Shown piece after piece: positions 1 through 64,000 of a stretch of DNA of 64,000 bases. Every line of letters begins with the position of its first letter. Position 1 is the first letter of the stretch. Both the position numbers and the translations under genes were made by a program. This stretch comes from Antedon bifida. Lineage: Eukaryota > Echinodermata > Crinoidea > Comatulida > Antedonidae. The DNA is taken from positions 18,638,417 through 18,702,416 of the forward strand of contig OY727101.1 in NCBI GenBank assembly GCA_963402885.1, given 5' to 3'. Below the pieces are notes generated by a model. That model was not told where the DNA came from and made no database searches. It worked only from the letters and a program-made list of their open reading frames with translations.

Positions 1-523
1 GTATTCGTAAAATCGATTAACTTTGCACTTATAAACCGACCGTATACAAACATACACAATGAGTATGCTGATAAAAATTAATAGAAAACTAGAATTTAAT
101 TCGTCACTATGTTTTAACTAATCGAGTAATATTTTGACAATCTTCCACATTTTTGCTTATTGTATTTTCTTGATACATTTTTTGAAGGACTTTTCAAAAC
201 AAACTTGTTAATTATTATTATCAACATTTTAATTATATGTATTTTACTAGGCCTAAATGGAAAATTAATAATATGATTTTGATATTTACAAAGATATTTT
301 TGAGTAGAGTTGAAGGTGCACAATTGATAACAGAAAGTCTTGCTAACCTCCACTGTTTAGGAAGGAACATTTTGTCTGAAGGTCCACGTAATGCGGTTAA
401 AAACCTGGAGTACTGTCAGTGAGGGGAAGTTTGAAACCTGTTAATCGACAGTTTCTTAATTTTTCTTCTTCACTGTTTTAGTGCTCACTTTTATGATCAA
501 ATGTGTTTTCGTTTTATTTTTAG
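1..523. other. Intron of gene A upstream of its first visible exon
   Basis: AT-rich sequence with no recognisable exon. By comparison with gene B, a signal-peptide exon and a short exon encoding AYWTPMYTTE should lie upstream, but neither is visible here, so they are inferred to be left of the window. The stretch ends in a pyrimidine-rich tract and the acceptor AG at 522-523. Short similarity to the matching gene B intron (around 14300-14400, including the TAGGCCTA-type motif near 247) supports reading it as intron. Confidence 0.55.
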
Positions 524-3500
524 TTAACTCTGAAATACAAACAAATTTCCAGTCTGGCTTTGATGGTTGGACTCAAGAATATGGTGATAATTTTGATTGG
601 ACACGCAACAACGGTTCTACGCCATCATCTAACACTGGACCAACAAACGGACATTCTGGTTATGGATGTAAGTTAGAAGAATTATAAGGTCTATTGTGAC
701 CATTAGTATGTAGTGTGGTACACGATGTGATTACTTTTTAGATAAGAGACAAGTAAAAAGTGTTTTTGGCAAACATATTAACTTGATATTAGAATAACAC
801 AGTTTATTTGTTTACTTCTACACATAGCTGATTATTATGTTTATATTGAAACATCATCTCCAAGAAGTAATGGAGATTCAGCTCGCCTTAGAAGTCCAAG
901 GATACCAGAAAGGCAAGGTCTATCCTTATCATTTTACTATCATATGTACGGAGATACAATGGGAACACTCAACGTTTACAGAACATCAAACTTAGGTGAC
1001 CAGTTGTTATGGTCAAGAAATGGTAACCAAGGCAATGTGTGGCATGCTGGTACAGTACAATTCGCACACAATGGTTATGGAAACAACTACATTATATTCG
1101 AAGGCATTGGAGGAAGTTCGTTCACTGGAGATATTGCAATTGATGATATTTACATTGGTGGTAAGTATAAATGCTGTTGGCCTATTTGTATATGCTTATT
1201 AGTATTTTTGTCTTTTATGGGGGCTTCCCACTCCCATAGTGTACGGTACATCCATAATTTTATTTGTTTATATATAAAACGGGTAAATGGTATAAGTAAT
1301 ATGATTACTAATTAGATTTGATTAAAGCTTTCAGCTCTCTTTTCAATAGTAAATTGAAACCTAAAAATAGGCCTACTACAATTTTACAACAATGTTTTCA
1401 ATGTTACTACAGTATTTGACTATAATAATATTGTCCAATAGTATTCCCTTTATTACTGCAGCTGGAATTTAATAATTTTTAGAACGTCACAACCAAATTA
1501 ATTATTCATACATTTTTCCTACATGTGCTGGCATACTTCTCTCTCTTTCATGCATAATGTATCATAATAGTTTAGTGAGTCTCATTGTGTAATATGCATT
1601 AAATAATAAACTTTTAGTTTTTGTTCATGCCTCTTATTACAGATCGTATACCATTCACTGCAATACCATTCACTACAGATGATCACACTACAGCTTCATC
1701 AACAGGTAGATAACTCGCATCTATAATGCGACACAAAGGGTCTTTCACATCTGTTCCGGCACGGTTCCGGTCCGGCGAATCGAACATCAATGTTTCGTTT
1801 CCACGACGCTCCATGCGGCTATGCGCCAATCGATATGCGCGTAGCTGCGTGAAAACGAAACATTAACGTCCGATTGGATTTTCCGGAGCCGGATTGGAAC
1901 CTTGCCGGAACAGGAGTGAAATACCCTTAAGGAGGGACACAAACACATGTCACGCTTACTGCTGATAGTCCTGGTACGCATGCGTTAACCCTCTGTCTAT
2001 TAGCTAGTTTCATTCAAGTTAGCCCTAATTTAATGTGTTAACGAAGGCGTCAACGACCAAGTATATTTTTTTTATATAGTTTTCCGTAACGTTATTTACG
2101 TAATATGTTTTCCTGTATATTGGTTGGCTTAACAGATTGGCCTGTAACAACACCAAACTATAACTGGGAAACAACAAGTCCTTCACAGCCAAATGTAACC
2201 GAAACATTTCTCTGTGGAAATGAAACTCAAATCATAACATCGCCTGGATATCCAAACCAATATGGAAACAACCAGTACGTCGAATGGACATTTACTACTC
2301 ACGTCGGAAGCTATCTTTCTATTGAATTCTACGATTTCTTTCTTGAGGGATGTTGCGACTATGTGACTATTTACAGTGACGGAGAAATGATTGGTAGATT
2401 CAGTGGTTCCAATAGACCACCAATAACAATATCTACAAATAACAACATAAAGGTAGTCTTCACTACAGATGGTAGTGTGGTAGAGAAAGGATTTCAGGTT
2501 GAGGTATATGTTTACCCTGAAGCTCCAGGTAGGTGTATTCATCTTTTGGAGTTAAATGTATTACTCTATTTCCTTTTCACTGACATGGCGCATATCAGTA
2601 TGTATTATCTAGATTAGAAGAAACGAAAACAAATCTAATGTGTGTTTCGCAAACATTTAGACAGGAGCGAGAACAGTGACATTGAGAGAATAACGATATA
2701 CACATGAGCGGTATATTGTTCCAAGAGTTTTTAAAATTGAATGTAGGAGTTTTTAAAACTTAACACTTTATTATCTGTAATATCTGTTTCAATTCTCAGA
2801 AGGATTTTGTTCTGATTTCAACGATGGATATAATGGTTGGACTGATTACTACGGTAACAATATGTGGTTGAGATCTTCCGAAAGATATGATGGTAACAAC
2901 AATTTAGGAAGCCGTTACTCGGGCTCAGGTAAAATATATGAATCAGATAAAACTCTCGTTTTTTGGTAGTCAATCAAAACTAATACTAGAATGCATTCCT
3001 TCTTCTGATTCTATCAACAAATTAATTAATCTATCAGATAAATTCAAGAAATATCAATTAATGTCATTAATCTTTATAAGATTAAGGGAATAGAAAAAAA
3101 AATCAGAAACATCAATTGATTTCATCACTGAAATTCTTTTTTTTCCCCAGATGATTACTACATCTATGTTGCAAACAACTACGGTTACAGTGGATCTAAG
3201 TATGGCTATCTTAAAAGTCCATATCTACCAGACAGATGGAATGAAATGTGTATTAGATTCTATTACTATATGAGTGGAAATTCAAATCAAGGGATTTATA
3301 TATATCATTATGCTGGAAACTACGGGAATTTTGCCTTCACAGAAATTGATGATTACAGTCAACGATGGAAGCCTGCAAATGTTACTATCAACACTGTCAA
3401 TAAATATAATAATTACATAGTATTTATGGGGATAGCATATGGTACAGAGATAGTTGCTGTTGACGATATATATATTAGCGAAGGCGCATGCTCAGATTAT

Positions 3501-6500
3501 CAAGGTATAGTCAAGTCTTTAAGAATTAAACCTTTAATATATATAATATTTTAACTTATTTCAAATAAAATTGGTATTAATGGCTTTATAAAATGCTCTT
3601 TAATTTATTATTAATCTTACAAAAATGTTCACTACATTAAAAAACAATTCTTGCCTATAGATGAACCTTCAACTACAGATGTGGTTACTGAATGGGATAG
3701 AACAACAGGTAGGTTTTTCTTGATTGTAATGTTAAATGGCTGTGATATACTGTATACCAATAATCATGTTCGTAAAATACTTCCCATACGACACTTTTGA
3801 CAAATTCGTCCTTGTACGCATGCCTTAAATTTCTGCCTCTCCTTTTTTTTTTGTGACGTGAAAGTTCTGCAACCAATCAGAACTCCAGAATTAAATGTAT
3901 TCGTGTGAATCGAGAGCATTGATTTTTTTTTGTGACGTGAAAGTTCTGCAACCAATCAGAACTTCAGAATGAAATTTATTCGCGTGAATCGAAAGCATTG
4001 ATTTTCTTTGTGACGTGAAAAGTTTTTCAACCAATCAGAACTCTGGAATGGAATTGTTTCTAAACACAATATGAGCGCAACGAAACAACTTTTTTATTTA
4101 ATAACTATTTTATCTTGACCTCCCTTTTCTTGTTATTAATGAGATTACAAATGGATAGTAGATTTATTATGTATTGTTATTATGTTTGTTGTTTTTTATC
4201 TAGTTACGCGTAATCCAAATGGTAGCTGTTTTGGTAAATGTGGTGGATACGACCAAGGCTGCTTTTGTGACGACATCTGTGAGGCTGAACGTGACTGTTG
4301 CTCCGATTATTTTTTGCTGTGTGCAAGTAAGATTAGAATGTTTAACAAATTACATAAATATAACTAATGAATACTTTATCCATTATTGTAATTAGCGAGT
4401 TTATTTTCTGCTATTGGATGCGTGTTTCATCCCACACAAAACGACTGGGGGAATAGTATTCAGCGCTTAGAAGTTTCAGAACATTAGGCGCTATATAAAT
4501 TCAGGATATTATTATTTATTATTATTATGAAAAAAAAATTAAGGGAGACTTGGTTATTCAAATGTTATTCAATAATATTCGTATTTTTATATTTTGATTT
4601 ATTACCTTCATTATTTGTATTATTATTCATTCTCATACACATCATATTTTTTCATTATTACTAATATTATAATCATCATTATAAATATTTATTCTTTTTA
4701 TTATTTAGGCATATATATTAATATTAGGCCTATTACCAATATTTCTATTATTATCATAATTAAGAATTAATGGTACTATTAAACTACTACTATTAATATA
4801 TTATATATAATAATAATAATATTAAATATGTAGGGTAAAATTAAATTAATTAAATATTAATTAGTAATACATTAACAATTTCTCCATTTTCCCATAATAT
4901 TATCATTATTTGCCATTGGATAACAGTGGTGGATCCAGGTTTTCCGACTAGTTGGATCAGAATATTGTAAAATTAAAAAACATTTATCCTAACGTTCTAT
5001 TTTTTGCATTGTATTTTTTGAAACTATAAATCACTTCTCCTGGATCCGCTTATAGATCCATGACTTGAAAAAGGACATTCCTAATTTGGAATGTATAGTA
5101 TATAACTTTATTTTCTTTCCAAGACAACACTACAGTTTCTACTCCAATAATAATAAATGTTTTATTTTCTTTTCAAGACAACACTACAGTTTCTACTGAA
5201 CGGCCTACAACAACATCATACTATAACATAGGAACAACGACCGGTAAATTTAGCATACTTTAGATGACGTCATACATTATTATGTCACATATTATTTCAA
5301 TCTTACGTTGTGAGACTGTATTCTGGTTTTCACGTTTATGACAAAAATCGTTAAATTAAATGTAACGAATAGGCCTAATACTATAAACCATCTATCAATT
5401 ACATCCCGAACAACTAGAAAGGTACTGAGAAACAAAGATGTTTGTGAAAAAATACGTACAATCATTATTTTATATATTTAAAATGGTTAAACGTCTGATT
5501 CGATTCTGATCGATCAGAATGTAATGGGATGTAACTAAACTGATGAATTTATGTTTCTCTAACCAGGCCATTTCCAACCGAATAACACTGAAACATTTCT
5601 TTGTGGAAACGAAACTCAAATCATAACATCGCCTGGATATCCTAATTACTATGGAAACAGCCAGTACGTCAACTGGACATTCACTACTCACGTTGGAAGC
5701 TTGCTCTCTGTTGAATTCTACGATTTCTATCTTGAGGACAGCTACGACTATGTGACTATTTACAGTGATGGAGAAATGATTGGAAGGTTCACTGGTTCCA
5801 ATACACCACCAATAACCATATCCACAAATAACATAATAACGATTGTCTTCAGTTCAGATGGCAGTGTGACAAGGAAAGGATTTCAGGCTAATGTGTATGT
5901 ATACCCAGAAGGTCGAGGTAGGTAACGTTCACATCAAAACGGACATATTTTAAAAAAATAACTAGAATACTGTTGAATACTATACTATAATACTGAATGC
6001 TGTTCGCATTTTCGGTAAACCATATAGAGCAGTTATTACAGAAATGCACAGCACTTCCCTGAACTGTAATTTTAACTTTAAATCTGTTTTTTATTCAAAC
6101 TTTTTTCAAATTTTCAAAAAATTATATGAAAACTCCATTCTATATCTAAATTTAATTTTCAACTATCAACTCGATCATCTACTTATTAACCTCATTTTAA
6201 TTCTCAGATGGTTTTTGTTCTGATTTCAACGATGGATATTCTGGTTGGACTCATTATGACAGTTACAATCGATGGGCGAGATCTTCAGAAAGATATAATG
6301 TTGATGATTTAGAAAACCGTTACTCAGGATCAGGTAAAAAAATATATCTTTAAAATTCGATCTATCATTCAATTATACTTTCCTTTAGGTTAATAACAAT
6401 TAGGCCTTATACAAACAATGAATGTTTATGAGTTTAATAGTGAGAATAGAGAATATAAAGTACTGCTCTGTTGACTATGATATGTATGTTTACCCATTCA

Positions 6501-9500
6501 CTCATACCGTAATCAAACAAAGGATACATGGTATGTTAGGGCTTGGCCCTACACACGGTCGAACGTGTACTGTACTATACGCTACTCGATTCTTAGGCCT
6601 ACTGTATCATAGCCAATAACATAACCATTCCCCTTAAAAACCGCCAGGCGGTGGTTAACATGAGCGTAAAAATGTCTATCGTATATCCATTTAATCGCAG
6701 TTAAAGAATGATACAAATACTGTACTTACATTCATGATACGATTCTCGGACTCACTGTCACCAAAGACAATAAAGGACTATGATACCACTTCGAGTAGAA
6801 TCTTATTGACTACCTCCTAATTTGCATAAAGGTGCACTCGCTCTACCTACAAGCGCGATGCACATACATAATACAACACAAACGATCATACAGTAGAAAG
6901 AAAACAAAAACGTTGTTAAATTGCAATGAGAATGATATAAAATAAATATGTAAATTAATAATGATATTTGGATTGATTCTTTCAGATGACTATTACATTT
7001 ATGTTGCGATCAACTATGGTCAAAGTGGATACAAATATGGTTACATTAACAGTCCAAGTATACCAGACCGATGGAATGAAGCGTGTATTATGTTTTATTA
7101 CTACATGAGTGGACAATATAAGCAATACATTTCTATATACAACAATTATAACTACTACTACTCCTCCTTCCTTTCCACCATAAATGATGATTACAGTCGA
7201 CAATGGAATTCTGCAAATGTTACTATATACACTGGCAATACACACAATTCTTACTTGAGAATCAACGGTAGAGCATATGGCGACTATTACGATAGAGAGA
7301 TTGTTGCTATAGATAATGTTTATATTAGTGAGGGTGCATGCTCAGGTAAGATATTTGATGTAATACCATTAATATGATTTCAATTGGAAGTAGAAATCAG
7401 ATTTTCTGGATGGCGGACTGATTTATCAGAATATATAAAACAGTACACTCTTTAATTATTTGATATTATTTTCAGATCAATCAGCAAGTACAGTTTATCC
7501 TACAACTCAGCCAGTTGTTACAACTCCTGAATGGATAGAAACTGGTGAGTTTAACCGAAGACTAATTAATTTAAAATGTTTAAAATCATACACACTTTTG
7601 ATATAATTTAATCACAAGTTTTCTGGGATTGTTTACACGTTGCTATGGATCAAATTTAAATGGATTTTGGGTACAACGGTTTTTTAAAAAGTATAGACTT
7701 ATTTACTGTAAAGGTAAAAACCAACATTCTACTAGCCTACCGTACTTATTCTAATTTCTAATTCTAGTCTATTGTGTACATTTAATCAACCTTCCCAATC
7801 CACATTTTTTTTTCTTTTTAGATATTGTATGCAGTAATTCATACATGACAGTTTACCTTGATGCGGCTTCACTTGGAAGTAATAGCACCGCACACTTTAT
7901 CGACCCGACGTGTAGCATGATGGGATACACGTATCGTAACGGCATGTATTGGCTGTATTTATATACTAGATACGATCAATGTCAAACAACAATAAAGGTA
8001 ACAAAAGATTGTGTTCATTTTTTATTATACCACATCTTGTTTCCTCTTTCTCCATTTCTTATTTTTTCTTTTTAGTCGACATTGTATTCAACAACTTACC
8101 AAAACCAAGTAATTGTTTCCAACGAAGGTGTTTCCAGGATTTACAGAAAAGATGACAGTCGCATAACCGTCGAGTGTGAACTAAAAAATACAGGTCACTC
8201 ATCCGTTAGTTTTGACCCAGTGGGAACAGAAAAAGATTTCCTAAAACGCGAACATGACAACTTTACATTTGCAATGGAGCTGTTTACAGACAGCAGTTAT
8301 TCTACTCCATACCCGAGCTGGCAGTATCCGATTGAACTGGATCTTGGAAGTACAGTGTTTGTTGGTGCGAGTGTGAAGACTTTTAGTAATGATATGGTTC
8401 TGTTTGTCGATTCTTGCAAAGCCACACCAAACCCCGACCCTGATGCTCAGCCTAACTATGAATTAATAAAAAACAGGTAACTAGTCAGTATAGTGTGGTT
8501 GGCCTATTACTGATAGTCTTTATAATAGTAAAGGTTCTACCTGTTTATGGGTTCTATCTGGTTATAACTGGTTCTATCTAATTATAACTAGTTCTACCTA
8601 CTGTAGTTAATTCTAGCTGGTTATATCTGGTTTTACCTGGTTATAACTCGTTCAACCTGTTTTTTCATGATTAATTGTTAAAAGCTTAACTCTCGTGTGT
8701 AGCTGTGGTCTCAGTTCCAGAAGAGGTATAATATAAAATGTTTGTTTCAGCATATTTAAGCGAAATTTAGTATTTCTTAACTAGATTAATTTTCTTTTCT
8801 CTATGTAGTTGTAGTGTAGATTCGACAGTTAGTTTCGACGGAAAATCAACTTCTGGAGACTTTTCCCGGGCGTTCTTTTCGTTTGAAACTTTTGGCTTCA
8901 GCGGCGAATACTCAACGGTACGAAAATATAAATATTAAAGATTATACTGTTAAATTATATACCAAGTACCATTTTAACATCATTTGTGATGTTTATGAAA
9001 AACAATTATTGAAATCTGGTGGATAGACCCGACTCTAATTGAAGCTAGGAATATACTTTTTAAAACTTACTATTTAAAATTGGTAATTTTCTATAATTTT
9101 TTTTTCATTAAATACAGGTTTTCGTTCATTGTCAATTGTCCATCTGCAATGAGAGTGACTGGAGATGCTCTAGGAACTGTAACCAACGTCAACGCCGTGA
9201 CGTCAATCTACCCAATAAATTGTCTGATAGCATTTCGATCGAACTTGGACCTTTGGTGCTAAAAAGACCAGATGAAAACTCTGAAATTGTTCTTGATGCT
9301 CAAGGTATACAAAATATATGTTCTGTCCGATTACTGTTTACCTGATTATGTTATCAGACTATCACAGTAAATATAAAATAACTCTATAGACGAGTTTCTA
9401 TGTAAATAAATGTGTATTGTCATTTAGAAAATCATATTAATACAATCTTTACTGTATCTTTTTTGTGTTTTGTACAAGGCAATTAAAGCTAATTTAAAAA

Positions 9501-9672
9501 TGTTTGTACTTTTTCAGAGTCAACATCGAAGGGAAAAGTTCCCGCTCTTCCATCGACTTTGATGGTTCTCAGTTTGGTTGTCTTGGCAATAGGGTGTGTC
9601 ACCTTGATAACAGGATTAAAGAAACATAAATATTCTTACCAGAAACTGGAAAACAACATGGAGGAGATGTAA
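524..9672 (+). CDS. Gene A: MAM-CUB-MAM-SMB-CUB-MAM-ZP transmembrane protein, 5' partial
   Basis: Exons 524-667, 828-1160, 1643-1705, 2136-2528, 2800-2928, 3151-3504, 3661-3708, 4204-4326, 5178-5243, 5567-5917, 6208-6333, 6986-7345, 7476-7544, 7822-7997, 8076-8476, 8809-8917, 9118-9304, 9518-9672 give 1,194 codons plus TAA. Order in the visible part: MAM (about 1-159), Thr/Pro linkers, CUB (190-311), MAM (312-472), somatomedin B (489-529), CUB (552-668), MAM (669-830), linker, ZP module (854-1144, ten cysteines), transmembrane exon (1145-1194). RQRR at 9188-9199 is a furin-type site in the usual place between ZP-C and membrane. The hydrophobic LMVLSLVVLAIG helix is followed by a basic tail with YQKLE. 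This is the longest member of the array and the only one with an SMB exon. In known families ZP modules polymerise and CUB/MAM domains mediate adhesion or ligand binding; a cell-surface or shed adhesion/recognition role is inferred. The signal exon lies outside the window. Confidence 0.9.
1736..1928. mobile_element. Palindromic MITE-like element in a gene A intron
   Basis: Both ends are near-perfect inverted copies: AAGGGTCTTTCACATCTGTT on the left and the complement of a segment ending AGTGAAATACCCTT on the right, each followed by TGTTCCGGC-type sequence. GC content is higher than the surrounding intron, and no long ORF crosses it. Half-copies of the same family lie at 55012-55213. It is absent from the corresponding gene B intron (15553-15766), which fits insertion into gene A. 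Confidence 0.6.
2136..2528 (+). other. Linker exon and CUB exon fused without an intron (gene A)
   Basis: In gene B the linker (EWPVTSPNYNQETTS) and the CUB domain are separate exons at 16719-16763 and 17066-17413, both with phase-1 borders. In gene A the same two sequences are contiguous in one open exon: the linker end TTS runs straight into PSQPNVTE, losing only the codon that spans the junction. This looks like precise loss of one intron, or fusion by deletion between exon ends. Confidence 0.8.
3853..4056. repeat. Tandem repeat of about 79 bp, nearly three copies, carrying TGACGTGAAA and CCAATCAG
   Basis: Copies begin at about 3853, 3932 and 4010. Each opens with TGTGACGTGAAA, has AACCAATCAGAACT some 20 bp later and ends near GAATCGAAAGCATTGATTTT. 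The repeat lies in the intron between the linker exon (3661-3708) and the SMB exon (4204-4326). The CCAAT-box and CRE-half-site-like words are striking, but no function can be shown from sequence. Confidence 0.8.
4204..4326 (+). other. Somatomedin B domain exon of gene A
   Basis: A single phase 1-1 exon encoding 41 residues with eight cysteines in the somatomedin B pattern: SCFGKCGG, GCFCDDIC, then DCCSDYFLLC. The SMB signature (CxxxC ... CxCDxxC ... DCCxDY ... C) is intact. SMB domains are small disulfide knots found in vitronectin, ENPP enzymes and mixed extracellular proteins. No other gene in the array has this exon. The donor is AA|GTAAGA. It is spliced next to a short Thr-rich linker (5178-5243). 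Confidence 0.9.
5110..5200 (+). other. Duplicated splice acceptor and exon start, 54 bp apart and in frame
   Basis: The segment TTTCTTTCCAAG|ACAACACTACAG, with the following GTTTCTACT, occurs at 5112-5144 and again at 5166-5198. The two candidate exon starts are 5124 and 5178. They are 54 bp apart and the intervening sequence is open in the same frame, so use of the first acceptor would add 18 residues to the linker after the SMB domain. Confidence 0.65.
8532..8659. repeat. Minisatellite in the ZP exon 2-3 intron of gene A
   Basis: Imperfect repeats of a unit close to GGTTATAACTGGTTCTACCT, about 18-25 bp each, start some 55 bp after the donor at 8477. The same repeat, in a different copy number, is in the equivalent intron of gene B (20903-21078), so it predates that duplication. 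Genes C, D and E lack it; F has only a trace just after its donor. Confidence 0.75.
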
Positions 9673-9710
9673 ACGAAGACATGTTGTTTTGCTTTAATTT
9701 ATGTTTAAAT

Positions 9711-9716
9711 AATAAA
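9711..9716 (+). terminator. Poly(A) signal of gene A
   Basis: AATAAA 39 bp after the TAA stop codon, in an AT-rich 3' untranslated region followed by T-rich sequence. Further AATAAA words occur near 9905. Confidence 0.55.
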
Positions 9717-12700
9717 TTTTAAAAATTAGAATAGATATTTGTTTTAGATTTATATTATTTATTCGTATGTGTTGCTAATAATTTTTCCTGATTTTAGCAT
9801 CGAAGTTGTGAGTCAACTATAATAATACCTGAAATAACATTTTCTTTTTAAAACATTAGGTTTCTTCTTACATTGGTATATTTTAAGTTATGTTATGATT
9901 CAAAGAATAAATAAAACATATGTTAATTTGATTTTAATTTGTTAGTTCTTTTTTTTTCTAAAGTAACGTTTGATTCGGAATCAGCTAATGTGTAACTGTG
10001 CCGTTTAACGTTATCATAATATATCATTTATTTCGCCCAACAAAGTACAAAGTAAGACATAAAAACACTACAAAAGTAAATCAATGAGGCAGTATAAAAC
10101 AAGTTATAAATAAAAATAACCGTCGAGAGGCTCTCCACGTTCCATTAAATAAGTCATACGATTTGACCCATTATTTATTAATCATTGTTCGAGACGCAAT
10201 CGTTATTGCTATTAAATACTCTCTCGCTTTAACGTTGTTTCAAGATGTATTATTGTAGTAAGTTTGCCGATATGCGTATTTTATCTACAAGATATAAACT
10301 GTAGAGGGAGCTATAGCGCATGACGTAGGCTTTGAAATAAATAGATGCAGACATCGCATTTTTCCAAGCCAGCTCAAACAATAAAACGTGAATGGATACT
10401 ATTGGAACTCCAAACCTAAGCTAACATAAAAGAATGAACCAAGAATAATAACGATAACTTTAAATGAAGTAAATCACAGTAACTTACCAAAGTTGAGCTT
10501 CTTTATGATAATGATGATGATTATTAGGCCAACACATGATGTTAGGCCTATAGGTGTTACGCTTACATAAGACTGAATAGTACTAAGAACACAGGTAGTG
10601 CACCAGACCATTTAGGAATAAACACGCAATTCAATTGTTTCTGACGTGTGTTGTAACACAATATGCAAATGAGGATATAATTGAATAACAAACAAACTAC
10701 AGTAGAACCCCTCCTTTAAGACACCCCTAACGGGTGAGGAGGGGAATATATGTTATAACATTACCGGCCAACCTCTATTCAGGAAAATCCCCTATTAAAG
10801 CTATACTTTGTAGGGTACCGAAGGTGCTCCTCCTTAATACGGGTTCTCTATATTAATATTTGGAACTGCCTCACTTTGAATCCGCCTATATGAGACATAT
10901 GGTCCATACCGTAAATACTCAAAGTAAAATTTATATTTCCTATCTCATGGTTCAAGAGCTTCCACTCTATAAACATTAAAGTACATAATTATCTTTAGTT
11001 TTAAAAGAGGAGAAAAAACTGAGAAAATATTCATGCATCACAATATAATTTCTGCGTAAGTTCGTAATGAACGTTGCCAAATGATTACTTTCCACTATGT
11101 GTTATTAGTTTCATTAATATAGGCCTTACAGTTATTTTAATTGCAAAAACATATTAAGATAGTATTTTAGCTTTAACGTATATTGCTATGCATTATAATG
11201 TAACACATTCGGCATGATAGACCTACAGTAACTATCCTAATTATTTAATACTCTTTTTATATTTCTTCAACTTTTTCTTTTATTATCCACGATTATATTT
11301 TAAAAATTTTTTTGAACTCTTACTAAACAACAGTTTTCCCTAGATATTTCAACCTATAATGTTTCGACAATGACATAAGTTTCTTTCGTGGTGTTTCCAA
11401 GGGTTTTTTCGAGTTTAGTATGGAGTATTGTGAAATTTAAAAAGGAATAATTAACTAAAGCAAATAAACTGGTCGGCAACAGGATGCATGAAATTACTCG
11501 ATATCTCTTTCAGACAGCTGCTAAACTGAGCTGAACTATCTTATTGATAACAATAATGATAATTGATAAATAATGTATGCGTATGTTTGAAAAAGGTCAA
11601 TAATCGTACATCTAAAGACATATAATTTGATATCGTGAATAACCAATGTTTCACAACAAACAATGATTTCTTTTTCTATTTAGTAACGAAAAGTATTCCC
11701 GAGATTTTGAAAATCATCCTCATCATCAACAATATCATCGTCCCCCATATCATAATCAATTATAACCATCGTATAATTAGAAGAGCTGATATGAGTATGA
11801 TTAGAAAATCTGAGGTGTAGGAAAAACAAAATCATCTCCTTACCATCGCACCTGTATCATTGTCTGTCAGCGCCATTGTTATTTTCGCCATCCTCTTTCC
11901 TAACAAAAATTGAAAAAACGGTTCAGACAAAGCTACTAAAAAGACCGCGAATTTCAATGAAACGGCAAACGCATAACATATGGGAAAAGTATATTTAAGA
12001 ACCTTAAAATAATTTCATTTGGATACTAATATTATAGAAGAGAATTGTTTGTATCCAATAAATCGAAATTACTAAAATTGTACTTACAATAATGTTTCGC
12101 AAACAATTCAGTTTGCTTTCAAGACTGTTTATCTTGGTTACAGTCTGGTCTTCGGTGATTTTTAGGGTATTTTTTATTTTCTCTGCGACATTGACGTTGG
12201 TATCTCCCCCCCACCCCACCCACTTGTTTCCCCGGGTCTGAATGATGTCATCGTGTATATATGAGAGGTTGTGTCCACCGTTGTGTATTCTCTTTTATCT
12301 CTTAGATGTACAATAAACAGAGATGACGATGACAATAAAAACACAGATGTGACGTATTGACCAGACTGTAACCAAGATCAACAGGCATATGTAGTCGATC
12401 GCGTGTGTCTGTTTGTTTGTTACCAGGATTACTCAAAAAGGTATTTACCAAAATAAAAATACAGATAGGTATGTGGTCAAGGACCACTCCATTACATTTT
12501 GGAGGATATCCGGACCACGGTCCCAATTCTTGACCACTTTTTAATATTATTTTCAGATCTGCAAGTGTTAAAAGATAAGGAGACAATTTTCAAAAGCCGG
12601 CAACAGTCTTAAAGTAATAAGTAAACTGAAATTGCATTTTCACGAGAACTACTTGTCCAAAAAACTTCACTTGTACAAGAGGCAACAAAATTCACCCGTT

Positions 12701-13176
12701 TGTTTTTGGCGTTGCTGTTCTATTGTTAGTCAACTGAAACTATTGTTAGTTGAAAGGCTGGTTACATAACCATAACACCAAATTCGCATACACATGCTTG
12801 TAGTGAAAATAGCCTACCCACAGCATTAAGACACAAGAATAAAACAAAATATAGAGGCCCTATACACATTTTTTTTCCGGAGAAATCTTATGTAGCGGAA
12901 TTTTACAGTAGGCGAAAGTATGGATTCTCGGAGTGACCTTTTTCTAGTTAGTACTATCGATCTATTAGATCAACAAAAAAGAAAATTTCTATACTATAAT
13001 TAAGGATGAATAACTTAACTTTTAAAGACCAAATTTAGAGGAAATTTTCAGGTTTTTCCAACTTCATGTGAATTGTAACAGATGGGCAATATCATAGACA
13101 TCATATCGCCATCATTTTGTCAATTTATTTAATATTATAATATTAATACACCTAATCTAACATTAGTTATTAGATT
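9717..13176. other. Intergenic region A-B
   Basis: No gene recognised. It contains degraded repeat material, including a C-rich and G-rich stretch at 10690-10870 (CCCCTCCTTTAAG, GGTGAGGAGGGG) and a dispersed element near 11521-11575 shared with the B-C and C-D spacers. Short minus-strand ORFs at 12004-12219 and 12302-12586 have no domain I recognise and no paralogue in the other spacers. The conserved promoter block of gene B begins at 13177. Confidence 0.5.
11521..11575. repeat. Dispersed intergenic element upstream of gene B
   Basis: The core GAACTATCTTAT(C/T)GAT followed by TGATAATTAATA recurs at 23837-23882 and 23991-24040 (upstream of gene C) and 33123-33182 (upstream of gene D). It sits roughly 1-2 kb before the start codon in each case. 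It may be part of the duplicated spacer or an old repeat; a distal regulatory role is possible but unproven. Confidence 0.55.
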
Positions 13177-13209
13177 GAAAACAGGTTTTTGTTCCCGTAA
13201 AAGATAAAA
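13177..13209 (+). promoter_or_regulatory. Conserved upstream element of gene B
   Basis: AAACAGGTTTTTGTTCCC followed by GTAAAAGATAAA, 177 bp before the start codon. The same block occurs upstream of C (25306), D (33890) and F (56508) at similar distances. It combines an E-box half (CAGGT) and a GATA-type word (AGATAA). Confidence 0.65.
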
Positions 13210-13287
13210 TAAAATGATTGACCAATTATATCTTTCAGAAAAATATTATACAAAATCACTAATCCATCCTTATCTTACAAAAGACAG

Positions 13288-13293
13288 TATAAA
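13288..13293 (+). promoter_or_regulatory. TATA box of gene B
   Basis: TATAAA 66 bp before the ATG, at the same offset as TATAAA or TATATAA in genes C, D and F. It lies about 110 bp downstream of the conserved CAGGTTTTTGTTCC block. Confidence 0.6.
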
Positions 13294-13353
13294 TTAAAGC
13301 TTATAGCTTTATTTTACATTCGTAATTCCAAAGTGTTTAACACTACCATCGAA

Positions 13354-16300
13354 ATGAGAGTGGAAATGTTTTACAGTGCGGTGCTTTGGCTCTGCTGTGC
13401 GTGCTACGTTACAGGTAAGATTCGCTGTGTTAATCTGAGGCTTATAATTTTAATTTGTGTGTATTTTCGTAACAGTTACACGTTATTACAAATTATTTTC
13501 TTATTGTGCCATGTATGTAATTTTGCATATTATTTCGACAATGTTACTTTATCTTATCCTTTTCATGACTTGAAATAAAAAAAATATCCATTGTCAATTG
13601 CTATTAACTATTGACTAGAGGGTGAGCTCGCTTCCCCTCTAGCATTTCGTTTTAAAACCCTTCAATATATCTCCCTAAAAGAGATGTATGGAACAATATC
13701 GTAATTGTGAGAACTAACGTCCATCAAATCTACGTTTCGCGGTACATCTGAGATAGATGAGGTAGGTATCCAAGGCGTAGATCTTTCCCGAGGTTTTTTC
13801 ATTGCCTATGTCAGAATTAAGCATAATTTTTTATATAGATACAGAAACAAACAGTATATTGTTATAATTGTGAATGACAAGTGAATGGTTTTTTTTTAAC
13901 TATTAAAAATCCTATATTTCGTTACATTCAAAAATTAAGAAACAATCAACCTGAAGCTAATAGATTCCACATCTTCAAAAAATAAAAGCGGTCCAAGTAA
14001 CTATTGTAAACTCATATAAACCTGTCAATTATTTTATTTCAGCGTATTGGACACCAATGTACACAACAGAAGGTATTATTTTAGTTACATTTTGTAACAT
14101 CGTCATCATCATCATCATCATCATTATCATTTTTCATTACTACTGTTAAAGAACATTGTTTGAACGTACATCGCTTTTTTTTAAAGCACGGTTATTATCG
14201 AGTAATATTTGTTTGCAATTTCCCATTTTCTCGTAATTTAATTTTCTTAAAATATCTTTTAAACGTAAACGCTTGTTGATTATTATCTCTAAGTAGACAT
14301 TTTTTGTTATATATTTACCAGGCCTAATGAATGCACAATAAATAATATAATTTTGGCTGGTTGGAATAGAGTCTCCACAAAGGTACACAACTATTTTATC
14401 TTATTGTTTTATTGTAGTTAACGCTGATGCTGATATACAAACAAATTTCCAGTATGGCTTTGATGGATGGACTCAAGAATATGGTGATGATTTTGATTGG
14501 TCACGTCTCTTTGGTTTTACTTCATCGACTAGCACTGGACCACCAAACGGTCATTCAGGTTATGGTTGTAAGTTAGAAGAACTACAATATTTACATGGTG
14601 ACCATTAGTATTGTGGTACACCATGTGATTAAGAGCCAAGTAAAAAGTGTTTACATTTTGGCAAACATTATTTTACTTGATATTAAAATAACACAGTTTA
14701 TTTGTTTACTTCTACACATAGCTGATTATTATGTTTATATTGAAACATCATCTCCAAGAAGTAATGGAGATTCAGCTCGCCTAAGAAGTCCAAGGATACC
14801 AGAAAGGCAAGGTTTATCCTTATCATTTTACTATCACATGTACGGCTCAACTATTGGAACGCTCAACGTTTACAGAACATCATACTGGGGTGACGAATTG
14901 CTATGGTCAAGAACTGGTAACAAAGGAAACTCGTGGCTTTACTCTGGTACACTACAATTCTCGCACAATGGTTATGGCGACAACTACATCGTATTCAAAG
15001 GCATTGCAGGAAGTTCATATACTGGTGATATTGCAATTGATGATATTTATATTGGTGGTAAGTCAAACATATTAGTTTTAGTTGTATATGATTATGATTA
15101 TTAATGAAATGTATTTGAAGCTTTCAGTCCTCTCTTCAATAGTTTATAAAGTATTTTTATTTATTTAAAAATATTATCCACTTGGCGAATTTGTTTTCAC
15201 TACAGTTTCTTACAATTTTACTACTAGTGTTTTCACAATGTTACTATATTTTATTCCAGTAACCATCTCTTTATTTATGCAAACAATACATTATTACAGT
15301 ATCTTGAATAATATACTCTTTTAGAACTCTACAATCAAATTAGTTTTTCATGAACTTTCTCATTATTGTAGCTATACTGATATAATACCTCTCTCTCTCT
15401 TTATGTATGACGTTTTATAATATTTTTGTCGCATTTGTATAACATAGATATTAAAGAATAACTATTAGATTTGATAATTACTCTTGCAGGTGGTACACCA
15501 TTCACTGCAATGCCAACCTCTACAGATTATCTCATTACAGCTATATCAACAGGTAAGGATATAACTCATTTATAATCTGACACATGTACGAAGGGACACA
15601 AAAAGCGAGTAACCCTTGCCGATAGTTAGCATTATGTCTCTCGTGCTGGTTTCATTGAAGTCGAGTATGTGTCAATCCCAAAATGAAGGACCCAGTCTAT
15701 TTGCATTTCTGTTTTGTCTTGTAATGTTATGAATTAATATATTTTCTCTGATATTGCCTTTTCCAGAATGGTCTGTGACAACACCAAACTATAACATGGA
15801 GACAAAAAGTGGTAAATTTAGCATAGTTAACGGGCTACGGGGCCCTGTGTGTTATGAAGAAAATCCTAAACAAAAATGAATATTTTACGAATATGAAGTC
15901 ATTCACTGATTGTTACAATGATAACACTGAAGGCCACAATGGCAACAGGAGTTACTTAATCGTCTAAATCTCACTAATTCTATCACAAACCGTATCCACA
16001 ATGGCGGATTCTTAATGATAACACAAGACGCATCTTTTATAGTAAAATCTGAAAATAATGCATAATAATGTCATCGAAATCCGATCATGTCAATTATAAA
16101 TGTTAAATAGTATATTTAGTTATTACTACTATTAATATTTGTGTTATTATTTCATTTGTATACCTACAATAAGTGGAGTTGTGACTTGGTGGTTATGATG
16201 CTTGGCTACCACTCCAAGGGTCCTAGGTTCAAGTCCCGTCACATGTCAGGATTTTGTCTAAGGACAAAATTACAATTCAACTCCCAAAGACTTTAAATTG

Positions 16301-16496
16301 ACCCATTTATCGAGCAGAAATACGCGAGATGTATAATAATGAACACATTCTCTTTCTAGGCCCTTCACAGCCAAATGTGACCGAAACATTTCTCTGTGGA
16401 AATGAAACTCAAATTCAAAATGTGTAAAATACTGTAGTAAAATTGTAAACTATCTTGAAACAAAGAATAACTATTAGTTTTGATCATGGCTCTTAC

Positions 16497-16529
<33 letters not shown>

Positions 16530-19500
16530 AACCACTACAGATTATCACAGCACATGTAAGGACTTAATACAATGACACACCAAACGCATGTGACGTTTTG
16601 TTGCTGATAAATAATGTAAAAGTAATAGTACTGGTCATTGGAGACAAGTTATCCTTAGTATATTCCCAATGTTCCATTCTAAAATTTCCGTAATGTATTT
16701 TTCTATTTGTTTTTACAGAATGGCCTGTAACATCACCTAACTATAACCAAGAGACAACCAGTGGTAATTTGTCATAGCTAAATGGCTACTGGGTCATACT
16801 ACTGGTGTTATAACTACTGGAGGGGTTGTCCACAATGATAGAGTCAGAGTGGGAAACGTACCTAATCTGTATCCGCCTTCCTTTATAACCCAGAATAGAG
16901 TATATCCTCGAATTTCAATCAACTTGCTAATTTGCATTCATACCTACGCCCATCCCTCATGTGACAAATCAATTGCATATACATTACTTAAAAAATAAAT
17001 AATTTAATCTACTTTGTAAGATGTACAGTACAATAATAAACAGATAACGATGATTCTCTTTTTAGATCCTTCACAGTCAAATGTAACCGAAACATTTCTT
17101 TGTGGAAATGAAACCCAAATCATAACATCGCCTGGATATCCAAACCAATATAGAAACAACCAGTACATCGAATGGACATTTACTACTCATGTCGGAAGTT
17201 TGCTCTCTGTTGAATTCTACGATTTTGATCTTGAGCACAGCTACGATTATGTGACTATTTACAGTGACGGAGAAATGATTGGTAGATTCAGTGGTTCCAG
17301 TACGCCACCATTAACAATATCTACAAACAACACAATTAAGATAGTCTTCACCACAGATGGTAGTGTGGTAGAGAAAGGATTTCAGGCTGAGGTGTATATA
17401 TCTGAAGCCCCAGGTAGGTTATTATTATTCATATTGGAGTTAAATGTGTATTATTTCATTTGCATTGACATGCCGCATGTCCGATTGGACACATGACCGA
17501 TGTTGTGTCAAGAAATGTCGTTCTTTACCCTTGCTCTCCAACTAATTCTGGTTGTTGGATTAATATCATAGATAATTTGAATCAAAATGGTAAAGTCGAT
17601 CATATTTATGAAATGTTTCAAAAATCACTTCCTCGTCAAAGCATCCGATTATCGGTATGTATCTAGATTTATTTTCAGTATCATAGGAAAAGAAGAAAGA
17701 AAAGAGGTGTGCTTTGGGAACTTTTAGACAGAAGCGAACGAATTTTGGGATTTAAAGTGATATCGATAGAATAACGATGTAAAAATCATTGAATAAGGAA
17801 TCGTTCCGAAGTAAATGTTAAAGGAGTGTGTGTTTTTTTACCCTTTATCATCTGTAATATTTGTTTCAATTCTCAGATGGTTTTTGTTCTGATTTCAACG
17901 ATGGCTATTCTGGTTGGACTGATTATTATGGTTACGATCTATGGAGGAGATCCTCTGAACGATATGATGGTAACAACAACGATATAGGAAGCCGTTACTC
18001 GGGATCAGGTATAACATATTAATCAGATAAACCTCTCCTGTTTGGTTAGTCAAACAATAATAATATTTCTTCTGATTTTGTCTACCAGATAAATTCAAGA
18101 TTAAATATTAATTAATGTCATTAATTGTTATAAGATTAAGGGAATAGAGAAAATCAGAAACATCAATTTCCTTTCCTGACATTTTTTTTATTTTCAGATG
18201 ATTACTACATTTATATTGCAAACAACTACGGTGACAGTGGATACCAATATGGCTATCTTAAAAGCCCATATATTCCAGACAGATGGGATGAAGCGTGTCT
18301 TAGATTCTATTACTATATGAGTGGACATTCCAGTCAATACATTGCTGTCAATGAGTATTCTAGTTTCGGAGGATATAGAAGGCTAACGATTTATGTTGAT
18401 TACAGTCAACGATGGAAGCCTGCCAATGTTACTATCAACACTGCCAATAACTACAATGCTTACTTCTTAATTATGGGCAGAATATATGGTACACAAATGG
18501 TTGCTGTTGACGATATCTATATTAGCGAAGGCGCATGCTCAGATTATCCAGGTACAAGTCCCTATTTATATTTAAGTATTGACTCTACAACACTTTAAAA
18601 TATATTCTGATTGCAAACCGTCTTCCAAATCAATTAAAGTATGTAAATGGCTTTATAAAATGTTCTTTAAATTATTATTAATCTGTATTTTAATCAGTTT
18701 ATTTGCATAAAATAGTTGTTTTTTCAACAAGAACATGCTCACTTTATATTTAAAAAAAATATGTCTTGCCTATAGATGAACCTTCAACTACAGATGTGGT
18801 TACTGAATGGGATAGAACAACAGGTAGGTTTTCCTTGAATGTAATGTTAAACGGCTGTGATATACTGTATACTTAATCCAATTATTATGTTCGTATATTT
18901 ACCATACGAAGAGACAAATATTGATAAATTATTGTTTGTACGCATGCGTTAAGTTTTTGTCTTTCATTCAAGACAAGTGCTAATTTACTGCAATAAATAC
19001 TTAATGAATTAAGGTAATCCATGATCCAACAGAGCCAATGCGTCGACGACAAAGTATATGTTTTTAACTATTTTAATATTAATTTGGACAATACAAATAG
19101 TTCTTACGCATACGGCGGCTATTACGATACAGAGATAGTTGCTATTGATAATGTTTATGTAAGTGAGGGCGCATGCCCCGATTATCCAGGTAAGGTATTT
19201 GATGTAATACTATACCACCAAGGCAATATAACAGCAGGATGCTACCTCCGGAGATCAAACGGTTTATATGTGACTGCGATACGATCAGTTCCACACCCAT
19301 TAAACTTTAGCCCTGGCTTCCTCAAATGTTTGGTTAAAATACACCGCGCCGCGGAGAATATGTACATAGACCTAGTACGTTAGGACTGTTACGATATTGA
19401 CAAGGCGAGCTCAGCTTCCTGTTGTTAGATTGCCTTGATACCACTAATATGACTTCAATTAGATGTAAAAATCTTTATTTATCAGAAAATATAAAAAGAG

Positions 19501-22314
19501 TACACTCATGATCTACTAGTCTGAACAGCTTTAAGATCAATCTTAAAGCATTGTTAATGTTTTTAGTCGCGTGGACGCGACTCAATAGTTCACTATGTCG
19601 GTCGGTCTGTCGGTCTGTCGGTCTGTCTGTCGGTCCGGTATCACTATGCGTTTTTCTGTACTTTTTGAACTGTTTTTTCTGAGAGCACGCGACTTATGGC
19701 TGTTGGCCTTGTTTTGTTTCAAGTTGATAATTCCCACAGCGCAATAAGCACCAATTGGGTGGAGTATACCGGCGCTAAAATGTTCATTTATTATTATTAC
19801 TCATCATTTGATACTATTTCCAGATCAATCAGCAAGTACAGCCTCGCCTACAACTCTGCCAGTTGTTACAACTCCTGAATGGATAGAAACTGGTGAGTTT
19901 AACCGAAGACTAATTAATTTTAAATGATTTAAATCATACACTTATTTGATATAATTGAATTGTTTTCTGGGAATTGGTACGTTTTGATATGGAATAAATT
20001 AAGAATGGGACTTATAAATTATAAGTAATTTATTGTGGAGGTAAAAACAGCTTCTGAACTGAAAAGATCTGGCTAGACATGATCCTGAAGCTGGACGATA
20101 GGTAGTCAATGTCGTAAGTTCTATTTTATTCTAATTTGTTACATATATTAATACATTTTTACATTATCCAAATTTTCCTTTTCAGATATTGTATGCAGTA
20201 ATTCATACATGACAGTTTACATTGATGCGGCTTCTCTTGGAAGTAATAGCACCGCACACTTTATAGACCCGACGTGTGGCACGATGGGATACACGTATCG
20301 CAATGGCATGTATTGGCTGTATTTATATACTAGATACGATCAATGTCAAACAACAATAAAGGTAACAAACGATTTTGTCCATTTGTTATTATACCACATC
20401 TTGTTTTCCCTTTCTCCATTTCTTATTATTTCTTTTTAGTCGACATTGTCCTCAACAACTTATCAAAACCAAGTAATTGTTTCGAACGAAGGTGTTTCCA
20501 GGATTTACAGGAAAGACGACAGTCGCATAACCGTCGAGTGTGAACTAAAAAATACAGGTCACTCATCCGTTAGTTTTGACCCAGTTGGAATAGAAAAAGA
20601 TTTCCTAAAACGCGAACATGACAACTTTACATTCGCAATGGAGCTGTATACAGACAGCAGTTATTCTACCCCATACCCGAGTTGGCAGTATCCGATTGAA
20701 CTGGAGCTTGGAAGTAAAGTGTTTGTTGGTGCGAGTGTGAAGACGTTTAGTAATGATATGGTTCTGTTTGTCGATTCTTGCAAAGCCACACCAAACCCAG
20801 ACCCTGATGCTCAGCCTAACTATGAATTAATTAAAAACAGGTAACTAGTCAGTATAGTGTGGTAGGCCTACTACTATACTGATAATCTTTTTTATAGTAA
20901 ATAGGTTCTACCTGGTTATGGGTTCTATCTGGTTAAAACTGGTTCTACCTATAGTAGTTATTTCTACCTGGTTTTACCTGGTTATAACTGGTTCTACCTA
21001 CTGTAGTTATTTCTACCTGGTTATTACTGGTTTTACCTGGTTATAACTGGGTCTGCCTGGTTATAACTAGTACAACCTTGTTTTTCACGATTAATTGTTA
21101 AAAGCTTAACCCTCGGTGTTGTGTAATTGTGGTTTCAATTCTGGAAGAGGTATACTATAAAATGTTTGTTTTAGCATATTTATTAAGCAAAATTTTGTAT
21201 TTCTTAACTAGATTAATTTTCTTTTCTCTATGTAGTTGTAGTGTAGATTCGACAGTTAGTTTCGACGGAAAATCAACTTCTGGAGACTTTTCCCGGGCGT
21301 TCTTTTCATTTGAAACGTTTGGTTTCAGCGGCGAATACTCAACGGTACGAAAATTTAAATTTTAAAAATCATATACCAAGTACCATTTTCAGAACATTAG
21401 CAATAATTGTACAATCTGGTCCGTAGATCCGATCCTGAAACTGAAATACTTTTAAAAACTTGTTCTCGTTAAAATTTAATACAGGTTTTCGTTCATTGTC
21501 AACTTTCCATCTGCAATGAGAGTGATTGGAGATGCTCTAGGAACTGTAACCAACGACAACGCCGTGACGTCAATCTACCCAATAAATTGTCTGACAGCAT
21601 TTCGATTGAACTTGGACCTTTGGTGCTAAAAAGACCAGACGAAAACTCTGACATTGTTCTTGATGCTCAAGGTATACAAAATATATTTATTTATTTATTT
21701 ATTTATTTAACAACATATTTATACAGGATAATACACAATCAAGTAGAAATAAACTTGTTTTGCATTGTGGTCCTGTCGACAAAAACGGATACAAATTTAA
21801 ATCTTATACAATTACAATTAATAATAAAAGCAACAAAAAATATAAACTGGAGGTTAAATGTTATGAAAAGAAATGAGATCTGTATCTAGCTTTAAAGGAC
21901 ATAATCGTGGGTGAATGTTTTATATCTGCTGGCAAGTCATATATTATATTCTGTCCGATTATTATTTGTGTGATGTTATCAGACTGTTACAGTAAATATA
22001 AAATAACTCTATAGAGGGGGCTTCTATGTCAACAAGTGTGTATTGACATTTAGAAAATCTAGGTGTACAGCATTTGCACATTAATACAATCTTTACTGTA
22101 TCTTTTTTGTGTTTTGTACAACGCAATTAAAGCTAAAAAATAAACTGTTTGTTTTTCAGAGTCAAAATCGAACGGAAAAATTCCCACTCTTCCATCGACT
22201 TTGATGGTTCTCAGTTTGGTTGTCTTGGCAATAGGGTGTGTCACCTTGTTTACTGGCTTAAAGAAGCATAAACATTCTTACCAGAAACTGGAAAACCACA
22301 TGGAGGAGATGTGA
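13354..22314 (+). CDS. Gene B: MAM-CUB-MAM-ZP transmembrane protein
   Basis: Exons 13354-13414, 14043-14072, 14418-14567, 14722-15057, 15490-15552, 15767-15811, 16719-16763, 17066-17413, 17877-18008, 18198-18551, 18776-18823, 19824-19892, 20186-20361, 20440-20840, 21236-21344, 21485-21671, 22160-22314 sum to 2,709 nt (902 residues). A signal peptide (MRVEMFYSAVLWLCCACYVT) is followed by a ten-residue exon, MAM (31-192), three short linkers, CUB (244-359), MAM (360-521), linkers, ZP (561-851) and the transmembrane exon with YQKLE. RQRR is at 21554-21565. The start was chosen because the ATG opens the signal peptide and aligns with the starts of C and D, 66 bp after a TATA box. Compared with gene A it lacks SMB and one CUB-MAM pair; decayed exons at 16360, 16499 and 19091 mark the losses. 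Use of both 45-nt linker exons (15767 and 16719) is uncertain. Confidence 0.9.
16172..16300 (+). mobile_element. tRNA-like SINE head in a gene B intron
   Basis: A box A-like segment (TGGTGGTTATGATGC) is followed about 35 bp later by the box B consensus GGTTCAAGTCC and then a non-tRNA tail. The tRNA-like part does not fold into a convincing acceptor stem, so a tRNA-derived SINE fragment is more likely than a functional tRNA gene. Confidence 0.5.
16360..16427 (+). pseudogene. Truncated CUB exon relic in gene B
   Basis: After the acceptor CTAG this matches the start of the intact CUB exons (PSQPNVTETFLCGNETQI) but breaks off after about 20 codons into QNV and a TAA. No phase-1 donor follows. 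The rest of the CUB domain is missing, and the next intact CUB exon is at 17066. It is the remains of a duplicated linker-linker-CUB unit and is probably skipped. Confidence 0.8.
16499..16555 (+). pseudogene. Decayed linker exon invaded by a (TA)n microsatellite
   Basis: Equivalent to the linker exon 15490-15552 (and 1643-1705 in gene A): acceptor TTACAG, then 14 TA/AT dinucleotides, then PTTTDYHST and a donor GTAAGG. It is open and phase 1, but its last base is T where the intact copies have G. Joined to the next exon (AATGGCC...) the boundary codon becomes TAA, so inclusion would end translation. Confidence 0.7.
19091..19189 (+). pseudogene. Relic of a MAM 3' exon half in gene B
   Basis: Encodes the end of the large MAM exon (YYDTEIVAIDNVYVSEGACP) with a good donor, but the first ~85 residues are missing and no phase-1 acceptor precedes it. 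The upstream intron (18824-19010) resembles gene A after 3708, while the relic resembles gene A near 7240-7345. A deletion equivalent to about 3.5 kb of gene A (SMB, CUB and most of a MAM) joined these points. Confidence 0.8.
19565..19716 (+). repeat. GTCGGTC-cored dispersed repeat, copy 1
   Basis: Starts with the inverted repeat GTCGCGTGGACGCGAC, then CACTATGTCGGTC with GGTC/GTCT repeats, then CTGTACTTTTTGAACTGTTT and GAGAGCACGCGACTTATGGC, ending TGTTGGCCTTGTTT. Other copies are at 59160-59363 (same strand) and 43526-43610 and 49510-49662 (opposite strand). Confidence 0.7.
20903..21078. repeat. Minisatellite in the ZP exon 2-3 intron of gene B
   Basis: Repeats of GGTTATAACTGGTTCTACCT-like units, longer than the gene A copy at 8532-8659 and in the same intron position. 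Confidence 0.75.
21687..21947 (-). mobile_element. Retroposon insertion in the ZP4-TM intron of gene B
   Basis: Gene A reads GTATACAAAATATATGTTCTGTCCG continuously near 9305-9330 apart from this site. Gene B has the same flanks separated by about 260 bp. The insert begins with (TTTA)n, which is an A-rich tail if read on the minus strand, and carries no long ORF. Gene A is therefore a ready-made empty site, and the insertion postdates the A-B duplication. Confidence 0.65.
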
Positions 22315-23189
22315 ACGAATAACTATTAGAGGTTTTTTTGTTGTTGATTTAGTTTCACACTTAAATACTTAATACTACTTAAATACTGAAACTACTAATT
22401 ATTAGAATAGTCTTTATTGTCTCAAAATAAAAGCAAATCGTATGCTCTGCTTATACCACTTATATCTCTAAGTTGAGACATGGCAACTATTTAAGGTGGG
22501 ATATGGAAGTTAAACAAAACAAAGTGTAGGTATATGGTAGTTGTTTCGTAATTGGGAAAATTAATTACTTACAATAGAGTTATTATTTCTCATTAGATAT
22601 TTTCCGTTTTGTAATTTTACTAATTGACGTCATTATAGTGACGTCATTTAAAGCAAATTGAAACATTGATTTTTTCTTATAAATACTGTAGGATTATAAA
22701 ATAGTCTTGTTATTGGGGTGATTTTCTAATTTGGTGTAATAGGTCTGTGCTTAAAATAAATAACATTAAGAAACTGGATGATTTTTGTAATGTCTACTTA
22801 TTTTGTTTGTCACGTGCTATGGCGAGTCACGTGGTATTGTGGAATCAAACTTTAGAAAGTAAAAGTTAACAAATGTGCAGATGAGCAAGTCGTTCAATTA
22901 CTTTAAAAAAAACACAAAATATATGTTGGTTTAATCAGGGAAGAGTTAGGTTAACAAACCTCACTCTTCCCTTGTTTAACGTATCTCTTTGGATGTTGAA
23001 CTGTGTTGAACAATACTGCTAATTAATACATTTACACAATAAAAACAATATGAGATAGTGCCATACTAGTTTATTGCAAATTTTCGCAAGGAACGTCATT
23101 GGCATCTTGGACTTGCACGGTGTATGGACTCTAACCTTACGGTTTTCATTTAAATATATCATTCCACTCTATCATCCTTATCTAGTTTT

Positions 23190-23300
23190 CAAACTTTTGC
23201 ATTCCTCTTTTTTCATCTCATTCTTTTTGTCTTGGTGAAAAGGGAGGATATTTTATATTCCTCCTCTGAGTTTATAGCCTCTCTACCCGAACATGAACAA
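23190..23300 (-). mobile_element. Non-LTR element 3' region fragment, inverted
   Basis: Reverse complement of 44222-44318 in the D-E spacer. Shared words include GAGTTTATAGCCTCTCTACC and TTGGTGAAAAGGGAGGATA. At the other site the sequence follows a relic reverse-transcriptase C-terminus, which identifies this as 3' untranslated DNA of the same family. Confidence 0.55.
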
Positions 23301-23767
23301 GATTTTATAAGTACGTTTTAAATGAATATAAATTATTACCATGTTTTATCTTTATATTTTAATTAACATCTTTTTAAAATTGTAAATGAAAGCATGGTTA
23401 TTATATTGAAATCAATCATCTTTTTATGTAAATATGCCTACTTTTTAACTACTTTTTAACTTTTAACAATCTTAGTAATAGACAATTGAAAGAGAAATAT
23501 TCATACTAATAATTAATTGTTACAATGTACCTTTATTTTATATATAATATATATACATATAAATCTGAGAATTATAATAAAAGTGGGAAGACCCCACACA
23601 AGACAAAAAAAAGAAAAAAAAAAGGAACGTCATTGCACAATGCATGATGGGAAGGGTTTGGGAACACTAGCGCCACCAATATAATAAAACTTTATATACT
23701 GGTGTTGGCGTTATTTCTCCCAATTCCTTCCCATCCTGCATCGCTCACGCTATTTGCGAAAAACCTT

Positions 23768-24126
23768 ATTGGTTTAATTGATAACATCGATAGAAAATAT
23801 TGTGCAACCAGAAAACATCTCATTGAAATTCATTTTGAACCGAGTTGAACTATCTTATCGATTACAGTACTGATAATTAATAAATTTACTTAATGAAAAC
23901 AATTAGTATTTGAGACAGCGCCATTTGGTTAAATTGATAACATCGATAGAAAATATTGTGCAATACAATAAAACACATCCTTGAAATTAATTTTGAACGG
24001 AGTTGAACTATCTTATCGATTACAGTACTGATAATTAATAGATTATCATATTATTGAAAACAATGCATCCTGAGACAATGTACGTCATTCGTTTTAATTG
24101 ATAACATAGATAGAAAATGTTGCGCA
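23768..24126. repeat. Tandem repeat of about 160 bp, slightly over two copies
   Basis: Units start at about 23768, 23934 and 24089 with TTGGTTTAATTGATAACATC, then AGAAAATATTGTGCAA and the element GAACTATCTTATCGATTACA. The third copy is partial. The last part of each unit is the dispersed element also seen upstream of B and D. Confidence 0.7.
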
Positions 24127-24435
24127 ACAAAGTAACGTATTATTGTTTAACGGTTTTTATAATAGGGAATACAAACTAGTAAGCATCGTACACCTTGTGT
24201 TTCAAAAGGAAAGTATGGTCAACCATACAATAATTCATTTGGAAACATTTGATGCAAGTCTATCGTAAACCTATTTACTATTAAAAAAAATAATAATCAT
24301 AATCTCATTTAAATCAATTTGATTAAATGGTCGTCTGCAATCAATAAATGGATATAGTTTACAATACAAGAGGAAGATTCAGAGCTGAGAGACACCCACT
24401 ACGAGACGCCGTCCGAAACATTACCATTCTGTCTA

Positions 24436-24472
24436 ACCATGGAGAAATAAGTTATTATTATTTCTCCATGGT
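24436..24472. repeat. Perfect 15-bp stem hairpin
   Basis: ACCATGGAGAAATAA and its exact complement flank a 7-base loop. Partly matching ends around 24405 (GCCGTCCGAAACATT) and 24565 (complement CAGACGGC) suggest it is the centre of a MITE about 160 bp long. Confidence 0.55.
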
Positions 24473-25305
24473 ATAACTATGGTTTGTAAAATACAATAAC
24501 AAGTAATACACATTAAGACACACTTAATATTGTTTGTCGGACAGAATAGTTACTGTCACAGACGGCACTCTCCTGTACGTGCATTTATAATTTGAATTTG
24601 AAATGTTGCTATTAGACCTACCAATCGAATGTTTATAGTATTATTTGTATTATAGATTGTTATTAATAATACATATTTCCGTGTTATTACCAACCAAAAT
24701 ACCATCTAAACACATATACAAAAGATGAAGAACTTCTTTACTATCACATACTCATGATCATATCATAATAATCATTATAACGACCGTCATAATAATATCA
24801 CTGAAATGAACATCGTCACCATCATATTTGAATCACATTACCATTATCATTGCCATAATATGACCAGACAATTTGAGGTAGAAAAAAGGAAAATGAAGAC
24901 GTAGAGATGGAGAGTTAAAACAACAATGGCTTAATTTACCACCAGTAGCAATTTCAAATCGCCTCATCTTCACCACCACCACCACCCCGATGTCACCATC
25001 CATCATCGTACAGAGGAGGGAGGAAGAAACGTGGAATGAGTTTGAATTAAAGTGACACCTAATCTAATAGAGGAGTTCTCCGGTAAATTACAAAAGGGTT
25101 CACTACCACTACTTCACGTAAAGCAGAAGGTCTAAATGTTGAGATTTAGAGTGACGAACTGACTTCTTTATCTTTGAAAGATATTTTGTGAATTGTGGCA
25201 GATGTTCAATTTATGACAGTACATTGCGTGACCAACATGAGGGGTGGGGGGAGTTGGGGTTCATTCATTTATCAGTTTGATGTGAATTTAACTTTAGTTA
25301 AATAT

Positions 25306-25324
25306 AAAACAGGTTTTTGTTCCC
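25306..25324 (+). promoter_or_regulatory. Conserved upstream element of gene C
   Basis: AAAACAGGTTTTTGTTCCC, identical in its core to the gene B copy, 212 bp before the start codon. The downstream AGATAA word found in B, D and F is not obvious here. Confidence 0.6.
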
Positions 25325-25453
25325 ATCTACATTAAATTGTAATTACTACATTGTCGGAATAACGAATCTATTTCATCATTACATTTGATCTGTCACAAAC
25401 GATACCGCTGTACCAAATTACCAACCAATTAAAACAAATAAAATTAAGCATCA

Positions 25454-25460
25454 TATATAA
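25454..25460 (+). promoter_or_regulatory. TATA box of gene C
   Basis: TATATAA 64 bp before the chosen ATG, the same offset as in B, D and F. It abuts an in-frame ATG at 25461, which is therefore too close to be in the transcript. Confidence 0.6.
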
Positions 25461-25517
25461 ATGAACAAGACCTCTCTAATTCACATTCACATTTCTGTGT
25501 TTTTAGCTCTTTTCAAA

Positions 25518-28500
25518 ATGAGTGTGGACATGTTTTACAGTGCTTTGCTTTGGCTCTGCTGTGCGTGCTACGCAACGGGTAAGATCCGTTGTTACGTATG
25601 TTTCATCATTACACATATTCTTATTATCTATTGTTTCATTTTAATGTAACTTTTAAGTCGTGTTTTTAGTGCGATTAAAAAAAATATACGCATTTAATTT
25701 TGTTACAATCATGGCTAATTTAATAGCTGTAATTATGTTTCTAAAGCTGTTTTTATCAAATGTTTAGTTTTAAAAATACAATATTATACTTCAGGTTAAT
25801 AAATCAACCGTATATCTCCAACTTTTATTTAAAACGTTATTCCTAAACAATACTCTTAAGTTTATCTCAAACTTAGTTTGGCCTCCATCTAAATACATTC
25901 TTTTAGTTTAGTCCTTTTTTTGTAGTTTTCAATATTTGTTTATTATAATTATTACTCTGTGGTAAAAAATAATAAAAGTTTGTCTATTTCTTTTATGTGA
26001 ATGTTAATACTTTCATTTTGTATCAATAAACTTATATTTATAATACTTCTTTTTTTTATGTCTTCATATTATTTGAATTATGTTTGCTTTAAGATACGCA
26101 ACACATTTTAACTCTAAATATAGTATTTGATTATTTATTTCCTAATTTTTATTTTCATATTCCAAATATGTACAATATTGTAACTGTTATCCAACTATTA
26201 TATTTCAGCGTATTGGACACCGATGTACACAACAAAAGGTATTATTTTACGTCCTCTTAATACATGGTATCAATGAAATAATATAAGTAGGCCCTAGTCC
26301 AAAATTGTTATTCTTACGATATAAATGGGCGTGGGAAGAAACGCATTTGTTACGCGTGTAAACTGAGCTGACATTAGATTTCATAAAGCAATTTATTGAT
26401 TTGATAAAATATAATAAAAAATACAATTAAAGAGTACACTAATAATGGGGTTAAGAACGCAAGGCATTTAGACAAAATATTTTTAAATATAAATAAATAA
26501 TAATAATGATAATAATAATACATTTTTAAAAGGATGTTGGAAAATTTAATTGAGGTCATTTATTTTTAGAACATAATTTACAAAGATAATGCACATTTTT
26601 AAACGAATTACTCTATTTTTTCCACTCTCATTAAATCTGTAATGTGTTTCAATTATTCAAATTACTAATATAACATTTATTCAGATTACTATTGAATAAT
26701 TGAAATTTATATTACTGATACATTTTTTTCTCGGCAGCTCCTTTACAACCGAACCGAACGGAATTTCTCTGTGGTAATGAAACCCAAATCATAACATCGC
26801 CTGGATATCCAAATCAATATGGAAACAACCAGTACATCGAATGGACATTTACTACTCACGTCGGCAGTTTGCTCTCTGTTGAATTCTACGATTTTGATCT
26901 TGAGAAAAACTGGGATTATGTGACTATTTACAGTGATGGAGAAATAATTGGAAGTTTCACTGGTTACAATACACCATCAACAACAATATCTACAAATAAT
27001 ACTATAATGGTTGTTTTTAGTACAGATGGTAGTAACGTCTATAGTGGATTTCAAGCTAAGGTATCTGTGTACTCTGAAGCTCCAGGTAAGTACAGTACAT
27101 TAGAGAAAATTGTAGTTACTATTAATATCAACTAATAGTGGTGACATCAAATAAACAACATATGATACATATTACTAAATTAAGCTATTGTGTTACGTTG
27201 AAGTAACATACCTTGAATATGTGTATGTAATGTTGAGGATGGTATAATGATTAGGATTTGTTTGTCTTATTTTTATTTGATACATTCTATAATTATGATG
27301 TATAATAATGTATTATCTTAATGGATTATGTACGCGGACTAACATATCACCGTGTTAACGTAAAAGCTGGAATGTCGCTATAAATGGAACGATTGATTGA
27401 CTTATTGATTGATTGATTGATTGATTAAAAGCTCTGCCACTTCTGGTTTACGCTAACTTTTTCAGGGTGTCATTAGCCGACTATCGTTTGTTCGTGTGTA
27501 TTTATGTTTTTAGATTATTATCATAAGTTTTTAATTCCTTTCAATTTAGCATCTACCCAAAAATATCTGTAAAAATAAATAAAACATCTGTTTCAATTCT
27601 CAGATGGTTTTTGTTCCGATTTTAATGATGGATTTTCTGGTTGGACTCATTATTATAATAGTACTGTTGATCAATGGATGAGGTCTTCTGAAAGACATTA
27701 TAACGACAGTGATTTAGGAAACCGTTACTCAGGATCAGGTAAAATTTTTGAAAATTCTATAAATTATTACAATTTTGGTTTTGGACTAAAGAGCTAATTA
27801 TTTTACGAGATATCATCAAACAGGCTTTCCTAGTCTATTACAGATTTTTTTAAACTAACTTTTAGTTTTGAGATAACTGTTTAAAGCTCTGTCTACTCTA
27901 TCAAACTTTATGTGACAAAAACATGATGATGTGCTCATATATGGACACAATGACGTCATATCACTACCATATTTGGGCACATATCACACATTATTTTTGT
28001 TAAACTAGTTTGATAGTGTAGATAGAGCTTTAGGTAAACTGACCTTGAATTCTAATCTTCTCAGTGAGAAGTGATCCTTATATGTATCATTGATTGTATA
28101 TTTATGCAGTATGATATAAATTTAGAATTTAATGTATTACCGGTACAACTGCGGTAAAAGTGAATATAAGATCAACAATTCAACAAATCAGAAATATCTA
28201 TTGTAGTGCTGTTATTGATTACCGGTAGTCAAATACTTATTTAAATTGCACCATCTTATTTTTTGTTTAAAATACCATGTTGTAACTGTCGTAATTTTAT
28301 AATTTTAAAAACTAAAATACTGTATACTTTTATTTAACAATGAGAATAAAATAGAAATGTATATATGTAATGCTGAGGCATAATATATGACGATTTGTTT
28401 GTCTTATTTTTATTTGAATGAAGGCCTACATCTACTATACATTCTATAATGTTGTAATCCTAATGGATTATGTACTCGTACAAACATATCGCCAGGTTGT

Positions 28501-31500
28501 CACCATTTTACAATTTACAAAACTTAAATACTGTACTTTTATTTAACAATGAGAATAAAATAGAAAGATTTTGTCAAATGTATATGTATGTATAATTATG
28601 TATCATTGCCAAAGGAAAAATTCAGTTACTAAACAAATAAAGAATCTTTCATTTTGAAATGTTGTCCTTTAGATAATGGTATTTCTGTAGGCCTATAGTA
28701 CAATATATCATTAATTTAATAGTTAATTGTAATAATAAAAATTAATAAATAAAAATAAGTTCAATGAAATCCTAGGCTATATGAATAATATTTTTAAAAT
28801 TGATATTTATTTTCAGATGATTATTACATTTATGTTGCAAACAACTACGGTGACAGTGGATACAGATATGGCTATCTTAAAAGTCCATATCTACCAGACA
28901 GATGGAATGAAGCGTGTCTTAGATTTTATTATTATACGAGTGGACATTCAAATCAATACATTAAAGTATATCATTATGCTGACAACAACTACGGGTATTA
29001 CGTGTTCTACGAATATGATTACAGTCAACGATGGAAGTCTGCAAGTGTTACTATCAACACTTTCAACAAATTTAATTCTTACATGTTGCTTAAAGGTAGA
29101 GCATATGGTGGCACTTACGATACAGAGATAGTTGCTGTTGATGATATTTACATCAGTGAGGGCGCATGCTCAGATTATCCAGGTAAGTTTAATAGATTTG
29201 GATTCATGAACGAAGATATGGAAACAAATATTACAAACAAATCAAACAAAACATAAATAAACATTAATTGGTTAAATATTAACATCTAAATCTATAATTG
29301 TTACATTATCATAACTAAATTGTTGAAGTTAGAGAACTTCATTTAAATAGTTATTTAATTATTACTATTAATTAATGCAGTAGGCCTACAGTACATTTTT
29401 TCAATAATTAGTGTGTTGTGTTATAATACAGTAGTAATTTCACTCACATTCCCTGGTTTTCTTCTTTTTTCTAATACTGTACTTTAAAAAATATATAATG
29501 ATAAATAATATGTGTCCATACAACGATCAATGCCTTGAAAATCCCTGTTTAGCTGTTTTAACTCGGGTTAAACGATGGAATAAAACAAAATGGTTAGAAT
29601 GAGTGTTGGTGTGTGTTCGTTCTTACTTGAGAATTGTTGGCATAGCAAGGCGGCACTAATGATACAGAGATAATTGCTGCTGACAATATTTAAATTAGTG
29701 AGGGCGCATTGACTCTTTTGACAAGTAAGTTTACTAACCCAAAATGTTTCCCGCTTTATATTTCCCGGAAGTCACGAATTTTTTTTTTTTTGCAGATCGA
29801 CCAGAGAGTACAGTCTCACCTACAACTAATTCTAGCGGTACAAGCCCTAAACAAACACAAACTGGTAAGTTTAAATCAACACACAATTTCTACGCCTTTT
29901 ACAATGTAATCATACAGACTAACGGTTAAGAGCTGTTTGATTCTTTTCTTATACGTCATCCTAAAATGGTCCTGATTTTGTTTTAACTTTCAGATCGACC
30001 AGAGAGTACAGTCTTGCCTACAACTAATTCTAGCGGTACAAGCCCTAAACAGATACAAACTGGTAAGTTTAAATCAACACACAATGTGTACGCCTTTTAT
30101 AAAATGTGATTATATTATGACTACCGGTTAAGAATTGATTTGATTCTTTTCTTATACGTCATCCTGATTTGATGCTTCTAACAGAAAAGATTTAAGAGTT
30201 GTCACTTTTATTTCATCAAAGAATAATATACATTATCATTGTTTCATCTGTTATGATTTTCCCATTATTCTATCTTTATTCACGTACACTAAACATAAGG
30301 AATCTATTTATTCTTTAATAATTCTCTGATCTCTGTTTTTAAGGGGGTTTAGTGTGGCTTTATCATGTTCTAATCGTTGTAGTTTTTGTTTTATGAGGTT
30401 GTTGTAACTATTTTATATTATTCTTTGCTCTCTGATATTGTTCACGCGAATTATACGAAAACCACGTAAAATCTCAAAAAAGTTCTCAAATAACTAGGTT
30501 CTAGCACGTTTGGGTCTTTTGTAAAAAATTATTTAAAATCCTATTTTAAAAAACTATCCTGTTACATTATTTTTAAAATTTCAAAAACTGTCCTTTATTT
30601 TCAGATGTTGTATGCAGTAATTCATACATGACAGTTTACATTGATGCGGCTTCACTTGGAAGTAATAGCACCGCACACTTTATAGACCCGACGTGTGGCA
30701 CGATGGGATACACGTATCGCAACGGAATGTATTGGCTGTATTTATATACTAGATACGATCAATGTCAAACCACTATGAAGGTACATGTAGTCATGTAAAC
30801 TGTGAATAGGAGGGTTGAAAATTGTTGTTTATAATTTCAAAATTACCGTTAAAAGAGGTTACAAAATGCCACAATTTAATTAGGCATACTAGGCTACATA
30901 TTCGTGTTATAATAAGACAGTCGTATTGTATTATCATATATAACTTTCTTCGTCTTTTTATAGTCTACATCAGCTTCAACAACTTACCAAAACGAAGTGA
31001 TTGTATCCAACGAAGGCACTTCCATTGTTTATAAGAAAGATGACAGTCGCATAACAGCCGAGTGTGAACTAAAAAATACAGGCCAGTCATCGGTTAGTTT
31101 TGACCCAGTGGGAACAATAAACAATTTCGTAAAACACGAACGTGACAACTTTACATTCGCAATGGAGCTCTATTCCAATAGCAGTTATTCTACCCCATAC
31201 CCGAGCTGGCAGTATCCGATCGAATTGGATCTTGGAAGTAAAGTGTTTGTTGGTGCGAGTGTGAAGACTTTTAGTAATGATATGGTTCTGTTTGTCGATT
31301 CTTGCAAAGCCACACCAAACCCCGACCCTGATGCTAACCCGAAATATGACTTAATCAAAAATAGGTAAATAGATAATGTTCTCTTTTACTGTTTATTGAT
31401 AATTATTGATTAAAGTTACTATTGATTGAATTATTATGTACACATGCATGTATACTTGTACATTGATAATGCATTAAGACAGCACATCAAATGTACTATC

Positions 31501-32818
31501 ACTGATTGTCGTAAGCAAACACTCTACATTCCTAGAAGATTTACCGTAATCACTGTTAGGCCTATACTTTCTTCAAAGTAAAGTAAACGATACATTGCGT
31601 TTGTACAATAGTTTGCAATTAGGACGTTTTAAATTATTACTTCATAATTCTGTTAGGATAGTTGCATTTCTTAAAACTACGGTATTTTGTAAATAATATT
31701 ATTATTAAATTGGTAAACATTGTTCTATCTTATCTAGTTGTGGTGTAGACTCATCAGTTAGTTTCGACGGAAAATCAACAGACGGAGATTTTTCTCAGGC
31801 GTTCTTTTCGTTTGAAACATTCGGTTTCAACGGCGAATATTCAACAGTATGCATTATTATTACACTTCACTCTTCCCTGATAATATTAAATCATTCTTTA
31901 TCAACAGGCCTGTATATAACCAATCGTCGTGATAATTGAAAGAGAAAGGAATCGTTTAACCTATGTTCCAAAATAATAAAATAACTTCCAGTTCTGAGCA
32001 AGAGAATACGAATTTAGAATACCGTATTTTGAGGAGAAACAAAACGGTATTTTCTTTCCAGCAAACTTTCCACATAAAAAGAACCGATTTTTAATAATGA
32101 TTGTTATTAAAACCTCACTTGATGCCGTTCTCGATCGTAAAATAACGATTTTAAAAACAATTCCATGGAACAATTGTTAGCTGCAATACAATCGCAGTTT
32201 AAATTTCCCTCTAGAGAAGAGAAAGAGTGTTGAGCTCAAGCAGAACAGCGCGCGAAAATCTGTTGTCTGCTACGTTGACATATATTTTACATTATATAAA
32301 CTTTCTCTTTAAACTATAATACAGGTTTTTGTTCATTGTCAACTGTCCATCTGCAATGAGAGCGACTGGAGATGCTCTAGGAACTGTGACCAACGACAAC
32401 GCCGTGACGTCAATCTACCAAATAAATTGTCTGATAGCATTTCGATTGAACTTGGACCTTTGATTCTGAAAAAGTCAAATGCGAACTCCGACATTTTACT
32501 TGAGACTAAAGGTACATAAGTATAATTTAATTAATGCAAGTTACTCTTTTATTCTTATCGATAATAACAATAATTGATGTGGTGTATTATATGATTTCAA
32601 CTGCACTTTTAATAACACTTTTAAAACGTGATTAATGAAAATAAATCTTAACTTTTTCAGATTCATCATCGAAGAGAATATTTCCCGCCCTTCCATCGAC
32701 TTTGATGGTTCTCAATCTGGTTGTCTTGGCAATAGTGTGCACCGTCTTGGTCGTCAAGGCCTTGAGAAAGAATAAACATTCTTACCAGAAACTGGAAAAC
32801 CACAAGGAAGAAATGTGA
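25518..32818 (+). CDS. Gene C: CUB-MAM-ZP transmembrane protein
   Basis: Exons 25518-25578, 26209-26238, 26738-27085, 27604-27738, 28817-29182, 29796-29864, 29994-30062, 30605-30780, 30964-31364, 31738-31846, 32325-32511, 32661-32818 sum to 2,109 nt (702 residues). Signal peptide MSVDMFYSALLWLCCACYAT, the ten-residue AYWTPMYTTK exon, CUB (31-146), MAM (147-313), two tandem copies of a Ser/Thr/Pro-rich linker (DRPESTVSPTTNSSG type, likely O-glycosylated), ZP (360-650), transmembrane exon. RQRR is at 32394-32405. The tail ends with SYQKLENHKEEM. The N-terminal MAM of A, B, E and F is absent. A decayed MAM fragment at 29648-29712 shows that a second CUB-MAM unit was lost before the C-D duplication. 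The ATG at 25461 is in frame but sits directly against the TATA box, so 25518 is preferred. Confidence 0.9.
27892..28032. mobile_element. TAAAGCTCTG MITE in the MAM intron of gene C
   Basis: Terminal inverted repeats TTAAAGCTCTGTCTAC(T)CTATCAAACT and its complement ending AGTGTAGATAGAGCTTTA, with internal GATGTGCTCATATATGGACA and TATCACTACCATATTTGG. The ends suggest a TA target site (mariner-like). Relatives are at 36687, 50902 and 53173. Confidence 0.7.
29648..29712 (+). pseudogene. Relic of a MAM 3' end in gene C
   Basis: GGCACTAATGATACAGAGAT onwards reads GTNDTEIIAADNI, then a TAA in place of the conserved TAT/Tyr codon, then ISEGA. It aligns with the end of the large MAM exons (TEIVAVDDIYISEGAC). 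It sits between the intact MAM and the linker exons, without an acceptor. Gene D has the same relic with the same stop. Confidence 0.8.
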
Positions 32819-32950
32819 AACAATGATATGTTTAATATCTGTAGACAGATATTATGTTGTTTTTGTTTCTTCAGAAATGTTGTTAAAAATACATATGCCT
32901 ATTCGTTTATTTGTTTTGCTGATTTCTTTTTTCATTTAGGTTTTTATAGA

Positions 32951-32956
32951 ATTAAA
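32951..32956 (+). terminator. Possible poly(A) signal of gene C
   Basis: ATTAAA followed by TAATGTGTTGT, about 130 bp after the stop codon. No canonical AATAAA is nearer, so the site is uncertain. Confidence 0.35.
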
Positions 32957-33889
32957 TAATGTGTTGTAATTTCTTCTATTTTTTGCTCATGGTAGCAACA
33001 AATATGATCACATCGTTTGAAATCAACTTTAGAAAGTAAAAGTTAACTTAAACAGATACACGATCGGGGCGTTACCTTTAATTATAAAATTACCTGATAT
33101 TGATTCAACTTATCTTTCATACAGCTACTGAACTGAGTTGAACTTCTATCTCATCGATAACAATATTGATAATTAATACAATCATTTTGAGTTGAAAATA
33201 ATTAGTTTAGTGTTTGCAAACAGGTCAATAAACTTATTCTAGTGAACTTCATTTGTATTTATTGTAATTTATATATTATAAATATGTCTTGTAATTATTT
33301 GTAACTCTGTGGAGTAGCTTTGCGTCAGGGTGTTGAGTAATTGGTAATGTTTTGCCCTAGCCATCAGTACAACCTCGGTGGTCTAGAGGTATGAACGCGT
33401 GACTAGTGATCTTGGGTCGTGGGTTCGAGTCCCACCCGGAAATGACTTACGAATTTTTCGCAAGTATTCTCAATGTAATTAGTATAAAGTACAAATTACG
33501 TCAGAGTAGGGCAAAATATCTCACCAAAATATTTCTTTCGCGGTGTTAGTATTTGTTCACTTTCACGGAGGGGGGGGGGGGGGGGTAAAGCTGGGAATAG
33601 TTTTCACAACCCACCACAATTCTATTGACATAGAGAAAAGACGTTTTCATTTTATCAAACACCCAACATCAACATGTCTATTAATAGTCATTACGATCAT
33701 ATCACACCTTTCAGCTTGCAAGTAGGAATTCTTGCAAGAATTTTGAATAGACTAATGAATGAACAAGAGAAGAATTGTATGTGAATTTACAGATGGCAAG
33801 TAGAATTAAACACCATATTGCCACATTTTGAAATCATTCGTTTATTGTTGGTTTAATATTCTTTTATCTAATCAAACGTAGTTAAAATG
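32957..33889. other. Intergenic region C-D
   Basis: The shortest spacer in the array. It holds the dispersed element at 33123-33182, a tRNA-like segment (33369-33445) and a run of 17 or so G at 33570-33587 that could form a G-quadruplex or be a hard-to-assemble site. No coding region is recognised. Confidence 0.5.
33369..33445 (+). mobile_element. tRNA-like sequence, probably a SINE head or tRNA pseudogene
   Basis: Box A-like TGGTCTAGAGGTATGA and box B GGTTCGAGTCC are correctly spaced, and the T stem GTGGG/CCCAC is perfect. The acceptor arms (ACCTCGG and CCGGAAA) do not pair well, which argues against a working tRNA. Confidence 0.45.
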
Positions 33890-33918
33890 AAAACAGGTTT
33901 TTGTTCCTATAAGATAAA
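33890..33918 (+). promoter_or_regulatory. Conserved upstream element of gene D
   Basis: AAAACAGGTTTTTGTTCCTA followed by TAAGATAAA, 184 bp before the start codon; the same composite block as upstream of B. Confidence 0.65.
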
Positions 33919-34009
33919 GTAATGATTGGCATAATGTTAGAATATCAAGATCCACATTTTTTACCGTACAAAATCACAAATCCAACCCCATACGTCACAC
34001 AAACCTTAA

Positions 34010-34015
34010 TATAAA
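34010..34015 (+). promoter_or_regulatory. TATA box of gene D
   Basis: TATAAA 64 bp before the first ATG, aligned with the boxes of B, C and F. Confidence 0.6.
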
Positions 34016-34073
34016 TTTCAGCTGTAGTACCTTTATTTCACATTCAAGTTTTCGCGTCGTAACTGTTTAAAAA

Positions 34074-37000
34074 ATGATGGTCGAAAGCTTTTACAGTGCA
34101 CTGCTCTGGCTTTGCTTTGTGTGCTACGCCACAGGTAAGACGCTATTAACTGATATTCTAATAATATATTAGATTTATTAGATATTTATTTATTTCGCTC
34201 ATTTTATAATTTAGTGTATTTCGATAATTATTTTCCACAAGAATTCTTTTTTGCAAATAAAGTTTGATATAAATTGTAATTGAATAATTCAGTAGTACAT
34301 CAAATAACATTGCCTTCTTTTCTGCTGATGACCATATCCTAAAGTTGATCACAAACTTTGATTGGTCACCATACATATTATTTACCGTATTTTAAATATT
34401 ATTACATTTTATGTATTTTATGAAAGAATCTAGATGATAGTGAAGAAACAATTATAAGTGAGAAAACGAATGAAAGGAAAGAAAAAAAAGTGATAACTTC
34501 CCCACAAACGAATTTACTTAATTTTTAATCTATAAATGTTTAGTCTTTCAATTGTTTATAAAAACTATTATTTTCCGGTGGTTAAAATAATTAAACTAAC
34601 AACAAATAATGTTAGTTATTTTCTCTAAATAATAATCTTTGTGGCACAACTTGTTTAAATCCACTATTGGCTATTAGTTTCCATTGATATTAATTAACGT
34701 CTATGTCATCATGTAACTCAATTTCGGTCCGGTTTGGAATATACAACACACATAAATGATACATTCGGTTTACTAAATTGAAATATTTTATTATGTTCTA
34801 AACAAGTGCATCATATTCTAAACTAGAATAGGACAACCATATGGAAGAAATGTGATAAAAAAAACCCTTTGTTTCGTTTTAGTTTACGCTAAATACTTGA
34901 TTGAAACTTTCATTGAAATAGATCTAGTTACTTTTTCTAATAAATTCTAAACTATTCTTATTTTACTGTCCGTTATGTCCGACCTACAGGATATGAATCA
35001 TATATTTAAATTTGTAGCTAAATTTTAGCAAAATTTGTATTTTTATGTTTGATTCCACTTTTATTTGTTCATTGATTTGTACGTGCACTTTATACACTGT
35101 TTTATGCCTGTTTTAAATGTTTTTATATTTGTAAGTATCATGTAATTAAGCCATTGGCTGTGATTTTGATATGCTATAAAATGAAATGAAATATTAAAAT
35201 TCGGTTCCTGTAAGATAAGCAAATGTTGCCACCATTATTGTATTGCAATCATTTTCTTTTTGTTTGTAGAAATTGAACATAGGCTGTAAACAACATTTTA
35301 ATGGTATACAGATTTTATATACATAATGTCCACATACCTACAATTTAAATTAATAGGCCTATATCTAAAATCTAGATTTAGTAAAGAATGCAATATGTAT
35401 ATGAAATTAATCATTTTAAAATATTGATAATGAATATAAATAATAATAGTTATTATTAATAACTATTTATGTTATTAAATGTGTTGTCATAAAATATAAT
35501 ATGTTGTGTTATAATTATATATATTTATATATTATAATATTATAAACACAACAGGCAAACACATTAATTCTAAACCACTTGGTGATATACTGAAATTTAA
35601 TTAATTAATTAATTTAAAACGATAACAAATATAATATTATGTTATTATTGTCATTTTTAGTATTATGTATTGAAATTAGGCATATTATCAATAATCTTTT
35701 TTACTCGGTAGCTTCTTTACAACCGAACACAGATAATTTTCTCTGTGGTAATGAAACCGAACTCATAACATCGCCTGGATATCCAAACCAATATGGAAAC
35801 AACCAGTACGTCAATTGGACATTTGCTACTCACGTTGGAAGTTTGCTCTCTGTTGAATTCTACGATTTTAATCTTGAGAGCAACTATGATTATGTGACAA
35901 TATACAGTGATGGAGACATGATTGGCAGGTTCACTGGTTCCAATACACCGCCAAAAACAATATCTACAAATAATACTATGATGATAGCTTTTAGTACAGA
36001 TGGTAGTAACGTCTATAGTGGATTTCAAGCTAAGGTATCTGTGTACCCCGAAGCTCCAGGTGAGTACATTACATTAGAGAAAATATTTATTTACAAAGGA
36101 CCCGAAACGGTGACATGAAATATGAAGCAAACTATATTAACATCTATTACTTTGTCTTATATTTATTTGAATGTAGGCCTTTCAGCTATGAATTATATAA
36201 TGTTGTATTATCTTAATGGATTATGAACGTGGACTAACATATCACCGTGTTAACGTAAAAGCTGGAATGTCGCTATAAATGGAACGATTGATTGATTGGT
36301 TGATGTTATGTCCGTGTGTATTTATGTTTTTAAGTATTATTATAAGTTTTTTACTTTTTTCAATTTATCATCTACCTAAACTATCTGTAAAAATAAATAA
36401 AATATCTGTTTAAATTCTCAGATGGTTTTTGTTCTGATTTTAACGATGGATATTCTGGTTGGACTGATTATTATGGTTACGATCTATGGATGAGATCCTC
36501 TGAAAGACATTATAACGACAGTGATTTAGGAAACCGTTATTCAGGATCAGGTAACATCCTTGAAAATTCTATAAATCATTCAAATTTGATTTTGGACTTA
36601 AGAGCTAAAGAATAGGCATAATTGTCTTTTTCGAGATATCATCACATGCTTCCATAGTCTATTTTAGATTTTAGTTTGGAGATAAAAAACATGATGATGT
36701 GCTCATATATGGACATCATGACGTCATGTCACTACCATATTTGGTCACATATTACACATTACTTTTTTCAAACTAGTTTGATAGTGTAGATAGAGCATTA
36801 GGTAAACTGACCTTTAATTCTAATCTTCTCAGTGAGAAGTGATCCTTATATGTATCTTTGATTGTATATAAATTATAATATAAATTTAGAATTTAATGTA
36901 TTACCGGTACAACTGCGGTAAAAGTGAATAATAGGATCAACAATTCAACAAATCAGAAATATCTATTGTAGTGTTGTTATTGATTACCGGTAGTCAAATA

Positions 37001-40000
37001 CTCATATAAATTGCACCATCTTATTTTTTGTTTAAAATACCAGGTTGTAACTGTCGTAATTTTATAATTTTAAAAACTCAAATACTGTATACTTTTATTT
37101 AACAATGAGAATAAAATAGAAATGTATATATGTAATGTTGAGGCATGTATGACGATTTATTTGTCTTACTTTTATTTGAATGAAGGCCTACATCTACTAT
37201 ACATTCTATAATGTTGTAATCCTAATGGATTATGTACGCGTACAAACATATCGTCAGGTTGTCACCATTTTTATAATTTACAAAACTTAAAAACTGTACT
37301 TTTATTTAACAATGAGAATAAAATAGAAAGATTTTGTCAAATGTTTTAATATGTATAATTATGTATCATTGCCAAAGGAAAAGTTCAGTTACTAAACAAA
37401 TAAAGAATCTTTCATTTTGAAATGTTGTCCTTTAGATAATGGTATTTCCGTAGGCCTATAGTACAATATATCATTAATTTAATAGTTAATTGTAATAATA
37501 ACAATTAACAAATAAAAATAAGTATAATGAAATCCTAGGCTATATTTGAATAATATTTTTAAAATTGATATTTATTTTCAGATGATTATTACATTTATGT
37601 TGCAAACAACTACGGTGACAGTGGATACCAATATGGCGATCTTAAAAGTCCATATCTACCAGACAGATGGAATGAAGCGTGTCTTAGATTCTATTACTAT
37701 ATGAGTGGACATTCCAGTCAATACATTGGTGTATATCATTATGCTGACAACTACGGAGGATATACGAAAGTCTTCAACGAATGGGATGATTACAGTCAAC
37801 GATGGAAGTCTGCAAGTGGTACTATCAATGCTACCAACAAATATAATATTTACTTTAGACTTTACGGTCAAGCATATGGTGGCACTTACGATACAGAGAT
37901 AGTTGCTGTTGATGATATTTATATCAGTGAGGGCGCATGCTCAGATTATCCAGGTAAGTTTACTAGATTTAGATTCATGGACGAAGATATGGAAACAAAT
38001 ATTACAAACAAATCAAACAAAACATAAAATAAACATGAATTGGTTAAATATTAACATCTAAATCTATAATTGTTACATTATCATAACTAAATTGTTGAAG
38101 TTAGAGAACTTCATTTAAATAGTTATTTAATTATTACTATTAATTAATGCAGTAGGCCTACAGTACATTTTTACAATAATTGGTGTGTTATAATACAGTA
38201 GTAATTTCACTCACATTCCCTGGTTTTCTTCTTTTTTGTAATACTGTACTTTAAAAAAATATATAATGATAAATAATATGTGTCCATACAACGATCAATT
38301 CGTTGACAATCTATGTTTAGCTGTTTTAACTACGTTTAAACGATGGAATAAAACAAAATGGTTAGAATGCGTGTGTGTGCGTGTGTTCGTTCTTACTTGA
38401 GAATTGTTGGCATAGCAAGGCGGCACTAATGATACAGAAATAATTGCGGCTGACAATATTTAAATTAGTGAGGGCGCACTGACTCTTTTGGCAAGTTTCT
38501 AGACCCAAAATGCTTCCCGCTTTATATTTCCCGGAAGTCCCGCATGTCATTTTTTTTTTTTTTTTTTTTTTTACAGATCGACCAGAGAGTACAGTCTCAC
38601 CTACAACTAATTCTAGCGGTACAAGCCCTAACCAAACACAAACTGGTAAGTTTAAATCAACACACAATTTCTACGCATTTTACAATGTAATCATACAGAC
38701 TAAAGGTTAAGAGCTGTTTGATTCTTTTCTTATACGTCATCCTAAAATGGTCCTGATTTTGTTTTAACTTGCAGATCGACCAGAGAGTACAGTCTCACCT
38801 ACAACTAATTCTAGCGGTACAAGCCCTAAACAGATACAAACTGGTAAGTTTAAATCAACACACAATTTCTACGCCTTTATATATATACATTTTCATACTG
38901 TATGACTAACGGTTAAGAGCTGATTTGATTCTGTTCTTATACGTCATCCTGATTTGATGCTTCTAACAGAAAAGCTAATAAGGAGATTTAAGAGTTGTCA
39001 CTTTTATTTCATCAACGAATAATATACATCACCATTGTTTCATCTGTTATGATTTTCCCAGTATTCTATCTTTATTCACGTACACTAAACATAAGGAATC
39101 TATTTATTCTTTAATCATTCTCTGATCTCTGTTTTTAAGGGGGTTTAGTGTGGCTTTATCATGTTCTAATCGTTGTAGTTTTTGTTTTATGAGGTTGTTG
39201 TCACTATTTTATATTATTCTTTGCTCTCTGAAATTGTTCACGCGAATTATACGAAAACCACTTAAAATCTCAAAAAAGTTCTCAAATAACTAGGTTCTAG
39301 CACGTTTGGGTTTTTTGTAAAAAATTATTTAAAATCCTATTTTAAAAAACTATCCTGTTACATTATTTTTAAAATTTCAAAAACTGTCCTTTATTTTCAG
39401 ATGTTGTATGCAGTAATTCATACATGACAGTTTACATTGATGCGGCTTCACTTGGAAGTAATAGCACCGCACACTTTATAGACCCGACGTGTGGCACGAT
39501 GGGATACACGTATCGTAACGGCATATATTGGCTGTATTTATATACTAGATACGATCAATGTCAAACCACTATGAAGGTAGTAGTCTGGTAATCATATAAA
39601 CAGTGAAAACAGTATTACCATAGGAGGGTTGAAAAGTGTTGTTTCTAATTTTAAAATTACCAAACGGCATTAAAAGTGGTTACAAAATGCGACAATTTAA
39701 TTATTTATACAAATTTAGAAATATCTGTCCATTCACAAATTAATTATTCGTGTAATGATAAGACCGTCCTAGTTTTACTATATGTAACTTGGTTCTTTTT
39801 AGTCTACGTCAACTTCAACAACTTACCAAAACGAAGTCATTGTGTCCAACGAAGGCACTTCCATTGTTTATAAGAAAGATGACAATCGCATAACAGTCGA
39901 GTGTGAACTAAAAAATACAGGCCAGTCATCGGTTAGTTTTGAGCCAGTGGGAACAATAAACAATTTGGTAAAACACGAACATGGCAACTTTACATTTTCA

Positions 40001-41372
40001 ATGGAGCTCTATTCCAATAGCAGTTATTCTACTTCATACCCGAGCTGGCAGTATCCGATCGAATTGGATCTTGGAAGTAAAGTGTTTGTTGGTGCGAGTG
40101 TGAAGACTTTTAGTAATGATATGGTTCTGTTTGTCGATTCTTGCAAAGCCACACCAAACCCAGACCCTGATGCTAACCCGAAATATGACTTAATCAAAAA
40201 TAGGTAGGCCTAAATTGTTCTCTTTTACTGTTATTGATAATTATTGATTAAAGTTACTATTGATTGAATTATTGTTATGTACACATGCATGTATATTTTT
40301 TTTATCTACGGTTTTTTGTTTTATTATTAAACTCATAAACATTTTATCTTCTTTAGTTGTGGTGTAGACTCATCAGTTAGTTTCGACGGAAAATCAACTG
40401 ACGGAGATTTTTCCCGGGCGTTCTTTTCGTTTGAAACATTCGGCTTCAACGGCGAATATTCAACCGTATGCATTTAATATTAAAAATAATAAATAAACTT
40501 CTAGCAAGAATACCCGGATTTAGAATACCGTATTTTGAAATACAGTATTTTCTTGCAGAAACCGGTTCACATAAAAAGAAACTATTTTAAAACCCCAATT
40601 GATGCCGTTCTCGATCGTAAAATACAGTTTTTACATATAATACAATTTTTAGCTGCAATGCAATCGCGGTTTAAATTTCCCTTTAGAGAAAAGAAAGAGT
40701 GTTGAGCTCAAGCAGAACAGCGCGCGAAAATCTGTTGTCTGCTACGTTGACATATATTTTACATTATATAAACTTTCTCTTTAAACTCTAATACAGGTTT
40801 TTGTTCATTGTCAACTGTCCATCTGCAATGAGAGCGACTGGAGATGCTCTAGGAACTGTGACCAACGACAACGCCGTGACGTCAATCTACCAAATAAATT
40901 GTCTGATAGTATTTCGCTTGAACTTGGACCTTTGATTCTGAAAAAGTCAAATGCGAACTCCGACATATTACTTGAGACTAAAGGTACATAAGTAAAATGG
41001 AATTAATGCATGTTGTTACTCTACGATAGGTTCTATTCTTTTAAGTAACTTTTATGTAAGCTAAAGTCGCTACTTTAATGAGGAAAAATGTTGTTTTAAG
41101 TTGCTCAGTTCAAACTCTAAGAATTGATGTGGTATGTTCTATGATTTCAACTGTACTTTTTTAGGCAATAATATTTAACACGTGATTAATGAAAATAAAT
41201 CTTAAATTTTTCAGATTCATCATCGAAGAGAATATTTCCCGCCCTTCCATCGACTTTGATGGTTCTCAATCTGGTTGTCTTGGCAATAGTGTGCACCTTC
41301 TTTGTCGTCAATGGCTTGAGAAAGAATAAGCATTCTTACCAGAAACTGGAAAACCACATGGAAGATATGTGA
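34074..41372 (+). CDS. Gene D: CUB-MAM-ZP transmembrane protein, sister of gene C
   Basis: Exons 34074-34134, 35712-36059, 36422-36550, 37582-37953, 38577-38645, 38775-38843, 39401-39576, 39803-40203, 40357-40465, 40797-40983, 41215-41372 sum to 2,079 nt (692 residues). Signal peptide MMVESFYSALLWLCFVCYAT joins CUB (21-136) directly; I found no ten-residue second exon in the 1.6-kb first intron. MAM (137-303), two tandem Thr/Ser/Pro linkers (304-349), ZP (350-640), RQRR (40866-40877), transmembrane helix and SYQKLENHMEDM tail follow. Introns from the CUB donor to the ZP exons align closely with gene C, including the decayed MAM fragment and a MITE copy that has lost its left end, so this pair is the youngest duplication visible. 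Two adjacent ATGs are possible starts (34074 or 34077). Confidence 0.9.
36687..36800. mobile_element. TAAAGCTCTG MITE in gene D, left end deleted
   Basis: Same insertion as 27892-28032 in gene C, with matching interior and right end (AGTTTGATAGTGTAGATAGA). The left terminal repeat and about 45 bp are missing, showing deletion after the C-D duplication. Confidence 0.7.
38407..38472 (+). pseudogene. Relic of a MAM 3' end in gene D
   Basis: The same fragment as 29648-29712, with the same in-frame TAA replacing a conserved tyrosine codon. Confidence 0.8.
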
Positions 41373-41461
41373 ATGAAGAACATTTGCTTTACTTTAGTTT
41401 ACGCTTAAATACATTTACTAATTTAGTTTCTTTCTTTCATTCGGTGTAGGGTCGATGATAA

Positions 41462-41467
41462 AATAAA
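41462..41467 (+). terminator. Poly(A) signal of gene D
   Basis: AATAAA within AAAATAAATAAG, 90 bp after the stop codon. Confidence 0.5.
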
Positions 41468-42016
41468 TAAGATTATACTTAAACAAAATAGATATTTTAA
41501 GTTATCTGCTTTAAAAATCCAAATGTTTGCAATTATTGGTGCTTAATGTAACAAATGGTAAAGAAATCAAAGAAATGCGCAATGTTTGTGCCGTTTAATT
41601 ATCTAATTATTTTAATTAATTACAATATAATTCCGTTTTCACAGCTTTGTTGTTACTTTTATTTGCTTTATGTTTGTGTTTGAGACACACTCATTATTAA
41701 AGATTTGTTTCTGCATAATAAATCAGTTGATATATATGAACCTATGCAAAGTGGAGTATGCATAGGTCTGTCACCGATGACTATACAATACATTGGACAA
41801 AGCAAGAAAGTATCATCATTATTATAAAGAATTTTTGTATTAATAACTATCTATGAATATAAATATTTGTTTGTTTTTGTTTTAATAGTTATAAGAAATA
41901 TTGTTCCCTTAATATGGGTTAAATCTACCATCTGTCATCGTTCTCTTAGTAGTACTAGGGGTTGTCCGTTGTGTTAAAACATTGTTCCTCGTTCGTGTGA
42001 AAGTGACCCCTTAATA

Positions 42017-42258
42017 GGGCGACCCCTTAACAGGGGTGACCCCTTAATAGAGGTGAATTAATTGACGATGATTTTTTTTTCTCACTTTTATTTGATAGGG
42101 CGACCCCTTAACAGGGGTGACCCCTTAATAGAGGTGAATTAATTGACGATGATTTTTTTTTCTCACTTTTATTTGATAGGGCGACCCCTTAACAGGGGTG
42201 ACCCCTTAATAGAGGTGAATAAATTGACGATGATTTTTTTTTCTCACTTTTATTTCAG
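42017..42258. repeat. 81-bp tandem triplicate
   Basis: Three almost identical units start at 42017, 42098 and 42179 with GGGCGACCCCTTAACAGGGG, contain GAGGTGAATTAATTGACGAT and end in a T-rich tract plus CTCACTTTTATTT. Very low divergence between units implies recent amplification. Confidence 0.85.
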
Positions 42259-43525
42259 TATAACAAAACATAGTTGTAGCATATATATCATATATTTTTA
42301 TAGTGCATATGCCTAATTATAATTTCTTCAACTTTGAAAATTCTTATTATTTACTTTTATGAAGATGATAACGGTTTAAAATTTTAATTTTTTAATTTAT
42401 ACATTAGGCCTATATTGTATCTTTCATAATACCGTATTATATTAAAAACATTATTCTATATATGTTTCATTTTTTTAATACTTTATATAATCTTATAATT
42501 ACAATCATCGATGTTGATTATTAAAATGAACGTTGATTTTAATAGGTTAGTATGAAAGTGAATGAACTTGATGAATATGGCGATGATATTGATTAAATAA
42601 CTATTCTGATGGCATGATAAACAGTGAATGTTAAAGCCTATTCCATAATTGTTGACGTTTTGTAAAAATAATGCATATAAGATTAGACTTACTTTAAAAG
42701 CATTAAACCCGGGTCATTCCTTCTCTTAAATGTCGTTTTATGTTAAATTATGTTAAAGAGAGAGAAACAATGAACTACCTATAAGTAGCTCGCGTCGAAT
42801 GTCTTTTTGTGGACGGTCTTTAGGCTATAGCTAATTTTGCAAGCCTAGCTGATAAACAGCAGTAACGGTAAGAACATCGTACGCTATCGATTAGGCCTAG
42901 CCTGACGTTGTCTAGTTGCTGCATTAATTGTCTTTCTGTTTTTGCCAATCTCTTAATACAAATTGGGGAACCCGGTATTACGATTCTTCCATTTGTTTTT
43001 GCCTTCACGAAGTAGGTGAATCACAGAAGAAAAACGAAAATATCAATCCGCGCACAATGCATGTTGGGATTTATAGCGGGCCGCTTAAATTATTAGAATC
43101 GAAGAATTTTCACATTTCTAACTGTTTAAAGACGAATCGGTTATCGCAAAGGACCATATACGGTATAGTACTGTATTTATTTTTACATTAAATGTAGTTT
43201 GTGACCTTAAATTAGATCTAAAAAACCTAGGAAATTGTGCTTTAATGAAGTTGGAAAAAAAGATAAATCGTTTACTCATGAGAATGAAAACTTCGGTGAT
43301 AACACGTACGTTGGCGATGAATATATGGAGATAAATAATATTAAAGGTTGTCTTTATAGTGCCTAAATACAATGTTCCCAAGCGCTTTACATCTACTTTA
43401 AATTCATGAAATTCATTCATTATTGCTTTTTCTCTTTTAAGGTAGGGCCTAAACAAAATACAAATTAAATAATAAAAAAGAGGCAAAACCCAGGAAGTAG
43501 CAAAATGTGAAGGTTTCCCTAAAAA

Positions 43526-43610
43526 AACAAGGCCATATACATGGCTGCAGTTGCGTGCTCAAGTTAGTGTTTACCGACCGACTGACCAACCGACATAGTG
43601 AGCTGTAAAA
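43526..43610 (-). repeat. GTCGGTC-cored dispersed repeat, short inverted copy
   Basis: Reads on the minus strand like 19565-19716: CACTATGTCGGTTGGTCAGT, then GAGCACGCAACTGCAGCCAT and a TGGCCTTGTTTTTT end, but lacks the middle part. Its nearest relative is 49510-49662. Confidence 0.65.
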
Positions 43611-43849
43611 ATATGACGGGTAACCAGTTATATCGTTAATCAAAAACAAATTACGATGACGTGCGTAGAAAAACGATTTCCACTGCTTCGTTCTCTCGCG
43701 CGCACAATTGAGAGTGGAGTGGTAGAAACACCACCACCAGTGAAGCGTTGGCGCAATTGATAGAATGATGTGCTCGTTTGATTTTATGTAAATAAACAGT
43801 TCTAATTTAAACCAGGAATTAGATTATGCTAATGATTGCTTAAATGCGG

Positions 43850-44640
43850 AGGTTGGCAAGCATGACATAACTTTTCAAGGACCCAAAATATGGAATACTT
43901 TACCAGAAGAACTCAACATTATTAATTATTAATTAATTATTTTTTTTGTCTTGTTTGAGTTCTTCTCACGTTTATTTAAATTCTCATTGATGAATATATT
44001 ATATACATATAAGTACATTTGTGACAATTAAAAGTAAGTGTTTAAAGTAGTTAAAATACAGGTATATTTACATAATAAGATGCCAGAATTCAATATTAAC
44101 CATATATTTTCTCATTTAAAATTTTAGATACGATGTTAATTAAAATGTAGAAATGAAAAATGGCGGTAAAATACATGATTAAAATTTTCTTGTTAAACTA
44201 TCTTATTTGTGTTCTTATTTGTGTTCGAGTAGAGAGGCTATAAACTCAGGGGAGGAAAATGTAGTATCCTCCCTTTTCACCAAGATAAGATGGATGGAAT
44301 GAAAAAAGAGGAATGCAATTTAATTGTATATCTTGTTAAAGTTCAAATTACATGAATACCTTGTTTCTACTATTATTGTTTAAGTTAATAATACATCTGT
44401 TTTTAAGTTAAATTATAACTGCATTCGTTAAGTTAAATGCCTTTTTTTTCCCCTCATTATCATATTGTTTTTTTCACATGTTTCTTACCATACCTTACTT
44501 AAATATGTTGCATGGACCCCACATTTTAAAGCTTAAGCATCCAGTGGGGTACCCCTTATCTCATTTTATTATGTATTATTTTAGAAAATGTTATCTGTAC
44601 TTTTGTTTTTATTAGAGAAATAAAATTTATTATTGATTGA
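43850..44640 (+). mobile_element. Non-LTR retrotransposon 3' remnant
   Basis: The reading frame at 43875-43937 gives FQGPKIWNTLPEEL, close to the GxKxWNxLP motif at the C-terminus of many CR1/L2/RTE-type reverse-transcriptase proteins. A long AT-rich 3' region follows, with a stem of ACCCCAC and GTGGGGT near 44516-44552, an AATAAA at 44618-44625 and a (TTGA)n tail near 44630. The rest of the open reading frame is lost. Confidence 0.6.
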
Positions 44641-45960
44641 TTGATAAAGTCGCACGTATATGAAATTAAAAAGTATAGCGTCTATTTTACAATTAAGGTG
44701 CTTGCCTAATCGATCACATGTTTTTCACTTTGTAGAAAGTCTATACAGGTAACAGCAGGAATACAATCTATCATTCAACAGACTACAGTAAGTCTGAGTA
44801 AATAGTAGTGATAGTGTATCACAGAAAAAACAACAGTATGTTTGTATTATATTATAGTGCATTCTAAACTAATAAAGCCATACGGTAACGAGAACTTAAC
44901 ATGTGTTTTATGATAATTAATTCGGTTAGAAAATTAATTACCACTTTATCGATGTCGTCACGTTATTTGATAGCGGGAATTTCCATTCACAGTCTAATCT
45001 TTGATTGATCGGTACATTTCAAATGGTTCGATTAATTTCTGATAAGGGGAATTTCACAATTTTGATAACATATGTTTTTAACAAATTACTCTCAAGCTGG
45101 GTTCAATATCTCTTGCATTTACATTTTAAAAATACATTCAAAAGAAACAAGTTACTTCAGGAAAGAAAGACATCATAATGAAACAAACTGTTTAGCTCTA
45201 ATATTCAATCAATCGAAATGGATATATTTTGTCAATCGGCGCATGTCTGATTTAGTACAAACATATAGAGGGCGTAATTAGATAAACAAAACATGTCTTT
45301 GAATAAAGTTTAAATTATCGATTATACTGTCACTTTCTACCACAAAAACCAAAAAGGCTTTTACTATTGTGTATTTGAATATATCTAGATAAATTTTATA
45401 TCTAGATTGAAGGTGGATGATTATTCGAGAGGGCTGATTTTATCAGATAACAATCTAGGCCCAGGAACAGAAACATTAGATGACCTAGTGAAATTCAATC
45501 GTTCAAGTAATATCCTTAGGTCTGAACCGCCTGATTTTCTGACATATTTCAAGTAACTGAAGGAATCAATCAGATATCTATTTCGTGGTCATTTCAGCTG
45601 GGTTTAAAACAAAATATTCTTTAAAATTATGATCTACGGTTTAAAGATATTTAATTAAGAACGAGAAGAAATTTAAGACAGAAAAACACACAATCAGTAC
45701 AATATTTTGCTGTACTTATTATTAGAAAGGTTTTAGGAATATAATAGAAATTGAACATTAAAACGGAAGAGGACGATTTCCAAATGAAGGGAATTGAAAA
45801 ACGAGTCACTGATCATACAGTAAAAGGTTATGGGTAGGCCTATATCATGCCCAAGGAAATATTTTCGGAATAGAGATAGAGATTCACACTGTTGTCTATT
45901 ACCTTTTTTATGACACAAAATAGCAAATAAATTGGATAAAAACAACTAGATAATAATATG

Positions 45961-46046
45961 TACTAGGCATATTATAAAATCTATAGAGACTTCACATCAT
46001 CGAATAACATATCCTAATGTATAAAACTAGATATATATCAGCAAAG
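45961..46046. repeat. Direct repeat, upstream copy of the gene E 5' flank
   Basis: TACTAGGCATATTATAAAAT and the following CTATAGA...CTTCACATCATCGA segment are repeated at 46386-46470, immediately before the gene E promoter. Between the two copies lies a CUB exon relic. Confidence 0.7.
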
Positions 46047-46092
46047 GAATATCATTGGCAGCATATGGTATGTATCCTACTAATAAACTAAA

Positions 46093-46325
46093 CTACATTC
46101 GATGTAGAGAAATGCTATAATTATGTGTACATTTTCGATGGGGAAGAAAAAATCGGCACATGTAAATGTACAATAGCCAACGCAAAGAGAACTTCTAAAA
46201 CGAGTAGTAGGCCTAGTCAGCAGCGCGTTACGGGTTTCAATTAATGTTACTTCGACCAAAACCAAACATCGTCATAGTATGTACATTTACAAAGCAAACA
46301 AAGCAACAAAAATGATTACTGTCGC
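46093..46325 (+). pseudogene. Relic of a second gene E copy (CUB fragment plus intron)
   Basis: 46093-46162 matches the middle of the gene E CUB exon (48984-49053): the TTCGATGTAGAGAAA start, a YVYIFDG-like stretch and EEKIGT. It then jumps to sequence matching the following gene E intron (about 49309-49445: CAACGCAAAGAGAACTTCT, GTTTCAATTAATGTTAC, CGTCATAGTATGTAC). It is flanked by two copies of the gene E upstream region, so a whole tandem copy has collapsed to a fragment. Confidence 0.75.
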
Positions 46326-46385
46326 CCCTCCTCATAGACAAATTCAACAAAAAAACATAACACGTAGAAACTAAAATTAATAATG

Positions 46386-46470
46386 TACTAGGCATATTAT
46401 AAAATCTATAGATACTTCACATCATCGATATCCTAATGTTTACAGTTAGATATAAAACTATCAGCAATTG
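46386..46470. repeat. Direct repeat, copy adjacent to the gene E promoter
   Basis: Partner of 45961-46046, with a few substitutions and a small insertion. It ends about 35 bp before the TATA box of gene E. Confidence 0.7.
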
Positions 46471-46504
46471 AAGCATCTGGTCATTCTCATGTCTACATTT
46501 GGCC

Positions 46505-46511
46505 TATATAA
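46505..46511 (+). promoter_or_regulatory. TATA box of gene E
   Basis: TATATAA 56 bp before the ATG. The CAGGTTTTTGTTCC block of the other genes is not present upstream, so gene E is probably controlled differently. Confidence 0.55.
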
Positions 46512-46560
46512 CCACGCTTAGACATCAATTATACTTAATATTCATTTAAAAAAACTGAAG

Positions 46561-49500
46561 ATGAGGGCGAAAGGCATTTTTATCCTGTGCTTATACTTTC
46601 TGTGCATTAAATCAGGTAGGCATATAGTTTTACTATTATTCTCTTTGCAAATGGATTTTTCCATTATAAGTTATATTAGTATCATTTAAATTGAGTGTCT
46701 ACTTATAACAAATTTTCAAGGCTTTTAGTGAACTTACCCACATTTGGCAGTACGGAATGGTCCTCGGAACCGAAAACCTCCAAGGATCAATCTTTTTTTA
46801 TTTACACAATTTTAAAATGTTATATCATTGGTGAAAGTTTATCAAACTGTATAAATGAATTTTTTTTAAGTAGTTTATATCGGCTGTTGCTTTTACGGAT
46901 TTTTTCGAGAGCTTTTTCCTTAATCGACACCGAAGTGTTTAAGGTGATGTTGCCGAACTTTCGACAGCATAACGAAATTAAAATAAACTTTAGTTTGATA
47001 AAAAATATATTTGTGCATACATAACAAATTGTAAAACGTTCGGCGTATTTCAAAATGTAAAAATGACATTATTTTTTTAAAAAACATTAGAAAATAACAA
47101 ACATGAGATAACTAAAGATGTTATGATTAAATGTTATTATATTAATGTATGAATAAAAGTGGTGTTTATACGCCGACCGACAACCTCAGTAATCCAACGA
47201 CAAAGCGTCTTGGCACGTCGTCTTCTGACCCTAATTATACAGTATGCTGTACATGCACTGTATAATGTTGGGTAACGCCAATATACTGTAGGCCTACATT
47301 ACATTTTACTTACATATGTGAGTAAATGCATGCTGTTGTGCAGGGTTTTGACTATGATGATTGGATAGAGCCACATCCAATTTATCAATTTAGAGACATT
47401 TTACAGCAGGAATGAAAGCGTTTAGAATTCGAGGAATTCAGGTAAATGTTTCAAATTGATTTGGGTAAATTGTGTCTATGTTAATCGTGTTTTGTTATTT
47501 TAGTTAAAGCTGATATAAGAACAGATTTCCAATATGGTTATGATGGTTGGAGTCAAGATTATGGTGATAATTATGACTGGTCACGCAGGTCTGGTTCTAC
47601 GTCAACATCTTACACTGGACCATCAAACGGTCATTCGGGATACTCTTGTAAGTTAACAAGCTTATTATGAAGTATGGTTTTGTTTCTTTACTGGACATAA
47701 ACCATAATGCATGACCATTCAAACCTTGTTGGACATTAGTCTAGTGTACCTAGTTCTGGCCGACTCTCCTAGTTTAAATTCCATAAAGTAGGCCTATACA
47801 GTAAATAAAGTGTTTACTCTTACTGAAAAACAAAATATTTAATGGAGAAAAAGTGATTTATTAAAAAAATTGTTGATATGTACTAACTATATAAATGTAT
47901 TTAAATCCAATGAATACTATATGAACGATTCTACTACAAATACTAGAAAGTATTGTATGTATATATTAAGAATGTAATAATTATATGACAATAAAAGTGG
48001 GACGAGCCAACGAAAGACAAAAAATAATGTAATACCCCTTTCACACTAAACGCAAAACTCCGGAGACACTCCGGAGTTTTGGTGTGAAAGGGGTATAATA
48101 CATAGTTATATTTAAATGATACAGTATGTCGTGTTGTGCGGAATTACGATAAAATATAAAGAGAATCGGGTACTACTTTTAGTAGTACCGTGCTGGATCC
48201 ACACTCAACAATTTCCCATAGAATGCATAAACATTTTAACATTTACATTTATTTCATCGTCGTAGATGACTATTATGTCTATATTGATGCTTCAAACCAA
48301 TATTACGGAGGATCATCTCGTCTAAGAAGTCCATTGCTATCACAAGTACAAGACCAAACTTTAGAATTTTACTATAATATGTATGGATCCCATGTTTACT
48401 GGCTTAAGGTTTACAGAAGATCAAATTCGGGTGACCAGCTGCTATGGTCAGAGTATGGTAATCAAGGAAGTTATTGGCGTCACGCTGAAGTGCCATTTAA
48501 ATATTCTGGCAATGGAAACAACTACATCATATTCGAAGCAACATCGAGAGGTTATTATTATGGTTATTATTATGGTGATATTGCAATTGACGATATTTTT
48601 ATTCGTGATACTGGTATGTATTTTTGCTACTAAACTCTTTACTCTAGATCCAATAAGTATCGCTCTTATACAAAAGAGTTTTGTAACGGAGTTGTCACAC
48701 AATAAACCATTTATAAACAATATCTTAAACAGTAACATACTTTCTATTCCCCTCACCTCCGCTCCTTAAATCTTAGTATTCCTGTTATTACGGATGGCTG
48801 TCTATAAAACTAAGATAGACCCTGGTTATTCTTTTGCAGAGATCACACCAGGAGGATTTATTTGCGGTAACGAATCTCAAGTGCTCACCTCTCCCGGATA
48901 CCCAAACGGTTATGACAATAACCAGTCCATAAGCTGGTCGTTTCGCACTCATCCTGGTCGTATTCTTGCCGTTGATTTCAACACATTCGATGTAGAGAAA
49001 TTCTACGATTATGTGTACATTTTCGATGGCGAAGAAAAAATTGGCACTTACACTGGTTCCCGTCTACCACCAGTAACGGTTTCTTCAAATAATACAATAA
49101 CTATTGTTTTTGAAACCGACAAAAGTACAGCATCTAAAGGGTTTGAAGCTGAAATATTTGTCTACCCAGAAGCTCCAGGTAAACATTGCGAATCTCCAGT
49201 CGTCCTTCTTATTTGGAAAGTTCGAAGCAAAAGAGCTATACAAATTAAGTTACTTCGTGGCTTCCATATTCTTAGGATGTCTATCTTTTATAAAGTGCGA
49301 CAATCTAAATGTACCGTACTGCACCATAGTCAACGCAAAGAGAACTTCTCAAACAAGTAGTAGTAAGCAGCCCGTTGCGAGTTTCAATTAATGTTACGAC
49401 CAAAACCAAGCCTCGTCATAGTATGTACAAAGCAAACAATGCAACTAAACAATCATTTGGTTTAGGAACGACATACAGACTCTGCCGCATTTGATCATAC

Positions 49501-52500
49501 ACATACACAAACAAGGCCATATACATGGCTGCAGTCGCGTGCTCAAATTTGAGTTAGTGTTTACCGACCAACCAACCGACCGACCGACCGACCGACCAAC
49601 CGAACGCTCGACCAACCGACCGACCGACATAGTGAGCTGTAGAGTCGCGTTGCATGCGACTAAAAATACACAAATTGTACATACACATACAGCAGACAAA
49701 GTCCAGGGAATAACCCTGCTCTAAAATGTTTTGTTTGAATGAAAATTGATCAAACAATTTATTTTTTGTTAGATGGTATCTGTGCCAACTTTGATGATGG
49801 ATGGTGTGGTTGGTACGACACCAGCAGTAGCAGCCGATGGACGCACTCGTCCTCGAGAACCTCGAACTGGGGAAACAGATATCGTTACCAAGGTTAACAA
49901 GTTTCTGTCATGTTTTTATTTAATGTAACTGAACAGGAAAAACTAAAATGTAATCGATTTACGTGACCAGTTCAGCACGGCCGGTAAGTGTTGTATATCG
50001 TAGACTAACTGGGTAACTGCTCATCTACCTGCAGTTAGGAAAGAGTATTATTTCACTCTTTCCGGATTCGACCAACCAAGTAATTGGTGCTGGGTATACC
50101 GGGTAGGTTTACAGACTGAGCAGCTAAATTGGCGACTGCTGACTGATCTATGACAAATTGACTTTTCCTGACCGATTACTGGCAACTTGAGAACTTGTTG
50201 ACTGCTCTGTCAGGTAACCTGGTGACCATCGACAGATTGGTAACTTTGCGTCGGACGATCGACCGAGTAACTTGTCGTGTCTAAACGAACAGTTGTTGTT
50301 GATTAATTGGTGATTTTTTTTTATTACAGACGATCATTTTATATATGTAGAATCGACGTCTTCTGGTTCGAGATATGGATACCTTAACAGTCCAACAATA
50401 CCCAGTACATGGAACGAGACGTGCCTACGACTATACTACTATATGGGTGGGCATTCAAGTCAATATATACGTCTTTACCACTATTATTATAATTATTACT
50501 CATCTTCAACATTATTAACGATTTACGACAATAACACGCCTACATGGAAGTATACCAGTATAACATTTACTAACTATGAGGATTCGTACATCCAGCTATA
50601 TGGAAGAGCATACTCTTACAAAATGATAGCAGTTGATGATATTTATATAAGTGAAGGGCCGTGTTCGGATACTGAAGGTAGAATTATGCATATTATTAAA
50701 AACAATATCGAATTATCAATCTACGGACAAGTCCGTCTTTTTGTGGTGGTGTAAAGTAAAGTAATCTCCAATTTTAGGACCTTTTCTTGCCATAAATCCC
50801 TTAAAATATTTCTTACTGATTTTGACAATCCACACCGACTAACCTCACGACATTAGTACAGTATGTATTATATAATTTAATGTCCATCCAAATTTTTCCG
50901 CTAAAGCTCTGTTTCTACTATCAAACTTTATGTGATGTGCGGGAGTGCCCGTACAATGACACGATTACGTCATATCACTACCATATTTGGACATTTTTTT
51001 GTAGACAGAGCTTTAATCGGTATCACAAACACCTATTCTAATTATGATTAATGTATTATTCTCTAATAGTAATACCGCCCAGTACTACACCAGAAACAGA
51101 TTATGAAGAGAAAACTGGTAAGTTATTATTATAATAATGATAATAACAGGATAGTAACAGTCATTTTTGCCAATGATTTGCAGATTCAAAACATAGTCTA
51201 AAAGGCCTAATGAAGCATGTACAACACATTATGTATAAAATGAGGCGTAGCGCTCTTAAGTTACGCACGTTCGACTGCGCCGTTCAGTTCTGTATACAAT
51301 TTTCCATTGCTTAATAAAGCTGCGCCTTTTCGTGAATGAAGCTATACTCTGATGTTTCTCTCCTTTGTACAGATGTAGTATGCAGTGACTCGTACATGAC
51401 AGTGTACTTGGACGCTTCGCTTGATAACAGTGAGAACGCACGTTTCCTGGACACCACATGTCGAGCTAAAGGATACGTGTATCGTAACGGCATTAAGTAT
51501 ATCTATCTTTACACACGATATGACCAGTGTCAAACATCAATGACGGTAAATATAAATAACTTATTCACGTGTAATCTTTTACCATGTGTTATTGTGAAAG
51601 ATGTATAATTCCAAGAACATATTTCTAATTTACGCCCTTGCGAATAACTTGTATAGTGTATCAACTAAATGGGTCTTTTTTTCCTTAAGTCGACCCTAAA
51701 TACAACAACCTACCACAACGAAGTCATCATAGCCGAAAACAGTACAATGATTACAAGAGAAGACGTCATTCACATTAACGTTAAGTGCGAGCTTGAAAAT
51801 AACGGCCGGTCTTCAGTTGATTTCAAAACAGAGGACGAGACACTAGTTTCACACAAACGAGGATATGACAACTTCACGTTTCATATGGAGCTTTATACCG
51901 ACGAAAGTTACTCTACACTCTATCCTCGCCAGCAGTATCCCATAGAGTATGATCTCGGTAGCAAGTTATACGCTGGTGCAAGCGTGCAGACGTTCAGCAA
52001 TGATATAATCGTGTTTCTTGACACTTGCTACGCGACACCTAATCCTGACCCGGATGCTGAACCGAAACATGAACTGATCAAAAACAGGTATAGCTTTAGT
52101 TTCTCTTCAATAAAAGATCACATAAAACAACTCATAATGTTGTTCAAGGCTGCAAAAAAATAACCAGTTCTAAAAGACAAAAAACATCTTAGGAGAAAAA
52201 AGGCATATCACTTGCTGACACACCAGCGTCTTCTGACGGACTCCAAAATGGAGGGGTGTCCAATCCTTCATATCCTGCATGATCTATTAGGCGTAACAGT
52301 ATTTCTTTGCAGTGTACAGTATAGCCTGTATCCTTGATCCGCATTAATGTCCACGCTGCTCTTCCAATTGATCTTCTGCCCTGGATCGGTCACCAGCTCT
52401 GACACTGCTCTTCCTTCGCAGTGCCCAACACAAACTTTCTCTTTGTAATCGTTATTGATATACTCTGTAGTCAGGACTTTTTTATAACAAAAAAACTGTT

Positions 52501-54418
52501 TACAAAATTTACGAAAATAAGAAAACAAAATACAAAGAAGCGAACTACTGTACCAAACCACCAACACAAAAGTACAATACATTAACGTCCTAGTGGGTCT
52601 AATAAACATTTTTTTCCTAACCAAACCCATCAATACAAACTAGAACAAACTAAGTTGCTGCAGTATACATTTAAAAAATGCATACAGGGTAAAATGATAC
52701 ATTTAAACAAATCACATTAGTTTTGATGTGGAAAGTACAAAACAACGACAATCATGTAAGTTCGTACATTTACACATCTCTGGCTTGTTACATAGCATGA
52801 AGCATTACCGGTTTTTCCAGTATTCACAGTGCACTGTTGCACAATGAGTAAGGATCTTTCCCTACTACTTATGCCCGTTTATACATACGTCATGTATAAA
52901 TTACTCACGCATAACGGAGTGTAACCAGCGCCATCACACCATTATTGTGGATTTATTTTTTTTGCATGCATATCACTTACCTCATTCCCTAACAATGACA
53001 GAATGCGCAACAGAAAATACACCTTACAATTTTTCTTTTACTTTTTCGTCTAGCTGCGGCGTAGACGAAACTGTTAGTTTTGCTGGTCAAGTTTCTAAAA
53101 ACACCGCACGCGTTTTCTTTTCCTTTAACACCTTTGTGTTTAACAACGATTTATCTACGGTAAGAATTGTCTTAAGCTCTGTCTACACTATCAAACTTTT
53201 AACACAAAAAATATGATGTGCCCATATATGGACATGATGATGTCATAGTACTTCCATATTTGAGCATATAACTACCATATTTGGGCACATCACATTTTTT
53301 TTGTCAAACTAGTTTATAAGTGTAGACAGAGCTTTATTTTGTAAACCAATAACATCATTTACTTTAGAGGAAGATTGTAGAAAGCCCAGAAGATAATTTC
53401 TTTTTCAGGAAATATTACTTCAATTTTTTTTATTGTTTCGACAAAATCCAATCGATGATTTCTAAATGTTTATTGTTTTGTCAGGTGTTTATTCATTGCG
53501 ATTTGTCAATGTGCAACAATACTGATTGGAGGTGTCATAGAGACTGTAACCAACGACAACGACGTGACGTCACTATGCCCAAAAAATTGTCCAATAGTGT
53601 ACCGGTAGTTGTTGGACCAGTGATAATGAAAAGAGCCGACGAGGGCCAGAAAGTGAATCTGGATACAAAAGGTACAGTATTTGTGGTTGACTGAAGAAAA
53701 GTAATCACAATTACAAAAAAAGAATTAATTAAAAATCATATTAGATTAGAATGGTTTCAGAAAACAGTGAACATTCCTGGAAAAGTGAAATGTTTATAAG
53801 AGTGAAATGTTTATGAGAAGAGTGAAATGTTTATGAGAAGAGTGAAATGTTTATGAGAAGAGTAAAATGTTTATAAGAGTAAAATGTTTATGAGAAGAGT
53901 AAAATGTTTATAAGAGTGAAATGTTTATGAGAAGAGTAAAATGTTTATAAGAGTAAAATGTTTATAAGAGTGAAATGTTTATGAGAAGACCGACATTAAT
54001 TCTTTTCAATAAGTTTTTCATTAATTTAAATTATTGCCACTTCTATTTTGATTTATGGCAGCGCATTGAGAGCTTGCTTATATGCGCTATATAAGAATGA
54101 ACTATTATTATTAATCGGAAGAGTACAATTTTTGGAAGCGGGAAAGTTCAGGGAAAATGTAATTTCACTCTTTCCTGGTTTAATTTAAATTTTAAATTTT
54201 AAATTCAATTTACTATTTGATTTCCAGACAATAAGATATACACACTTTATCAACTATCCTTTCTTTCAGAGCCAACGTCAAGAACAACATTTCCAGCGTT
54301 TTCAGCTCTACTGTTTATAGTTAGTCTGGTGGTTCTAGTTGCAGGGATTGGCCAATGGATCACTGCTAAAATTAGCACCAGAAATCCATACCAACGACTT
54401 GAACATAACGAAATATAG
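46561..54418 (+). CDS. Gene E: divergent MAM-CUB-MAM-ZP transmembrane protein
   Basis: Exons 46561-46615, 47504-47647, 48266-48613, 48840-49178, 49773-49892, 50330-50677, 51070-51117, 51373-51545, 51690-52087, 53054-53159, 53485-53671, 54270-54418 sum to 2,415 nt (804 residues). Signal peptide MRAKGIFILCLYFLCIKS, then MAM (19-182), CUB (183-295), cysteine-containing MAM (296-451), a 16-residue linker, ZP (468-755), RQRR (53554-53565) and a transmembrane exon. The tail ends PYQRLEHNEI, keeping the YQ(K/R)LE motif. The signal peptide, promoter and much of the coding sequence differ clearly from the other five, and the ZP exons carry small in-frame deletions, so this is an older branch of the family. 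Introns contain two TAAAGCTCTG MITEs, a GTCGGTC repeat, a tandem repeat and an antisense ORF. Confidence 0.88.
48032..48096. repeat. Long hairpin ending in ATACCCCTTTCACAC
   Basis: ATACCCCTTTCACAC and AAAACTCCGGAG are followed at once by their complements around a 3-base loop; the left arm has seven extra bases (TAAACGC). This is the structure of a minimal MITE. The end sequence resembles the TATTTCAC end of the element at 1736-1928. Confidence 0.65.
49510..49662 (-). repeat. GTCGGTC-cored dispersed repeat, inverted copy in gene E
   Basis: On the minus strand it starts GTCGCATGCAACGCGACTCT, then CACTATGTCGGTCGGTCGG with a longer GGTC run, then GAGCACGCGACTGCAGCCAT and TGGCCTTGTTTGT. It lies in the CUB-MAM intron. 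Confidence 0.7.
50902..51015. mobile_element. TAAAGCTCTG MITE in gene E, MAM-linker intron
   Basis: TAAAGCTCTGTTTCTACTAT on the left, GTAGACAGAGCTTTA on the right, with internal CGTCATATCACTACCATATT as in the other copies. Confidence 0.7.
52268..52633 (-). pseudogene. Antisense ORF with possible ankyrin-like fragment (doubtful)
   Basis: A 121-codon minus-strand ORF inside the ZP exon 2-3 intron of gene E. The part at 52290-52460 is less AT-rich than its surroundings and includes SSVDINADQGYRLYCT. Beyond the stop, another frame (about 52195-52260) reads KDWTPLHFGVRQ, resembling an ankyrin repeat start (xGxTPLHxA). Together these hint at a frameshifted remnant of an ankyrin-repeat gene or retrocopy. 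The N-terminal half is hydrophobic and may be spurious. Identification is weak. Confidence 0.25.
53173..53336. mobile_element. TAAAGCTCTG MITE in gene E, ZP exon 3-4 intron
   Basis: TAAGCTCTGTCTACACTATC on the left and AAGTGTAGACAGAGCTTTA on the right, with internal CCCATATATGGACATGATGA and two copies of the CCATATTTG(A/G)GCA word. It is the longest copy of the family here. Confidence 0.75.
53783..53989. repeat. Mixed 17/20-bp tandem repeat in gene E
   Basis: About eleven units of GAGTGAAATGTTTATGAGAA (20 bp) and GAGTAAAATGTTTATAA (17 bp) in irregular order, in the ZP4-TM intron. Confidence 0.8.
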
Positions 54419-54641
54419 ATCACGCTTATGAGCGAGCAAATCTTTAAAAATTTAACAATTTTAATTGTTTCTTTTGTTTTTTGTTAGTACAGTAGTAAGC
54501 AACAATGTCTAGTACATGTATACTTTAATTATCACGTACATACAGTGTAATTTTAATCTGGAAATGAGTTGACAGTTTAACAAAAACCATTTTTAAAGTT
54601 AATTATAAACGTGAACTTGTTTCCATCAAACTGAATGTGAA

Positions 54642-54647
54642 AATAAA
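54642..54647 (+). terminator. Poly(A) signal of gene E
   Basis: AATAAA (in GAAAATAAACGAATAAAGG), 224 bp after the TAG stop codon. Another AATAAA lies at 54751-54756. Confidence 0.5.
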
Positions 54648-55011
54648 CGAATAAAGGAATAATATAGTAATTATGTAATGTGTTGTATTTTAGTTTCACG
54701 GGTTTGATTGTGTGTTTGTTGAATGGTTTAATTATCGCCTATTTACTTCAAATAAAATTTACTGCAGATGTGCATACTTCTCAACATTTATTTAAACTAT
54801 AACAGCATTACGGAAGAACATTTTGGATCAAAGGTCTAACTTATGCAACAAGAGTCTTAATCAAGGTTTTATTCATTCTAACAAATATAACATTCTTTCT
54901 AAAAACACGGACAAACACAAACGATACAAACACAAAACTCTTACAATTCGGGTATGTTTTCGACAAAGACCAACCAAGCGTAAATGATGATGATGATGAT
55001 GACGAGCGATT

Positions 55012-55213
55012 TGATTTGCCGGAACGGAACCGCGCCGCAATTTAACAGGTGTGAAATCATATATAACCGAAGGAAGTCTGAAAGTCACAGTGACTTTAAC
55101 CGTATTGCCTGCTATTATTGCCAATCGATCGCGTGAAAACAAAAAGACTTGCGTTCAATTTGATTTGCCGGCGCCGGAACGGAACCTAGCCGCAACAGGT
55201 GTGAAATACCCTT
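55012..55213. mobile_element. Two half-copies of the TGTTCCGGC MITE family
   Basis: 55012-55057 (TTTGATTTGCCGGAACGGAA ... ACAGGTGTGAAAT) and 55155-55213 (TTTGATTTGCCGGCGCCGGA ... ACAGGTGTGAAATACCCTT) are in direct orientation. Each matches the complement of the left end of the element at 1736-1928. Confidence 0.55.
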
Positions 55214-55974
55214 TAGTGCGACACCCTGTCCTTGTATGTAGGGGACACTGAATTTTAACAAGATAATAATGTAAGCAATATATTCTATGATGCATCGTAC
55301 CATCGTACAATACATTATACAACATTTTTATAAAGCAATACTAATTCTAACTAATGTAGATACTCACAATTTCCACTGCCAAAAACTGCTTAACGACGAG
55401 TTCCATACACGTTCAGATGTGAGCCTTGCCGAGAGTTTCAATCCGCGATACTAAGCGCTCACACCAGTCCTTCGGTTTGTAACTGAACTAACAATACGAG
55501 CATCATGGTTCTACCAATATTTTAAAAGGCCAGACTTATACAGTTAGGTGCGTGAAATGCACACTGCGTTCCACTTGCTAGATAGCCTACCCCGCGCAAT
55601 TAGCTGGGGGAAGTCATGACTCGACATACCACGCTAGACGTGCCTTCTTCCCAGCTGGAAAGCGATTTCGCATCCATATGCAAATGTTACCGCTGCAGCG
55701 ATACGTTGTCAGTGGCCCTATTATTAGCGCCCTAGAGAGGGCACGCTACCAGACTATAGTTTTGTAGGTGATTGCAGTATCTTGAAAAACTGGAGCATCT
55801 TCAATAACCGGAGTATCTTCAGAAATTTCACTTATTTCCAGAGCTACTTAATAATAATAATTTTCAAATGTTTTAATAGTACTGTAATGATATTGAAATG
55901 GTGTTCGATAGACATTGTATAACACTAGGCACTACAATTAATATGGTTCCCCCTAAAGCCAAAATGTAAAAATA

Positions 55975-56330
55975 ATGAGGAACTCACTCAAATTTGCCGG
56001 CGCTCATGTATGGAACGATCTACCGTAAGAAGTTAAAAAATCATCTACTTATTTAAATTTAAAATAAAATTATTTAAAAAAAACGTCAAGGTAAATCTTC
56101 ACTATTTCAACATTTTGTTGTTTTTGAATAATTGTATTTAGGGATTCATTTTATAAATTGACTTTATAAATTATTTTTATTGCCACTGTGACCATCCATG
56201 GTTAGGTCAATTATATTCTATTCTTTTTGCCTTTTGTTCTTTCCCATCCTCCTCTTTCAGTGAAGATACTGGAAAAATAAAATGCCTGGAGAAAGTACAG
56301 TACCATCAAATGAAAATGAACCTGAATGAA
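55975..56330 (+). mobile_element. Non-LTR retrotransposon 3' remnant
   Basis: The frame from about 55978 reads RNSLKFAGAHVWNDLP, a stop, then EVKKSSTYLNLK and another stop: the GxxxWNxLPxEVK motif of non-LTR reverse-transcriptase C-termini, inactivated by stop codons. It is followed by a T-rich 3' region and an AATAAA near 56276. Confidence 0.6.
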
Positions 56331-56507
56331 TTTGTTTGTTATTAAAATACCTTTACCTAACTTTTGAAAAATTTAGGCAAAGGGTGAATTCCACCAGGTG
56401 TTGAATACCACTCAAAATAAACCGTATCACTCCGTCAAATATAGACTTCCGTGTTCATTATCATTATTAGTGTTAAATAATAAATAATGTATCTGATGTA
56501 AAATAAT

Positions 56508-56534
56508 TAACAGGTTGTTATTCTCATAAGATAA
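56508..56534 (+). promoter_or_regulatory. Conserved upstream element of gene F
   Basis: TAACAGGTTGTTATTCTCAT followed by AAGATAA, 181 bp before the start codon. It is more divergent than in B, C and D but has the same order and spacing. Confidence 0.55.
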
Positions 56535-56622
56535 CATGATATGGTTGACAGGTATGCGTGACTTAATTTTATCAACAAATTCGAATCTGTCACGAAATAT
56601 TCCAAACCAACAACCTTTAACA

Positions 56623-56628
56623 TATAAA
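56623..56628 (+). promoter_or_regulatory. TATA box of gene F
   Basis: TATAAA 66 bp before the ATG, the same offset as in gene B. Confidence 0.6.
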
Positions 56629-56688
56629 TTGAGGAGGCATAGCACATCTCATTAATGTTTTCTGTGTCTTTAAAATTGTGTTTACAGC

Positions 56689-59600
56689 ATGACAGCGGAA
56701 AAGTTGTATAGCCGGTTTCTTTGCCTTTACTCTGTTTACTTTGGAATAGGTAAGCTATAGTTTATTATTAAGTACCGGTATATTAATGTAAACTCAAAGT
56801 TTAGAACGCAGTAAACTCAACGTTTAGAACGCAGTAAACTCAACGTTTAAAACGAAGTAAACTCAACTTTTAGAATGCAGTAAACTCAACGTTTAAAACG
56901 CAGTAAACTCAAAGTTTAGAACGCAGTAAACTCAACGTTTAGAACGCAGTAAACTCAACGTTTAAAACTCAGTAAACTCAACGTTTAAAACGAAGTAAAC
57001 TTAACTTTTAGAATGCAGTAAACTCAACGTTTAGAACGCAGTACACTCAACGTTTAAAACTCAGTAAACTCAACGTTTAGAACGCAGTAAACTCAACGTT
57101 TAGAACGCAGTAAACTTAACATTTAGAGCGCAGTGAACTCAACGTTTAGAACGCAGTAAACTCAACGTTTAGAACTTAGTAAACTCAACGTTTAGAACGC
57201 AGCAAACTCAACGTATAGAACGCAATAAACTCAACGTTTAGAACGCAGTAAACTCAATGTTTAGAACGCAGTAAACTCAACGTTTAAAACGCAGTAAACT
57301 CAAAGTTTAGAACGCAGTAAACTCAACGTTTAGAACGCAGTAAACTCAACGTTTAGAACGCAGTAAACTCAACGTTTAGAACGCAGTAAACTCAACGTTT
57401 AAAACGCAGTAAACTCAAAGTTTAGAACGCAGTAAACTCAACGTTTAGAACGCAGTAAACTCAACGTTTAAAACGCAGTACACTCAAAGTTTAGAACGCA
57501 GTAAACTCACTGTTTAGAACGCAGTAAACTCAACGTTTAGAACGCAGTAAACTCATACGAACTGTATGTTCACAATAATAATATTGTAATGATCTTCATA
57601 TGTATTAGGTCTCATAGTTTTTTCTTTTAAATTTGATTTTTTCAATTTTCTAACGATGTTGTTGAAGTGCTCTTCTGTTTGTATGTATAGTTACTGCTGG
57701 CATACAAACAGATTTCCAGTCTGGATTTGATGGCTGGCATCAAGACGACGTTTATACTGATGACTTCGACTGGTCACGACTAAATGGTTCTACGTCATCT
57801 ATAGACACAGGACCAACAAATGGTCATTCAGGATATGGAGGTAAGTTACCGTAGTAGTGCTAACAAGGTTTAAAGCTTAAACCATTGGTAACCGGGGAAG
57901 CCTAACTCCGAAAAAGTAGGCCTATAGTGTACGGATTACAAATTAGTTTGCAAAAGTGAAACTTGATATTTACTTTGATGCAACGCAATAGGCAAAACGC
58001 AAGCGAATTGACCAATCACAACCAACAGTATGATCCATCTCCTTCAAAATTACTTGCGACGCGCTGACGTCCTTATGTTGTATCCAATTAATTTGTTTGG
58101 ATAGGGATTACTAATTCGTTTCTAAATATTATTTTGTTTTTACAGTATTTATTACTGTAGTACAAAGATTTACAAAATATACCAAAAGTTGTTGGCCTCT
58201 CTTTCAAATGAAATTTATTTTACATTTTACTTTATTCATTTCTAAATATGAAGAGGATTATTATGTTTATATCGAAACATCATCTCCAATAAGTAATGGG
58301 ATGTCGGCTCGCCTAATAAGTCCATCGCTAACACAAGACAAAAATCAAACCTTATCATTTTACTACCACATGTATGGAGATACAATGGGAACACTCAACG
58401 TTTACAGAACATCAAACGTGGGTGACGAACTGTTATGGTCAAGAAATGGTAACCAAGGAAACTCGTGGCTGTATTCTGGATTAGTACAGTTCTCACACAA
58501 TGGTTATGGAGACAACTATATCGTATTCAAAGGCATTGCAGGAAGTTCATATACTGGTGATATTGCAATTGACGATATTGACATTAGTGGTAAGCACAGG
58601 TGTTAAAATGTATGTTTATATTATGTAATAACTGCTGTAGTAGAACCCGTTAAAGCCTGTTTTCCTGTCGACGTTATTCGATGCTATCGTTAACAATAAT
58701 CGGCGATCTTATACGTAAACATTGAAATGTTAACGATTTACAGGAAAGGGTACTCGCTATCGTTATCATTTCAACTTGATCGTTTTCAAACGATCGTCGT
58801 TGAACTGTTAACGATCAACGACAATCGCCGATTATTGTTAACGATAACGTCGACAGGAAAACAGGCTTAAGGCGACACCTTCGGGACACTCACAATTGGC
58901 GCAATCGTTTATTGAGGGCGTCCCATGGATAAGATTGAGCAGTAGAGTTGAAACTATATTGCCCATCAATCGTTTCGCGTGGAATTTTCCCTTTTATAAA
59001 GGGTGTACTAAACCTACTACTAAAATAATGATGATTGAAGCTGTAGTTTGAGACTGAACACATTTTTACAAAAATCCAGTTTTACTGAAATAAACACCTA
59101 AATACGATACTGCATTTGGTTGTCTTTTACACAAAAAGAATCGATTAACTTGAATACTTTGGACGCGACTCAATAGTTCACTATGTCGGTCGGTCGGTCT
59201 GTCGGTCTGTTTGTCTGTCGGTCTGTCTGTCTGTCGGTCCGGTATCACTATGCGTTTTATCGCTTTTCTGTACTTTTTGAACTGTTTTGATGTACAGTAC
59301 ATTACTTTTTGAAAGTTCATTTTTTTCTGAGAGCACGCGACTTATGGCTGTTGGCCTTGTTTTAAATACTAACAATAAAATACAATAATAATAATTCATC
59401 TATAGTCTCATTTTCTCATGTATAGAAATCCGTTAAAGCTACAATAGCAACACTATTTTAAAAATAAACACAAACACATTCATGCTAAAAAGTGGCCCAA
59501 ATTGAAAGTTGACTTCGCTTTTAAACTAAGTGTAATTTAATAAATAAAATTAAATTAACGGAATGTCTTTATGCTAAATTTTTTCTCTTCAAATTCGAAT

Positions 59601-62600
59601 TTTTCAATTTTCGAAGAAAGAAAAAAGAACAATTATTTTCGTTTTGTTTATAGCTCTTACAGATGATGGTCCGTTTACTACAGAAAGTCATATATCCACA
59701 GGTAATTTGTTATTGAAAAATCACGTATTGTTTGTACTGTAATTTACTAATTAAATATAGTCTCTCATGTTTTTGGTTCCAACAGCTGATCTTCTTTAGC
59801 TATTCTACAAATAAAGCCCAACTCAGACAGCGTCGTACGACGAGGCCCGACGAAACGTCTTGACTCGTCGGTGTTGTCTGGTGAGACGAGTCGTCCGAGA
59901 TTATAATATTCGGGCGTAGTTTTAGGTCGTCGGGAGAACATTAAACATATTTAACTTTCTCGTCGTACGACGCTGTTTGAGTTGGCCTATATATGTGCCC
60001 CACTCTATACTTTTAATCTCAATAATCTCCTTCTTAATACCATATTTTCTTATGAAATCATGCACTGATACCCTGACCTATTGCGTTTTGCTGTTATAAC
60101 TAAATTATTACAGTATTTAAATTACAAACATAGATATGTCGTTGACTACAATGTTGGAATATACAGATTTACCTATGACACAACCAAATATGGAAACTAC
60201 GGCGGGTAAGTTTTAACCAAACTATGAAGCTATGTCAAGATAATAACATAAACACTCAATACCTAGTAAAGAATAATTATATTAACATAAAATGTGTTTT
60301 TTCTCGATAGCTTATTTGCAACTACACACTGAACAATTTCTTTGTGGTGATGAAAACCAAGTTATATCATCGCCTGGATACCCAAACCAATATGGAAACA
60401 ACCAAGACATCAACTGGACATTTACTACTCACGTTGGAAGTTTGCTGTCTGTTGAATTCTACGATTTCTATCTTGAGCACAGCTACGATTATGTGACTAT
60501 TTACAGTGACGGAGAAATGATTGGTAGATTCAGTGGTTCCAATACGCCACCAAAAACAATATCTACCAATAACACAATAACGGTTGTTTTCAGTACAGAT
60601 AGTAGTGTGACAAGGAAAGGATTTCAGGCTAAGGTATCTGTGTACCCTAAAGGTCAAGGTAGAGTTGATTATTACTGTATAATAATAATGAATGTTTATG
60701 AAAGGAATGAAGATGATTTATATTCAACCATGGAGGTAGACAAATTCAACGGATTCTTTTTTCCCTCTTATCATTTATTTACCAAAGCATTTACCATCGT
60801 TGTAAATACTGAGATTTGAAACAAACGTATGTTTAGCCGATTTTCATGCGGTATCTTGTTCAGCTGAACAAAACATACTGTAGTATGGCAGAAGAGCATT
60901 GACAACGATTTTGAAGAAGAAGGCAAGAATGTCAAGAGAGGTTATTTAGTAGTATAATAGATGAAGGTTGCTGTCAGAAGACATGATAATGCAGGCTGTT
61001 TATTGTCGCTAAACACGATACCGCTTGCGCATCAGGTTGTTTCTAAACAACTCTTTTGGACTGACAACGTTTATCATTATCCAAGTTTTTTTTTTCCTTT
61101 CCTCATCAGATGGCGAATGTTCTAACTTCAACGAAGGATTTTCCGACTGGGCTAACGTTGGTCCTAATAAGTGGTACCGGTCCTCCCAACGATATGTTAG
61201 CTATGAAGATCTAGGCAGCCGTTACTCGGGATCAGGTAAACTATACTACGATTGATTCAATCAATAGAAATGTGATCTATCAATCAATCAATCAATCAAC
61301 CATAATAAAAACCGTATAAAAGTGAAGAATTGAATTGAACTCAATGTTCTATCTTTTACTCTGTATTTTTCAAAATAATCTAATAAAGGACGAAACCTAT
61401 GAATACATAATAACGACACATTCACTATTCTATTTGGTGTTCAATCATTACATAAATGACAAAAACAAACATGGAGCTTATGAATACAATATTACGTCAC
61501 AGTTATTATATTTGCAATTACCATACACTATTTCTATTTGATTTCAGATTATTACATAAATGTGAGATGCAGTTATGGGGAAAGCGGAAACAAACATGGA
61601 TATCTTAGTAATCACAATATACCAGAAAGTTGGAACCAAGCCTGTCTTCGATTTAACTATTATATGAGTGGATATTCAAGCCAACAGATCGATATATATC
61701 ATTATTTTAACTATTATGATTCAGAAATTTTGTTTAGAGATTATGACGATTTCAGTCAAAAATGGAAGTCAAAAAGTATCGATTTCATTAGTAATAACTC
61801 CTCATTGACGATTTATGGTAGAACCAATGGCGGTTATTACGATACAGAGATGGTTGCCATCGATGATATTTATATTAGTAAAGGATCATGCTCCGAATAT
61901 CCAGGTAAGTTTTTAATATTGTTCATATCTATAATAGTGCAATTTATGAATGTTGCATGCAATTTTAATAATTACAATTTCCAAAGCCACATTTAGAAAT
62001 ATATATTATTTATATAAACCATGAAAGATGTATTGTCCCCCAAAAACATGAAAAATGAAGATTTATAAAATCAGACTTTGAATAGGCCATTTTGTAGTTT
62101 TAACAAATTTAATCACTTCCGTAGGAAAAAAACCTGAATAAATAATATTTTCACTAATAAAATGAAAAAGAAACGGTTAAATTTAACCAAAAACATATTG
62201 GCTGCCAGCCAATTTGACTATGTTTTGCTTTAAATTACAGTTTTTTAGGTAAAATATTACTTTTTTCCATCCAATTTTTAGTAAAAGTGAATAACTATTA
62301 TGTGTACAAATGTTTGCTCATCATTCCTCCTTTCAGTTACCATCATTCATATTTAGCCCTACACCCTTTCTCCTACAGAAATATCACCAACTACAGCCTC
62401 TCCCACAACTCAGCTTATTGTTACAACCCCTGAATGGATACAAACTGGTGAGTAATAAAACATGTCATTTATTTCGTTAAATGCAATTATTCTGCAGATC
62501 TCTTCATTGAAGACTGTTATCCTGGCCCAGAGAGCCTTGTTATGATGAGTGGATATGTGTGACAGTGAGTGTGAGTACACCGGGGTCTCAGAAGATTTAC

Positions 62601-63555
62601 AGGTTCTTTAAAGCGCACATGAATGAGATATGTACACTGGACCTACGGTGTCCAGTGATCCAAGAAGCACCATGGAGCGAGTGAGCGCGCCTCGAACCCT
62701 TGCCGAACAAATGTGCTATGCTGTAATTCATACGGTACTTTTCTTTTCAGATGTTGTATGCAGTAATTCATACATGACAGTTTACCTTGATGCGGCTTCA
62801 CTTGAAAGTAATAGCACCGCACACTTTATAGACCCGACGTGTGGCACGATGGGATACACGTATCGTAACGGCATGTATTGGCTGTATTTATATACTAGAT
62901 ACGATAAATGTCAAACAACTATGAAGGTACGCCTACTGTACAAAAGATCATAAAAGTTTGTTTGTTTGTTTGTTTGTTTTATTCGGTTACATTAAATAAA
63001 ACAGTGACAAAATATTCCCACAATAAAACTCTTTGGTACATTTAAATCCAGGATGTTTTCTCTTGTTTGTTCTTAAAACAATTCACAAATTTGGTAATGA
63101 GACAATTTTTCTTTTTATCACGATGTAAAATCATTCTTTATGCTTTATTTTTAGTCGACATTGGCTTTAATAACTTACAAAAATCAGGTAATTGTATCAA
63201 ATGAAGGTGTTTCCACGATTTATAGGAAAGATGACAGTCGCATAACCGTCGAGTGTGAACTAAAAAATACAGGTCACTCATCCGTTAGTTTTGATCCATT
63301 GGGAACAGAAAAAGATTACCTAAAACGCGAACACGATAACTTTACATTCGCAATGGAGCTGTACACAGACAGCAGTTATTCTACTCCATACCCGAGCTGG
63401 CAGTATCCGATCACATTGGAACTTGGAAGTAAAGTGTTTGTTGGTGCGAGTGTGAAGACTTTTAGTAATGATTTGTTTCTGTTTGTCGATTCTTGCAAAG
63501 CCACACCAAACCCAGACCCTGATGCTCAGCCTAACTATGAATTAATTAAAAACAG
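56689..63555 (+). CDS. Gene F: MAM-CUB-MAM-ZP protein, 3' partial
   Basis: Exons 56689-56749, 57691-57840, 58254-58589, 59663-59701, 60134-60205, 60311-60658, 61110-61235, 61548-61904, 62379-62447, 62751-62926, 63155-63555 give 711 codons and remain open. Signal peptide MTAEKLYSRFLCLYSVYFGI, MAM (21-182), two linkers, CUB (220-335), MAM (336-496), Thr/Pro linker, first two ZP exons (from 520). ZP exons 3-4 and the membrane exon must lie to the right of 64000. The linker at 60134 has an alternative in-frame acceptor at 60167, which aligns better with the linker of genes A and B. Domain order matches E, but the sequence is closer to A and B, notably in the N-terminal MAM and ZP exons. Intron 1 contains the large 23-bp minisatellite. 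Confidence 0.88.
56789..57555. repeat. 23-bp minisatellite, about 33 copies, in intron 1 of gene F
   Basis: Head-to-tail copies of TAAACTCAACGTTTAGAACG plus CAG, with variants AAAGTTT, TTTAAAACG and ACTCAG arranged in recurring higher-order patterns. There are no spacers between units. It starts 40 bp after the donor of the signal exon. Confidence 0.95.
58650..58870. mobile_element. MITE with long inverted ends in gene F
   Basis: AAGCCTGTTTTCCTGTCGAC, GTTAT and TCGTTAACAATAATCGGCGA at the left recur as complements at the right (TCGCCGATTATTGTTAACGA, ATAACGTCGACAGG, AAAACAGGCTT), so the two ends pair over more than 40 bp. The ends abut TTAA on both sides, which may be the target site. Confidence 0.75.
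59160..59363 (+). repeat. GTCGGTC-cored dispersed repeat, copy in gene F
   Basis: GGACGCGACTCAATAGTTCA, a GGTC/GTCT run, CCGGTATCACTATGCGTTTT, then GAGAGCACGCGACTTATGGC and GTTGGCCTTGTTTT, closely matching 19565-19716 but about 50 bp longer in the middle. Confidence 0.7.
59815..59987. mobile_element. MITE with CAGCGTCGTACGACGAG inverted ends in gene F
   Basis: Left CCAACTCAGACAGCGTCGTA continuing CGACGAG pairs with the right end CTCGTCGTACGACGCTGTTT continuing GAGTTGG with one mismatch. The GC-rich interior carries a second internal palindrome. It lies in a linker intron. Confidence 0.75.
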
Positions 63556-64000
63556 GTAGGCATAATATTAAAAATAGTGTTGTACTACTGATAATGCCTT
63601 AACACAGTAAATAGGATGAATTTAAAGCGTTTTGTTGGTTTTAAGTGATTCTACCTGGTTATCAATGTTTTAGAATAATTTACATTTTGTTTATAATAAG
63701 TTGAATGGTTGTATTGACTAAATGTTTAGCTTCCACGGCAAAACAATAATAAAGTTGGATCTGTGTTTTGTTTGCCAATTGTACACACCCGATTTTCCTT
63801 TCTACTGACTCATATGAACTTTTTCACAGACTGCATTACCCAAAACAACCCTTATACATGCCACACGTGCCACACATGCGCACGGTTACGGTATTTACCT
63901 ATAGATAAAGTAGAAATGTCTACATTGAAACAGTAACAATTACTTCAGAGTTACTTAACAAAGTCATTTTAGATGGATGTATAGGCTAATACATGAATAA
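63556..64000. other. Start of the ZP exon 2-3 intron of gene F
   Basis: No ZP exon 3 appears before the window ends. A trace of the GATTCTACCTGGTTATCAAT minisatellite unit near 63650 shows that this is the same intron as 8477-8808 in gene A and 20841-21235 in gene B. Confidence 0.6.

Follow-up and report, generated by a model that had tools for sequence, protein, structure and literature searches.

The crinoid DNA analysed here (the window, 64,000 nucleotides, C14:18638417-18702416) is part of a tandem array of eight genes which, with a probability that we put at about two in three, encode membrane-tethered, filament-forming ZP proteins with variable MAM/CUB heads, and which appear to evolve by duplication, exon turnover and, in at least one gene pair, probably conversion. 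Directly visible in the sequence are the order of modules, the splice sites and frames that the models use, ten ZP cysteines, a furin-type site, a helix with a tail (in seven of the eight models) and the unequal divergence of the modules. The parts are known; the combination of MAM, CUB and ZP and the patchwork evolution of the array are unusual.

Layout of the array

Seed exons were run against the window and 50 kb on each side, which revealed eight genes (G0-G7), all on the + strand, between -29328 and 75413 in window coordinates. An earlier note on this DNA had described six same-strand paralogues within 524..63555. The cluster itself was borne out, as six + strand ZP genes overlap the window in the genome ZP searches and in the seed-exon search, but the limits proved too narrow: G1 runs from -10008 (10 kb before the window), G6 extends to 64861 (0.9 kb past it), and there are two further flanking genes. 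Positions 524 and 63555 are modelled exon edges, belonging to the second MAM1 N-exon of G1 and the ZP-C exon of G6, respectively; genes ending at the window edges were ruled out by the flanking sequence. The modelled genes overlapping the window are the following:

from -10008, + strand: upstream part of G1 (signal-peptide exon, small exon, first MAM1-CUB-MAM2 unit)
524..9672, + strand: part of G1 inside the window, MAM1-CUB-MAM2-SMB-CUB-MAM2-linker-ZP-RQRR-TM (splice models, Pfam)
524-667, 828-1160, 2136-2528, 2800-2928, 3151-3504, 4204-4326, 5567-5917, 6208-6333, 6986-7345, 7476-7544, 7822-7997, 8076-8476, 8809-8917, 9118-9304, 9518-9672, + strand: modelled exons of G1 in the window
4204..4326, + strand: SMB-like exon of G1 (somatomedin B, under the Pfam cut-off)
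13354..22314, + strand: G2, SP-X2-MAM1-CUB-MAM2-linker-ZP-RQRR-TM, 835 aa (model and Pfam)
25518..32818, + strand: G3, SP-X2-CUB-MAM2-linker-linker-ZP-RQRR-TM, 702 aa (model)
34074..41372, + strand: G4, SP-CUB-MAM2-linker-linker-ZP-RQRR-TM, 692 aa (model and Pfam)
46561..54418, + strand: G5 (subfamily B), SP exon at 46561-46615, MAM1-CUB-MAM2-ZP-RQRR-TM from 47504 (model and Pfam)
57691..63555, + strand: part of G6 inside the window, MAM1-CUB-MAM2-linker-ZP; the last three exons (64021-64861) lie outside

Splice sites were first scored without phase constraint; the later models imposed the phases so observed and left out exon candidates with internal stops, and the open frames are therefore partly by construction. 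The exon cores are open already in the seed matches, and the top-scoring CUB donor had a single phase (leaving one base) in nine of ten cases before that phase was imposed.

The G1 model, in which the acceptor of the CUB exon at 2136 was picked by hand, has a 1610-aa open frame whose head consists of MAM1-CUB-MAM2 twice, the SMB-like exon, and then CUB-MAM2. Searches with seed exons and inspection of the spliced models revealed no MAM1 in G3 and neither MAM1 nor X2 in G4. The linker, Thr/Ser-rich in G2 and G6, was not found in the models of G5 or G7; the head of G7 is MAM1-CUB-MAM2, as in G5. The first exons of these two genes (68133-68187 in G7) were found by mutual similarity, a search that found no signal-peptide exon for G6; the frames without the first exon comprise 769 (G5), 804 (G6) and 765 (G7) residues. 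The least certain model is that of G0 (-29328 to -12929), with two MAM1, CUB, MAM2, an SMB-like exon and then ZP, in which the acceptor of the second MAM1 C-exon was placed differently in two model builds. Its TM exon is decayed or broken, so that G0 is possibly a pseudogene or else encodes a soluble form. A 323-codon Thr-rich frame, which is outside the model, separates the SMB exon of G0 from its ZP exons.

Whole spliced models of four of the eight genes (G1, G2, G4 and G5) were scanned with Pfam. The MAM, CUB and ZP domains named in the earlier note were recovered (the last as ZP-C), with 5, 2, 1 and 2 MAM stretches and 3, 1, 1 and 1 CUB stretches, respectively; its SMB domain stayed below the cut-off (20.8 bits against 23.1 for somatomedin B in G1), SMB-like exons being present in two of the eight models (G1 and, by eye, G0). 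Module number varies as had been proposed, and module order less so: in the models all 10 CUB exons are followed by MAM2. ZP-C exceeded the Pfam cut-off in all four models scanned and was found by exon in all eight array genes in the genome search. Among the same four models ZP-N passed only in G4 (30.2 bits against 24.7), and it was not reported for G1, G2 or G5 at E 0.01, a single G2 exon alone giving 17.4 bits; the four N-terminal ZP cysteines are present in all eight models.

The common C-terminal end and its predicted function

The common ZP-RQRR-TM-tail end described previously holds, with one variant gene. Ten ZP cysteines occur in the same order in all eight models (with identical spacing in six, whereas G5 and G7 deviate by 1-3 residues), and a furin-type site follows the ZP module in every model (RQRR in seven, RKRR in G0). 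Beyond it, seven models have a helix and a tail of 17-21 residues carrying YQKLE or YQRLE; the helix is missing in G0. A hydrophobic propeptide patch was recognized by eye.

In the proposed working of these proteins, each protein would start with a signal peptide and be anchored in the membrane by the single helix. By analogy with known ZP proteins, a furin-type protease would cut at RQRR, the C-terminal propeptide would be lost together with its inhibitory hydrophobic patch, and the head would be released; the ZP module would then polymerise, with the MAM/CUB heads projecting from a common filament or coat. Cleavage between ZP and helix followed by release is described for other ZP proteins in the literature, as is an N-terminal part that juts from the filament and differs between proteins. 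More loosely, the targets of the heads might be glycoproteins on other cells or on microbes, whether in a coat around the egg or along a mucosal lining.

Two more specific proposals are compatible with the filament reading, and we hold both only tentatively. According to the first, which names the site, the array products form the vitelline coat, and sperm binding involves the variable MAM/CUB heads. Several phyla use ZP proteins as main components of the egg coat, and amphioxus egg-coat ZP proteins have mostly a type II ten-cysteine module, with two in tandem in B. floridae (PMC3543715), but the domains given for them there are LDLa and vWFA (four of five) and not MAM or CUB. A nemertean oocyte ZP protein carrying eight CUB domains is described in PMC11673550. 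A point against sperm-binding heads is that in no extracellular module did dN/dS exceed 1 on average among within-subfamily pairs.

The second proposal, no more and no less probable to us, is that the filaments come from gut, tube-foot or epidermal cells and bind microbes, as do uromodulin, GP2 and DMBT1. GP2 and uromodulin provide the nearest solved ZP modules by sequence, but likeness of ZP modules reveals neither tissue nor ligand. The Thr-rich frame of G0 would suit a mucosal protein, but in this gene the TM exon is decayed. As in the array, CUB is combined with ZP in CUZD1 and DMBT1 (PMC3654630).

The earlier note had proposed adhesion or recognition receptors, possibly immune or gamete-related; such receptors would stay uncut at the cell surface. 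The single helix and the YQKLE/YQRLE tails (seven of eight models) agree with such a role, as do the variable MAM modules, but the furin-type site after ZP, found in all eight models, would be expected to release the head. Moreover, the tail is just 17-21 residues long, and none of the seven tails contains an ITIM by its consensus, unlike ITIM-type immune receptors. We consider uncut receptors improbable, and rank a filament or coat protein above them because the sequence marks of ZP cleavage and of filaments are present (with the helix absent in G0).

Unequal divergence, exon relics and probable conversion

The two subfamilies, A and B (the latter G5 and G7), are widely diverged: ZP dS between them is 1.9-3.1 or saturated, compared with 0.08-0.44 within A. 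For within-subfamily pairs with measurable dS, dN/dS is 0.28-0.55 in MAM1, 0.18-0.65 in MAM2, 0.16-0.59 in CUB and 0.10-0.36 in ZP; these ranges overlap, those of CUB and ZP included, and a clearly weaker constraint is seen in the MAM modules alone. Nonsynonymous change in MAM2 far exceeds that in ZP in close pairs (65/385 versus 10/683 in G1/G2, 60/362 versus 34/677 in G5/G7, 38/395 versus 12/683 in G3/G4), and the G5/G7 CUB is as conserved as ZP (p 0.22). The idea of a variable ectodomain on a constant C-terminal half therefore stands for MAM and is mixed for CUB. The most variable windows of subfamily A start at MAM2 codons 90-105 (pN 0.30-0.40, pS 0.44-0.60, with G6 left out for MAM2). In the same subfamily pN is greater than pS in a single MAM2 window and a single MAM1 window, CUB and ZP having no such window, and pS of the ZP-N exon is 0.03-0.22 per window. 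Strong positive selection was not found, the sole dN/dS above 1 belonging to the 51-codon TM exon in the G3/G4 comparison, with very few changes.

Synonymous divergence is also unequal. In G5/G7 it amounts to 10/76 in CUB and 24/181 in ZP versus 49/101 in MAM1 (Fisher p 8.4e-7 and 2.9e-10), and in G2/G6 to 42/184 in ZP versus 61/88 in MAM2 (p 2.5e-13); in G1/G2, MAM1 and CUB are no different (p 0.38). Module trees gave full support to the A/B split in all four modules, and otherwise strong support only to G1+G2 and G3+G4 in ZP. Conflict between these trees was dropped as an argument, being mostly not significant by the AU test: a ZP tree in which G6 branches outside all other A genes was not rejected (p 0.31), and for MAM2 the grouping of G1+G2+G6 was mildly rejected (p 0.029) and that of G2+G6 was not (p 0.11).

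Exon edges coincide with a drop of similarity in most non-sister pairs examined. The CUB exons of G5 and G7 are 95% identical (dS 0.15), and neither flanking intron gives a blastn match; by global alignment one of these introns has a z of -1.6. In simulations the intron signal of this pair was lost in 0, 3 and 5% of cases at 1, 1.5 and 2 times dS, and in 55% at 3 times. Calibration used the introns of sister pairs, where the distance is 1.26 times the dS of the exons and there are 0.24 indels for each substitution; the ratio of 1.26 comes from few introns. In the ZP half, non-sister pairs of subfamily A, which are not independent, have z below 3 in 38 of 41 introns. At intron/exon ratios of 1.0-1.5, simulated intron loss was 20-93% at dS 0.36, 0-38% at 0.27 and 3-20% at 0.22; compared with this, the loss of 4/4 introns in G2/G6 (dS 0.27) and of 4/4 in G1/G6 (dS 0.22) is suggestive of conversion. 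Conversion everywhere, as read from general intron loss, was weakened by the simulation: many of the subfamily-A losses may be ordinary. Synonymous-site constraint may instead lie behind some of the similar exons. On balance, exon-limited conversion has probably occurred in at least one gene pair, most clearly in the G5/G7 CUB, and would keep CUB and ZP alike as MAM drifts.

Several exon relics were detected, in addition to a MAM2 relic in G0 at -23903:

16302..16424, + strand: truncated relic of CUB, within an intron of G2
19075..19189, + strand: in G2, the 3' half of a MAM2 exon that has a donor with a high score, either a relic or an alternative exon
29643..29729, + strand: MAM2 3' relic with in-frame stops in G3 (family D7)
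38413..38499, + strand: MAM2 3' relic with in-frame stops in G4 (family D7)
46020..46157, + strand: upstream of G5, decayed CUB relic of subfamily B

The presence of these relics points to gain or loss of modules and, together with the unequal module divergence, makes the evolution of the array a patchwork. The array would have evolved by tandem duplication, exon gain and loss, and probably exon-limited conversion in at least one pair. A bolder extension, which we regard as rather unlikely, is that of a display system, in which exon-limited conversion keeps ZP (chiefly the ZP-N exon) interchangeable, filaments carry mixed heads, and MAM is free to diversify, duplicate or be lost. If so, one filament could bear a changeable set of binding heads. 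The array is also a natural setting in which to test whether homogenisation can be confined to exons.

That most of the genes are duplicates in decay, or that the array is an artefact of assembly, is very improbable: the broken TM exon of G0 and the common exon relics would fit decay, but G1-G7 read through to the terminal stop in models from which stop-bearing exon candidates had been excluded, ZP dN/dS is 0.10-0.36 where dS is measurable, and introns differ by 2-21% even between G3 and G4, which are the closest pair.

Known ZP proteins and relatives in the genome

Compared with solved structures, the ZP half of G2 gives its best matches with GP2 (E 8.2e-20) and uromodulin (E 1.4e-13), and the likeness includes the cysteine-rich end. 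These two proteins have heads of the EGF/D8C type, in which MAM and CUB are not known, and are GPI-anchored; in the array, no EGF/D8C match was obtained with Pfam at E 0.01 in the four models scanned, and seven of the eight models have a helix and tail. The head of G2 aligns first with cubilin, MDGA1, neuropilins and enteropeptidase; MDGA1, neuropilins and enteropeptidase share MAM and/or CUB with it and are not known to have a ZP module. CUZD1 and DMBT1 are not known to include MAM or SMB in their layout, or to form a comparable tandem array. DMBT1 has SRCR domains; the array proteins differ in having MAM and gave no SRCR match at E 0.01 in any of the four models scanned.

Among invertebrate proteins of the egg coat, BbZP1-5 of amphioxus, NeZPL2 of a nemertean and VERL of abalone share the ZP module with the array but have no MAM in the descriptions consulted; the VERL_C match of G4 (23.6 bits) lies below the Pfam cut-off of 27.2. 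A furin-type site is reported for amphioxus BbZP1, 3 and 4 (PMC3543715) and all six nemertean NeZPL (PMC11673550), and NeZPL2 resembles the array in combining CUB repeats with ZP (PMC11673550). Among the matches listed from the open-access literature, no protein with MAM, CUB and ZP was found, which is weak evidence of absence, and no crinoid egg coat or innate barrier was described. The array genes are candidates for either.

Eleven of the 27 contigs of the genome are longer than 19 Mb. Contig C27 (15,844 bases), translated with echinoderm code 9, carries mitochondrial genes, identified by eye; nad1 and nad2 lie on the other strand, nad4L falls between nad4 and nad5, and T makes up 46.7% of the cox strand, compared with 44.9% in the crinoid Poliometra. 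These features point to a crinoid, and a mollusc or cnidarian origin, at first suggested by base composition, was dropped on their account. Searching the genome (315.6 Mb, 27 contigs) with the Pfam ZP-C model yielded 17 matches, 11 of them on C14. MAM exons are plentiful on C12, C15, C11 and C7 among the matches listed (part of 153, with 150 of 436 candidates scored), and none of the 17 ZP-C matches falls in these MAM clusters. When the G2 protein from ZP to tail was used as query, the only close relatives were the eight array genes and a ninth gene at C14:21.21 Mb, 2.5 Mb from the array, with the structure CUB-MAM2-ZP-TM. Two further loci, at C14:14.25 Mb and C14:2.88 Mb, show 35% identity over the main exon; a MAM exon lies upstream at the latter locus. 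Weaker matches to the same query lie on C9 and C1.

MAM groups elsewhere in the genome

Judged from the MAM matches listed, this genome has undergone a large expansion of MAM. Four dense MAM groups are among these matches:

Contig C7, 4.30-4.76 Mb, dense MAM group
Contig C11, 21.57-21.73 Mb, dense MAM group
Contig C12, 2.69-2.79 Mb, dense MAM group
Contig C15, 7.74-7.92 Mb, dense MAM group

None of the 17 ZP-C matches of the genome falls inside these four groups.

Repeats and a tRNA-like match within the array

A minisatellite (window 56788-57555; 33 copies of a 23-base unit, 90% matches) lies directly upstream of the first MAM exon of G6, and the G4-G5 interval contains three tandem copies, 99% alike, of an 81-base unit (42014-42255). 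An inverted pair of 106 bases (23197-23302 and 44213-44318; 86% complementary, 20.9 kb apart) possibly represents a dispersed element. A tRNA-like match at 33376-33438 stands at the Rfam threshold (29.1 bits, E 0.057), and ARAGORN called no tRNA at this position.

Open frames in G0 and downstream of the array

In G0, a Thr-rich open frame of 323 codons (flanking locus L012, -16272 to -15304 in window coordinates), situated between the SMB-like exon and the ZP exons, may encode a mucin-like stalk. Four open frames (L015-L018) are located 3' of the array, at 77587-82462 and 86748-107774. Two of them are long, lie on the reverse strand and bear zinc-finger-like motifs; the other two are transporter-like and near-identical to each other (all labelled by eye).
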